DNA of 48,411 nucleotides, taken from assembly GCA_016192825.1 (NCBI GenBank), contig JACPTK010000013.1, positions 1 through 48,411 on the forward strand, given 5' to 3'. Below the pieces are notes generated by a model. That model saw only the letters and a list, made by a program, of their open reading frames with translations, searched no databases and was not told the origin of the DNA. The stretch is from Betaproteobacteria bacterium (GTDB lineage: Bacteria; Pseudomonadota; Gammaproteobacteria; Burkholderiales; SG8-41). Below are positions 1-48,411 of the stretch, one piece after another (the first letter of the stretch is position 1; the number at the start of each line of letters is the position of its first letter). Both the position numbers and the translations under genes were made by a program.

Positions 1-66
1 CGAACAGCCCTTGTTGAACACCATCCCCTATCATCGAATCCACAAACCATTCCAGGGTGAATCATG

Positions 67-132
67 AGTGTTGGACGAACGCTGAGCCCCCGTCACGTCA
101 ACGTCAAAAAAGTGTTGGACGAACGCTGAGCC
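67..132. repeat. Pair of 22-bp direct repeats
   Basis: The 22-base sequence beginning AGTGTTGGACGAACG and ending CTGAGCC occurs at 67-88 and again, without mismatch, at 111-132. It precedes tsaE in a stretch with no convincing gene. Its function is unknown. Confidence 0.8.
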
Positions 133-140
133 ACGCCCCC

Positions 141-175
141 TCATCCCTCATCCCTCATCCCTCATCCCTCATCCT
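141..175. repeat. Heptamer array TCATCCC x5
   Basis: Five tandem copies of TCATCCC, the last ending in T, lie 26 bases upstream of the tsaE start. This is one of the 7-base-period arrays that recur at gene borders across the window. Confidence 0.9.
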
Positions 176-201
176 TATGTCATTTCCATGATAATGCGCC
201 G

Positions 202-663
202 ATGCCCTTGCTGACCCGATATCTTCCTGAAGAGGCCGACACCCTCGCCTTCGGCTCGGCGTTGGCCTTCTGCCTCAAGCCCGGGCTGGTGATTTACCTC
301 ATCGGCGAGCTGGGGGCGGGCAAAACCACCCTCGCCCGGGGCATCCTCCGGGGCCTCGGCCACACCGGCAAGGTGAAAAGCCCCTCCTTCGCCCTGGTTG
401 AACCTTATACGTTTTCTAGGTTATACTTGTATCACTTTGATTTTTATCGGTTCATGAAACCGAGAGAACTCGAAGAAGCCGGGTTCCGGGAGTACTTCAG
501 GCCCGACTCGGTGTGCCTCGTGGAGTGGCCCGAAAACGCGGCGGGGTTGCTGCCCGCGGCGGACATAAGAATCACGATGACAGTACAAGGCTCGGGGAGA
601 CAGCTGGAGATAGACGCCGACACGGAGGTTGGCAGGCGTTGTTTAAAGCAACTGATTCGGTAG
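202..663 (+). CDS. tsaE: tRNA threonylcarbamoyladenosine biosynthesis ATPase TsaE
   Basis: TsaE is the small P-loop ATPase that works with TsaB and TsaD to make the t6A modification at position 37 of ANN-decoding tRNAs in the cytoplasm. The 153-residue length equals that of the E. coli protein. The Walker A motif GELGAGKTT is at residues 35-43, SPSF follows at 60-63, and the family motifs HFDFYR (78-83) and VEWPE (107-111) are present. The ATG at 202 gives the expected N-terminus. The amidase gene downstream probably starts inside the end of this gene, so the two are likely co-transcribed and coupled, a common arrangement in Betaproteobacteria. Confidence 0.95.
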   Translation: MPLLTRYLPEEADTLAFGSALAFCLKPGLVIYLIGELGAGKTTLARGILRGLGHTGKVKSPSFALVEPYTFSRLYLYHFDFYRFMKPRELEEAGFREYFRPDSVCLVEWPENAAGLLPAADIRITMTVQGSGRQLEIDADTEVGRRCLKQLIR

Positions 664-1970
664 TCCCCCAGCGCGGCCGCGCTTACGCACGGCCCTCACT
701 TCTCTTCGCCGTTTTTTCCCTCGCCGTCTCGCTCCTCGCGGGCGGAATCGCGCCCGTGCTGGCGCAACTCACCCACATCACTTCGGCTCGCGTGTGGCCG
801 GCGCAGGATTACACCCGCGTCACGCTCGAGACCCAGACGCCGGTCCGATTCACGGTGCTGAGCGTGAAGGATCCCGAGCGCCTGGTGCTCGACCTCGAGG
901 GCGTGGAGATCACCGCCGCGCTCACGAGCCTCGCCGAGAAGATCGGCGCCGACGATCCCTACATCAAGGGCATGCGCACCGGGCGCTACAAGCCCGGCGT
1001 GACACGGGTGGTGTTCGACCTCAAGGGCGAGGTGCGGCCGCAGGCGTTCACGCTGGCGCCGGTCGGCGACTACGGCCACCGCCTCGTGCTCGACCTCTAC
1101 CCGGTCGTGCCGAACGATCCCCTGCTCGCCTTCCTCGACCGCATCCAGGCGGAGCGCGCAGCGCAGCCGGCGCCCCCGGCGGCGCCCGAACCTGAGCCGC
1201 GGGCGGCGCCCGAGCCCGCTGCGCGCCCCGCGCCCGGGCGGCCCGCGGTGGCGCGGCTCATCATCGTCGCGGTGGACGCCGGGCACGGCGGCGAGGACCC
1301 GGGCGCGACGGGCCGCGGCGGCACCTACGAGAAGAACATCACCCTCTCGATCGCGAAGAAGCTGAAGGCCCGCATCGACCAGGAGTCCAATATGCGCGCC
1401 TTCCTCACCCGCGACAGCGATTACTATATCCCGCTGCACACGCGGGTGGCGAAGGCGCGGCGCGTGCGCGCGGACCTCTTCGTCTCGATCCACGCCGACG
1501 CGTTCATCCGCCCTCACGCGCGCGGCTCGTCGGTGTTCGCGCTGTCGGAGTCGGGCGCCTCGTCGGCGGCGGCGGGCTGGCTGGCGAAGCGCGAGAACGA
1601 CGCCGATCTGATCGGCGGCGTCAACCTCGACGTGCGCGACCCTTACCTCAAGCAGACGCTGCTCGACCTGTCGCAGACCGCAACCGTCAACGACAGCCTC
1701 AAGCTCGCGCGCGAAGTGCTCGCCGAGCTGGGCGGCATCAACACCTTGCACAAGCCGCAGGTGGAGCAGGCGGGCTTCGCGGTGCTCAAGGCGCCCGACA
1801 TCCCCTCGATCCTGGTGGAGACCGCGTTCATCAGCAACCCGGAGGAGGAGCGCAAGCTGAGGAACAAGGCCTACCAGGAGAAAATGGCGGAGGCGGTGTT
1901 CCAGGGAATCAAGCGCTACTTCGCGCAAAATCCGCCGCTCGCTCGCGACCGCCTTGTCCAAAACCCCTAA
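639..1970 (+). CDS. amiC: N-acetylmuramoyl-L-alanine amidase, AMIN plus Amidase_3 (AmiC type)
   Basis: This periplasmic zinc amidase cleaves the amide bond between N-acetylmuramic acid and the stem peptide during septum splitting. I chose a TTG start at 639 because GGAGG lies at 624-628 with a 10-base spacer and a signal peptide follows (hydrophobic residues about 20-41, cleavage near VLA-Q). The start overlaps the end of tsaE by 25 bases. Residues about 45-150 form the AMIN targeting domain. An Ala/Pro/Glu-rich linker follows, then the Amidase_3 domain from about 207. Zinc and catalytic residues are visible in DAGHGGEDPG, TYEKN, SIHADAF and VETAFISN. A longer in-frame ATG at 513 exists but would place about 42 non-conserved residues before the signal peptide. 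The product is clear; the start is about 70% sure. Confidence 0.93.
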   Translation: MFKATDSVVPQRGRAYARPSLLFAVFSLAVSLLAGGIAPVLAQLTHITSARVWPAQDYTRVTLETQTPVRFTVLSVKDPERLVLDLEGVEITAALTSLAEKIGADDPYIKGMRTGRYKPGVTRVVFDLKGEVRPQAFTLAPVGDYGHRLVLDLYPVVPNDPLLAFLDRIQAERAAQPAPPAAPEPEPRAAPEPAARPAPGRPAVARLIIVAVDAGHGGEDPGATGRGGTYEKNITLSIAKKLKARIDQESNMRAFLTRDSDYYIPLHTRVAKARRVRADLFVSIHADAFIRPHARGSSVFALSESGASSAAAGWLAKRENDADLIGGVNLDVRDPYLKQTLLDLSQTATVNDSLKLAREVLAELGGINTLHKPQVEQAGFAVLKAPDIPSILVETAFISNPEEERKLRNKAYQEKMAEAVFQGIKRYFAQNPPLARDRLVQNP

Positions 1971-1973
1971 TAG

Positions 1974-2068
1974 ACAGGATTTACATGATTTACAGGATTA
2001 GATCCAAACAAGAACCCCCAAGGATTCAATTATGTTTTTTGAATCTTGTTAATCCTGTTAATCCTGTC
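1974..2068. repeat. Nine-base-period inverted array pair, locus 1
   Basis: Three 9-base units ACAGGATTT, ACATGATTT, ACAGGATTA (1974-2000) face the near-complementary units AATCTTGTT, AATCCTGTT, AATCCTGTC (2042-2068). The arms could pair across a loop of about 40 bases. The left arm starts four bases after the amidase stop codon. A second pair of the same family lies at 36153-36251. Confidence 0.85.
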
Positions 2069-2112
2069 AATTGGGGTCTTGCTTCTGCGTTTAGCCGTAA
2101 CTGGGCTTTTGC

Positions 2113-2634
2113 TTGAGTAACATCGGCCTGAGTCCATTCCGGATCGTCGTATCCTGTCTATTCCTTCTTCTCGCGGTTTCTCCCGCTGACGCGGAAATCC
2201 TTGGCCATATCGTGTCCGTCCACGACGGCGACACGCTCACCGTGCTGGTCGAGCGGCGCCAGGTCAAAGTGCGGCTGGCGGACATCGACGCGCCCGAGCT
2301 GGGCCAGCCGTTTGGCAGGAATTCGCGGCAGTCGCTGTCCGATCTCTGCTTCGGGAAGCCGGCCGCGCTCGAGGTTCGCGGCAAGGACCGTTACAAGCGG
2401 ACGATCGCGCAAGTCACCTGTGCCGGCACCGACGCCAATGCCGAGCAGGTGCGCCGCGGCTACGCGTGGACGTTCACGCGCTACGCCCCCGCGGATTCGC
2501 CGCTCTTCGCCATACAGTACGAGGCTCGCGCCGCGCGCCGCGGCCTGTGGGCCGGCACATCTCCCGTGCCGCCGTGGGACTGGCGGCGGAACGGGCGAAA
2601 CCGGGTCGCCCAGGTGAAGCCCCGTGAGGAGTGA
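2113..2634 (+). CDS. Exported thermonuclease-like (SNase fold) nuclease
   Basis: The 173-residue protein has an N-terminal signal peptide (hydrophobic core around residues 10-22, cleavage near ADA-E) followed by a staphylococcal-nuclease OB-fold domain. Residues equivalent to the active site are present: DGDTLTV, the RLADIDAPE segment with Arg, Asp and Glu, and a later Arg in KDRYKRT. These support Ca2+-dependent phosphodiesterase activity in the periplasm or outside the cell. The TTG start at 2113 is the only in-frame start giving a complete signal peptide; its ribosome-binding site is weak. The gene is separated from the amidase by the nine-base arrays. A role in nucleic-acid scavenging is inferred. 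Confidence 0.85.
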   Translation: MSNIGLSPFRIVVSCLFLLLAVSPADAEILGHIVSVHDGDTLTVLVERRQVKVRLADIDAPELGQPFGRNSRQSLSDLCFGKPAALEVRGKDRYKRTIAQVTCAGTDANAEQVRRGYAWTFTRYAPADSPLFAIQYEARAARRGLWAGTSPVPPWDWRRNGRNRVAQVKPREE

Positions 2635-2650
2635 TAAAAAGTTTGCGGTG

Positions 2651-2700
2651 GGCAGTTTGCGGTAACTGCCACCTGACGTGACAGCTGCCAACTGCCAACT
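2651..2700. repeat. Inverted repeat and CTGCCAA heptamers between convergent genes
   Basis: GGCAGTT (2651-2657) and AACTGCC (2664-2670) form a 7-bp stem with a 6-base loop. Two CTGCCAA heptamers (2685-2698) follow and reach the last base before the pntB stop codon. The location between convergent genes would suit a bidirectional terminator, but no T-run is present. Confidence 0.65.
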
Positions 2701-4128
2701 TCAGCCCTTCAGCGCGACCAGCACTTCGTCCAGCATCTTCTTCGCATCGCCGAACAGCATGCGATTGTTCTCTTTGTAGAAGAGCGGATTGTCGACGCCC
2801 GCATAGCCGGAAGCCATGCTGCGCTTCATCACGATCGAGGTCTTGGCCTTCCAGACTTCCAGCACCGGCATGCCGGCGATCGGGCTCGCCGGGTCCTCCT
2901 GGGCGGACGGATTGACGATGTCGTTGGCGCCGATGACCATGGCGACATCGGTCTCCGGAAAGTCCACGTTGAGCTCGTCCATTTCGAACACGATGTCGTA
3001 GGGCACCCTGGCCTCGGCCAGCAGCACGTTCATGTGGCCGGGCATGCGGCCGGCAACCGGGTGGATGCCGAAGCGCACGTTGATGCCCATCTCGCGCAGG
3101 TGCTTGGTGATCTCGTACACCGCGTGCTGTGCCTGCGCCACGGCCATCCCGTAGCCCGGTACGATGATCACGTTCCTCGCCTCGCGCAACAGTTCCGCCG
3201 TCTCCGCGGCCTGGATAGCCACCACCTCGCCGGCCGGCTCATTTCCCTTTCCTCCCCCGCCGGCAGCCCCCGGGACACCGCCCTCGGTGCCGAAGCCGCC
3301 CGCGATCACGGAGAGGAAGCGGCGATTCATTGCCCGGCACATGATGTAGGAGAGGATGGCGCCGCTCGATCCCACCAGCGCGCCGGTGACGATCAGCAGA
3401 TCGTTATTGAGCATGAAGCCCGTGGCAGCGGCTGCCCAGCCGGAGTAGCTGTTCAGCATCGAAATCACCACCGGCATGTCGGCGCCGCCGATCGCCATCA
3501 CCATGTGTATGCCGAAGAGCAGCGCGATCACGGTCATCACGATCAGCGGAATCATGCCATCGGCCACCGTGTGCGTGTTGATGAAGTGCCAGCCGAACCC
3601 GATCACCACGAGCAGGCCAGCCAGATTGAGCCAATGGCGTCCCGGCAGCAGCACCGGCTTGCCGCTGATCTTGGCGGAGAGCTTGCCGAAAGCGATCACC
3701 GAGCCCGAGAAGGTCACGGCGCCGATCAGGATGCCGAGATAGATCTCCAGCTCGTGGATGGTCTTCTCGGCGCCCTTGAACGTCCCCGCCGCCGCCGGAT
3801 CGATGTAGTTCGCGAAGCCGACCAGCATGGCGGCGAGCCCCACCAGGCTGTGCATCAGCGCGACCAGTTCGGGCATCTGCGTCATCTTGACGACGCGCGC
3901 GGCATACAGCCCTATGCTGGCGCCGACCGCCATCGCCGCGATGATCCACACATAGCCGGCTGGCGTGATCTGCGGCCCGAAAACCGTCGCCAGCACCGCG
4001 ATGGTCATGCCGATCATGCCGTACAGGTTGCCGCGCCGTGAGGTCTCCGGATTCGACAAGCCGCCGAGGCTGAGGATGAAAAGGATCGTCGCCCCAATAT
4101 AGGAAACCGTTGCCAGGGTTGCAGACAT
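2701..4128 (-). CDS. pntB: NAD(P) transhydrogenase subunit beta
   Basis: PntB forms most of the proton channel and the NADP(H)-binding domain III of the inner-membrane transhydrogenase, which reduces NADP+ with NADH using the proton gradient. The 475-residue protein starts with about eight to nine hydrophobic helices (residues about 5-270). A Gly-rich linker (around [11 protein letters not shown]) follows, then a Rossmann domain containing [34 protein letters not shown] and the C-terminal [10 protein letters not shown] segment, all family hallmarks. It lies 12 bases downstream of pntA and is surely in the same operon. No defect is seen. Confidence 0.96.
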
Positions 4129-4140
4129 TGATCGTGCCCC

Positions 4141-5742
4141 TTATTTGCGGAACATCTGCAGCATGCGCTGGGTCACGGCGAAACCGCCGAACATGTTGAT
4201 CGAGGTGAGCCCGACTCCCGCCACCGCCAGCCCCAGTATCCAGGCCTCGGGCCGGTCGCCGGCGGCCGCCGCATTTTCCATCATGGGCGGCGCCACCTGC
4301 ACCAATGCCCCGATGGCAATGATGCTGCTGATCGCATTGGTGACGCTCATCAGCGGTGTGTGCAGGGCCGGCGTGACATTCCACACCACCATGTAGCCCA
4401 CGAAGCAGGCCAGCACGAACACCGTGAAGTGGTTGAGGAAGGCCGCCGGCGCGTTGGCGCCAATGAACCAGAACAGCACCGCGGCGACCGCGAACATGAT
4501 CGTCATCGACTTTGCCGAGGCCAGCGCGCCGGCTGCGCCGTGGCCGTGACCCTTCTTGGCCGCGGGCACGGCCGCTGCCGGCTTGGCCACTGCCGGCGGC
4601 GCGGCCGAAAGCCTGGGAGCCGGTGGCGGCCAGGTGATATTGCCCTCCTTCACCACCGTGGTGCCGCGGATCACCTCGTCTTCCATGTTGACGTGGATGA
4701 GCCCATCTTTGTGCTTGCACAACTCCTCGGTGAGCCGGAACAGGTTGGTCGCATACAACGTGCTCGACTGCCTGGCCAGGCGGCTCGGCAGGTCGCTGTA
4801 GCCGATGAGGGTCACGCCGTGCTTCACCGTCACCTGGTGCGGCACGGTCAGCTCGCAGTTGCCGCCCTGCTCCGCGGCCAGGTCGACGATGACGCTGCCC
4901 GGCTTCATCGACTTCACCATGTCGGCGGTGATCAGCTTCGGCGCCGGCCGGCCCGGGATGAGCGCGGTGGTGATGATGATGTCCACTTCCTTCGCCTGCT
5001 TCGCAAAAACCTCGGCCTGGGCCTTGAGGAAGCCCTCGCTCATGACCTTGGCGTAACCGCCGGCGCCGGCGCCTTCTTCCTGATAGTCCACCGTGACAAA
5101 CTCGCCGCCCATGGATTTGACCTGATCGCCCACTTCGGGACGCGTGTCATTGGCGCGCACGATGGCGCCCAGGCCCGCAGCCGTGCCGATGGCGGCAAGA
5201 CCGGCGACGCCGGCGCCGATCACGAATACCTTCGCCGGCGGCACCTTGCCCGCGGCCGTGATCTGGCCGGTGAAGAAGCGGCCGAAATGATGCGCCGCTT
5301 CGATGACGGCGCGGTAGCCGGCGATGTTGGCCATCGAGGACAGCGCGTCCAGCTTCTGCGCGCGGGAGATGCGCGGCACGCTGTCCATCGCCAGCACGGT
5401 GGCCTTCTTCGCCGCGAGCTGCTTCAGCAACTCGGGGTTTTGCGCCGGCCAGATGAAGCTGACCAGCGTGCCGCCTTCACGCATCAGGCCGACTTCTTCC
5501 GCGCTGGGCCCGCGCACCTTGAAGACGATGTCCGATGCGGTCCACAGTTCCGCCGCGGTGTCGAGGATCCCGGCGCCCGCGGCGCGATAGGCGTCGTCGC
5601 TGAAATTCGCCGGATCGCCGGCGCCCGATTGCACGACGACCTTGAAGCCCAGCTTGACGAGCTTCTCGACGACCTCCGGCACCGTGGCGACGCGTTTTTC
5701 ACCCGCCGCGGTCTCCTTTGGCACTCCTATGATCTGAGACAT
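4141..5742 (-). CDS. pntA: NAD(P) transhydrogenase subunit alpha, full-length (fused) form
   Basis: PntA carries the NAD(H)-binding domain I and the first membrane helices of the proton-translocating transhydrogenase. The 533-residue protein is the single-chain form, as in E. coli, rather than the split PntAA/PntAB form. The N-terminus [14 protein letters not shown], the NAD-binding [13 protein letters not shown] and [15 protein letters not shown] are typical. An Ala/Pro-rich linker with HGHG joins domain I to about four C-terminal membrane helices. AAGGGGG precedes the start codon. An FNR-type box upstream (5943-5956) suggests oxygen-dependent control of pntAB. Confidence 0.96.
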
Positions 5743-5942
5743 GAATTCCCCCTTGTTAGCCGTCCGGATGGTGACAGTCGATAATGCCAGGGCGACCGCA
5801 AACGTGTTTCTCCGGCGCGCGTTTCCGCCGGAACACCGAAATTCATTTCGAAATGATCTCCCTGGTTCGCGCCGTCCCGTGCGCGGGCGGCGGAGGCATC
5901 GAAAGCATGACCGAAGAATAAATTTTTTAACGCGGTACCGGG

Positions 5943-5956
5943 TTGATCTAGATCAA
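5943..5956 (-). promoter_or_regulatory. Perfect FNR/Anr-type box upstream of pntAB
   Basis: TTGATCTAGATCAA matches the FNR/Anr consensus TTGAT-N4-ATCAA at all ten defined positions. A possible -10 element (TTTATT on the minus strand, 5922-5917) would place the transcription start near 5910, so the box would be centred about 40 bases upstream of it, the usual activating position. This leaves a leader of about 165 bases before pntA. Binding by an FNR-family protein is inferred. Confidence 0.7.
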
Positions 5957-5959
5957 TAT

Positions 5960-6799
5960 TCAAAACCGGTACAGCGCCGCGGCATTGTCCACCAGAATTC
6001 GCCGCCGCAGCGCTTCGTCCTGCGTCCAGTCGGCGACGAGGTCGAGCAGCCTGCCCTCGTCCGGAAATTTCGCCTTGAACGACGGATGCGGCCAGTTCGT
6101 CGCCCACACCATGCGCTCGGGCGCGGCGCGGATCAGCGCTTTCGCGATCACCGCCTTGTCCTGATAGTGCGGCGGGCCGCTTTTCGAGCCGTAGTACGGG
6201 CCAGAGAGCTTCACCCAGCAACGGCCGGTCGCGAGAAACCTGAGCAGGACGCGCCAGCTCCGGTCGTCCGCCGGGGTGGTGGCGTCGAAGCGGCCCATGT
6301 GGTCGATCACGAGGTCGCACGGCAACTTTGAGAGCATCGCCTCGCGCTCGCCGATCTCGCGCGATTCGCACTGCAGCTGGACGTGCCAGCCGAACGCCGC
6401 GACCCGCGCCGCCATGCGCGGCATCGTGTCCCAGGTCAGCACGCCGCCCCGCATGTGGTAGCGGATGCCGCGTATCCCAAGCTGGGTCAGCCGCTCGATC
6501 TCGGCGTCCGACGCGGCGGGATCCACGATCGCCACGCCGCGCGCGTCCTCGCCCAGCCGCGCCATCGCCTGCAGCGTGCAGGTATTGTCGGCGCCGTAGG
6601 CCGAAGGCTGCACGATGACGGCGCGCGTCAACCCCAGGCGCTTCTGCAGCTCTCGATAATGCGCCAGCGTCGCCGGCTGGCTGGGATGGCTCGAGCTCGC
6701 CCGCATCTCGAAGCCCGGCTCGTAGATGTGCAGATGCGTGTCGCAGGCGCCGGGCGGGGTGGGCAGCCGCGGCGTGGACACCGGCGTGTCGTGGCTCAT
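5960..6799 (-). CDS. Amidohydrolase-2 family lactonase (LigI-like)
   Basis: The 279-residue TIM-barrel hydrolase belongs to the amidohydrolase group that includes 2-pyrone-4,6-dicarboxylate lactonase (LigI) and related sugar-lactone hydrolases. Visible motifs are DTHLHI with the HxH signature (residues about 20-25), RYHMRGG, VIDHMGR, VKLSGPYYGS and ATNWPHP, in the order found in LigI relatives. A cytoplasmic role opening a lactone or cyclic hemiester is likely; the substrate cannot be told. It lies downstream of an HpcH/HpaI aldolase on the same strand, separated by a 154-base gap with nine-base repeats. The pair suggests an aromatic or sugar-acid cleavage route. Confidence 0.82.
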   Translation of the reverse strand: MSHDTPVSTPRLPTPPGACDTHLHIYEPGFEMRASSSHPSQPATLAHYRELQKRLGLTRAVIVQPSAYGADNTCTLQAMARLGEDARGVAIVDPAASDAEIERLTQLGIRGIRYHMRGGVLTWDTMPRMAARVAAFGWHVQLQCESREIGEREAMLSKLPCDLVIDHMGRFDATTPADDRSWRVLLRFLATGRCWVKLSGPYYGSKSGPPHYQDKAVIAKALIRAAPERMVWATNWPHPSFKAKFPDEGRLLDLVADWTQDEALRRRILVDNAAALYRF

Positions 6800-6885
6800 G
6801 TTTTTTTGAGTCCCTCAAAAAAACATAAAGGGAACTTATCCTGCATTCTCATTGATCAGCGCGCATCGGCAGCTTGATTGTTCTT

Positions 6886-6949
6886 CTTGGCGGTCTTGGC
6901 GGCTCAATTACAGTTTTGCTTTTCTTGGCGGCCTTGGCGTCTTGGCGGC
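6886..6949. repeat. CTTGGCGGN repeats
   Basis: CTTGGCGGT and CTTGGCGGC (6886-6903) are followed about 20 bases later by CTTGGCGGC, CTTGGCGT and CTTGGCGGC (6924-6949). The period is 8-9 bases. They fill most of the gap between the aldolase and amidohydrolase genes and end five bases before the aldolase stop codon. Confidence 0.8.
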
Positions 6950-6953
6950 TAAT

Positions 6954-7739
6954 TCAGGTTTTGACGCCGCGGAGGAACTCCGCGCGCGCCTTCGCGCCGG
7001 CCATCAGGAACGAGAAGTCGGACCCGCTCAGGATGAAGCGCATGCCCAGTCCGATGAATTTCTCCATGAGCTTGGGCTCGTAGACGCCTCCCATCCCCGG
7101 GTATTTCCCGTGCTTGCGGCACGCGGCGACGACCTTCCGGTAGGCGTCCTCGACCCTTGCATCCGAAAAATTCCCCGGGATGCCCATCTCGGCGCACAGG
7201 TCGTTGGTGCCGATCAACAGCACGTCCACGCCCTCCACCTGCGCGATCGCGTCCGCGCCGGCGATGGCCTTCGGCGTCTCGAGCATGACGACCACCAGCG
7301 TCTCCTCGTTGACGATGCGCGTAGCTTCACCCACCGGCACGCTGCGGAAGTTGAGCTGCGGCTGCGCCCCGGCGACCGAGCGGTGCCCGAGCGGCGGGTA
7401 GCGGCAGGCGCGCACGATGCGGCTCGCCTCCTCCACCGTGTCCACGTGCGGCGCGACGATGCCTTGCGCGCCGTTGTCGAGCACGCGTGAGGCATGGTAG
7501 TGCTCGTGCCCCGGCACGCGCACGAGGGGCGTGATGCCGGCGCCAAGCGAAGCCATCGCGATCTGCGAAGCGAGGTCCACGTCGAGCGAGCTGTGCTCCA
7601 TGTCGATGAACAGCCAGTCGAAGCCGCTGGTCTTCGCGATGGTGGCGATGTCCACGGTGCGGGACTGCCGGACGCCCATGCCGAGCGCGAGCTCGCCGGC
7701 CGCGAGGCGGAGCTTGGTGTGATTCGGGACCCTATCCAT
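6954..7739 (-). CDS. HpcH/HpaI-family class II aldolase
   Basis: The 261-residue protein matches the HpcH/HpaI metal-dependent aldolases, which cleave 4-hydroxy-2-oxoacids to pyruvate and an aldehyde. Family motifs are FDWLFIDMEHSSLD (residues about 40-53), RVPGHEHYHASRVLDNGA, the metal-binding Glu in VVMLETPKA, and IGTNDLCAEMG. The ATG at 7739 is preceded by AGGAAG at good distance, so I prefer it to an upstream extension that would run through the repeats near mutL. The gene is divergent from mutL. With the LigI-like gene downstream it could form a short ring-cleavage or aldonic-acid pathway; the substrate is unknown. Confidence 0.87.
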   Translation of the reverse strand: MDRVPNHTKLRLAAGELALGMGVRQSRTVDIATIAKTSGFDWLFIDMEHSSLDVDLASQIAMASLGAGITPLVRVPGHEHYHASRVLDNGAQGIVAPHVDTVEEASRIVRACRYPPLGHRSVAGAQPQLNFRSVPVGEATRIVNEETLVVVMLETPKAIAGADAIAQVEGVDVLLIGTNDLCAEMGIPGNFSDARVEDAYRKVVAACRKHGKYPGMGGVYEPKLMEKFIGLGMRFILSGSDFSFLMAGAKARAEFLRGVKT

Positions 7740-7802
7740 TTGAAATTCTTCCTGTTGTCTCGGGAGGGAGGCCGCATTGTAGCAGCGGCGGGGCCGTGAC
7801 TC

Positions 7803-7885
7803 GCGGATCGCGGATGGCGGATCGACTCTTCCTCCCGATCGGGAGGGAATCGCAAGCCGGAACACCATCCGCAAACCGCCATCCG
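7803..7885. repeat. Inverted heptamer arrays GCGGATS / CCATCCG
   Basis: GCGGATC, GCGGATG, GCGGATC (7803-7823) face CCATCCG, CAAACCG, CCATCCG (7865-7885) across about 40 bases. The arrays fill the divergent gap between the aldolase and mutL. A related GCGGATS array occurs at 20063-20090. Confidence 0.85.
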
Positions 7886-7897
7886 CCAGCCACGCCT

Positions 7898-7903
7898 TAT
7901 AAT
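7898..7903 (+). promoter_or_regulatory. Candidate -10 box for a leaderless mutL transcript
   Basis: A perfect TATAAT ends six bases before the mutL ATG, so transcription would be expected to begin at or next to the start codon. No Shine-Dalgarno sequence fits in this gap apart from GGGG, and no clear -35 is seen. The same spacing occurs at two other genes in the window. Confidence 0.45.
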
Positions 7904-7909
7904 TCGGGG

Positions 7910-9646
7910 ATGAGCAGCATCCGCGTTCTCCCCGAATTGCTGATAAGCCAGATCGCCGCCGGCGAAGTCGTCGAGCGGCCCGCCTCCGCCCTCAAGGAAC
8001 TGCTGGAGAACAGCCTCGACGCGGGCGCGCACGAGATCGCCGTCCAGCTCGTTGGCGGCGGCTCGAAGCTCGTCAAGGTCACCGACGACGGCGGCGGCAT
8101 CGGGCGCGAAGAGCTGCGGCTCGCCGTCGCGCGCCACGCCACCAGCAAGATCGCCTCGCTCGCCGACCTGGAGCGCGTCGCGAGTCTGGGCTTCCGCGGC
8201 GAGGCGCTCGCCAGCATCGCCGCCGTCTCGCGCACGACGCTCACCAGCCGCCGCACCGGCGAGAAGCACGCCTGGACCGTTTCCGCCACCGGCGCCGACG
8301 TGACCCGGGCATCGCCCGCCGCGCTCCCGGCAGGCACCAGCGTCGAAGTGCGCGACCTCTACTTCAACACGCCGGCGCGCCGCAAGTTCCTCAGGTCGGA
8401 TGCGACCGAGTACGCGCACTGCGCGGAGGCGTTCACGCGCATCGCCCTCTCCCGGCCCGATGTCGCGTTCACCCTCCAGCACAACGGCCGCGCGCACCAC
8501 CACCTCAAGGCGCAGCCGCTGCGCGGCCGCATGGGCGCGCTGCTGGGCGAGGATTTCGACGCCGCCGCGCTCGCGCTCGACGAATCCAGCGCCGGATTGC
8601 GGCTCACCGGCGCGATCGGGCTCCCGGCGCACGCGCGCGCGAGCCGCGAGGCCCAGTACTTCTTCGTCAACGGCCGCTTCGTACGCGACAAGCTCGCCGC
8701 CCACGCCATCCGCCAGGCCTACCAGGACGTGCTGCACCACGACCGGCATCCCGCCTTCGCGCTGTTCCTCGAGGTCGATCCCGGCCAGGTGGACGTCAAC
8801 GTGCACCCGGCCAAGACGGAGGTTCGCTTCCGCGACTCGCGCGCCGTGCACCAGTTCATCTTCCACGCGCTGAACAAGGCGCTCGCGGGCGCGGCCGCGG
8901 GCGCCGAAACGGCGCACGCCACGGTCGCCGCGCCGATGGCCGGGATAGCCGCCGCGCCCATGCGCCAGGCCGCGATGGCGCTGAACGTCACCGAGCCGCT
9001 CGCCTTCTATGAAACCCTGTTTGGCGGGCCCGGGGCCGAACCGCTTGCGCCGGAGACGGATGACGCCCCGCTGGGGTACGCGCTGGCGCAACTCTCCGGC
9101 ATCTACGTGCTCGCCCAGAACCGGCACGGCCTGGTGATCGTGGACATGCATGCCGCGCACGAGCGCATCCTGTACGAGCAATTGAAAGGAATGCTCGACG
9201 CGCGCGAGATCCCGATGCAGCCGCTGCTGGTGCCGGTGACCTTCCCCGCGGAGGCGCTCGACGTCGCGACCGTCGAGGAGCACGCCGACGTCCTGCGCAC
9301 CATAGGCTTCGACATCGCCGCCGCCGCGCCCGGTTCGCTCATCGTGCGGGGCATGCCGGCGCCGCTCGCCGACGCCGACGCGCGCCGGCTCGCCGCCGAC
9401 GTGCTGCACGAGATCCGCGAGACCGGCGCCACCCGGGTGCTCACCGAGCGCCGCAACGAGCTGCTCGCGACGATGGCATGCCACGCGGCGGTGCGCGCCA
9501 ACCGCAAGCTGACGATCCCGGAGATGAACGCCCTGCTGCGCGAGATGGAGGCGACCGAGCGCTCCGGGCAGTGCAACCACGGCCGGCCCACCTGGCACCA
9601 GGTGACGGTCGCGGAGCTCGACAAGCTGTTCATGAGGGGGCGCTAG
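7910..9646 (+). CDS. mutL: DNA mismatch repair protein MutL, endonuclease-type
   Basis: MutL couples mismatch recognition by MutS to strand removal. The 578-residue protein has the N-terminal GHKL ATPase domain (LLENSLDAGA, DDGGGI, HATSKI, GFRGEAL, then VNVHPAKTEVRF) and the C-terminal dimerisation domain. The C-terminus contains DMHAAHERILYE, which fits the DQHA(X)2E(X)4E metal site of nicking MutL proteins, plus ACHAAVRA and QCNHGRPTW. MutL of MutH-containing bacteria such as E. coli lacks this site, so strand discrimination here is probably MutH-independent (inference). I start at the ATG at 7910; an upstream in-frame start would translate the heptamer arrays. Confidence 0.96.
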   Translation: MSSIRVLPELLISQIAAGEVVERPASALKELLENSLDAGAHEIAVQLVGGGSKLVKVTDDGGGIGREELRLAVARHATSKIASLADLERVASLGFRGEALASIAAVSRTTLTSRRTGEKHAWTVSATGADVTRASPAALPAGTSVEVRDLYFNTPARRKFLRSDATEYAHCAEAFTRIALSRPDVAFTLQHNGRAHHHLKAQPLRGRMGALLGEDFDAAALALDESSAGLRLTGAIGLPAHARASREAQYFFVNGRFVRDKLAAHAIRQAYQDVLHHDRHPAFALFLEVDPGQVDVNVHPAKTEVRFRDSRAVHQFIFHALNKALAGAAAGAETAHATVAAPMAGIAAAPMRQAAMALNVTEPLAFYETLFGGPGAEPLAPETDDAPLGYALAQLSGIYVLAQNRHGLVIVDMHAAHERILYEQLKGMLDAREIPMQPLLVPVTFPAEALDVATVEEHADVLRTIGFDIAAAAPGSLIVRGMPAPLADADARRLAADVLHEIRETGATRVLTERRNELLATMACHAAVRANRKLTIPEMNALLREMEATERSGQCNHGRPTWHQVTVAELDKLFMRGR

Positions 9647-9660
9647 GCCCCTCATGAACG

Positions 9661-9838
9661 GTGACTTGTGACTGGTGACTCGTGACTAGCAAGAAGAAAC
9701 GCGCGCGGCCGAAGTCCGCAAAGAAAAGGAAATCCGCCGCGTCGCGCCGTGGCATGCCTTCCAGGCGCCCTGCGCCTGCGCCCTCGTCCCGGCCGGCGGA
9801 GCCGGTAACGCCAGTCACCAGTCACCAGTCACCAGTCA
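9661..9838. repeat. Inverted heptamer arrays flanking and inside the miaA 5' end
   Basis: Four units GTGACTT, GTGACTG, GTGACTC, GTGACTA (9661-9688) face four copies of CCAGTCA (9811-9838). The GTG proposed as the miaA start is the first codon of the last unit of the left array. The right array lies in the miaA reading frame. Confidence 0.88.
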
Positions 9839-10818
9839 CGGGCGCCGAGCCGCAAGCGGCGAGCCGCGCAAAATGGCCGCCGGCCATCTTGCTCATGGGC
9901 CCCACGGCGAGCGGCAAGACCGCGGTGGCCGCGCGGCTCGCGCAGTCGCTGCCGTGCGAGATCATCAGCGTGGACTCCGCCCAAGTCTACAAGGGCATGG
10001 ACATCGGCACCGCCAAGCCGGAAGCTGCGCTGCTGGAGCAGGCGCCGCATCACCTGCTGGACATCATCGAGCCGCACGAGAGCTATTCCGCGGCGCGCTT
10101 CCGGGACGACGCGCTGGCGCTGATGCGCGAGATCACCGAGCGCGACCGCATCCCGCTGCTGGCGGGCGGCACGATGCTGTATTTCCGGGCGCTCACCGAG
10201 GGGCTCAACGAGCTGCCGGAGGCCGACCCGATGATCCGGCTGATGATCGACACCATGGCCGAGGAAGGCGGCTGGCCGGCCGTGCACGCCCGGCTGAAAA
10301 GGGTGGACCCGGAGACCGCGGCGCGGCTCGAGCCCACCGACGCGCAGCGCATCCAGCGCGCGCTGGAGATCTACCTGATCACGAACCAGCCGATGTCGGT
10401 CCTGCTGCAAAAGCCGAAATACGTCTACTTTCCCTACACCCCGATCCGGATTTCCCTCGTTCCCAGCGACCGCGAGGTCCTGCACATGCGCATCGCCCGG
10501 CGCTTCGACGCCATGCTGGAGGCGGGCCTGGTGGAGGAATTGCGGAAGCTGCGCGAGGAGTACGCGCTCGAGACCGAAATGCCGTCGATGCGCTGCGTCG
10601 GCTACCGCCAGGCGTGGGAGCACCTCGAGGGCAGGATCGGCCTCGGCGAGCTGCGCGAGCAGGGTGTCGCCGCGACCCGCCAGCTCGCCAAGCGCCAGCT
10701 CACCTGGCTGCGGGCGATGGAGAACGTCACCGAGTTCGACTGCCTGTCCGAGGACCTCGCCGAGATGGTGCTCGAATACGTGCGGCGGGAACTCGAGGCG
10801 CAGCTGGTTGGCGGCTAG
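9682..10818 (+). CDS. miaA: tRNA dimethylallyltransferase with repeat-encoded N-terminal extension
   Basis: MiaA transfers the dimethylallyl group of DMAPP to A37 of tRNAs that read codons starting with U. The core is intact: LMGPTASGKT, DSAQVYKGMDIGTAKP, GGTMLYFRAL and CVGYRQAWEHL, ending near residue 378. The core begins only around residue 66, whereas the E. coli protein has about 15 residues before the P-loop strand. No ATG or GTG exists in frame between the right-hand heptamer array and the core. Translation must therefore start at GTG 9682 or ATG 9754 and pass through the array (residues encoded include TPVTSHQSPVTG). The extension is rich in Lys, Arg, Ala and Pro. It lies 35 bases after mutL. 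Confidence 0.92.
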   Translation: MTSKKKRARPKSAKKRKSAASRRGMPSRRPAPAPSSRPAEPVTPVTSHQSPVTGAEPQAASRAKWPPAILLMGPTASGKTAVAARLAQSLPCEIISVDSAQVYKGMDIGTAKPEAALLEQAPHHLLDIIEPHESYSAARFRDDALALMREITERDRIPLLAGGTMLYFRALTEGLNELPEADPMIRLMIDTMAEEGGWPAVHARLKRVDPETAARLEPTDAQRIQRALEIYLITNQPMSVLLQKPKYVYFPYTPIRISLVPSDREVLHMRIARRFDAMLEAGLVEELRKLREEYALETEMPSMRCVGYRQAWEHLEGRIGLGELREQGVAATRQLAKRQLTWLRAMENVTEFDCLSEDLAEMVLEYVRRELEAQLVGG

Positions 10819-10828
10819 TTCCCGCCGG

Positions 10829-10928
10829 GTGACTCGCGGATCACGGATCGCGGGTCGACGCTAAATCCCGCAACCTGCATCCGCCAGGCTCAACGAGCCA
10901 CGAGTCACGAGCCGCGACCCGCCAGTCA
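10829..10928. repeat. Mixed inverted heptamer arrays between convergent genes
   Basis: The left array reads GTGACTC, GCGGATC, ACGGATC, GCGGGTC (10829-10856). The right array reads CGAGCCA, CGAGTCA, CGAGCCG, CGACCCG, CCAGTCA (10894-10928). Two unit types that form separate arrays elsewhere are mixed in the same 7-base register. The arrays fill the gap between miaA and the convergent cNMP-domain gene. Confidence 0.85.
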
Positions 10929-10939
10929 CTGACATCGCA

Positions 10940-11767
10940 TCACTTGTGATGGGAAGTCATGTAGCGCAGCCGTTCCGAAAGCGCCTTCAACAGCGACACG
11001 GCGAACGCGGGATCGGCCTTCACCAGGTTCAGGAAATCGTTGCGGTTGATCGACAGCAGGTCGCAGTCGGATTCGGCGGTCGCGGTCGCGGCGCGCGGGG
11101 ACTGATCGACGAGGGCCATCTCGCCGAAGAAGCCGCCCGGCCCGATGTGCTCCACGACCTTGGACTTGATGGAGATCGCGACCTGGCCATCGAGCACCAC
11201 GTACATGAACACGCCGCCCTCGCCTTCCTTCATGATGACCTTGTTGAGCGGCGCGTGCACCGGCGGGCGGTGCGAAAGATGGTCCACCAGCCGGCCGAGG
11301 AGCGCCTCGTCGAACACCCTGCGCTCGAACGATTTCCCGACCCCGGTCAGGGTCTTGCTCACGAGCGCCGCGGTCAGGCGCACGCGGTTGATGATGATGT
11401 TCATGAGCATGAGCGCGAATTCCGGCTTTTGCTGGATCGCGCCCTGGAACTGGCTGGTGTCCAGGGAAATCGCGCGGCAGGCGGTCTTGGCGGCCGCCGT
11501 GGCGCTGCGCGGCAGCTGGCTGATCGCGGCCATCTCGCCGAAGATCTCGCCCGCCTTGACCACGTCGAGTACCTTCCTGCCGCGGATCAGGCTGACGTCG
11601 CCCTCCACCAGCAGGTACATCTTGTCGCTGTTCTGGTTCTCGGCGAAGAACTGCCCGCCCTGCGACACCAGCTCCACTCTCCCCAGGGACTCGAAGCAGT
11701 TGCGCGCGACGCCCGGGTCGTAGATCGCGCTTTTCGCGGGCCGGCTGGTAAAGTCAAGTTCGTCCAT
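10940..11767 (-). CDS. Stand-alone protein with two cyclic-nucleotide-binding domains (paralogue B)
   Basis: The 275-residue protein consists of two CRP/cNMP-type beta-barrel domains (about residues 25-140 and 145-270) and no recognisable output domain. It has no helix-turn-helix at the C-terminus, membrane segment or enzyme motif. The phosphate-binding cassette of the second domain, GEMALVDQSPRAATATAE, keeps the Glu and Arg needed for cyclic nucleotide binding. The first domain has GEMAAISQLPRSATAAAK. It is clearly paralogous to the gene 40 bases upstream (11808-12713), and both probably belong to an operon led by xseA. It may act as a regulatory subunit for a partner encoded elsewhere; that role is inferred. 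Confidence 0.85.
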   Translation of the reverse strand: MDELDFTSRPAKSAIYDPGVARNCFESLGRVELVSQGGQFFAENQNSDKMYLLVEGDVSLIRGRKVLDVVKAGEIFGEMAAISQLPRSATAAAKTACRAISLDTSQFQGAIQQKPEFALMLMNIIINRVRLTAALVSKTLTGVGKSFERRVFDEALLGRLVDHLSHRPPVHAPLNKVIMKEGEGGVFMYVVLDGQVAISIKSKVVEHIGPGGFFGEMALVDQSPRAATATAESDCDLLSINRNDFLNLVKADPAFAVSLLKALSERLRYMTSHHK

Positions 11768-11807
11768 TGCGCCTCGTCTGGAAATTTCTGGAAATACGCG
11801 GTCCTGC

Positions 11808-12713
11808 CTACTTGACCTTGGAGGTCATGAACCGCAGCCTTTCGGACAGTGCCTTCAGCAGCGACAACGCGAAGGCGGGCTTGGTCCGGATCATGTTGAG
11901 GAAGTCGTTGCGGTTGATCGCAAGCAGCGTGCAGTCGGACTCGGCAGTGGCGGTCGCGACGCGCGCGTTCTGATCGATCAGCGCCATCTCGCCGAACACG
12001 CCGCCGGGCCCGACCATCTCCACGAGCTTGCCGCCGATGGATACGGCGACCGTGCCATCCAGCACCGCGTACATGAATATGCCCCGGTCGCCTTCTTTCA
12101 TGATCACCTTGTTCAGGGGGTGCAACGCCGGCGGCTTGTCCTCGAATTCGCGCTGCAGGTCAGCGAGCAATTTCCGATCGAACATGGTCGCCTTGTTCCA
12201 CGGGTCCTGCTCCGAGAGCGCCCCGCCGCTGGTCAGCTTGGCGATGGTCTCGCGCAGGCGGTTGATGATGATGCTCATCAGCATGATCGCGAAATCCGGC
12301 GATTTCGCGATCCCGTCCTGGAACTGCTTCTCGTTGACGGAGATCACCTTGCAGGCGGTCGCGGCCACCGCGGTGGCGGTGCGGGGAAACTGGCTGATGG
12401 GCGCTAGCTCGCCGAAGATTTCGCCCTTGCGGACTCCGCCAACCGGCTTTTTCCTGACGCTCAGGGCCACCTGGCCGTCCAGCAGGAGGTACATCCGGGC
12501 GCCCTCCGAGTACAGGTTGGCGCCGCCCTCGTTCTCGACAAAGATGGGCTTGCCCTGCGCGATGCTTTCGACCTTGCCGGCCGTCTTGAAAAACTGCAGG
12601 GCAACCGCCGGCTGGTAGAGCTTGCTCTGCGCGGGCTTCGCGGCTGCCGCCGGCTTTGCCGGTGCCGCCGGCGTTGCGGGTTTCTTGCCATCCTCTTCGA
12701 GTTTGAGTTCCAT
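11808..12713 (-). CDS. Stand-alone protein with two cyclic-nucleotide-binding domains (paralogue A)
   Basis: The 301-residue protein has an Ala/Pro/Lys-rich N-terminal tail of about 30 residues and then two cNMP-binding domains. Cassettes are GELAPISQFPRTATAVA and GEMALIDQNARVATATAE; the second has lost the usual Pro-Arg-Ala-Ala context (Ala-Arg-Val-Ala), so its ligand binding may be altered. The segment PLNKVIMKEG and the C-terminal LLKALSERLR(F/Y)MTS are nearly the same as in the neighbouring paralogue, showing a tandem duplication. The start at 12713 follows a G-rich tract that can serve as ribosome-binding site. No output domain is visible, so it is not a standard CRP-type transcription factor. 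Confidence 0.85.
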   Translation of the reverse strand: MELKLEEDGKKPATPAAPAKPAAAAKPAQSKLYQPAVALQFFKTAGKVESIAQGKPIFVENEGGANLYSEGARMYLLLDGQVALSVRKKPVGGVRKGEIFGELAPISQFPRTATAVAATACKVISVNEKQFQDGIAKSPDFAIMLMSIIINRLRETIAKLTSGGALSEQDPWNKATMFDRKLLADLQREFEDKPPALHPLNKVIMKEGDRGIFMYAVLDGTVAVSIGGKLVEMVGPGGVFGEMALIDQNARVATATAESDCTLLAINRNDFLNMIRTKPAFALSLLKALSERLRFMTSKVK

Positions 12714-12742
12714 GTCCCCCCCGGCAGTAAACAACGGCCTCC

Positions 12743-14083
12743 TCACTCCTTCCGGTTTACCTGGGCGCCGATCCTTCCCCTGGCAAACGATATTGTAACG
12801 CTGTCCCCGATCGCGAGCCGCGCGCCGTCGCGCACGATGCTTCCGTCGGCGGATTGGGTAATGCTGTAGCCGCGCTCCAGCACCGATTGCGGGTTGAGGT
12901 GCTTGAGGTGCGCGTCCAGTCGCGCCAGCAGCGCCGCCGCCGCCTCGAGCCGGTGCCGCGCGCCCGCCCGCAGGCGCCGCGCCAGCGCCGCCGCCTCCCG
13001 CTCGAGCCCCGGCAGATCGGGCGCGCGCGCGGCGAGCCGCACTCCCAGCTCGCGCGTCTGCCAGCCGAGGTCCTCCCGACCGCGCCGCCACGCGCCGACG
13101 AGCCGGCTCGCGAGATGCCGCAGCTCCCCGAGCTGGTTGCGGATTCGCTCCCCCGGGTGGACCAGCCGCCGCGAGAGAAAGTCGAGCCGCTGCATGCGGT
13201 CTTCCAGTCCCCTTCGCGCAGCGCGCAGCAGGCGGTCGGCCGCCTGCTGCGCCAGCTTCGCCAGCTCTTCGCGGGAAGGGCTCGCCATCGCCGCCGCGCT
13301 GGTCGGGGTCGGCGCCCGCGTGTCCGCGACAAAGTCGGCGATGGTGAAATCCGTCTCGTGACCGATCCCCGTCACGACCGGGATGGCGCAAGCGAGGATG
13401 GCGCGGGCCACCGCTTCCTCGTTGAACGCCCACAGGTCCTCGATGCTGCCCCCGCCCCGGCTCACGATCAGCACGTCGCATTCCCGCCGCGCGCCCGCCA
13501 GCGCGATCGCCGCGGCGATCCGCTCCGCCGCGCCCTCGCCCTGCACCGGCGCGGGATAGACGACCACCGGCAGCCGCGGCATGCGGCGGCGCAGCGTCGT
13601 CAACACGTCGCGCAGCGCGGCCGCCTGCAACGAGGTCACCACGCCGACCGCGCGCGGAAACCGCGGCAGGGGCCGCTTGCGCGCCGGGTCGAACAGCCCC
13701 TCGTTCCCGAGCCTCGCCTTCAGCCGCTCGAACGCCTCGTAGAGCGCGCCCAGACCGGCGCGGCGCATGACCTCGACGTTGAGCTGGAACCGCCCGCGCG
13801 CTTCGTACAGCGTGGGCAGCGCCCGCACTTCCACCTTGAGGCCGTCCTGCGGCAGCCAGCCCAGCAGCTGGGCGCGGTGGCGGAACATCACGCAGTCCAC
13901 CTGGGCCTGCGCGTCCTTCAGCGTGAAGTAGCAGTGGCCGGAGTCGTAGCGCTTGAAATTGGAAACCTCGCCCGCCACCCACAGGAGCGGCACGTTGCGC
14001 TCGATCAGCTCGCGCGCGATGCGATTCAGTTCGGCAACCGAGATGACTTGCGGCAGCGGCGGCTCCGGCTGGCGTTCGAGCAT
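12743..14083 (-). CDS. xseA: Exodeoxyribonuclease VII large subunit
   Basis: XseA, with XseB, degrades single-stranded DNA to oligonucleotides in both directions. The 446-residue protein has the N-terminal OB-fold segment (SVAELNRIARELIE, WVAGEVSNFKRYDSGHCYF) and the catalytic domain with SRGGGSIEDLWAFNEE, GIGHETDFTIADFVAD and RAPTPTSAAA. The C-terminal part is an Arg-rich coiled coil. I place the start at the ATG at 14083, giving the usual N-terminus MLERQPEPPLPQV. An upstream in-frame ATG at 14170 would add about 29 residues encoded by a heptamer array. xseB is not in the window. The two cNMP-domain genes follow closely. Confidence 0.95.
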   Translation of the reverse strand: MLERQPEPPLPQVISVAELNRIARELIERNVPLLWVAGEVSNFKRYDSGHCYFTLKDAQAQVDCVMFRHRAQLLGWLPQDGLKVEVRALPTLYEARGRFQLNVEVMRRAGLGALYEAFERLKARLGNEGLFDPARKRPLPRFPRAVGVVTSLQAAALRDVLTTLRRRMPRLPVVVYPAPVQGEGAAERIAAAIALAGARRECDVLIVSRGGGSIEDLWAFNEEAVARAILACAIPVVTGIGHETDFTIADFVADTRAPTPTSAAAMASPSREELAKLAQQAADRLLRAARRGLEDRMQRLDFLSRRLVHPGERIRNQLGELRHLASRLVGAWRRGREDLGWQTRELGVRLAARAPDLPGLEREAAALARRLRAGARHRLEAAAALLARLDAHLKHLNPQSVLERGYSITQSADGSIVRDGARLAIGDSVTISFARGRIGAQVNRKE

Positions 14084-14088
14084 GCCGC

Positions 14089-14094
14089 ATTTTA
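14089..14094 (-). promoter_or_regulatory. Candidate -10 box for a leaderless xseA transcript
   Basis: On the minus strand TAAAAT ends five bases before the xseA ATG at 14083. As at mutL and the gene at 39861, this spacing puts the predicted transcription start at the start codon. No convincing -35 is visible; the heptamer array sits immediately upstream. Confidence 0.4.
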
Positions 14095-14099
14095 TGACA

Positions 14100-14122
14100 G
14101 TGACTCGTGACTGGTGACTGGT
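14100..14122. repeat. Heptamer array GTGACTS x3 upstream of xseA
   Basis: GTGACTC, GTGACTG, GTGACTG and a trailing GT lie 17 bases upstream of the xseA ATG. Read on the xseA strand the units are the complementary CAGTCAC type that precedes start codons elsewhere. Confidence 0.88.
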
Positions 14123-14575
14123 CTCCTTGCCAGCGCGCGCGGCTGCTTTGCGGGAAGACCTCCGCGCCATTCGGCGAAAACCCGCTTCGCGTTCACAATT
14201 TCTCCTGATGAATTCGGGGGTTGCGCGAGCAGTCCCGATGCCGCGCCCACGGGGTTCCGTCCACAGACGTCATGCTGCCGGCACGGAGGCTGCCCCGAAA
14301 CCCACGTCCCGCGCGGGTTTCCGGGCAGTTTCGTCAACTCATTGAATTGATGCCGTAAACTCTCTCGGTCAAAATTTAGTCAGCGTAGAAAAATTCCATA
14401 CGGAAACTTCACTTACGCGAATGCTCGACAGTGTGTGCACAGGGTTATCCACAGCCATTGTGGAAAAAGGGCGAGGCGCCTCTTCACCTGCGGCCACGAC
14501 AATGACGCCGAAGCCTGCCGGCAAAGGCCAAGTTGCTGAAAATTCAATCGACGGATAAAGTTACGGCCACTTTTC

Positions 14576-14581
14576 AAGGAG
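14576..14581 (+). promoter_or_regulatory. Ribosome-binding site that decides the exbB TTG start
   Basis: AAGGAG lies six bases upstream of TTG at 14588. No ATG or GTG in frame gives the conserved N-terminus, so this site supports initiation at TTG. Confidence 0.75.
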
Positions 14582-14587
14582 TCCTCA

Positions 14588-15193
14588 TTGTTTGCCATTA
14601 TCCAGGCAGCGGGCTGGCCTATCTGGTTTATCATCATCGCGTCCGTCATCGCGCTGGCAATCATCGGAGAGCGCTGGTGGTCGCTGCGCGAGGCGGTGGT
14701 CATGCCGAGGGACCTGCTGGCGCGCGTCTTACAGGATTACCGCCAGAACGGCGCGCCCCCGCAGATGCTCTCCCGGCTCGCCAGCGGCTCGCCGCTCGGG
14801 CGGATATTCGCGGCGGGACTACGGAACGCCAAGGCCCCGACCCCCATCATCAAGGAGGCGATTGAGGAGGCTGGACGCACGACCGCCATCGACCTCGAGC
14901 GCTTCCTCACCAGCCTGGGCACGATCGCCACCATCTCGCCGCTGCTTGGGCTGTTCGGCACCGTGATCGGCATGATCGAGATCTTCGGCGCGCAAACGCC
15001 GACCGGCACCAATCCGCTGGTGCTCGCCCACGGCATCTCCATCGCGCTCTACAACACCGCATACGGGCTGGTGGTCGCCGTGCCCGCGATGATCTTCTAC
15101 CGGCATTACCGCGCCAAGGTCGACGTGATGCTGGTGGACATGGAGATGCAGGCCATCAAGCTGGTCGAGATTCTCCACGGCGAGCGGCAATAG
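14588..15193 (+). CDS. exbB: MotA/TolQ/ExbB-family proton channel protein
   Basis: The 201-residue inner-membrane protein forms, with ExbD, a proton channel that energises TonB-dependent outer-membrane transport or a related envelope process. Three membrane segments are visible: residues about 12-32 (IWFIIIASVIALAII), about 115-140 (FLTSLGTIATISPLLGLFG) and about 150-172. The region between ISPLLGLFGTVIGMI and LVLAHGISIALYNTAYGL is the typical conserved core. The TTG start is supported by AAGGAG. The gene opens the operon exbB-exbD-lpxK-ycaR-kdsB-adk. No tonB is nearby, so the partner is unknown. Confidence 0.92.
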   Translation: MFAIIQAAGWPIWFIIIASVIALAIIGERWWSLREAVVMPRDLLARVLQDYRQNGAPPQMLSRLASGSPLGRIFAAGLRNAKAPTPIIKEAIEEAGRTTAIDLERFLTSLGTIATISPLLGLFGTVIGMIEIFGAQTPTGTNPLVLAHGISIALYNTAYGLVVAVPAMIFYRHYRAKVDVMLVDMEMQAIKLVEILHGERQ

Positions 15194-15201
15194 GCGACCC
15201 G

Positions 15202-15621
15202 ATGAGATTCCGCCCGCGCGCCTTCCGCGAGGAGCCGGAGATCAACTTCATCCCGTTGATCGACGTGCTGCTGGTGATCCTGATCTTCCTCATGGTCACC
15301 ACCACCTATTCGCGCTTCGCCGAGCTGCAGATCAACCTGCCCACCGCCGAGGCCGAGCAGTCGCGGGACCAGTCCAGCCAGGTGGACGTCGCGGTGGACG
15401 CGCAGGGACGCTACGCGATCAACCGCAATCCGGTCGGGTTCAGCAGCGCCGTCGCTTTCAGCGGCGAGCTGCGGCGCGCGGCCGGGGACATGAAAGACCC
15501 GGTGGTGGTGATCAGCGCCGACGCCAACGCGCCCCACCAGTCCGTGATCAACGTCATGGAAGCGGCGCGCATCGCGGGATACGGCAAGATCACCTTCACC
15601 ACTCAAGCTGGAAAAAAGTGA
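15202..15621 (+). CDS. exbD: ExbD/TolR-family biopolymer transport protein
   Basis: The 139-residue protein has the expected short cytoplasmic N-terminus, one membrane helix (FIPLIDVLLVILIFLMVTTT, residues about 15-34, with the essential Asp in PLIDVLLV) and a periplasmic domain ending in GKITFTTQAGKK. It is the partner of ExbB, whose gene ends eight bases upstream. Its TGA stop codon lies inside the first unit of a GTGACTS heptamer array. The operon continues with lpxK after the paired array. Confidence 0.93.
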   Translation: MRFRPRAFREEPEINFIPLIDVLLVILIFLMVTTTYSRFAELQINLPTAEAEQSRDQSSQVDVAVDAQGRYAINRNPVGFSSAVAFSGELRRAAGDMKDPVVVISADANAPHQSVINVMEAARIAGYGKITFTTQAGKK

Positions 15622-15676
15622 CTCGTGACTGGTGACTGGTGTAAACCGGTTTTCGAGTCACGAGTCACGAGTCACG
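15618..15676. repeat. Inverted heptamer arrays between exbD and lpxK
   Basis: GTGACTC, GTGACTG, GTGACTG (15618-15638) face three copies of CGAGTCA plus CG (15654-15676). A 13-base arm, GTGACTCGTGACT, has a perfect complement in the right array. The left array begins at the exbD stop codon and the right array ends four bases before the lpxK ATG. Confidence 0.92.
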
Positions 15677-15680
15677 CCCC

Positions 15681-16679
15681 ATGGCTTGGATAGAGCGCCA
15701 CTGGCAAAGCGTCACCCCGGTCTCCGCCCTGCTCTACCCCGCAAGCCTGCTGTACCGCGCCGCCGCCGCCGCCCGCCGCGCCGCGCTCTCGCCCGTCAGG
15801 CTGCCGGTGCCCGTGGTCGTGGCCGGCAACATCACGGTGGGCGGCACCGGCAAGACACCGCTCACGCTGTGGCTGGCGCAGTTCCTGGCCGCCCGTGGCT
15901 TCACGCCGGGCATCGTCAGCCGCGGCTACGGCGGCCGCTCGCGCGCGCCGCGGCGGGTGCTCCCCGAGTCCGATCCGGCCGCGTGCGGCGACGAGGCGGT
16001 GCTGCTCGCGCGCCGCAGCGGCTGCGAGGTGTGGATCGGCGCGGATCGCGTTGCCGCCGCGCGCGCGCTGCTCGCGGCGCAGCCCGCCTGCGACGTCGTG
16101 CTGAGCGACGACGGACTGCAGCACTACCGCCTCGCGCGCGATCTCGAAATCTGCCTGGTGGACGCCGCGCGCGGCCTCGGCAATGGCTGGCTGCTGCCCG
16201 CGGGCCCCTTGCGCGAGCCGCCGTCACGGCTCGCCGAGGTCGACGCCGTCCTCGTCAACGGCGGGCCCGCGGCCGCGATCGCGACCGGGCGCGCGCCGCG
16301 CTTTGCGATGAGGCTCGAGGGACGCGAGTTCCGCAACGTCCTCAATCCGGAGCATCGCGCCGGTCCCGAGCACTTCCACGGCCGGCGGGTGCACGCGGTG
16401 GCCGGCATCGGCCATCCCCGGCGCTTCTTCCGGCATCTCCAGGAACTGGGGCTGGATTTCACCGCCCACCCGTTCCCGGATCATCATCCATTTACCGCTT
16501 CCGACGTGGCGTTCGCCCCGTCGGAAGCGGTGCTGATGACGGAAAAGGATGCGGTAAAATGCAGGTTGTTCGCCACCGAAATGCACTGGGAACTCGTGGT
16601 GGACGCCGCGCCCGATCCCGGCCTCGGCGAGCTGGTGCTGGAGAGGCTTGCGCAAGCTTCAAGAGCCAAGAACATATAG
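15681..16679 (+). CDS. lpxK: Tetraacyldisaccharide 4'-kinase
   Basis: LpxK phosphorylates the 4' position of the lipid A disaccharide precursor at the inner membrane. The 332-residue length is normal. The N-terminal amphipathic segment with LYPASLLYR is followed by the P-loop [11 protein letters not shown] (residues about 51-61), then [30 protein letters not shown] and the Rossmann-like C-terminal half with MTEKDAVKC. The start is an ATG with no clear Shine-Dalgarno because the heptamer array occupies the upstream bases. The gene continues into ycaR with a 13-base gap. Confidence 0.95.
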
Positions 16680-16692
16680 ACAGGATTATCCC

Positions 16693-16875
16693 GTGGACAG
16701 CAAGCTGCTCGACATACTGGTCTGCCCGCTCTGCAAGGGCCCCCTTCTCTACAAGAAGCCTCAGGCCGAGTTGATCTGCAAGCCGTGCCGCCTCGCCTAC
16801 CCGGTCAAGGACGACATCCCGGTGATGCTCGAGGACGAAGCCAGGAAACTTCCTCCGGAGGAGGAAGTTTCCTGA
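16693..16875 (+). CDS. ycaR: Trm112-family small zinc-ribbon protein (YcaR)
   Basis: The 60-residue protein equals E. coli YcaR in length and pattern: [14 protein letters not shown] near the start, [21 protein letters not shown] later. Cysteines in CPLC and CKPC are candidate metal ligands. Relatives of Trm112 act as small partners of methyltransferases; in bacteria the gene usually sits between lpxK and kdsB and its role is unclear. I chose GTG at 16693, giving the N-terminus VDSKLL seen in homologues, over an upstream ATG inside lpxK. The last 11 codons contain a perfect hairpin. Confidence 0.9.
16843..16873 (+). terminator. Perfect 14-bp hairpin inside the end of ycaR
   Basis: AGGAAACTTCCTCC (16843-16856) and its exact complement (16860-16873) are separated by three bases. 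The right arm ends on the first base of the ycaR stop codon. No T-run follows, so it may be an RNA-stabilising or attenuating hairpin rather than a complete intrinsic terminator. Confidence 0.55.
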
Positions 16876-16877
16876 TC

Positions 16878-16966
16878 GGGAGAGCGTAAGGGCGGGAGAG
16901 CGGGAGATGGAAAACCCGTGTTCCGCCCACTTCCGATCTCACGACCTCCCGATCTCTCGATCTCCC
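16878..16966. repeat. Inverted 8-base-period arrays between ycaR and kdsB
   Basis: GGGAGAGC, GTAAGGGC, GGGAGAGC, GGGAGATG (16878-16909) face GATCTCAC, GACCTCCC, GATCTCTC, GATCTCCC (16935-16966). The right array ends exactly one base before the GTG start of kdsB. A related array lies at 47297-47320. Confidence 0.88.
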
Positions 16967-17722
16967 GTGAAATTCAGCGTCATCATTCCCGCCCGCTACG
17001 CCTCCACGCGTTTTCCCGGCAAACCGCTCGCGGACGTCGGCGGCAAGCCGATGGTGGTGCGCGTGGCCGAGCGCGCGGCCAGGAGCGGCGCCGACGAGGT
17101 GCTGATCGCCACGGACGACGCGCGCATCGCCCGCGCCGCCGCGCAGCACGGCTTCAAGGCGGTGATGACGCGCGGGAGTCATGTCTCCGGCACCGACCGC
17201 ATCGCCGAGGTCGCGGCGAAACGCCGCTTTTCCGGGGCGCGCATCGTCGTGAACGTGCAGGGCGACGAGCCGCTCATCGCGCCCGCGCTGATCCGGCGGG
17301 TCGCCGCCGGGCTGGCGCGGCACCGCGCCGCGGCGATGGCGACGGCCTGCCACCCGATCACCGACGCGCGCGAGCTGGCCGACCCGAACGCGGTGAAAGT
17401 GGCGCTCGACCGCGCCGGCTACGCGCTCTACTTCAGCCGCGCGCCGATTCCCTTCGCGCGCGACGCGTTCGCGCGCGGCATCTCGCGCGTCCCGCCGCGG
17501 CTGCCGGCCTATCGCCACCTCGGGATCTATGCCTACCGCGCGGGGTTCCTGCGCGTCTTCACGCGGCTCGCCCCCGCCGCTATCGAGCGGTTCGAAGCGC
17601 TCGAGCAGCTGCGGGCGCTGGCCCACGGCTACCGCATCCACTGCGCGATCGTCCGGGCGGCGCCCCCTCCCGGCGTGGATACGCCCGCGGACCTCCGGCG
17701 TTTATTGCGCAAGAGCAAATGA
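16967..17722 (+). CDS. kdsB: 3-deoxy-manno-octulosonate cytidylyltransferase
   Basis: KdsB activates Kdo as CMP-Kdo for lipopolysaccharide synthesis. The 251-residue protein begins with [21 protein letters not shown], the conserved nucleotide-binding start, followed by [24 protein letters not shown] and NVQGDEPLI, and has the [11 protein letters not shown]-like segment [11 protein letters not shown]. The GTG start at 16967 directly abuts the 8-base array and has no Shine-Dalgarno; a longer ATG start at 16907 would encode repeat-derived residues. It sits between ycaR and adk as in other Betaproteobacteria. Confidence 0.94.
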
Positions 17723-18654
<932 letters not shown>

Positions 18655-18655
18655 C

Positions 18656-18783
18656 CGCAGAGGCGCAGAGCGCGCCGAGGCTGCGGGGCCGGATCGGCAC
18701 GGGCACCGCGCCCCTTGTGATGGTAAAATCCGCCTTTTCCCGGAGATCCAGAATTTCTCCGTGACCTCTGCGTCTCTGCGGCC
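18656..18783. repeat. GCAGAG / CTCTGC inverted repeats flanking the pfp promoter
   Basis: CGCAGAGGCGCAGAG at 18656-18670 faces CCTCTGCGTCTCTGCGG at 18765-18781, an imperfect inverted pair separated by about 95 bases. The right arm ends three bases before the pfp ATG. Confidence 0.7.
18721..18729 (+). promoter_or_regulatory. Extended -10 promoter element for pfp
   Basis: TGGTAAAAT fits an extended -10 element (TGN followed by TANAAT) about 55 bases upstream of the pfp ATG. No clear -35 is seen. It lies inside the loop of the GCAGAG inverted repeat. Confidence 0.5.
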
Positions 18784-18784
18784 A

Positions 18785-20056
18785 ATGAGCAACCGTATGC
18801 CGAAGAAAAACGCGTTTTATGCCCAGTCCGGGGGCGTGACCGCCACCATCAACGTCACTGCCTGCGCCGTCATCGAGACCGCGCGAAAGTTCCGGAGCCG
18901 GATCGGCAAGGTGTACGCCGGGCGCGACGGCATCATCGGCGCGCTGACCGAGGACCTCATCGACACCTCGAAGGAACCGGCGGGCGCGATCCGCGCGCTG
19001 CGGCACACGCCGGGCGGCGCCTTTGGCTCCTGCCGCTACAAGCTGAAGGGGCTGGAGGAAAGCCGCGCGCAATACGAGCGGCTGATCGAGGTGTTCCGGG
19101 CCCACGACATCGGCTATTTCTTCTACAACGGCGGCAACGATTCGGCGGACACCTCGTACAAGGTGTCGCAGGTCGCGCAGAAGCTCGGCTATCCCCTCGC
19201 CTGCATCGGCATTCCCAAGACCGTGGACAACGACCTCGCACTCACCGACTGCTGCCCCGGTTTCGGCTCGGTCGCCAAGTACGTCGCGACCAGCATCCGC
19301 GAGGCGGGCTACGACGTCGCCTCGATGGCGCGCACCTCCACCCGGGTCTTCATCCTGGAAGTGATGGGACGGCACGCCGGGTGGATCACCGCGGCATGCG
19401 GGCTCGCCCAGGAAAAGGAAGGCGACGCGCCCCACGTGCTGCTGTTCCCCGAGATCGTCTTCGACCAGGATAAGTTCCTCGCGAAGGTGGACGAGACCGT
19501 CCGAAGGCACGGTTACTGCGCCATCGCCGTCTCCGAGGGCGTGCGCTGGCCGGACGGCAAGTTCCTGTCGGAGTCGGGCCTGCGCGACGCGTTCGGCCAC
19601 GCGCAGCTGGGCGGCGTCGCGCCGCTGCTCGCGCAACTGGTCAAGGACAAGCTCAAGCAAAAGTACCACTGGGCGGTGGCGGACTACCTGCAGCGCTCGG
19701 CGCGGCACATCGCCTCGAAGACCGACGCCCTGCAGTCGTACGCGGTGGGCAAGGCGGCGGTGGAACTGGCGGTCAAGGGCCGCGGCGGCGTCATGCCGAT
19801 CATCGTGCGCAAATCGAGCAAGCCGTATCGCTGGACGATCGGCGTGGCCGACCTCAAGGACGTGGCCAACGCGGAGAAGATGATGCCGCGCGACTTCGTC
19901 ACCGAAGACGGCTTTCACATCACGGCAAAGTGCCGCCAGTACCTCGAGCCGCTGGTGGCGGGCGAGGATTACCCGCCGTACCGGAACGGGCTGCCGGACT
20001 ACGTGAGGCTCAGGAACGTCGCGGTGCCGAAGAAGCTCGCCGGCTTCAAAATCTGA
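18785..20056 (+). CDS. pfp: Pyrophosphate-dependent 6-phosphofructokinase
   Basis: PFP reversibly phosphorylates fructose 6-phosphate with PPi. The 423-residue protein is of the bacterial PPi-PFK group: YAQSGGVTATINV at the N-terminus, YNGGNDSADT (residues about 115-124), GIPKTVDNDL, EVMGRHAGWITAA and LLFPEI. The PKTVDND and MGRHAGW motifs are diagnostic of the family; PPi rather than ATP use is inferred from overall similarity. Start at ATG 18785; a second ATG four codons on is possible. The next gene encodes a proton-pumping pyrophosphatase, a strong functional link through PPi. Confidence 0.93.
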   Translation: MSNRMPKKNAFYAQSGGVTATINVTACAVIETARKFRSRIGKVYAGRDGIIGALTEDLIDTSKEPAGAIRALRHTPGGAFGSCRYKLKGLEESRAQYERLIEVFRAHDIGYFFYNGGNDSADTSYKVSQVAQKLGYPLACIGIPKTVDNDLALTDCCPGFGSVAKYVATSIREAGYDVASMARTSTRVFILEVMGRHAGWITAACGLAQEKEGDAPHVLLFPEIVFDQDKFLAKVDETVRRHGYCAIAVSEGVRWPDGKFLSESGLRDAFGHAQLGGVAPLLAQLVKDKLKQKYHWAVADYLQRSARHIASKTDALQSYAVGKAAVELAVKGRGGVMPIIVRKSSKPYRWTIGVADLKDVANAEKMMPRDFVTEDGFHITAKCRQYLEPLVAGEDYPPYRNGLPDYVRLRNVAVPKKLAGFKI

Positions 20057-20062
20057 TAAAAC

Positions 20063-20144
20063 GCGGATCGCGGGTGGCGGATCGCGGATCCAGCCGGGTT
20101 CTTCGAGCTTCAGGAACACCACCCGCAAACCGCGAGCCGCGAGT
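20063..20144. repeat. Inverted heptamer arrays GCGGATS between pfp and hppA
   Basis: GCGGATC, GCGGGTG, GCGGATC, GCGGATC (20063-20090) face CACCACC, CGCAAAC, CGCGAGC, CGCGAGT (20117-20144). The left array starts six bases after the pfp stop codon. GGGAG just before the hppA ATG remains outside the arrays. Confidence 0.85.
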
Positions 20145-20170
20145 CACCGATTTAACCAAAGGGAGTTGTC

Positions 20171-22243
<2,073 letters not shown>

Positions 22244-22316
22244 CCGGGCACGCGCTTCCAGCCGTCAGCTACCAGCCCGGATAGCTCCCAGCTGCGAGCT
22301 GCCAGCAGAAGACTGT

Positions 22317-22470
22317 AAGCTCGAAGCTCGAAGCTCGAAGCTCGAAGCTCGAAGCTGGAAGTTCGAAGCTCGAAGCTCGAAGCTGGAAGCTCGAAGCTCG
22401 AAGCTCGAAGCTGGAAGCTCGAAGCTGGAAGCTCGAAGCTGGAAGCTCGAAGCTGGAAGCTGGAAGCTGA
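22317..22470. repeat. 22-unit heptamer array AAGCTSG
   Basis: Exactly 22 tandem 7-base units of the type AAGCTCG or AAGCTGG (one AAGTTCG, last AAGCTGA) run from 22317 to 22470 and end five bases before the next start codon. This is the longest array in the window. The S position alternates between C and G without a simple period. Confidence 0.95.
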
Positions 22471-22475
22471 TAGCT

Positions 22476-23000
22476 ATGAAATACTCGTTCGAAGAACGCA
22501 AGATCATCTGCAAGGGCGACTACTGGATCGCGCCGAACGCCGTCGTGATCGGCTCGGTGATCATGGAGCCGAACGCCAGCGTCTGGTTCGGGTGCATCGT
22601 GCGCGGCGACAACGACACGATCACCATCGGCGAGAACTCGCAGCTCCAGGACGGCTGCGTGCTGCACGTGGACCTGGGCTTCCCCCTCACCATCGGGAAG
22701 AACGTCAGCATCGGCCACATGGCGATGCTGCACGGCTGCACCATCGGCGACGGCAGCCTGATCGGCATCAAGAGCGTCATCCTCAACGGCGCCACGGTCG
22801 GTCGCAACTGCCTGGTCGGCGCCAACGCGCTGATCGCCGAAGGCAAGGAGATTCCGGACGGATCACTGGTGATCGGCTCGCCCGGAAAGGTCGTGCGCCA
22901 GCTCTCGGGGGAGGAGATCCGCCGGATCAACGCCGCCTCCGACCACTACGTGCAGAAATTCAAGCGTTACCGGAAGGAATTCCGCCGCGATGAAACGTAG
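22476..23000 (+). CDS. Gamma-carbonic anhydrase family protein (left-handed beta-helix)
   Basis: The 174-residue protein consists of hexapeptide repeats of the left-handed beta-helix fold, as in YrdA and PaaY. Motifs are [34 protein letters not shown], and the histidines in VLHVDLG and [16 protein letters not shown] that match the three zinc ligands shared between subunits of the trimer. It may hydrate CO2 or act as a thioesterase-like accessory protein; many homologues have no proven activity. The ATG follows the 22-unit array directly, and GGAAG in the last units is the only Shine-Dalgarno-like sequence. Confidence 0.88.
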
Positions 23001-23111
23001 CGGCGGAATTCCTGAACGACAGCCGCCGGCTGTCAGTCCTCCAACCGGATCCTATGTACATCCAGCTTGCGACGGCTCCTGACCGCCTCGCTGCATAAGG
23101 CTGTATTATTC

Positions 23112-23144
23112 AAGAATCAGGACGGTGAAGCCGCCCTGATTCTT
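23112..23144 (+). promoter_or_regulatory. Strong hairpin just upstream of a 72-residue gene
   Basis: AAGAATCAGGACGG (23112-23125) and CCGCCCTGATTCTT (23131-23144) form a 14-bp stem with one mismatch and a 5-base loop. The right arm ends two bases before the ATG at 23147, so the folded RNA would hide the ribosome-binding region. It could be a terminator for the carbonic anhydrase gene, but it lacks a T-run. Confidence 0.55.
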
Positions 23145-23146
23145 TG

Positions 23147-23365
23147 ATGAACAAATACGGATTCAAGATCAGGACCCGCAGCGGCAGCCTGGTGGAAAAC
23201 CTCCAGGTGCACGCGAATGACCGCGCGGAGGCAGAGCGCAAGATCAACCAGATCTACCACCATTGCGAGATCCTCGAGTGCCAGGAGGTGACGCCGACCC
23301 TGAAGAAGGAAGGCCTCGACCTCGAGGACGTGATCTCGCTGATCAACAAGCAGGAAGAGAAGTAG
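23147..23365 (+). CDS. Conserved hypothetical 72-residue protein
   Basis: The product begins [20 protein letters not shown], continues with an Arg/Glu-rich amphipathic helix ([19 protein letters not shown]) and ends in [10 protein letters not shown]. No catalytic motif, signal peptide or membrane segment is visible. The pattern of a small beta-alpha-beta protein resembles short hypothetical proteins of Betaproteobacteria, from memory only. A TTG one codon upstream is an alternative start. The gene stands between a strong hairpin and a heptamer array and is convergent with parA. Confidence 0.7.
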
Positions 23366-23423
23366 CTGCCAGAATTCGGCTGCCGGCTTCCAGCTATCAG
23401 CTTCCAGCCTGCAGCGTCCTGCT

Positions 23424-23507
23424 GGTAGCTGGTAGCTGGGAGCTGGGAGCTGGGAGCTGGGAGCTGGGAGCTGGGAGCTGGGAGCTGGGAGCTGGGAGCT
23501 GGGAGCT
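23424..23507. repeat. 12-unit heptamer array GGTAGCT / GGGAGCT
   Basis: Two GGTAGCT units followed by ten perfect GGGAGCT units run from 23424 to 23507. On the minus strand the parA stop codon TAG (23508-23506) overlaps the last unit by two bases. The array fills the convergent gap. Confidence 0.95.
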
Positions 23508-24270
23508 ATTTCATGAAGCCGCTCGCGGCAAGCTCGTCGAGGAGGGCCGTATAGTCCCGGGCGCCGCGGCTGCCGGGCGCGTGCTCGAACACGTCGCGAT
23601 TCAGCGCCGGGCTTTCCGCGATGCTCACGTTCTCCGCAATGCGCGTCTCGCACACTTCGGCGCCGAAGCGGCCGCGCAGCTGCTGGTCGATGTCCCACGA
23701 CATCTTGCGGCGCCCGTCGAACCGAGTCAGGACGTAGCGGCGCTCGAGGCGCTTCTTCAGCACCTGCTCCAGCGCCTTCAGCGTCCGCTCCATCTGCAGC
23801 GCGCCCTTGATGGCGAGGAAGTCCGCCGAGATCGGCACCAGCACGCGGTCGGCGGCGAACACCCCGTTCAGCGACAGCACGCCCAGCATCGGGCACGCGT
23901 CCATCAGAATCGGCCGGTCGGTGTTGAGGTTTTCCCGGATGATGCCCGCGTTCAGGCGGTTGAGCACGTTCGGACCCTTGCCGAACTGCGTATCCACCTT
24001 CGACAGATCGAGGTGCGACGGAATGATCTTCAGCCCGCCGCGGGTGAACTTGATGAGCCCGGAGAGCGAGGCGCCGGCCGAGAAATAGCCGAACAGGCTG
24101 CGCTCGGCCGCGGTCACCATCGCGTTGCAGATCCCCGTGAGGTGGGACTGGGGGTCGAGATCCATTACCAGCGGGTCGGCGCCGCGCCGCGCGAGCAACG
24201 CGGCAAGGTTGAGCGTGGTGGTGGTTTTCCCCACACCCCCCTTTTGGTTGAACACCGCGATCTTGGCCAT
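23506..24270 (-). CDS. ParA-family ATPase, orphan
   Basis: The 254-residue protein is a deviant-Walker ATPase: [21 protein letters not shown] with both P-loop lysines, [12 protein letters not shown], and [30 protein letters not shown]. It has no N-terminal helix-turn-helix, so it resembles chromosomal orphan ParA proteins that position cargo on the nucleoid rather than a plasmid ParA. No parB or parS-like gene is adjacent. GGAGGG precedes the ATG at 24270; the upstream in-frame extension is unlikely. Its cargo is unknown. Confidence 0.88.
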
Positions 24271-24532
24271 GGATCCCTCCACTATCGAGCGCCGTGAACA
24301 AGTCTTGGCGACGCCCGCCCCCTCACCCCTTCCCCCTCTCCCGAGCGGCGAGGGGAAATGGACGGCGGCAAATGGCTTGCCAGCCATTGGCCGACGACTC
24401 GATTGGGGACGGTTAGATTAGTCCTCGAATCAGGTAGCTGGCAAGAACTTTTGTCACGCCCGTTTAACAAACCGGTGGAACGTCATGGTCAAAAAGGCCA
24501 TTAAAGTCAACGGGAAGCCCGTCCGCCGGGGC

Positions 24533-24541
24533 TGTTATGAT
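24533..24541 (+). promoter_or_regulatory. Extended -10 promoter element for the GNAT gene
   Basis: TGTTATGAT fits an extended -10 (TGN plus TATGAT) and ends 23 bases before the acetyltransferase ATG. A clear -35 is not seen. Confidence 0.45.
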
Positions 24542-24564
24542 CCGCGCTTACCGGCCGCGAGACC

Positions 24565-25086
24565 ATGGTCACGATCCGTCCCGAACAACCCCGTGACATT
24601 CCCGCCGTGCGAAGCGTGCACCAGTCCGCCTTCCCCACCTCCCTGGAAGCAGACCTGGTGGACCGGCTGCGCGCGAACGGCAAGGCCGCCGTGTCGCTTG
24701 TGGCGCAGGATGCAACCGGCATCGTCGGGCACATCCTCTTCAGCCCCGTGGCGTTCGATCCGCCGGCTCCCGTCGTGGCGTTCGGGCTGGCGCCGATGGC
24801 GGTAATGCCCGGCCACGAGAAGCACGGTGTCGGGCGCCGCCTGGTCCAGAACGGCCTCGCCGAATGCCACGCGCTCGGCGCCTGCCTGGTCGTCGTGCTC
24901 GGCGAGCCCGATTACTACGGCCGCTTCGGCTTCGAGCGCGCCAGCCGTCACGGCCTTCGCAACCAGTTCGGGGCGGAGGACGCCTTCATGGTGTTCATGC
25001 TGGATGCGGGCGGGCACCCGCCGCCGGGGGCGCTGGTGAAGTACGCCCCGGAATTTTCGGCCCTGCCGAAACGGGGTGATGCGTGA
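24565..25086 (+). CDS. GNAT-family N-acetyltransferase
   Basis: The 173-residue protein resembles the YhbS-type GNAT group. It has the N-terminal VTIRPEQPRDIPAVRSVH, a central beta strand with FGLAPMAVMPGHEKHGVGRRLVQ (acetyl-CoA binding loop GHEKHGVGRRL, residues about 84-94) and VVLGEPDYYGRFGFE, which is typical of this subfamily. The acceptor substrate is unknown. The TGA stop codon falls inside the first unit of a GTGACTS array. It stands alone between parA and the ABC importer. Confidence 0.87.
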   Translation: MVTIRPEQPRDIPAVRSVHQSAFPTSLEADLVDRLRANGKAAVSLVAQDATGIVGHILFSPVAFDPPAPVVAFGLAPMAVMPGHEKHGVGRRLVQNGLAECHALGACLVVVLGEPDYYGRFGFERASRHGLRNQFGAEDAFMVFMLDAGGHPPPGALVKYAPEFSALPKRGDA

Positions 25087-25105
25087 CTCGTGACTGGTGA
25101 CTGGT
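25083..25105. repeat. Heptamer array GTGACTS x3
   Basis: GTGACTC, GTGACTG, GTGACTG and GT start one base before the acetyltransferase TGA stop codon. The unit order C, G, G is the same as after exbD and upstream of xseA. No complementary array is seen before the convergent permease gene. Confidence 0.9.
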
Positions 25106-25126
25106 CTTCCAGTCGACCTTCTGGCG

Positions 25127-26833
25127 TCAGCCGAAGAGCCCCCCGACGCGCGTGCCGGCCACGCGGTTGACGATCCCGAGGCTCACCGCGCAGAGCACGA
25201 TCAGGATCACGCCGAGCGACGCCGCCTGGCCGTGCGATCCCGCGATGTAGTAGGTGAAAATCCCGACTGGGATCATTTCCCAGCCGCCCAGCGTGAGAAA
25301 CAGCGTGGCCGAGGCTTCCTGGATCGACATGATGAAGGAAAACAGCGCGCCGACGAGGATGCCCTTCCACACCAGCGGCACGGTGATGTCCCGGAACGTC
25401 CGCAGCTTCGTCGCGCCGACGTTCTCGGCCGCCTCTTCCATCGACTTGTGCACGAGCAGCAGCGAGGAAAAGCTGCCGCGCACGGTGTACGGCAGCCGGC
25501 GTACGGCGAGCACCAGCGGGAGAACGAACCACGTGCTGGTCAGCGCGAGATCGATGCCCGGAAGCGGATAGTGAAAGGCGCGGATGTAGGCAATGCCGAT
25601 CGCGGTGCCCGGGATGGCGAGGATCAGCGTGGTGAGCGCGTCCATCGCGCCGCGCCCCGGCGTCTGCGTCCGGCTCATGATCCAGGCCATCGGAACCCCG
25701 ACCACCAGGCAGATCAGCACGGCCAGCCCCGAAAACATCAGCGAGTTGATGATGAATTTGGGCGTCTCGATGCTCACCTGCCTGAAGTAGTCCAGGGTGT
25801 AATGGACCGGGAACGGCGTGAGCGCCCAGCCCTTGCCGACCGCGGCGAGCAGCACCCCGACCTGCGGGATGGCGGACACGAACAGCAGAGCCACGAGAAA
25901 ACCCACGGCCAGCCAGCGCTTGACCGGCCCGAGCCGCCGGCGCTCCACCTTCGAGTAGGCGAGCGAGCTGTAGTCCTTGATCGCCACGTAATGGCGCGCC
26001 ACCAGCACGAACGCGATGGCGAGCAGGACGAGCAGCGCCGAGATCACGATGCCCATGCGGAAGATGCGCCGGTCGACGAACTGGACGATGTTGAGGTAGG
26101 CCTGCACGGCGAGGAGGTCCTGCACGCCGACGACGAGCGGCGTGACGAAGTCGGCGAAGGTCCAGATGAAGACGAGCAGCGCCCCGGAAACGTAGCCGGG
26201 AGTGGTCAGGGGCAGCGTGACGTCCCAGAACCGCCGCCATCCCTTCGCGCCCATGCCCTGGGCGGCCTCCTCCAGCGAGGGATCCACCTTGGACATCGCA
26301 TCGAGGATGGAGAGCGTCATCAGGGGAAACAGGTGCACCGTCTCGACGAGCAGCACGCCTTGCATCCCGTACATGAAGTTGATGGGATGTGCCATGTGCA
26401 GCCAGTCCATCAGCCACACGTTCACCGTGCCGGCGCGGCCGAGAATGAAGACGAAGCCGAGCACGCCGACCAGCGGCGGCAGGATCATCGGCAGCATCGT
26501 GAGATACGCAAAGAGATTCCGGTAGGGGAAATCGTAGCGGACGATGAGGAACGCGACCGCGATCCCGATCACCGAGGTCGTGACGACCGCGGCGACGCCC
26601 AGTACCAGCGAGTTCCAGAGCGAGCGCAGGTAGTAGCGGTCGGTGAAGAACTCCTGGAAATTGATGAGAGTGAACTGGCCGGCCTCGTTGGTGAAGGCGT
26701 CGTAGAAGATCCGCGTCAGCGGGTACAGCACGAAGAGAATGAGAAACGCCCAGATCAGCGCGAAGCCGATCATGGAAATCACCGGGACGCGGGGTCCCCT
26801 TCCAGGGACAGCGGCGATCGTTGCCGTGGCCAT
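25127..26833 (-). CDS. ABC transporter permease, two fused permease domains (Fe3+-type)
   Basis: The 568-residue inner-membrane protein contains two homologous permease domains of about 260 residues with roughly 12 helices in total, the fused FbpB/AfuB-type layout. EAA-loop-like segments are LEEAAQGMGAKGWRRFWDV in the first half and MEEAAENVGATKLRTFRDI in the second. It starts five bases after the ATPase stop codon, so it is the last gene of a three-gene import operon. The substrate may be ferric iron, but fused permeases of this type also serve other small ligands. Confidence 0.9.
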   Translation of the reverse strand: MATATIAAVPGRGPRVPVISMIGFALIWAFLILFVLYPLTRIFYDAFTNEAGQFTLINFQEFFTDRYYLRSLWNSLVLGVAAVVTTSVIGIAVAFLIVRYDFPYRNLFAYLTMLPMILPPLVGVLGFVFILGRAGTVNVWLMDWLHMAHPINFMYGMQGVLLVETVHLFPLMTLSILDAMSKVDPSLEEAAQGMGAKGWRRFWDVTLPLTTPGYVSGALLVFIWTFADFVTPLVVGVQDLLAVQAYLNIVQFVDRRIFRMGIVISALLVLLAIAFVLVARHYVAIKDYSSLAYSKVERRRLGPVKRWLAVGFLVALLFVSAIPQVGVLLAAVGKGWALTPFPVHYTLDYFRQVSIETPKFIINSLMFSGLAVLICLVVGVPMAWIMSRTQTPGRGAMDALTTLILAIPGTAIGIAYIRAFHYPLPGIDLALTSTWFVLPLVLAVRRLPYTVRGSFSSLLLVHKSMEEAAENVGATKLRTFRDITVPLVWKGILVGALFSFIMSIQEASATLFLTLGGWEMIPVGIFTYYIAGSHGQAASLGVILIVLCAVSLGIVNRVAGTRVGGLFG

Positions 26834-26838
26834 GGGGA

Positions 26839-27915
26839 TCACTCCGCCGGAATCGCCAGCGTGCTGGCGACCGGACAGCTCAGGGTGACAGCCCGGCCCA
26901 TCTCCAACTGCTCGTGGTGCCACGGGTCGCCGATGTCGGCCTTGAACGTGACGCCCTTCCCCAGATCGACGTCGTAGCGCAGCGTGTTGCCGAGGTAGGC
27001 GGCGAAGGCGATCTTGCCCTTGAGGCGGTTGCGTTCGCCGCCGGACTCGCCGTCCACCGCGGCGTTCTCGGGGCGGATGCAGATCACGCACCGGTCGCCC
27101 ACGCTCAGCCGCTTGTCGTGTATCGCGGAAATCTCGCCCACCGCGGTGTCCACGCGCAGGGTTTGAAGCGGGCCCTCGATCGCCCGCACCGTGCCGTCGA
27201 CGAGATTGTTGATGCCGATGAAGTCGGCGACGAAACGGTTGGCCGGCCGCTCGTACAGCGCTTTGGGCGGCCCGATCTGGAACACCTTGCCCTGGTTGAA
27301 GACGGCGATGCGGTCCGACAGCGTCAGGGCCTCCTCCTGGTCATGGGTCACGTAGACCGTGGTGATGCCCAACTCCTTCTGCAGCTTGCGGATCTCGGCG
27401 CGCACCTGGATGCGGATCTTGGCGTCGAGGTTGGAGAGCGGCTCGTCGAGCAGCAGGATCTGCGGATTCAGCACGAGCGCGCGGGCCAGCGCCACGCGCT
27501 GCTGCTGGCCGCCGGACAGCTGGCCGGGATAACGGTCTCCCAGGCCGCCGAGCTTCACTTTTTCAAGCACCTCCGCGAGCCGCCCCGCGATGTCCGACGG
27601 TGAAACCTTGCGCAGCTTCAGGCCGTAGGAGACGTTTTCGGACACCGTCATGTGCGGCCACAGGGCATAGTTCTGGAACACCATGCCGATGCCCCGCTCG
27701 TGCGGCGGCACCTGGTTGACCACGCGGTCGCCAAACCGGACTTCCCCCTCGTCGGGGGTGTAGAAACCGGCCACCAGCCGCAGCAGCGTGGTCTTGCCGC
27801 ACCCCGAAGGACCGAGGAGGGTGAACATCTCACCCTCCTCGATGGAAAGACTGACGGCGTTGACCGCCGCCTGGGTCCCGAAGCGCTTGGTGAGGTTCTC
27901 GACCGAAATGCGCAC
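26839..27915 (-). CDS. ABC transporter ATP-binding protein
   Basis: The 358-residue ATPase has Walker A GPSGCGKTT, Q-loop MVFQNYALWPHMTV, signature LSGGQQQRVALARAL, Walker B LLLDEPLSNLDAK and switch His VYVTHDQEEA. The C-terminal 120 residues form a TOBE-like regulatory domain typical of the FbpC/PotA/UgpC group. I chose GTG at 27915, giving VRISVENLTKRFG; it lies 29 bases after the binding-protein stop codon. It energises the fused permease downstream. Confidence 0.93.
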   Translation of the reverse strand: MRISVENLTKRFGTQAAVNAVSLSIEEGEMFTLLGPSGCGKTTLLRLVAGFYTPDEGEVRFGDRVVNQVPPHERGIGMVFQNYALWPHMTVSENVSYGLKLRKVSPSDIAGRLAEVLEKVKLGGLGDRYPGQLSGGQQQRVALARALVLNPQILLLDEPLSNLDAKIRIQVRAEIRKLQKELGITTVYVTHDQEEALTLSDRIAVFNQGKVFQIGPPKALYERPANRFVADFIGINNLVDGTVRAIEGPLQTLRVDTAVGEISAIHDKRLSVGDRCVICIRPENAAVDGESGGERNRLKGKIAFAAYLGNTLRYDVDLGKGVTFKADIGDPWHHEQLEMGRAVTLSCPVASTLAIPAE

Positions 27916-27944
27916 GAATGGGGGCGCCTGGCGGCGGATCTGTT

Positions 27945-29063
27945 CTACTTCTTCAATTGTTCCGCGACGGACTCGATTTCCTTGCGGTACTGCTGGTTGA
28001 CCGCTTCGTAGCGCTTCTGGGCGATATTGTCGTCGTAGATATTGACCACGTCGAGGTCGAAGTAGGAACGCACGCCGCCGGTAAACTCGACGGCCATCTC
28101 CGCCTGGGATCCCGGCTTGCCCTGCACGCGGTACTTGGGCGTGATCGGGAATACTCCCCGCTCCATCGCCACCCGCTGCCCGCGTTCGGACAGCAGGTAC
28201 TCGATGAACGCGCGCGCCGCCCGGGGATGCCGGGTGCCCGCGATGACGCCGATCGGCTCGGGCGTGATCCACGCCGTCTTCGGCGCCACGAACTTGAGCT
28301 CGTATCCGGCCAGGCGGTCCTCGAACGCCATGTAGCTCGGCACCGCGAATCCGGCCGCGAACTCGCCCCGCGCCACGACCGACGGCACGTCACGGCTGCG
28401 CGCGGTGAAGATGCCGGTATTGCCCGCGAGGCGCTTCAACCACGCCCAGCCCTTCTCGTCGCCGTCGCGCTGGAGGATCACCTCGTAGGTCGCGTGGCTG
28501 CTGGAGGAGCGCGTCGGCGCGCATTGCGCGACGTTGCCCTTCAGCTTCGGATGCAGCAGGTCGTCCCAGTCTTTCGGCTCCGGTACCCCTAGGCGCGCGA
28601 GCAGCTTCGGGTGATACACCAGGCCGTAGGGCTCGAGCACCGTACCAGTCCAGAAGCCCTTGGGGTCCTTCAAGGGGATGGGCTTGGGCTTGCCGATGCT
28701 CGCCGGAATCGCGTCCATCACGGCCTTCGGCAGATTGAGCTTCGCCAGCAGGTTCTGCTCCGCGAGCTTGTCGAAGAGCGCGCTTTCGCCGCCCCAGAAG
28801 ATGTCGGCGTCCGGCCGGCCCTTCCACTCGACGATGCGGCCGTAGGCCACCGGCGTGCCGGCCGCCAGGGAGCTCGTCTTCACCGTAATGTTCCACTTCT
28901 CCTTCGCATACTTGGCGAAATCCGCCAGCGTCGGGTCGGTCAGGGTCCTGGCGACCGGCGTGATGAGCACGAGCTCGTTCTCGATCGCCTGGGCGGCAGC
29001 CTGCGCCCCGGTTGCGAACAGCGATACCAGCGCCACCCCGAGCAGCTTGATGAGTCTGATCAT
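27945..29063 (-). CDS. ABC transporter periplasmic substrate-binding protein
   Basis: The 372-residue protein has a signal peptide (MIRLIKLLGVALVSLF, cleavage around AQA) and a two-lobed binding fold related to Fe3+ and other small-anion binding proteins (VYHPKLLARLGVPEPKDWDDL is a typical hinge segment). Near the C-terminus YFDLDVVNIYDDN and KRYEAVNQQYRK contain Tyr residues that could bind iron, but this is not proof. AAGGAGA precedes the ATG. It is first in the operon SBP-ATPase-permease. An FNR-like box lies 68 bases upstream. Confidence 0.87.
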   Translation of the reverse strand: MIRLIKLLGVALVSLFATGAQAAAQAIENELVLITPVARTLTDPTLADFAKYAKEKWNITVKTSSLAAGTPVAYGRIVEWKGRPDADIFWGGESALFDKLAEQNLLAKLNLPKAVMDAIPASIGKPKPIPLKDPKGFWTGTVLEPYGLVYHPKLLARLGVPEPKDWDDLLHPKLKGNVAQCAPTRSSSSHATYEVILQRDGDEKGWAWLKRLAGNTGIFTARSRDVPSVVARGEFAAGFAVPSYMAFEDRLAGYELKFVAPKTAWITPEPIGVIAGTRHPRAARAFIEYLLSERGQRVAMERGVFPITPKYRVQGKPGSQAEMAVEFTGGVRSYFDLDVVNIYDDNIAQKRYEAVNQQYRKEIESVAEQLKK

Positions 29064-29130
29064 GACACTCTCCTTTGACGGGGCAATCGGCCCCACGCCC
29101 CGTATCCTGCACGACCCCACCCCTCCGGGG

Positions 29131-29144
29131 TTGACACAGATCAA
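29131..29144 (-). promoter_or_regulatory. FNR-like box upstream of the ABC importer
   Basis: On the minus strand TTGATCTGTGTCAA matches TTGAT-N4-ATCAA with one mismatch (GTCAA). It lies between gpsA and the binding-protein gene, 68 bases from the latter's start. No good -10 could be placed, so regulation is only a possibility. Confidence 0.35.
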
Positions 29145-29162
29145 GCTCCGTGCCGTCCCCTT

Positions 29163-30167
29163 TCACGCGCCGGTAATCCAGTCGAGATGGTAGGGGTGGG
29201 TGAGCAACTGCGCAATGGCCTCATCCAAGTCGGCCCCGTGATTTAGCACCCGGTCGACGGCCCGCACGATCGGCATGTCCACGTCATGGCGCCGGGCAAG
29301 CTCCGCCACCGACTCGGCGGAATGCACCCCCTCCTGCACGGTCACCCGCTCGCGCAGGATGTCCTGCAGCTTGCGCCCTTCGCCCAGCGCGATCCCGAGC
29401 GAGGTGTTGCGCGAACTGGCGCTGTTGCAGCTCAAGCTCAAGTCGCCCGCCCCGCAGAGCCCCAGGAAAGTTTCGAGGCGCGCGCCCATGGCGACGCCGA
29501 GCCGCGCCATTTCGGCCAGGCCGCGCGCGAACAGCGTCGCGCGCGTGCTCTCGCCCAGCTTCTTGCCGAGCGCGACGCCGCACGCGATGGCGATGACGTT
29601 CTTCAGCACGCCGCCGATCAACGCGCCGGTGACATCGTCGGAAAGATAGGTGCGGAAGCGCGGCGTTCCGATCGCTTGCGCGAGCCGCTCGCCGACGGCG
29701 CGGTCGGCGCAGGCCAGCGTGACGCCGACCGGCCGGTCCACCGCAATGTCATGCGCGAAGGAAGGACCGGAGAGGACCGCTACCGGCGCACCGGGCAGGA
29801 TCTCGGCGATGATCTGCGCCATGAGGGCGCAGGTGCCTCGCTCGACGCCCTTCGAGCAGGTTACTACCGGTGTGCCGCTCTTGAAATGGGACCGCAACTG
29901 GCCCGTGACGGCGCGCATATGCTGGGCCGGCGGTGCGAGCAGGAGAAAGTCCGCTCCCGCCGCGGCCGCGGCGATATCATTCGTGGCCTGGATGCCCGGT
30001 GCGAGGCGGATGCCCGGCAGGAAGACCGGATTGACCGAATCCCGGTTGATCGCGGAGGCGACTTCCGGCTCACGCGCCCAGATGACGGTGTCGTGGCCCG
30101 AACGTCGCACCACGCACGCCATGGCCGTGCCGAACGCCCCGCCCCCGATCACCCCGATTCGCGCCAT
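29163..30167 (-). CDS. gpsA: Glycerol-3-phosphate dehydrogenase [NAD(P)+]
   Basis: GpsA reduces dihydroxyacetone phosphate to sn-glycerol 3-phosphate for phospholipid synthesis. The 334-residue protein has the Rossmann start MARIGVIGGGAFGTAMA, CSKGVERGT, VLSGPSFAHD, the catalytic Lys in GGVLKNVIAIACG and GLCGAGDLSLSCNSASSRN. The usual GSWGTALA is replaced by GAFGTAMA, a conservative change. It lies between the ABC importer and glpK on the same strand. Confidence 0.95.
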   Translation of the reverse strand: MARIGVIGGGAFGTAMACVVRRSGHDTVIWAREPEVASAINRDSVNPVFLPGIRLAPGIQATNDIAAAAAGADFLLLAPPAQHMRAVTGQLRSHFKSGTPVVTCSKGVERGTCALMAQIIAEILPGAPVAVLSGPSFAHDIAVDRPVGVTLACADRAVGERLAQAIGTPRFRTYLSDDVTGALIGGVLKNVIAIACGVALGKKLGESTRATLFARGLAEMARLGVAMGARLETFLGLCGAGDLSLSCNSASSRNTSLGIALGEGRKLQDILRERVTVQEGVHSAESVAELARRHDVDMPIVRAVDRVLNHGADLDEAIAQLLTHPYHLDWITGA

Positions 30168-30241
30168 GCATGGCCTTTCCGTGTCGCGACCGGCATCACT
30201 CTAAACCATAAGCAAGGGAACGCGATAACGGTGGCGCTCAT

Positions 30242-30273
30242 CACCAATCACCAATCACCAATCACCAATCACG
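30242..30273. repeat. Heptamer array CACCAAT x4 between glpK and gpsA
   Basis: Four copies of CACCAAT plus CACG lie four bases from the glpK stop codon. Read on the minus strand they are GTGATTG units following a stop codon, the same sense orientation as the arrays after exbD and the thioesterase. Confidence 0.9.
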
Positions 30274-30277
30274 GACC

Positions 30278-31768
<1,491 letters not shown>

Positions 31769-31928
31769 TCGGCCACCCACATGAACGAGGTCCTATATTG
31801 TGGCAAATTACCGGTCCGGTACCTGCATCTGCGCCGATGCCCGCCCATCCTCGCCGGAATTTAACTGTTTTCCCTCACCAAATTGGTTTATTCTTAGGGC
31901 CCGGGGGGATACTTCAGGAGAAGAATGA

Positions 31929-32066
31929 ATGGCTTTCTACGCGTTTTACGCCGTCGCGCTGATCATCCTGATCCTGCATTTCACCGGCTGGCTCAAGCGC
32001 AACAATCTCGAGTGGCTCGTGCTGGTGCTCGCGGTAGCGACCTTCCCCGCCGTCGTTTTCCTGTAG
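31929..32066 (+). CDS. 45-residue single-pass or hairpin membrane protein
   Basis: An ATG at 31929 with CAGGAG at 31915-31920 (8-base spacer) opens a 45-codon frame. The product is MAFYAFYAVALIILILHF, then TGWLKRNNLEWLVLVLAV, then ATFPAVVFL. Two hydrophobic segments flank a short charged loop (KRNNLE), so it is probably a small inner-membrane protein. I do not recognise the family. The good ribosome-binding site and strongly hydrophobic, stop-free frame support it. It is divergent from glpK and convergent with the TSUP gene. Confidence 0.7.
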   Translation: MAFYAFYAVALIILILHFTGWLKRNNLEWLVLVLAVATFPAVVFL

Positions 32067-32157
32067 CCCGCGCGCCCCGCAGCACGCTCCCGAGCCGGAT
32101 TCGGGAGCCACGCATCCCCGTCAAGACGCAGGCGCTCAATCGGCCTGACCGGTCTCG

Positions 32158-32226
32158 CTATTTCAGCAGCAAGCTGACCCCCGCCAGCGCGAGCAGCGCG
32201 GCCATGATCTTCGAGAACGCCTCCTG
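32158..32226 (-). pseudogene. C-terminal remnant of a second TSUP permease
   Basis: On the minus strand the codons ending in TAG at 32158 read QEAFSKIMAALLALAGVSLL followed by LK. This closely parallels the last residues of the intact permease next door (VFNRGVAVMLLASGTALLFK), including length to the stop. Upstream of about 32226 no similarity continues. It looks like the leftover end of a duplicated or recombined TSUP gene; the short length limits certainty. Confidence 0.4.
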
Positions 32227-32259
32227 GCTGGAAAACGGAGAAGCTTTCCGACACGGCGG

Positions 32260-33006
32260 CTACTTGAACAGCAGCGCGGTGCCGCTCGCCAGCAGCATTA
32301 CGGCGACGCCCCGGTTGAACACCTTCTGTTCGAGGCGGCCGGCCAGCCAGTTGCCGATGCGCGAGCCGAGGAACATCAGCGGAAGCCCGGCCGCGACCAG
32401 GGTCAGCACGCCCAGGTCGTAGAGCTCGAGCTGCGCGTAGCCGGCGATGCGCAGCAGGGCCAGGACCCCGAGTATCGTCGTGATCGTCGCGCGAAACGCG
32501 TTCTTCTCCAGCCCGGCGGTGCCCAGGTAGATGACGTACAGCGGGCCGCCGGCGGCGCCGAATACGGTCCCTGCCACCGCCGCGGATGTTCCCAGCAACG
32601 CGGCGAGTGGATAGCGGAACCGCGCGCTGACCGCCAACGGGCGCGAAGCGCTCGCCAGCGCGAAGCACGCGTACAGGATGACGAAAACGCCGAACGCCTT
32701 GACCAGCGTGCGCACGTCCAGCTGCTGCAGCAGAAACAGCCCCGCCAGCACGCCGAGCACGGTGTAGGGCACGAGCCGAGCAATTTCGCGCCACTCGATC
32801 CGCCTCCAGTCCCGACGAACTTGCCCGAGCGAGGCCAGCGCCGTGAGCATGGCAACCGCCGCGATCACCACCGTCAGCGGCAGGATGAGGGCCAGCAGCG
32901 GGACCGCGACCGCCTGGCCCCCGAATCCGGCGGTGCCGCGCACGGCGTACGCCGCCACCACGACAAGCGCCGCGAAGATCAGCTCGAGCGTGCCGAGCGA
33001 TTCCAT
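32260..33006 (-). CDS. TSUP (TauE/SafE) family permease
   Basis: The 248-residue inner-membrane protein has about eight helices with the two-repeat TSUP pattern: AAYAVRGTAGFGGQAVAVPLL in the first half and TVFGAAGGPLYVIYLG in the second. Members export sulfite, sulfoacetate or related anions. ATG at 33006 starts four bases... directly after the MFS stop codon (33011), so the two genes form an operon. The divergent cysteine dioxygenase gene upstream of the MFS gene suggests sulfur-compound export; this is inference. Confidence 0.88.
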   Translation of the reverse strand: MESLGTLELIFAALVVVAAYAVRGTAGFGGQAVAVPLLALILPLTVVIAAVAMLTALASLGQVRRDWRRIEWREIARLVPYTVLGVLAGLFLLQQLDVRTLVKAFGVFVILYACFALASASRPLAVSARFRYPLAALLGTSAAVAGTVFGAAGGPLYVIYLGTAGLEKNAFRATITTILGVLALLRIAGYAQLELYDLGVLTLVAAGLPLMFLGSRIGNWLAGRLEQKVFNRGVAVMLLASGTALLFK

Positions 33007-33010
33007 CCGG

Positions 33011-34237
33011 TTAGTGGTTACCGGTCGCGGCTCGGCGATCGCCGCGCTCCTGCCGGCGGGCGAGCCGCAACAGCACGAGCGCGGCGACACCCAGGACGAC
33101 CATCAGCGCGAACGTCGCGCTGTAGGACCCGATGACCCCGTACGCCGCCGCGAACACCGTCGGGCCCAGCATGACGCCGCCGAACACGAAGAACGACGTG
33201 CCGCCGGCGACCAGGCTGATCATTCCGGGCGGGCTCAAGCGGGCGCACTCGGCGTGAACGATGCCGTTCCAGCCCACGCAGCTCGCGCCCAGCACGAAGA
33301 AGAGCAGCATCACCAGCGATTTCGGCCAGCTCGCGTCGAGCAGGACGAGCAGGACCGAGGCGACGATCATGATCACGCAGATGAGAGTGAGCACGGCGAG
33401 GCCGCTCTTCAGGCGGTCGGCCAGCCATCCCCACGGAATCCGGAAAATCGAGCCCCCGACCTGGGCCACCGACAGCATGACCCCCGCCTCGACCAGCCCG
33501 TAGCCGCCCTCGGCGACGAGGTAGACCACGGTGAAGCTCAGCAGGACGCGCTGGACGCTGGAGAATAGCACCGCGGCAAGCGCGATCCAGCGCAGCGACT
33601 TCTCCCGCCAGACGAGCGGCACGCCGCCGAATGGCGCGCTGGGCACGCCGCCCGCGGGCCTGCGCTCGCCGTCCCAGGCGACGCGGGCGCGCTCCGTGAC
33701 GAGCAGGATCGCAACGGCCATCGCGGCGATCATCGCAAGCGCCCAGCGCCAGCCGACCGTCACCGCGAGCAAGGGCGCCGTCAACGCCACGATCACGCCG
33801 CCCACCGGCACGCCGGTCTGCTTGATCGAGAACATCAGGTTGCGGCGATCGGGCGACGTGTGGTTGGCCAGCAGGTAGGACGCCGCCGGACTGGCGAGCC
33901 CCGATCCGATGCCGACGGCCAGTGATCCCAGCGCGATGAAGCCCACGTGGGGCAACGCGAACAACGACAGGCCAATCACGCTGAACACCATGCTCACCTG
34001 CGTCGTGAACGCGGAGCCGATGCGCATCGCGACGACGCCGCCATAAGCCGAGGCCAGCGCGGCAGCGCCGAAGGTCAAGCCGACCTGGTAGCCAACCAGC
34101 ACCGGGTTGACGCCGAGCGATTCGGCCACCTTGGGGGCGATGGTCGAGAGCACGATGTTCGACATCGCCACCACCATCTGCGCGGCGGTCGTCACCAGCA
34201 CGACGAACCAGGCGGGGACGGGTGAAGCGGAGGGCAT
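33011..34237 (-). CDS. Major facilitator superfamily transporter
   Basis: The 408-residue protein has 12 predicted membrane helices with a central cytoplasmic loop (RARVAWDGERRPAGGVP) between helices 6 and 7. The segment SPDRRNLMFSIKQTGVPVGG is typical of a CynX/NimT-like MFS group in which the helix-4/5 region binds small organic anions. The substrate is unknown. It is the first gene of a two-gene operon with the TSUP permease and diverges from the cysteine dioxygenase gene across 282 bases. Confidence 0.88.
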   Translation of the reverse strand: MPSASPVPAWFVVLVTTAAQMVVAMSNIVLSTIAPKVAESLGVNPVLVGYQVGLTFGAAALASAYGGVVAMRIGSAFTTQVSMVFSVIGLSLFALPHVGFIALGSLAVGIGSGLASPAASYLLANHTSPDRRNLMFSIKQTGVPVGGVIVALTAPLLAVTVGWRWALAMIAAMAVAILLVTERARVAWDGERRPAGGVPSAPFGGVPLVWREKSLRWIALAAVLFSSVQRVLLSFTVVYLVAEGGYGLVEAGVMLSVAQVGGSIFRIPWGWLADRLKSGLAVLTLICVIMIVASVLLVLLDASWPKSLVMLLFFVLGASCVGWNGIVHAECARLSPPGMISLVAGGTSFFVFGGVMLGPTVFAAAYGVIGSYSATFALMVVLGVAALVLLRLARRQERGDRRAATGNH

Positions 34238-34519
34238 CGCGATGAGTTCAGCGTCCGTTCGAACGCGCGGAATTAGTGCGGCGTCCAGTGATACTTTAGC
34301 CGCGCGTTGAACGGCGCTGGCGGGTCAGGCATTATCGCACGTCGGTCACTGTCGTCCGCTCGAACGCACCTGCGCGCTCCCGTTTTGTCCGGACTGTGGT
34401 CGCCTGCCGTCTTTTTGACATGTCACGGTCGCATTCATAGAATTTCAGAGAATTCCTCCTCCTGAGTCCTTCATGGCCCATTCCCCCGCCGCCAGAGCGC
34501 CCGGCGCCAAGGTCCCGCG

Positions 34520-35032
34520 GTGAGCGCAACCCCGCGGTTGCAACTGCTCGCCGGTCGTATCGGCGCTGCGGCGAGGCTCGCGCCCGGTGAAATGGCGCGG
34601 GAAGTGAAGGCCGCACTGGGCGAAGCGACGGCCGAGCCGGGCTGGCTGCCGCCCGAGCGGCGGCGCGCGAGCCACGAGAACTACGCGCGGCACCTGCTCT
34701 ACGGCGATCCAGACGGCCGTTTCTCGATCCTCTCGATCGTCTGGGACCATGGCCAGATGAGCCCGATCCACGGCCATCATTGCTGGTGCGCCGTCGGAGT
34801 CTATCAGGGCACGCTCTGCGAGACCTACTACCGCGAAAGACCCTCCGGCGGGCCGCCGGTGCCGGCCGGCAGCACGCGACGCGACGCGGGCACGCTGAGC
34901 TTCGATCCGGCCGTCTCCGGAATTCACCGCATCGCCAACGCAAGCGGAGCCCTCGCCATCTCCCTGCACGTCTACGGCGTCGCCAAGGAAGCAATCTCGA
35001 CGGGCGTGAACCGGCTCTACCCGACAGCGTGA
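34520..35032 (+). CDS. Cysteine dioxygenase-like cupin
   Basis: The 170-residue cupin matches bacterial cysteine dioxygenase type I. The iron-binding motif PIHGHHCWCAVGVYQGTLCE (residues about 87-106) has the His-x-His pair, and the third His is in GIHRIAN. The conserved SLHVYG follows. The enzyme would oxidise cysteine, or a related thiol such as 3-mercaptopropionate, to the sulfinate. The GTG at 34520 is the best start; a 16-codon ORF ends in overlap with it (GTGA). The TGA stop codon falls inside a GTGATNN heptamer. Confidence 0.85.
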   Translation: MSATPRLQLLAGRIGAAARLAPGEMAREVKAALGEATAEPGWLPPERRRASHENYARHLLYGDPDGRFSILSIVWDHGQMSPIHGHHCWCAVGVYQGTLCETYYRERPSGGPPVPAGSTRRDAGTLSFDPAVSGIHRIANASGALAISLHVYGVAKEAISTGVNRLYPTA

Positions 35033-35113
35033 TGAGTGATTGGACTGATGCCGAATAGGCCAAATCAAATCGAACTTACTAGTCCACTCACCACTCACTA
35101 CTCACCATTCACG
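35029..35113. repeat. Inverted heptamer arrays GTGATNN / TCACYAY
   Basis: GTGATGA and GTGATTG (35029-35042) start at the cysteine dioxygenase stop codon. AGTCCAC, TCACCAC, TCACTAC, TCACCAT plus TCACG (35081-35113) precede the next gene by about 20 bases. Confidence 0.82.
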
Positions 35114-35133
35114 CCTTATCAGCGGAGCGAGAA

Positions 35134-36141
35134 ATGAAAGCAGTCGTACTGGAAAAGCACGGTGGGCTCGAGGAGCTCAAATTCGTGAAGAACTTTCCCG
35201 ACCCCAGGGTGGCCGACGGCCATGCAGTGGTCCGGGTCAGGGCGACCTCGTTCAACTACCACGACGTCTTCACCGTGCGCGGCATGCCTGGCATCAAGGT
35301 GCCGCTGCCGATGATCATCGGGCTCGACCTCGCCGGGGAAATCCTCGAAACCGGCGCCGGCGTGGATCCGAAGTGGAAAAAAGGCGACCGCGTGCTGGTA
35401 AATCCCCTCAACCGGCAGAAAGGGCTGATGGGCGAGATGATGCACGGCGGGCTCGCGGAGAAATGCCTGGTCGCCGAGCACCAGTTGATCCGCATGCCCG
35501 AGGGCGTCACGTTCGAGGAAGCCGCCTCGCTGCCCGTCGCCTACGGCACGGCGCACCGCATGCTGATCACCCACCAGACGGTGAAGAGCGGCAACAAGGT
35601 TCTCGTGCTCGGCGCGAGCGGCGGTGTAGGCACCGGCTGCGTGCTCCTCGCCAAGATGCTGGGCGCGGAGGTGATCGCGTGCGCCTCCAGCGCGGACAAG
35701 ATCGAACGGCTGAAGGCGCTGGGCGCAGACCACGTCATCAACTACAAGGAAACCGACTTCTCCAGGTGGGCGGTGGAGAAATACGGCAAGCCCCAGCGCC
35801 GCTCGTACGACGGCGGCGTGGACGTCGTCATCAACTTCACCGGCGGCGACACCTGGGCGCCGACGCTCAAGTGCGTGAAGCGCGGCGGCAAGATCCTGGT
35901 GTGCGGCGCGACCGCCGGCTACGACCCCAAGGAAGACCTGCGCTACATCTGGAGCTTCGAGCTGCAGGTGATCGGCTCGAACAGCTTCTACGACGACAAC
36001 CTGCAGGCGCTGATGGGCCTGATCCAGCAGGGCAGGATGAAGCCCGTCATCGACAACGTGCTGCCGCTCGAGCGCGCGGCGGAGGGGCTGCGGCTCATCG
36101 AGAGCCGGGAGGTCTTCGGCAAAGTGGTGGTTACACCGTGA
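35134..36141 (+). CDS. Medium-chain dehydrogenase/reductase (zinc-type alcohol dehydrogenase-like)
   Basis: The 335-residue protein is an MDR-superfamily NAD(P)-dependent oxidoreductase. The N-terminal GroES-like domain contains MIIGLDLAGEILETGAGV, and the Rossmann domain carries VLVLGASGGVGTGCVLLAK. The four-cysteine structural zinc cluster is absent, so a quinone-reductase or enoyl-reductase-like activity is as likely as alcohol dehydrogenase. It precedes a CoA ligase on the same strand, with nine-base arrays in between. The substrate is unknown. Confidence 0.88.
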   Translation: MKAVVLEKHGGLEELKFVKNFPDPRVADGHAVVRVRATSFNYHDVFTVRGMPGIKVPLPMIIGLDLAGEILETGAGVDPKWKKGDRVLVNPLNRQKGLMGEMMHGGLAEKCLVAEHQLIRMPEGVTFEEAASLPVAYGTAHRMLITHQTVKSGNKVLVLGASGGVGTGCVLLAKMLGAEVIACASSADKIERLKALGADHVINYKETDFSRWAVEKYGKPQRRSYDGGVDVVINFTGGDTWAPTLKCVKRGGKILVCGATAGYDPKEDLRYIWSFELQVIGSNSFYDDNLQALMGLIQQGRMKPVIDNVLPLERAAEGLRLIESREVFGKVVVTP

Positions 36142-36152
36142 ACGGCAAATGG

Positions 36153-36251
36153 ACAGGATTAACATGATTAACAAGATTAGAACTAGCACCCAACCGGCAG
36201 CCCAGTTTGAATTTGTATTCGATCTAATCCTGTAAATCCTGTTAATCCTGT
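36153..36251. repeat. Nine-base-period inverted array pair, locus 2
   Basis: ACAGGATTA, ACATGATTA, ACAAGATTA (36153-36179) face TAATCCTGT, AAATCCTGT, TAATCCTGT (36225-36251). The family is the same as at 1974-2068, including the ACATGATT variant in the middle unit of the left arm. It ends 10 bases before the CoA-ligase ATG. Confidence 0.88.
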
Positions 36252-36261
36252 CTATCAATCC

Positions 36262-37794
36262 ATGGCCGTTCCCCGACCCGAGCCGCGCGGCTACCCGGGC
36301 AATCTCGGCTTGCTGTTCGCCGAACATGCTCAATCCGATCGTGCGGCGATCATTGAGCTGCGCGACCCGGGGAAACCGCGCTCGGTAAGCTTCCGCGAAC
36401 TCGATGCCGGCTGCAACGCGGTCGCGCGCGGGCTTGCAAAGGCTGGGCTCAAGCCCGGCGACCGCATCGGCATCCTCTCGCTCAACCGCGCCGAGTTCGT
36501 GATGACGCTGCTCGGCGCGATGCGTGCGGGCGTCGTGCCCGTGCCGGTCAACGTCAAGCTGCCCGCCGACGCGGTCGCCTTCATCCTCGACGACGCCGGC
36601 GCGCGGATGGCGTTTGCTGAGCCCGGTCCTCGTCGCCTTTGCCCGGCACATCTTCCAATAATCGAATTCGGCGGGAACTTCGACTCGTTCCTAGACCCGG
36701 GAACATTCGATGCTTACGAGCCCTCGCCGGATTCGATCGCGATCCAGCCTTATACCTCGGGCTCCACGGGGCGGCCGAAAGGCGTGCTGCTCACGCACTA
36801 CGGTCAGAACTGGAGCCGGCGCATCCTCGCCCATACCCGCGGCACGAGCGAGAAGGACGTGATCCTGGTCGCCGCGCCGCTCTATCACAAGAACGCGCTG
36901 AATGCGATCAAGCAGGGACTCACCGCCGGCGCGATGCTGCCGCTGCTGCCGCAATTCGACATCGAGCGTTACATCGAAGCCATCGGGCGCTACCGCTGCA
37001 CGGTGATCTCCGGCGTGCCGACGATGATGGCGATGATGCTCACGCGCAGGGATCAGCTCGCGAAGATCGACAGGACGTCCGTACGCACCATCATGATGGG
37101 CTCGGCGCCTTCCTCGCCCCAGCTCATCCGGGAGCTGCGCGCGCACTTCCCGAACGCGGAGCCGCTGGTGGTCTACGGCGTGACCGAAGGCGGGCCGGTG
37201 CCGCTGGGCCCCCACCTCGGCGGCAAGCCGCGCCCGCCCGGCTCGCTCGGCGTCCCCTACCCCGGCACTGAAGCGAAACTGGTTGGCGGGCCGAGCCCCG
37301 ATGAAGGCGAGCTCGCGCTGAGAAATCCGGGCAACCTCCTCGGCTATCACAATCTTCCGGAAGAAACTGCAAAGCGGCTGCGCGACGGCTGGTACTACAC
37401 CGGCGACGTCTGCCGCCGCGACGCCGAGGGCTTCTATTACTTCGTCGGGCGCACCGACGACATGTTCGTCTCCGGCGGCGAGAACATCTACCCGGGCGAG
37501 GTCGAGACGATGCTGCTGCGTCACCCGGCGGTGCACCAGGTGGTCGTGCTGCCGTTCGACCACGAACTGAAGGGCCAGGTGCCGTACGCCTTCGTCGTGC
37601 CCAAGCCCGGCGCGGCGGTCACGGAAGACGAGATCAAGCGCTTCTCGCTCGCGAACGGCCCGGCCTACCAGCATCCGCGGCGCGTATTCTTTCTGAAGGA
37701 ATTGCCGCTGGCGGGTACCAACAAGATAGATCGACAACGGCTGCAGAAATGGGTTACGGATGGCACGATCGCAACAGTGATCAATGACCGGTGA
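36262..37794 (+). CDS. AMP-dependent acyl/aryl-CoA ligase
   Basis: The 510-residue enzyme of the adenylate-forming family activates a carboxylic acid as acyl-AMP and then CoA thioester. Motifs are YTSGSTGRPKGVLLTHYG (P-loop-like A3), VYGVTEGGPVP (A5), GWYYTGDVCRR (A7), GRTDDMFVSGGENIYPGEVE (A8) and GTNKIDR with the catalytic Lys (A10). The chain-length class is not clear; aromatic or branched acids are plausible given the UbiX/UbiD genes downstream. The ATG follows the nine-base array. Confidence 0.92.
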   Translation: MAVPRPEPRGYPGNLGLLFAEHAQSDRAAIIELRDPGKPRSVSFRELDAGCNAVARGLAKAGLKPGDRIGILSLNRAEFVMTLLGAMRAGVVPVPVNVKLPADAVAFILDDAGARMAFAEPGPRRLCPAHLPIIEFGGNFDSFLDPGTFDAYEPSPDSIAIQPYTSGSTGRPKGVLLTHYGQNWSRRILAHTRGTSEKDVILVAAPLYHKNALNAIKQGLTAGAMLPLLPQFDIERYIEAIGRYRCTVISGVPTMMAMMLTRRDQLAKIDRTSVRTIMMGSAPSSPQLIRELRAHFPNAEPLVVYGVTEGGPVPLGPHLGGKPRPPGSLGVPYPGTEAKLVGGPSPDEGELALRNPGNLLGYHNLPEETAKRLRDGWYYTGDVCRRDAEGFYYFVGRTDDMFVSGGENIYPGEVETMLLRHPAVHQVVVLPFDHELKGQVPYAFVVPKPGAAVTEDEIKRFSLANGPAYQHPRRVFFLKELPLAGTNKIDRQRLQKWVTDGTIATVINDR

Positions 37795-37849
37795 TCAGGG
37801 CAAAAAATGTCAGGAACCTTTTTCTGACCAAGGCGCGACCGGGTCGCCG

Positions 37850-38818
37850 CTACTCCGCCTCGAGCTTCGCCTGCTGCACTACCCCAGTCCATTTCGCGAT
37901 TTCCGCCCTAACGTGGGCGGCAAACGCCTCAGGTGTCGTCGGCGTGACCGTGATGCCCTGGTCTTCCAGGCGCTGCTTTAGCGGCCCCGCGAGGAGCTTG
38001 TTCAGATCGGTGTTGAGCTTGGCGAGGATCGGCTGCGGCACCTTCGACTGGGTGCAGATTCCGTACCATCCCGTGACATCGTAATCCGGCACGCCCTGCT
38101 CGGCGAAGGTCGGCACGTCCGGCACCTGCGCATTGCGCTTTGCCGATGTGACGCCGAGCGGTCGCACTTTCTTCGCCCGAATTGCCGCCAGCGATCCGCC
38201 AGCCAGATTCCCGATCGCGGATTCCATGTGCCCACTCATTACATCGGCGAGGGCTAGCGCCACCCCCTTGTAGGGCACATGCACGATATCGATTCCACTC
38301 ATCATCTTGAATAGCTCCACAGACAGGTGGGGCGACCCGCCGACACCGGAAGAGCCGAAGTTCACCTTGCCGGGATGCGCCCTGGCGTAACCGATGAGCT
38401 CCTTGAGGTTTCTCGTGGGCATCGAGGGGTGCACCATGAAGACATTGGGCACGCCGCCGATCATGGCGGGAAATGCGAAGTCTGCGATCGGATCGTAGTT
38501 AAGTCTCCTCCTGAAGCGCGCCGGCGTGACACTGTGCGAACCGATGTTGCACAAGACCAGGGTGTGGCCGTCAGGCGCAGCCTTCGCCGTATACTCGGTG
38601 GCGATGTTGCCGGCAGCGCCCGGCCGGTTTTCGACGATCACGGTATTTCCCCAGATCTCGGAAAACGCAGCCGCCACCATACGTGCCGCAGTGTCGACAC
38701 CACCGCCCGGCGGATAGCCCACCATGATGCGCACGGGTTTCGCGGGATAGGCCTGCGCGCTCGCGGTTTGCGCAAATGCCATCATCAACAGTGCAACCAT
38801 CCACGCGAACGTCTTCAT
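37850..38818 (-). CDS. Bug-family tripartite tricarboxylate transporter binding protein
   Basis: The 322-residue periplasmic protein has a signal peptide (cleavage after ASA) and the Bug fold: YPAKPVRIMVGYPPGGGVDTAARM at the mature N-terminus and VENRPGAAGNIATEYTAKAAPDG, both diagnostic. Bug proteins bind carboxylates and are greatly expanded in Burkholderiales; no TctA or TctB gene is adjacent. GGAAGGAGG precedes the ATG. It is divergent from a LysR gene, its probable regulator. Confidence 0.93.
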   Translation of the reverse strand: MKTFAWMVALLMMAFAQTASAQAYPAKPVRIMVGYPPGGGVDTAARMVAAAFSEIWGNTVIVENRPGAAGNIATEYTAKAAPDGHTLVLCNIGSHSVTPARFRRRLNYDPIADFAFPAMIGGVPNVFMVHPSMPTRNLKELIGYARAHPGKVNFGSSGVGGSPHLSVELFKMMSGIDIVHVPYKGVALALADVMSGHMESAIGNLAGGSLAAIRAKKVRPLGVTSAKRNAQVPDVPTFAEQGVPDYDVTGWYGICTQSKVPQPILAKLNTDLNKLLAGPLKQRLEDQGITVTPTTPEAFAAHVRAEIAKWTGVVQQAKLEAE

Positions 38819-38863
38819 GACAGCCTCCTTCCAAAATGCGAGCCGTGCCGAATCACGGCCATG

Positions 38864-38895
38864 TTGACACCCGGTACATATCTACGCAATTATGT
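38864..38895. promoter_or_regulatory. Promoter and dyad operator between Bug and LysR genes
   Basis: On the plus strand TTGACA (38864-38869) with AATTAT (38888-38893) makes a plausible promoter for the LysR gene (18-base spacer). ACATA-N10-TATGT (38876-38895) is a perfect interrupted dyad overlapping it. Binding by the LysR protein, with autoregulation and control of the Bug gene, is inferred. Confidence 0.5.
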
Positions 38896-38929
38896 GATTT
38901 TGCCATCTCAATCAATTCTGTTTATAGAG

Positions 38930-39841
38930 ATGAACGAACGGGACCTCGACTATTTCGCCGTCGTTGCAGAGCATGGACACCTCGGGCGGGCATCAGAAGC
39001 GCTCGGGCTGACCCAGCCGGCGCTGAGCATGAGCCTGCGCCGGTTGGAAAAATCCATGCAGGCCAAATTGGTCAAAGGCACCCCGAAAGGTGTCGAATTA
39101 ACCGCCGTCGGACGCGCCTTGCAGTCACATCTGCAACGGCTAAGGCTCGTGCGCCAGGACGTCTACCGCGAAATCGCGGACCTCGGGCAGGGACGAGCGG
39201 GAGACGTGAGCATCAGCACGCAAGTGGGAGTGACCGAGGACCTTGTCGCTCTGTCGTCGGCCGTCCTGCTCAATGAGGCGCCGAAGATTGCGTTGAAAGT
39301 TGCCGTGACGTCGCTTGAAACCATGGTGCTGGCGCTTCGAAATGGGGATCTCGATTTCATCGTCAGCAGCAGTCCGTCCGTGCCGGCGGACGATCTCGCG
39401 CATGAGCACCTGCACGAAGATGAATTCGTCGTCATCGCTTCGACCGCGCATCGCCTGGCCGGGCGCAGGCGCGTAACCCTCGCCGAAGTTGCGAGCGAAC
39501 GATGGGTCAGGCCAGGTGCCAGCGGACCGTCGTGGGACGCCTTCACCCACGCCTTTGAGAGAGGGGGGGTGGGTCTGCCCCAATTCACGATGACGTCCAA
39601 TTCGAGTGTCGTCCGGCGAAGGGTAATCGCCTACGCCGGTTTTCTCGGCCAGAGCACTCGCCGGGCCGTCCGGCAAATCGGTCGTTCGCTACCGCTGACC
39701 GTGCTGCCGATCAAGGAGCTCACTATTCCGCGCAGTGTGATGGTGACCTATCGAAGGGACGCCTACCTCTCCCCCGCCGCGCGGCGCTTCATCGAGATCC
39801 TGAAGACGACGGCCAGGGAAATCGCCGGTCAGAACCGATAA
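38930..39841 (+). CDS. LysR-family transcriptional regulator
   Basis: The 303-residue protein has the N-terminal winged helix of LysR regulators (LDYFAVVAEHGHLGRASEAL, then LTQPALSMSLRRLEKSMQAKL) and a periplasmic-binding-like effector domain. I start at ATG 38930, which gives the standard MNERDLDYF N-terminus; a much longer frame upstream overlaps the divergent Bug gene and is not real. It likely controls the Bug gene and possibly the surrounding catabolic genes in response to a carboxylate. Confidence 0.93.
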   Translation: MNERDLDYFAVVAEHGHLGRASEALGLTQPALSMSLRRLEKSMQAKLVKGTPKGVELTAVGRALQSHLQRLRLVRQDVYREIADLGQGRAGDVSISTQVGVTEDLVALSSAVLLNEAPKIALKVAVTSLETMVLALRNGDLDFIVSSSPSVPADDLAHEHLHEDEFVVIASTAHRLAGRRRVTLAEVASERWVRPGASGPSWDAFTHAFERGGVGLPQFTMTSNSSVVRRRVIAYAGFLGQSTRRAVRQIGRSLPLTVLPIKELTIPRSVMVTYRRDAYLSPAARRFIEILKTTAREIAGQNR

Positions 39842-39848
39842 TCACATG

Positions 39849-39854
39849 TAAAAT
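39849..39854 (+). promoter_or_regulatory. Candidate -10 box for a leaderless transcript at 39861
   Basis: TAAAAT preceded by TG (extended form with one base between) ends six bases before the ATG at 39861, the same spacing as TATAAT at mutL. GAGG inside the six-base gap could also act as a weak Shine-Dalgarno if transcription starts earlier. Confidence 0.4.
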
Positions 39855-39860
39855 GAGGCC

Positions 39861-40085
39861 ATGAGCGACGCAGAAGTGGGGCGATGGGCTGATACTTGGG
39901 AACGCGCCGGGCGCGAGCTTGCGCGCATCCGGCGCCGGGAGCTCGAGGCGATGACGGACGAGGACGTCCGGCGCGCGATCGCCGATCTGTTCTCGGACGC
40001 ATTGACCGCGGGCCTCCCGTCCCGGATGACCTCTGGTCTGGTCGAACAGCAGCGTCTGTTCGCGGCGTTGCGCCGACGGGCATGA
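39861..40085 (+). CDS. Small antitoxin-like protein paired with a nucleotidyltransferase
   Basis: The 74-residue protein (starts MSDAEVGRWADTWERAG, ends SGLVEQQRLFAALRRRA) is mostly helical and charged. Small proteins ending in SGLVEQQ-like motifs are, as I recall, found upstream of AbiEii-like nucleotidyltransferases. Here the stop codon overlaps the ATG of such a gene (ATGA, 40082-40085). A role as cognate antitoxin is inferred from position only. The partner gene is frameshifted, so the pair is probably decaying. Confidence 0.62.
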   Translation: MSDAEVGRWADTWERAGRELARIRRRELEAMTDEDVRRAIADLFSDALTAGLPSRMTSGLVEQQRLFAALRRRA

Positions 40086-40530
40086 ACGCGCTGTTCGCTG
40101 CGGCAGCCGAAATCCAGTCCTTTCTTCGGCGCGCGGACGAGCGATTCTGCTTCATCGGCGGGACCGCGCTGCAGCGCTGGGGCGAACCCCGGCTTACGAG
40201 GGAAATCGGTCTTACGCTGCTCTGCCCTTTTGGCGCGGAGGAAAAGGCCGCTGACCGGCTCCTCGGCGGCTTCGCTCCGCGCATACCGCAGGCGCGCGAG
40301 TTCGCCATTCAAAATCGAGTAGTATTGCTGAGCGGCAACGCAGGCGTTCCCGTCGACGTTGCGCTCGGGGCATTCCGTTTGAGGAGCGCTGTGTATCCCG
40401 GGCAAGCGAGTTCGATTTCGGCCAAGTTCACCTCCTCACATGCTCCGCGGAAGAGCTCGTTGTGCTCAAGGCGTTCGCTGCTTCGTTCCGGAAACGACCG
40501 GTCAGGAAACAGGCCGTGAATCTCCAATAG
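40082..40530 (+). pseudogene. AbiEii-like nucleotidyltransferase, frameshifted
   Basis: The N-terminal half reads FIGGTALQRWGEPRLTREIG, then LTLLCPFG and VPVDVALGA, the nucleotidyltransferase core of the AbiEii/MNT toxin group. The normal second aspartate-containing motif (TRDVDLT in relatives) is TREIGLT here. After GCGCTCGGGGC (40361-40371) one base is missing: the next frame continues as IPFEERCVSRASEFDFG and then CSAEELVVLKAFAASF, the expected continuation. That frame stops at 40530, earlier than usual. The gene therefore carries a 1-base deletion, a changed active-site residue and probable C-terminal loss. Confidence 0.72.
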
Positions 40531-40551
40531 TGATACTGAAACGAAGACAGC

Positions 40552-40974
40552 ATGGGCGAGACAAACATCGGGATCGAGAGACTGCAGGAACTGATCACCC
40601 GCGGGCCGTTCAACCGCTGGCTCAATTTCACCGTGCTGAAGAGCGACGCTGATGGCGTCGAGATCCGCGCGGCGTGGCGCGAGGAATGGGTGGTCAATCC
40701 GGATCGCCGCTACACCCACGGCGGCATCCTCGCGGCGATCATCGACGTGGCTGCCGATTACGCCGTCGCCGCGCAGCTCGGCCGGCCGGTGCCGACGATC
40801 GATGTCCGCGTGGATTACCACAAGGCGGCGATGCCGGGCGACCTCACCGCGAAAGCACGCGTCGTGCGCATGGGCAGCCAGTATTCGACCGCCGAGGCGT
40901 ATCTCTACGACAAGGATGGCGCGTTGGTGGCGAGCGGTCGCGGCACTTACTTCACGGCTTCGCCCAAGGCGTGA
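40552..40974 (+). CDS. PaaI-type hotdog thioesterase
   Basis: The 140-residue hotdog-fold protein contains YTHGGILAAIIDVAADYAVA (HGG and catalytic Asp region, residues about 55-74) and TIDVRVDYHKAAMPGDLTA, typical of PaaI/YdiI-like thioesterases that release CoA from aryl- or acyl-CoA esters. It could rescue CoA from products of the nearby CoA ligase. The TGA stop codon lies inside the first GTGATTC heptamer. Confidence 0.9.
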   Translation: MGETNIGIERLQELITRGPFNRWLNFTVLKSDADGVEIRAAWREEWVVNPDRRYTHGGILAAIIDVAADYAVAAQLGRPVPTIDVRVDYHKAAMPGDLTAKARVVRMGSQYSTAEAYLYDKDGALVASGRGTYFTASPKA

Positions 40975-41043
40975 TTCGTGATTGGTGATTGGTGATTCGC
41001 GAAAAAGCAAAACGCTTTAGACCAATCACTATTCACCATTCAC
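40971..41043. repeat. Inverted heptamer arrays GTGATTS between thioesterase and ubiX genes
   Basis: GTGATTC, GTGATTG, GTGATTG, GTGATTC (40971-40998) begin at the thioesterase stop codon. CAATCAC, TATTCAC, CATTCAC (41023-41043) face them across about 25 bases. Confidence 0.9.
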
Positions 41044-41082
41044 GCAGTTGGGCTTCAGTGTAGGATATAGCCTGATTTCATT

Positions 41083-41700
41083 ATGAAAACTGCCCGCAAA
41101 ACCGCCAAGGCGCGCAAGCGCCTGATCGTAGCGATGACCGGCGCGACCGGCTCGATCTACGGCGTGCGCATCCTCGAGACGCTGCGCGCCATCGGCGGCT
41201 GGGAGACGCACCTGATCGTCTCCGACGCGGGCGCGCTCAACGCCTGGTACGACCACAGGATGACGCGCAAGGACCTGGCGAAGCTCGCCGACGTGGTGCA
41301 CAACGTGCGCGACGTGGGCGCCTCGATCTCGAGCGGCTCGTTCGTCACCCACGGCATGGTGATCGCGCCGTGCTCGATGAAAACGCTCGCCGCGGTCGCG
41401 CTGGGCTTCTCCGACAATCTCGTCTCGCGCGCGGCGGACGTGATACTCAAGGAGCGGCGGCGCCTGGTGCTGGTCGTCCGCGAAGCGCCGCTCAACCTCG
41501 CGCACCTGCGCAACATGGCGCAGGTGACCGAGATGGGTGGCATCGTCTATCCGCCGGTGCCGGCCTTTTACAGCCACGCGACGACCGTGGACGGGCTGGT
41601 GAACCACACGGTCGGCCGCGTGCTCGATCTCTTCGGCGTCGAGCATAGCCGCATCAAGCGCTGGCACGGGATCAAGGGTTCCGCACCCGCCGCGGAGTGA
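41083..41700 (+). CDS. ubiX: UbiX-family flavin prenyltransferase
   Basis: UbiX attaches a dimethylallyl group to FMN to make the prenylated FMN cofactor of UbiD-type decarboxylases. The 205-residue protein has VAMTGATGSIYGVRILETL (FMN-binding loop), IVSDAGALNAWYD, and SSGSFVTHGMVIAPCSMKTL, then RRRLVLVVREAPLN and EMGGIVYPPVPAFY, all canonical. It overlaps or abuts the ubiD gene, so the cofactor is made beside its user. It might serve ubiquinone synthesis too, but the immediate partner suggests a catabolic role. Confidence 0.95.
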   Translation: MKTARKTAKARKRLIVAMTGATGSIYGVRILETLRAIGGWETHLIVSDAGALNAWYDHRMTRKDLAKLADVVHNVRDVGASISSGSFVTHGMVIAPCSMKTLAAVALGFSDNLVSRAADVILKERRRLVLVVREAPLNLAHLRNMAQVTEMGGIVYPPVPAFYSHATTVDGLVNHTVGRVLDLFGVEHSRIKRWHGIKGSAPAAE

Positions 41701-41708
41701 GCGCCCCG

Positions 41709-43340
41709 ATGAAGCTGGAAAAGCTTGATGTCAAGAACGAGAGCTTCCGGCAGTTCCTCGACCGGCTGCGCGCCGAGAAGGAGCTGACGGACATCCGCCA
41801 GCCGGTGGACATCCGGCACATCGCCACGCTGGTGGACCAATCGGAGACCGCCCTGCTCTTCCACAACGTCATCGGCTACGACATGCCGGTGGTCTCCGGC
41901 ATCATCCGCTCGCGCAATCGCGCCGTTCTCTCCATGGGCTGCAGCAATTACCCGGAGATCGAGCACCGGCTGCAGCAGGGCATCGACAATCCGATCAAGC
42001 CCAAGACCGTCGAGACCGCGCGCTGCAAGGAAGTGATCGAGGTCGGCGACGCGGTGGACCTCTACCGCCTGCCGATCCCGATGTCCTCGATCTACGACGG
42101 CGGCCCGATGATCACCGCCGGCATCGTAATCGCGAAGGACCCGGAATACGGCATCAATTCCGGCATGTACCGCTTCATGGTCAAGGAGAAGAGCCTGACC
42201 GGCATCGACATCGTGACGCCGAACAACATGCGCTTCTTCGCGAGCCGCGCCTACGGGGCGGGCCGCCCCTGCCCGATCTCGATCTCCATCGGGACGCACC
42301 CGTTCGAGATCATGGGCTCCGGCTTCCGCGCGCCGCTCGGCGTGGATGAGATGGCGATCGCCGGCGGCATCCGCGGCGCGCCGGTGGAACTGGCGATGTG
42401 CGAGACCATCGACATGCCCTGCCTCGCCGACGCCGAGATCGTGCTCGAGGCCGAGATCCTGCCGACCGGGTGGACCCACCCCGAAGGGCGCTTCGGCGAG
42501 TTCACGCGCCTGATGGGCGGGCTGCACTGGAACCCGCTGGTGCGGGTGAAGGCGATCGCCCGGCGCAAGGACGCGATCTACTACGCGCTGCACATGCCGT
42601 GGGAGAACACGTGGCTCGCCGCGCCCACGCGCTACACCGCGATCCGGCGGGCGCTGAAGAACGCCGGCGTGCAGGTGAAGGATATCAACGTCACCCTCGG
42701 CGGTTGCGGCTTCTGGCACGCCATCGTCTCGATCCAGAAGCAGGCCGGCGAAGGCAAGAACGCACTGCTCGCGGCGCTGACCGCACAGGATATCAAGCAT
42801 GTGATAGTAGTGGACGACGACATCGACGTCTTCGACGCGACTGACGTCGAGTGGGCGATCGCCACCCGCGTGCAGGGCGACAGGGACGTCATCATCATTC
42901 CCGGGGCGCGCGCTAAGCCGCTCGACCCCAGTCTCGCGGTCACGCCGCCAGGCGTGGTGCCGACCGGCGCCAAGGTCGGCATCGACGCCACGATCGGCGA
43001 AGGCATCCCGCGCGAACGCTTCGAGCGCATCGCCTACGCCTACGCCGATCGCGCAAAGATCGCCGATTATGTCAAGGGCAAGGCCGATGCCCCGCCGCAA
43101 GCGGCGGGGCATAACGAGACGCTCGTGGAGCGTCTCGCAAGTGAGATCATGAAATGGATTGAAACGGAGCCAAGGTACTATCAGGAAATCGCGGAGCACT
43201 TCGCCGCGTACGAATTCCAGGCGGTGGTGCGCGCCATGGGCAGGCTCCATGCCGACGGCAAGCTGTGGCAGGATGCGCGCGGCCGCGCGTGCCTGCGCGA
43301 ATCCGTTTTTGCCGCAAAACCACCGGCAAAAACGGATTAA
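41709..43340 (+). CDS. UbiD-family prenyl-FMN-dependent decarboxylase with C-terminal extension
   Basis: The 543-residue protein is a UbiD-type reversible (de)carboxylase. It has SMGCSNYPEIEHRLQQGID, NSGMYRFMVKEKSLTGIDI, ISIGTHPFEIMGSG and GWTHPEGRFGEFTRLMGG, which holds the conserved Glu residues of the E-R-E site. The ATG at 41709 has GGAG 11 bases upstream; a GTG overlapping the ubiX stop (41697) is an alternative. After about residue 470 comes an Ala-rich joint and an extra stretch with EIMKWIETEPRYYQEIAEHF, then VVRAMGRLHADGKLWQDARG, that has a winged-helix pattern. The substrate is unknown; aromatic acids are likely. Confidence 0.93.
   Translation: MKLEKLDVKNESFRQFLDRLRAEKELTDIRQPVDIRHIATLVDQSETALLFHNVIGYDMPVVSGIIRSRNRAVLSMGCSNYPEIEHRLQQGIDNPIKPKTVETARCKEVIEVGDAVDLYRLPIPMSSIYDGGPMITAGIVIAKDPEYGINSGMYRFMVKEKSLTGIDIVTPNNMRFFASRAYGAGRPCPISISIGTHPFEIMGSGFRAPLGVDEMAIAGGIRGAPVELAMCETIDMPCLADAEIVLEAEILPTGWTHPEGRFGEFTRLMGGLHWNPLVRVKAIARRKDAIYYALHMPWENTWLAAPTRYTAIRRALKNAGVQVKDINVTLGGCGFWHAIVSIQKQAGEGKNALLAALTAQDIKHVIVVDDDIDVFDATDVEWAIATRVQGDRDVIIIPGARAKPLDPSLAVTPPGVVPTGAKVGIDATIGEGIPRERFERIAYAYADRAKIADYVKGKADAPPQAAGHNETLVERLASEIMKWIETEPRYYQEIAEHFAAYEFQAVVRAMGRLHADGKLWQDARGRACLRESVFAAKPPAKTD
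43089..43137 (+). other. Two perfect hairpins inside the ubiD-like gene
   Basis: GCCCCGCCGC (43089-43098) pairs with GCGGCGGGGC (43101-43110) across two bases. CGAGACGCTC (43115-43124) pairs with GAGCGTCTCG (43128-43137) across three bases. Both lie at the joint between the UbiD core and the C-terminal extension. Confidence 0.7.
43301..43337 (+). terminator. Perfect 14-bp hairpin at the end of the ubiD-like gene
   Basis: ATCCGTTTTTGCCG (43301-43314) and its exact complement (43324-43337) are separated by nine bases. The right arm ends immediately before the TAA stop codon at 43338-43340. No T-run follows. The placement is the same as at the end of ycaR. Confidence 0.55.
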
Positions 43341-43372
43341 TCCCGAAACTCCCTCTTCGGATTTTAGATCGC

Positions 43373-44368
43373 ATGCCCATGCGAAAAATCCGTGTGCACG
43401 TCGAGAACCTGCGCGCGCGGCCTGGCATCTACCACGTCACGCCCGAGCGCTGGTCTGCCGCATGCGCCCGCCACCGCGCGCAGGGGCGCCGGATCGAGGC
43501 GAGTTTCGGCTGGGACGGCGAAACGCTCGAGGACGCGTTGAAGGACGCGGAAATCGTGATCGGCTTGCGCAGCCGCCTCGGGCGCCTGGCCGAGCGGGCG
43601 CCGCGGCTCAAGTGGCTTCACGCCACGCTGGCCGGGGTGGACCGCCTGTTCCCGCTCGACTGGCTGCCGCCGGGCGCCGTGCTCACCAACAATCATGGCG
43701 CGCACGGCGTGAAGGCGGAGCAGTACATGCACATGGCCTATACGATGCTCAACACGCGCATGGCGGAGATCGCCGTCAACCAGCATGCGCGCCGTTGGCG
43801 GCAGGTATTCTCGCCCAGCATCATCGGCAAGACCGCGCTGGTTGTGGGCCTCGGCGACCTTGGCCAGGCGGCGGTCCGGGCCGCGAAGAAGCTCGGGCTC
43901 CGGGTCGTAGGCGTGAGCCGGAGCGGCAAGCGAGTCCCGGGCGTCGACACCGCACACAAGGGCGCCGCTCTCGACCGGTTGCTGCCGGCCGCCGATTACG
44001 TGGTCATGGCGGTGCCGCTCACGCCCGATACGCGAAATCTACTGAACCGCGCGCGCCTCGATCTCCTGAAGCCCGCCGCTGGCGTCATCAATATCGCGCG
44101 CGCGCAAGTCCTGGACTACGACGCCCTCGCCGGGAAACTCGGGCGCGGCGAGCTCACCGGCGCGGTGGTCGACGTGGTGGATCCGGAGCCTTTGCCGCCG
44201 GAGTCGCCGCTCTGGGAGACGCCCAACCTCATCATTACGCCGCACATCTCCTGCGACGACGGCGAGCATTACGTGGATATCTCGCTCGACTTGTGGTTCG
44301 CCAATTTCGCGCGCTTTCTGGAAGGCAAGCCGCTCAGGAACCGTGTCGACCCCCGCCGCGGTTACTGA
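43373..44368 (+). CDS. D-2-hydroxyacid dehydrogenase family protein
   Basis: The 331-residue protein is an NAD(P)-dependent D-isomer-specific 2-hydroxyacid dehydrogenase. The Rossmann motif is ALVVGLGDLGQAAVRAAKKLG (residues about 147-167, written in part: VGLGDLGQAA), followed by DYVVMAVPLTPDTRNLLN, NIARAQVLDYDAL and NLIITPHISCDD. The catalytic Arg/Glu/His set is only partly recognisable (RGQxV replaced by RAQVL), so the reaction may be divergent. ATG at 43373 is preferred; a longer frame overlaps ubiD. It follows the UbiX-UbiD pair closely and may act on its product or precursor. Confidence 0.88.
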   Translation: MPMRKIRVHVENLRARPGIYHVTPERWSAACARHRAQGRRIEASFGWDGETLEDALKDAEIVIGLRSRLGRLAERAPRLKWLHATLAGVDRLFPLDWLPPGAVLTNNHGAHGVKAEQYMHMAYTMLNTRMAEIAVNQHARRWRQVFSPSIIGKTALVVGLGDLGQAAVRAAKKLGLRVVGVSRSGKRVPGVDTAHKGAALDRLLPAADYVVMAVPLTPDTRNLLNRARLDLLKPAAGVINIARAQVLDYDALAGKLGRGELTGAVVDVVDPEPLPPESPLWETPNLIITPHISCDDGEHYVDISLDLWFANFARFLEGKPLRNRVDPRRGY

Positions 44369-44378
44369 GTGGAAAAGC

Positions 44379-44479
44379 GTGATTCGTGGATCGTGGATGG
44401 GGGTTCGAATCTGCTTTAGTCGGATAACCGCGAACAATCAAGCACGACACGAGCCACGAACCACGAGCCACTAACCACG
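44379..44479. repeat. Inverted heptamer arrays GTGRWTS / CGARCCA
   Basis: GTGATTC, GTGGATC, GTGGATG (44379-44399) face CACGACA, CGAGCCA, CGAACCA, CGAGCCA, CTAACCA plus CG (44443-44479). The left array begins ten bases after the dehydrogenase stop codon. Confidence 0.85.
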
Positions 44480-44497
44480 CTCTCCTCGCGTGCCGAA

Positions 44498-45415
44498 ATG
44501 ATGTCCATCGCCTCCCAGCAGGTTCCCGCAGCAGGAGAGCTGGTGCTGGACCACGTGGCGCACTTCGTGCCGCACATCGACGCGGCCAGCAGCGCGCTGG
44601 AGACGCTCGGTTTCACCCTGACGCCCTTCTCCGCGCACTCGCACCGTTCCGAGCCGGGCGGGCCGCTCGTGCCCGCCGGCGCGGGAAACCGCTGCGTGAT
44701 ACTGGAGCGCGGGTATCTGGAAATCGTCACGCCGACCGGCGACACGCCGCACGCCGGCCAGCTCCGCGCCGCGATCAAGCGCTATTCGGGCGCGCACCTG
44801 ATTGCGTTCGGCACCGCGGCACCCGAAGCCGATCACGCCAGGATCCGGAAATCCGGGTTCGATCCGCTGCCTCCCGTGTCACTCCAACGCCAGATCGGCA
44901 CCGAGTCGGGGGAAGGCACGGTGCGCTTTACAGTGGTGCGGGTGCCTCCCGGAACGATGCCCGAGGGCCGCATCCAGTTCTGCCGGCACCACACGCCGGA
45001 ACTGGTCTGGCAGGAGCGCTGGCTGGATCACCCCAACCGCGCGGCTGCCCTGACCAGCGTGATCCTGTGCGTCCCTGACGCGCGGGAAGCGGCGCAGCGC
45101 TTTGCGCGTTACACCGGGCTGCTCGCGCAGGTGAGCGGAAGCGTGTGGCGCATCGACACCGCGCGCGGCCGCCTGCTGTTTCTCGACCGCGACACCCTGC
45201 ATCGGCGGCTCGACGTCGTGCCGCCTTCCCTCCCCTGGATCGCCGGATATATGCTGGAGAGCGCGGACATCGCAGCGACCGGCGATTACCTCCGGAACGC
45301 GGGGGTGAGCGTGCACGTGCTCGGCAGCCGGCGGCTGATGGTGAAGCTTCCAGCGGCCGTTGGTGGCATCATGATCTTCGAGCCGAAAAGCTCGGGAGCC
45401 CTGAATTTCGACTAA
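44498..45415 (+). CDS. VOC-superfamily (glyoxalase-like domain) protein
   Basis: The 305-residue protein contains two vicinal-oxygen-chelate repeats. The first begins VLDHVAHFVPHIDAASSALE (residues about 16-35) and includes ERGYLEIVTPTGDTP; the second starts around TSVILCVPDAREAAQRFARY. His and Glu residues in these positions could bind a metal, as in ring-cleavage dioxygenases and glyoxalases, but no specific activity can be named. It sits in the catabolic region between the dehydrogenase and a small conserved protein. Confidence 0.8.
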   Translation: MMSIASQQVPAAGELVLDHVAHFVPHIDAASSALETLGFTLTPFSAHSHRSEPGGPLVPAGAGNRCVILERGYLEIVTPTGDTPHAGQLRAAIKRYSGAHLIAFGTAAPEADHARIRKSGFDPLPPVSLQRQIGTESGEGTVRFTVVRVPPGTMPEGRIQFCRHHTPELVWQERWLDHPNRAAALTSVILCVPDAREAAQRFARYTGLLAQVSGSVWRIDTARGRLLFLDRDTLHRRLDVVPPSLPWIAGYMLESADIAATGDYLRNAGVSVHVLGSRRLMVKLPAAVGGIMIFEPKSSGALNFD

Positions 45416-45473
45416 CGAGCTGTCACCCATTTCCGAAGGACTCAATTGAACGACCAACCCAGGAGAACGATTC

Positions 45474-45713
45474 ATGGCCAAAGACGAGAACCGGACCAAG
45501 GTGACGATCCTGACCAGCAGTTACCGCATCAGGGGCTATATCGACGTTCTGCCCGGCGCCCGGGTGACCGACTTCGTCGTCCAGGCCAAGGACTTCATCG
45601 CCGTGACCGATGCGGAGGTCTATGAACCCGAGCTCGGAGGCCGCCAGGTGCTGACCGCCCCGTTCATCGACGTCAACCGTGACCACATCCAGGTCCTGGC
45701 GCCGGCATCCTGA
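45474..45713 (+). CDS. Conserved hypothetical 79-residue protein
   Basis: The protein is mainly beta strand, with KVTILTSSYRIRGYIDVLPG, RVTDFVVQAKDFIAVTDAEV and a C-terminal INVNRDHI-like strand (FIDVNRDHIQVL). Small proteins of this pattern (LTSxYRIxGxIxxLPGxRxTD) occur in many bacteria without known function. CAGGAGA with good spacing supports the ATG. It lies 17 bases before the FAD dehydrogenase gene and is probably in its operon. Confidence 0.78.
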   Translation: MAKDENRTKVTILTSSYRIRGYIDVLPGARVTDFVVQAKDFIAVTDAEVYEPELGGRQVLTAPFIDVNRDHIQVLAPAS

Positions 45714-45730
45714 ACGTCATCCGCAGCCTG

Positions 45731-47296
45731 ATGATGCGGTTTGACGAAAGCTACGACGTCGTCGTCGCTGGATCCGGTCTTGCGGGCGGGATCGCCGCGA
45801 TCACCGCCGCCGACGCCGGCGCCAGGGTCCTGCTGATCGAGAAGTCCGAGGTCCCGGGCGGACTCTCGATCTGCTCCTACGGCGCGGTGCGCAGCGCGCG
45901 CGATCCCGAGGCCGCCTTCGCCTACCTCAAGTCGACCAACGACGGGCGCACGCCGGACGACGTGCTGCGCACGCTGGCCGAAGGCATGTGCAAGATCGAG
46001 GCTTACGTGCGCGATCTCGCGAAGATCAACGGCGCCGTCATCAGCACGTCAGTCGCGGAAGCCGCCAGTGCGCCGGACGACCTCTACCGGCGCCGCGTCG
46101 GGGCCAATTATCCCTTTCCCGGCAACGAGGCGTTCTATCACACCACTGTCGTGGACGTGCCTGGATTCGACGCGGCCAAGCACTATCCGTGGGCCAACGG
46201 CGCGCCGGGCGGGCCCAAGCTCTTCAAGATCATCCACGACCACCTCGCAAAGCGCGGCGTCGGGATCCGCCTTGCGACGCCGGCGCTGCGGCTTCTCGCC
46301 GATCCGGCAACGCGCGAGGTTCGCGGTCTACGGGTTGCCGTGAACGGCACCGAGCGCGCAATCGGGGCGCGCCGCGGCGTGATCCTCGCGTGCGGCGGCT
46401 TCGAGGGCAACGCCGACATGAAGGCGCAGTTCCTCGAGGGCAAGCCGGTTTTCAACGCCGCGGCGCGCACCAATACCGGCGACGGCATCCGCATGGCGCA
46501 GGACCTCGGCGCGGCGCTGTGGCACATGTGGCACATCCACGGCGCCTACGGCTTCCGCCACACGGACCCCGCCTACCCCTACGCGATCCGGCTCAAGCGG
46601 CACTCCGACTGGTTCCCGGGCGAGAGCCACAAGGCGAAGCTCAGGATGGCGTGGATCCTGCTGGACCAGTACGGCAAGCGCTTCATGTCCGAGTACCAGC
46701 CGTACACCCAGGACACGGCCGTGAGGCCCATGCAGCACTTCGACCCGGTCACGCAGAAGTTCCCGCGCAACCCGGCGTTCATGGTCTGCGACGAGAACGG
46801 ACGCAGGATGTACCCGCTCGGGAAAGCAACCTCCAACGACAAGGACATCCGCTACGCGTGGAGCGAGGACAACCTGAAGGAAGTCGAGCTGGGAATCCTC
46901 AAGCGCGCCGACACGCTCGAAGGGCTCGCGATCCAGCTCGGGGTCGAGCCCGAAGCCGTCGTGGCCAGCGTTTCGCGCTGGAACGAGCTGTGCGAGCGTG
47001 GCGCGGACGAGGATTTCGGCCGGCCCGGCGGCACCATGACGCCGATCCGCACCGCGCCGTTCTACGGCGCGCCGGTGTGGGCGACGCTATCCAATACCCA
47101 GGGCGGCCCGGTGCACGATGCGCAGTGCCGGATCGTGAATGTGTACGGCCAGCCGATCCCGCGCCTCTACGCCGCCGGCGAGCTCGGCAGCGCCTTCGGC
47201 CATCTCTACCTCTCCGGCGGCAACATCGCCGAGTGCTTCGTCACCGGCCGCATTGCCGGCCGCGGCGCGGCGTCCCTCGCGCGGTGGAATACGTGA
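45731..47296 (+). CDS. FAD-dependent fumarate reductase/ketosteroid dehydrogenase-like flavoprotein
   Basis: The 521-residue flavoprotein starts with the dinucleotide-binding YDVVVAGSGLAGGIAAITA and EKSEVPGG (residues about 8-45). It has RRGVILACGGFEGN in the middle and ends with TQGGPVHDAQCRI, LYAAGELGSAFGHLYLSGGN and FVTGRIAGR, the layout of the FrdA/Kst/urocanate-reductase superfamily. These enzymes oxidise or reduce C=C bonds next to carbonyls. No heme domain or Tat signal is present, so it is likely cytoplasmic. The substrate is unknown; a role after the UbiD step is possible. Confidence 0.9.
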   Translation: MMRFDESYDVVVAGSGLAGGIAAITAADAGARVLLIEKSEVPGGLSICSYGAVRSARDPEAAFAYLKSTNDGRTPDDVLRTLAEGMCKIEAYVRDLAKINGAVISTSVAEAASAPDDLYRRRVGANYPFPGNEAFYHTTVVDVPGFDAAKHYPWANGAPGGPKLFKIIHDHLAKRGVGIRLATPALRLLADPATREVRGLRVAVNGTERAIGARRGVILACGGFEGNADMKAQFLEGKPVFNAAARTNTGDGIRMAQDLGAALWHMWHIHGAYGFRHTDPAYPYAIRLKRHSDWFPGESHKAKLRMAWILLDQYGKRFMSEYQPYTQDTAVRPMQHFDPVTQKFPRNPAFMVCDENGRRMYPLGKATSNDKDIRYAWSEDNLKEVELGILKRADTLEGLAIQLGVEPEAVVASVSRWNELCERGADEDFGRPGGTMTPIRTAPFYGAPVWATLSNTQGGPVHDAQCRIVNVYGQPIPRLYAAGELGSAFGHLYLSGGNIAECFVTGRIAGRGAASLARWNT

Positions 47297-47320
47297 GATC
47301 GGGAGAGCGGGAGGTCGGGA
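47297..47320. repeat. 8-base-period array GATCGGGA
   Basis: GATCGGGA, GAGCGGGA, GGTCGGGA begin at the first base after the flavoprotein stop codon. The unit is the same type as in the left array after ycaR (16878-16909). No complementary array is seen before the transposase. Confidence 0.82.
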
Positions 47321-47469
47321 GAGAGAGAAAATCCTCCTGCGGATTCATGTAGATGTCCCATTTTCTGCTGCCTAACACAAGCCCCTTGATAGACATGACT
47401 CCATAACGCACTGATTCAGAGGCAGGTTGACGAAACGAAGACCGGGAACGACCATGTTAACCAGCACTT

Positions 47470-48240
47470 TTGCGTGCGGCGTATTGGATTTCGCGCTGCC
47501 GCACCGCCGAGCTCGGCGGACACGTGCGCCGCTGTCCTGCGGGGCACGTCGAGCGGGCGTTCTACAACTCGTGCCATCAGCGGGTGTGTCCGCAATGCCA
47601 GGCGCTGGCGGTGGAGCGCTGGCTGGAGCGCGCCCGCGCGCGGCTGCTGGGCTGCGCGCACCACCATCTGATCTTCACCATCCCGCACGAGCTGAACGCG
47701 CTGTGGTGCTGGAACCGGGGGCCGATGGCGAAGCTCCTGTTCGCGGCGGTGCGCGCGGTGCTCTTCGAGCTGCTCGGCGACCCGAAGTATCTGGGCGCCA
47801 CGCCCGCTCTGCTCGCCGCGCTGCACACTTGGGGGCGTTCGCTCTCCCTGCACCCGCACCTGCACGTGCTTGCGGCCGACGGGGGCTTGAGCGCCGAGGG
47901 CGTTTGGGTCGCCCCGCGGCGCTCGCACTTTCTGCCGGCGCGGGTGCTGATGCTCGTTTTTCGCGGCAAGTTCCTGGCGATGCTGCGCGAGGCGCTCGAG
48001 CGCCGGCGCCTGCGGCTACCCGCCGGCACGAGCCGCAGCCGCATGCACGGGCTGCTCAGGCGCCTCGGACGCAAGAAGTGGAACGTGCACATCCGCGCCC
48101 GCTACGCCCACGACCAGGGGGTGGCCGCCTACCTCGCGCGCTATCTCAAGGGCGGGCCGCTGAAGAACACGCAACTCCTGGCGCCTGAGCGCGGCGGCGT
48201 GCGCTTTCGCTACCGGCCGCACCGCGACGAAGGCGAGTAA
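47470..48240 (+). CDS. IS91-family (Y2 HUH) transposase, truncated
   Basis: The 256-residue product has an N-terminal zinc-binding segment (RRCPAGHVERAFYNSCHQRV followed by CPQC), the HUH motif in LHPHLHVLAADGG (residues about 126-138) and the tyrosine region AYLARYLKGGPLKN (about 218-231), as in IS91-type rolling-circle transposases. It starts at a TTG after an in-frame stop at 47458, lacking the usual leading residues, and stops at YRPHRDEGE where relatives continue for roughly 80 more residues. It is probably a remnant. No ends of the element were identified. Confidence 0.78.
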   Translation: MRAAYWISRCRTAELGGHVRRCPAGHVERAFYNSCHQRVCPQCQALAVERWLERARARLLGCAHHHLIFTIPHELNALWCWNRGPMAKLLFAAVRAVLFELLGDPKYLGATPALLAALHTWGRSLSLHPHLHVLAADGGLSAEGVWVAPRRSHFLPARVLMLVFRGKFLAMLREALERRRLRLPAGTSRSRMHGLLRRLGRKKWNVHIRARYAHDQGVAAYLARYLKGGPLKNTQLLAPERGGVRFRYRPHRDEGE

Positions 48241-48291
48241 GCAAAGGGGTCAACGCTTTACCTTATAGGGTGGGTGTATTAGCATTCCGGC

Positions 48292-48411
48292 ATGTCCCGT
48301 CCGCTGCGTCTGGAATTTGCTGGCGCGTTGTATCACGTCACCGCGCGCGGCAATGCACGCGAGGACATCTTTCGCGATGATGGGGACCGCGCAACGTTTC
48401 TCGATCTGCTC
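48292..48411 (+). CDS. RAYT / IS200-like Y1 transposase, 5' part
   Basis: The frame runs off the window after 40 codons. It reads MSRPLRLEFAGALYHVTARG then NAREDIFRDDGDRATFLDLL, the characteristic beginning of REP-associated tyrosine transposases (HUH Y1 domain). The catalytic His and Tyr lie beyond the window. RAYTs are usually single-copy domesticated transposases linked to REP palindromes. The short sequence before it (48246-48275, with GGGGTCAACGC) resembles the A/T-poor repeats often found ahead of such genes. Confidence 0.85.
   Translation, partial: MSRPLRLEFAGALYHVTARGNAREDIFRDDGDRATFLDLL

Follow-up and report, generated by a model that had tools for sequence, protein, structure and literature searches.

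Heptamer repeats in bacterial genomes have been noted for years. Extragenic elements in inverted arrangement and in hundreds of copies are familiar from the REP/BIME class, and the ParB protein of plasmid pSM19035 is a ribbon-helix-helix protein. In the part of the source used here, the heptad of this ParB is given as 5'-WATCACW-3', with at least four contiguous repeats required for full activity (PMC9499535). The closest published case to the arrays described below are the (GGGANTN)n repeats of Xanthomonas campestris and X. axonopodis, for which the excerpt of the respective paper reports 186 and 183 repeats per genome, conserved positions 1-4 and 6, and four units in most repeats (PMC4692102). 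These repeats are mostly intergenic, form 70 and 75 convergent inverted pairs, and have mean distances of 28 nt to the 5' ORF and 160 nt to the downstream ORF, with 7-8% found between divergent ORFs compared with 16% between convergent ones (PMC4692102). They were explained by G-quadruplexes, and the same excerpt states that their function is still to be found (PMC4692102).

Here, the window, i.e., the whole stretch of DNA that was analysed, comprised 48,411 nt of Betaproteobacteria bacterium (GCA_016192825.1, contig JACPTK010000013.1, positions 1-48,411). From the draft genome, which consists of 123 contigs, 1.24 Mb was scanned for intergenic arrays, and gene borders were set by our own simple codon-usage gene caller. 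This larger sample contained 254.6 kb of intergenic sequence and was scanned at a threshold of 10 with a shuffled control, while a first, smaller sample of 448 kb (99.5 kb intergenic) was scanned at a threshold of 14 with ten shuffles.

Arrays in the window and excess of period 7

The window holds 17 period-7/period-14 arrays at 15 places. The first-pass annotation had named at least 12 gaps with exact 7-base arrays and had added that 8- and 9-base arrays occur as well; the named places do carry the former, with 35029 being the weakest, and the longer units were also recovered. Found both in the sequence and by the array scan were TCATCCC at 138..174 (-; GGGATGA on the purine strand), AAGCTSG at 22317..22469 (+, about 22 copies), and GGGAGCT at 23421..23507 (+, about 12 copies), the last with convergent genes on either side and inverted GCTTCCA copies beside it at 23386-23419.

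Among the GTGA-type arms, the array scan detected four GTGACTN units at 9661..9687 (+; previously read as GTGACTS), 14 nt past a stop codon, and their inverted partner of four GTGACTG units at 9811..9839 (-). It further detected GTGACTS arms at 14100..14122 (+), with divergent genes on either side, at 15618..15641 (+), where the first TGA is the upstream gene's stop codon, and at 25082..25105 (+), where the arm likewise holds the upstream gene's stop codon. The second of these faces its inverted partner at 15654..15676 (-) across a 12 nt loop, and both arms occupy most of the 59-nt gap. A mixed GTGACTC/GCGGATC arm at 10829..10856 (+) was recognized by eye, and its inverted partner at 10896..10929 (-), a mixture of GTGACTG, GCGGGTC, and GTGGCTC, by the array scan. 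The GTGATTG arm at 30240..30272 (-, array scan; previously GTGATTS) is without a clear partner. At 35029..35042 (+), a weak left arm of two GTGA units was read by eye, the first TGA being the stop of the called gene; its partner at 35084..35112 (-, array scan) shows four clear GTGANTN units. The four-unit GTGATTS arm at 40970..40997 (+, array scan), whose first TGA is again the stop codon, sits between this stop and a GTGTAGGATATAG-like stretch conserved in several relatives, with its inverted partner at 41021..41043 (-). The GTGATTC/GTGGATS arm at 44379..44398 (+) is below the scan threshold, and its inverted partner GTGGYTN at 44448..44479 (-) was detected by the array scan.

Four units of the wider form GNGRNTS occur at 7796..7822 (+; GCGGATS at 7801) with the inverted partner at 7867..7893 (-), and a GCGGATS arm at 20063..20089 (+, array scan) is paired with 20121..20147 (-), this arm-loop-arm block (gap 18) being missing in the relatives G002 and G007. 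With regard to 8-mers, the array scan detected CGGGAGAG at 16877..16902 (+), one nt past a stop codon, with an inverted partner at 16933..16967 (-), and an arm at a stop codon at 47295..47321 (+). At the former site, G002 has no gap, and G001, G003, and G016 have other units. The 9-mers, all from the array scan, comprise ACAGGATTW x3 right after a stop codon at 1974..1999 (+) with its inverted partner at 2042..2071 (-), and ACAGGATTA at 36153..36179 (+) with its partner at 36226..36251 (-).

The first-pass annotation had called for a comparison of the lag-7 signal with shuffled controls. In the 254.6 kb, the excess is far above chance, with 269 intergenic period-7 arrays at threshold 10 (period 14 counted as 2x7) versus about 1.6 in shuffles. 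Periods 8 (16 included), 9, and 15 reached 35, 24, and 36 arrays, and periods 3-6 and 10-13 together 14 (shuffles 0 to 1.8 per period). At threshold 14, 32 period-7 arrays were found in the 99.5 kb of the smaller sample versus none in ten shuffles. The resulting density of 294 arrays per Mb, with an array in 238 of 741 sampled intergenic gaps of at least 30 nt (about a third), may be too high because many sampled contigs were chosen for holding matches. Coding sequence at threshold 10 held 22 period-7 and 7 period-14 arrays, false gene calls possibly among them. An assembly artefact is unlikely because the same architecture is found in other genomes, in the named strain record of Thiobacillus denitrificans RG (L049, gap read by eye), and in the published Xanthomonas genomes.

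Word, copy number and arrangement at gene borders

GTGANTN was the commonest word (142 arrays), with GTGA and mostly the T constant and positions 5 and 7 varying. Adjacent units differed at G T G A x y z with frequencies of.005.042.008.029.281.062.385 (384 cases, 142 arrays), within-array conservation being partly a product of the detection threshold. The identity of the variable columns is not such a product, and the two most variable ones took up 0.92 of all differences compared with 0.76 after row shuffling (176 arrays). The earlier description of a fixed period with a changing unit needs to be divided. The period is indeed sharply restricted, and units differ at the same border across species (0 of 23 comparisons share one). 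However, the unit is not free to change within the genome, where the commonest units form a single family whose conserved and free positions are fixed; therefore, the sequence matters. Features beyond the first-pass annotation are the frequent inverted pairs, the core GTGANTN or GNGRNTS in many of the seemingly different units, and a copy-number peak at four.

Of the 154 arms that had three or more GTGA units, 97 had four copies. GTGA x3 was spaced at 7 in 154 cases, at 14 in 35, at 15 in 36, and at every other spacing from 5 to 22 in at most 10. The most frequent module is a 7-base word in four copies; words of 8 bases occur in three to four copies, and words of 9 in three. Simple slippage during replication, at intergenic sites that tolerate it and with mutation favouring units of 7-9 bp, is very improbable as an explanation of these data: the variation over all positions and the broad copy number of a slippage microsatellite were not found, and the fixed pattern of conserved and free positions speaks against it. 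As a sole cause, it is mostly refuted by the position-specific variation and the four-copy mode, and it does not predict the inverted pairs, the inward orientation, or words shared genome-wide. Nevertheless, the bacterial heptamer excess has been tied to polymerase slippage, as told in the excerpt of PMC4692102, arrays of at least five units are more homogeneous (x differences of.13 in 30 arrays versus.352 in 112 shorter ones), and two similar stretches (L104) carry about 9 and about 5 copies. The length-measuring process proposed in the first-pass annotation accordingly fails where it means slippage alone; spacing by a bound protein would stay the best candidate, and slippage shows in longer arrays as an additional layer. 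Telomerase-like end addition was considered as well, but the free columns inside the arrays are at odds with templated addition. G-quadruplex formation, as published for the Xanthomonas relatives, has next to no probability for the GTGANTN word, which lacks G tracts: four GGG tracts occur in 0 of 154 GTGA arms and four GG tracts in 15 of 154, and the four-copy mode still holds. A four-copy inverted-pair architecture with a G-tract-free word thereby weakens the quadruplex explanation.

Many of the arrays are modules at gene borders, read inward, and often facing an inverted module across a loop that differs from locus to locus. The outer border was the nearer one in 122 of 148 arms; where it was a stop codon, the median distance was 4.5 nt, 54 of 70 arms lay within 20 nt, and in 19 of the 70 the first TGA was exactly the gene's own stop. 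Within the smaller sample of 448 kb, a distance of at most 20 nt was seen in 38 of 67 cases on the stop side (34% under random placement) and in 17 of 59 on the start side (30%). A translation stop in all frames, with one TGA per heptad, suits GTGA, but GAAC-, AGC-GT-, and the 9-mers are without a TGA in each copy; this reading is therefore not general.

Neighbouring period-7 pairs (n=72) were inverted in 54 cases and direct in 9, with 9 ties, and for 87 of 148 arms, an inverted arm of the GTGA type lay no more than 170 nt away (1 in shuffles). Stem-loops of RNA or DNA between cistrons, whose paired arms would protect, terminate, or couple transcripts like REP elements or terminators, are a doubtful explanation. 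In their favour, 69 of the 72 pairs were folded irrespective of orientation and reached a mean dG of -50.7 and a mean z of -4.4, the arms are close to stop codons, and the outer flanks AAA..GC and GC..TTT resemble a terminator base. However, 61 of the 148 arms lack a partner by this criterion, a hairpin has no need of tandem repeats, and single and paired arrays (64 and 78) retain the core similarly, so that a single arm seems to form a self-contained unit. Moreover, arms are about as frequent in divergent as in convergent gaps (19 arms per 113 and 15 per 97 gaps; codirectional 114 per 531). The A-rich outer flank was independent of the transcription role (upstream arm 0.47, downstream 0.41, divergent 0.43, convergent 0.37); an intrinsic terminator, which would have a T tract after the downstream arm depending on transcription direction, was rejected on this flank test. 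Pairing at position 7 was no better for arms of the same gap than for arms of different gaps (0.343 versus 0.364). Over 27 pairs, similarity was higher within the gap at position 5 (0.486 versus 0.319) and position 6 (0.676 versus 0.535). The likeness at positions 5 and 6 would also be expected from a hairpin or from common origin, which counts against recognition of the arrays as sequence.

Homology between loops of different loci was almost absent, with 7 matches (two of them one pair) versus 2 to 4 in shuffles among 61 loops, and 0 matches among the 5 loops of G016 and the 16 of G001. As the loops are non-homologous, the blocks are not copies of one element, and a MITE copied whole was ruled out. 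Comparison of the 60-nt flanks, made without a shuffled control, yielded 40 matches; the six inspected were overlapping records of one region or further arrays, and no conclusion was based on them.

Word dialects among relatives

In 23 orthologous comparisons, all from 10 window gaps, arrays were present in both species. Array positions overlapped between species above expectation (OR 5.0, p 0.001, with non-independent comparisons), and no single relative was significant taken alone. Judged by eye, G001 uses GAAC-, AGC-GT-, and GAGGA-type heptamers, G016 9-mers x3, and G014 8-mers x4. Thiobacillus denitrificans has a word of its own, GAGAGNG. In G003, of the same genus, these periods were not in excess, and the border-array system is therefore dispensable. 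Units recurred across loci in 10.1% of pairs within our genome and 4.5 to 28% in four relatives, exceeding the 0 to 4.6% between genomes.

This recurrence agrees with molecular drive, in which uptake-signal-like or transposase-recognised words would spread by biased transfer and dialects would arise without a benefit per site. The model for it, the Neisseriaceae DUS, has dialects and intergenic inverted pairs in common with the arrays, as far as the excerpt of PMC3630211 goes, and close relatives differ in having or lacking entire arm-loop-arm blocks (gap 18 versus G002 and G007, gap 14 versus G002). We consider drive unlikely, because loops are non-homologous between loci, array positions overlap between species, DUS are single 10-12-mers instead of tandem heptads, and a target-site duplication was not apparent by eye at gap 18, the sole site inspected.

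Among the 143 genomes sampled from the class, just 4 contained GTGANTN x4, our own included, and the word itself is therefore not widespread. The backward control of this search was unclean (39 versus 265 in our genome, 56 versus 0 in G183, 47 versus 12 in G143), and we take its matches to be related or other heptamer words. GTGACTS x3 occurred in 14 of 60 relatives, including our genome. Around the pyrophosphatase gene, 8 period-7 arrays were present in 5 of the 80 named loci (threshold 13, coding and intergenic sequence pooled), and GGGANTN x3 had no match in two Xanthomonas loci of 22 kb each.

Proposed recognition of the arrays and known systems

Our main reading, with a probability of roughly 40%, is that the tandem sites are recognised as sequence, perhaps by a candidate protein that advances in steps of 7-9 bp, and that slippage acts on top of this. 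Each word would represent one site for a putative sequence-specific recogniser, packed side by side on the DNA, and the step of this recogniser would fix the period at 7 to 9 bp. With four 7-bp steps, the first and the fourth site would be 21 bp apart, i.e., about two helical turns, which might favour four copies; this argument suits 7x4 and less so 8x4 and 9x3. The ParB of pSM19035, with its requirement for four or more contiguous heptads, sets a precedent for such a rule (PMC9499535). Words may differ between species as the putative recogniser and its sites change together, and slippage could lengthen some modules afterwards. Our guess is that the most likely role of a bound module is to mark the border, or to insulate it, at the level of DNA. 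Unrelated words occur beside GTGANTN in the same genome, and several recognisers would therefore be required. The one protein family tried, Omega_Repress (PF07764), was found in 0 of 21 genomes, with the control likewise silent.

The species-specific words resemble a recognition code that changes fast more than they resemble repeats growing at random. Should a recogniser exist, such marks could be present in about a third of the sampled intergenic gaps. Possible, though tentative, is a general bacterial border-mark system with modules of ~28 bp (four 7-bp, three 9-bp, or four 8-bp steps), a fast-evolving packing protein, species-specific words, and rapid replacement of whole modules, in which the Xanthomonas quadruplex repeats would be one dialect.

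With REP/BIME elements, the arrays share the extragenic inverted arrangement and the hundreds of copies, but their arms are tandem arrays. The following comparisons extend to the excerpted parts of the cited papers. The TAACTGA direct repeats of marine Beggiatoaceae are intergenic heptamer arrays at gene borders as well (PMC4679880). The parS sites of pSM19035 are contiguous 7-bp sites, too, and the reverse complement of WATCACW can be rotated to GTGATWW; however, parS is a plasmid centromere and not a genome-wide border mark (PMC9499535). Neisseriaceae DUS have species dialects and intergenic inverted pairs in common with the arrays, but are single short words (PMC3630211). The first-pass annotation had cited conserved-unit heptamers (STRR) from heterocystous cyanobacteria; such heptamers are not restricted to that group, as Xanthomonas shares the conserved-unit architecture (PMC4692102). 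Common to Xanthomonas and the present genome are the 7-base unit with positions 1-4 and 6 conserved and 5 and 7 free, the four-unit majority (97/154 arms here), the inverted pairs (54/72), and the closeness to the end of the upstream ORF (here 54/70 at most 20 nt where the outer border is a stop). In contrast, the present genome combines several word families with units of 8, 9, and 15 bases, divergent and convergent gaps are used alike, and the density is 294 arrays per Mb in a maybe enriched sample versus 186 and 183 per genome. Finally, the word GTGANTN, with T as its second base, has no G tracts for a quadruplex, and the arrays are therefore filed as a variant of the Xanthomonas architecture that stands outside the GGGANTN family.

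Arrays at gene borders

The sample consisted of the window, which is one contig (C5) of the 5.1 Mb draft genome, plus 60 other pieces of that genome, 1.24 Mb in total. The pyrophosphatase protein encoded in the window has closest named relatives at no more than 78% identity, mostly betaproteobacterial MAGs. Gene borders were set with our own simple codon-usage caller, and arrays were searched at every period from 3 to 16. As many of the sampled contigs were selected for containing matches, the array densities may be too high; the anatomy of the arrays should be little altered by this choice.

The first-pass annotation had claimed 7-base arrays at gene borders, with 8- and 9-base arrays in the same positions, and this was borne out. 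At a threshold of 10, intergenic DNA held 220 arrays of period 7 and 49 of period 14, 26 and 9 of periods 8 and 16, 24 of period 9 and 36 of period 15, with 14 for periods 3 to 6 and 10 to 13 pooled. Shuffled intergenic DNA gave 0 to 1.8 arrays per period. Coding DNA, at about four times the intergenic length, contained 22 and 7 arrays of periods 7 and 14 at the same threshold. The base periods 7, 8, 9 and 15 together amount to 364 arrays, or 294 per Mb in this possibly enriched sample, and 238 of the 741 gaps of at least 30 nt carry one or more.

The commonest words belong to one family, GTGANTN. Three or more GTGA tetramers at spacing 7 form 154 arms, compared to 11 in the reversed sequence; three GTGA at spacings 15, 14 and 21 were found 36, 35 and 10 times, the latter two partly overlapping heptads, and no other spacing between 5 and 22 gave more than 7. 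Four copies are the rule (97 arms, against 34 with three, 14 with five and 9 with more), and these 97 arms are preceded by an A-rich stretch and GC and followed by GA. The 15-mers are mostly CGTGACRTGRTNNNG, a separate 15-base family (L086, L090, L186, L187, L203, L223 and other sampled stretches of this genome) that makes up most of the 36 period-15 arrays, a few being unrelated. Further words outside the GTGA family are AAGCTSG, GGGAGCT, AAGGCAG and GGGATGA (7-base), GGGAGAGC (8-base) and GGATTWACA (9-base).

Plain slippage, suggested earlier as a possible maker of the arrays, predicts variation along the whole unit and a broad copy number, but neither was observed. In the GTGA-consensus set (142 of 269 period-7 arrays, period 14 counted in), unit-to-unit differences amounted to 0.5 to 4% at the four core positions and 6% at position 6, compared to 28% at position 5 and 39% at position 7. 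The fixed variable positions and the narrow copy number argue against slippage as the sole cause. It stands as a second layer, since longer arrays are more homogeneous and two stretches that share their close flanks (L104:11041-11115 and 17795-17837) differ in 8-mer copies, about 9 versus about 5.

Pairing, position and proposed recognition

Neighbouring arrays of the same period were inverted in 54 of 72 cases at period 7 (9 direct, 9 ties), 11 of 11 at period 15, 6 of 7 at period 9 (1 tie) and 5 of 9 at period 8 (4 direct). Within these inverted pairs, the purine-richer arm was the left one in 47/54, 11/11, 6/6 and 5/5, respectively, and the loops had a median length of about 40 nt (16 nt for 8-mers). 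A separate test found an inverted GTGA-type partner for 87 of 148 GTGA arms. Comparison of loops across loci revealed no general likeness; the sole clear copied insert among 61 loops is a 39-nt palindromic sequence, TAGCAGCCTGTCGGA..., common to L193:18654 and L203:7235 (97% identical).

The arms read inward from gene borders: the outer border, from which an arm reads away, was the closer one in 122 of 148 placed arms, and the inner border lay within 20 nt in 9. Median distances were 4.5 nt from an outer stop codon (70 arms) and 29.5 nt from an outer start codon (78 arms), and in 19 arms the first TGA coincides exactly with the gene's stop codon. For the first 448 kb, 38 of 67 stop-side distances were at most 20 nt versus 34% expected by random placement, an excess; on the start side, 17 of 59 versus 30% expected gave none.

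Pairing of the arms as hairpins would agree with their ready folding (mean z -4.4). However, the core is kept about equally in single and paired arms, and position 7 pairs no better within a gap than between gaps (27 pairs). As single arms keep the core and position 7 follows no pairing preference, we think that the sequence itself is recognised, each unit being one site. The repeat step would be set by a protein lattice along the DNA, and the first and fourth units lie 21 bp apart, which is about two helical turns of DNA. The ParB protein of pSM19035 is a published precedent, needing four contiguous 7-bp sites (PMC9499535). No binding protein was identified here; a PF07764 search remained without a match, but its control was also silent.

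Dialects and orthologous gaps in relatives

In each of four relatives (G001, G003 of the same genus, G014 and G016), 218 to 250 kb were sampled; these samples show other dialects, or sets of words, than the source genome. In G001, 30 kb of intergenic DNA held 63 arrays of period 7, of which 29 had four copies; its words included GAAC-, AGC-GT- and GAGGA-types. Twelve 9-mer arrays were found in G016 (11 with three copies) and five 8-mer arrays in G014 (4 with four copies), while the 12 arrays of periods 7 to 9 in 65 kb of G003 represent no excess over its other periods. Stop-nearest arrays lay within 20 nt of the stop in 132/170 cases in the source genome, 27/42 in G001, 9/10 in G016, 3/6 in G014 and 1/10 in G003. 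Loops between 9-mer arms in G016 (L183:7616, L240:2311, L240:16302) contain other inverted repeats, e.g., TCATTGCGAGG..CCTCGCGATGA and a GGATTCCCGCCTTCGCGGGAATGACG palindrome, which we take to be widespread intergenic repeats; these are nested elements.

Orthologous gaps were compared 114 times (45 own gaps, 11 relatives): both species had an array in 23, only our genome in 37, only the relative in 6 and neither in 48. Co-occurrence was positive (OR 5.0, p 0.001; OR 4.9, p 0.02 with both gaps at least 50 nt), with comparisons that are not independent, the 23 joint cases tracing to 10 own gaps, and with no significance in any single relative. None of the 23 shares a unit; a unit is in common for 10.1% of different-locus array pairs within the source genome and for 0 to 4.6% between genomes.

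Whole blocks are absent in close relatives. The gap at window positions 20057-20185 (129 nt) measures about 41 nt in G002 and about 39 nt in G007, with similar sequence ahead of the start codon, and in place of the gap at 16876-16966, G002 has genes that overlap by about 6 nt. The arms at 40975-41082 have a stop codon on one side and, on the other, a GTGTAGGATATAG-like stretch kept in several relatives; the intervening part changes. By eye, a gap of Thiobacillus denitrificans RG (L049) is such an element from stop to start, with the word GAGAGNG. In Rhodanobacteraceae bacterium ZG21-1, the heptamers GGGCTTC/GGGCTGA form an array of about 12 copies in which the last two positions vary (L065:14464-14549). 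On viral contigs, (GTGANTN)4 was found in at least 120 stretches, some as inverted pairs (L266, L271, L310, L317, L336, L337); these sites may be host DNA or proviruses.

Comparison with known repeats

No description of this architecture with changing words was found among the best-ranked open PubMed Central papers. The GGGANTN repeats of Xanthomonas have units of the same length, with conservation at the same positions; they too occur mostly as four copies and in inverted pairs, and they lie near the upstream gene (PMC4692102). That study examined quadruplex formation and, on function, left the question open (PMC4692102). Unlike the Xanthomonas repeats, the present arms are free of G tracts.
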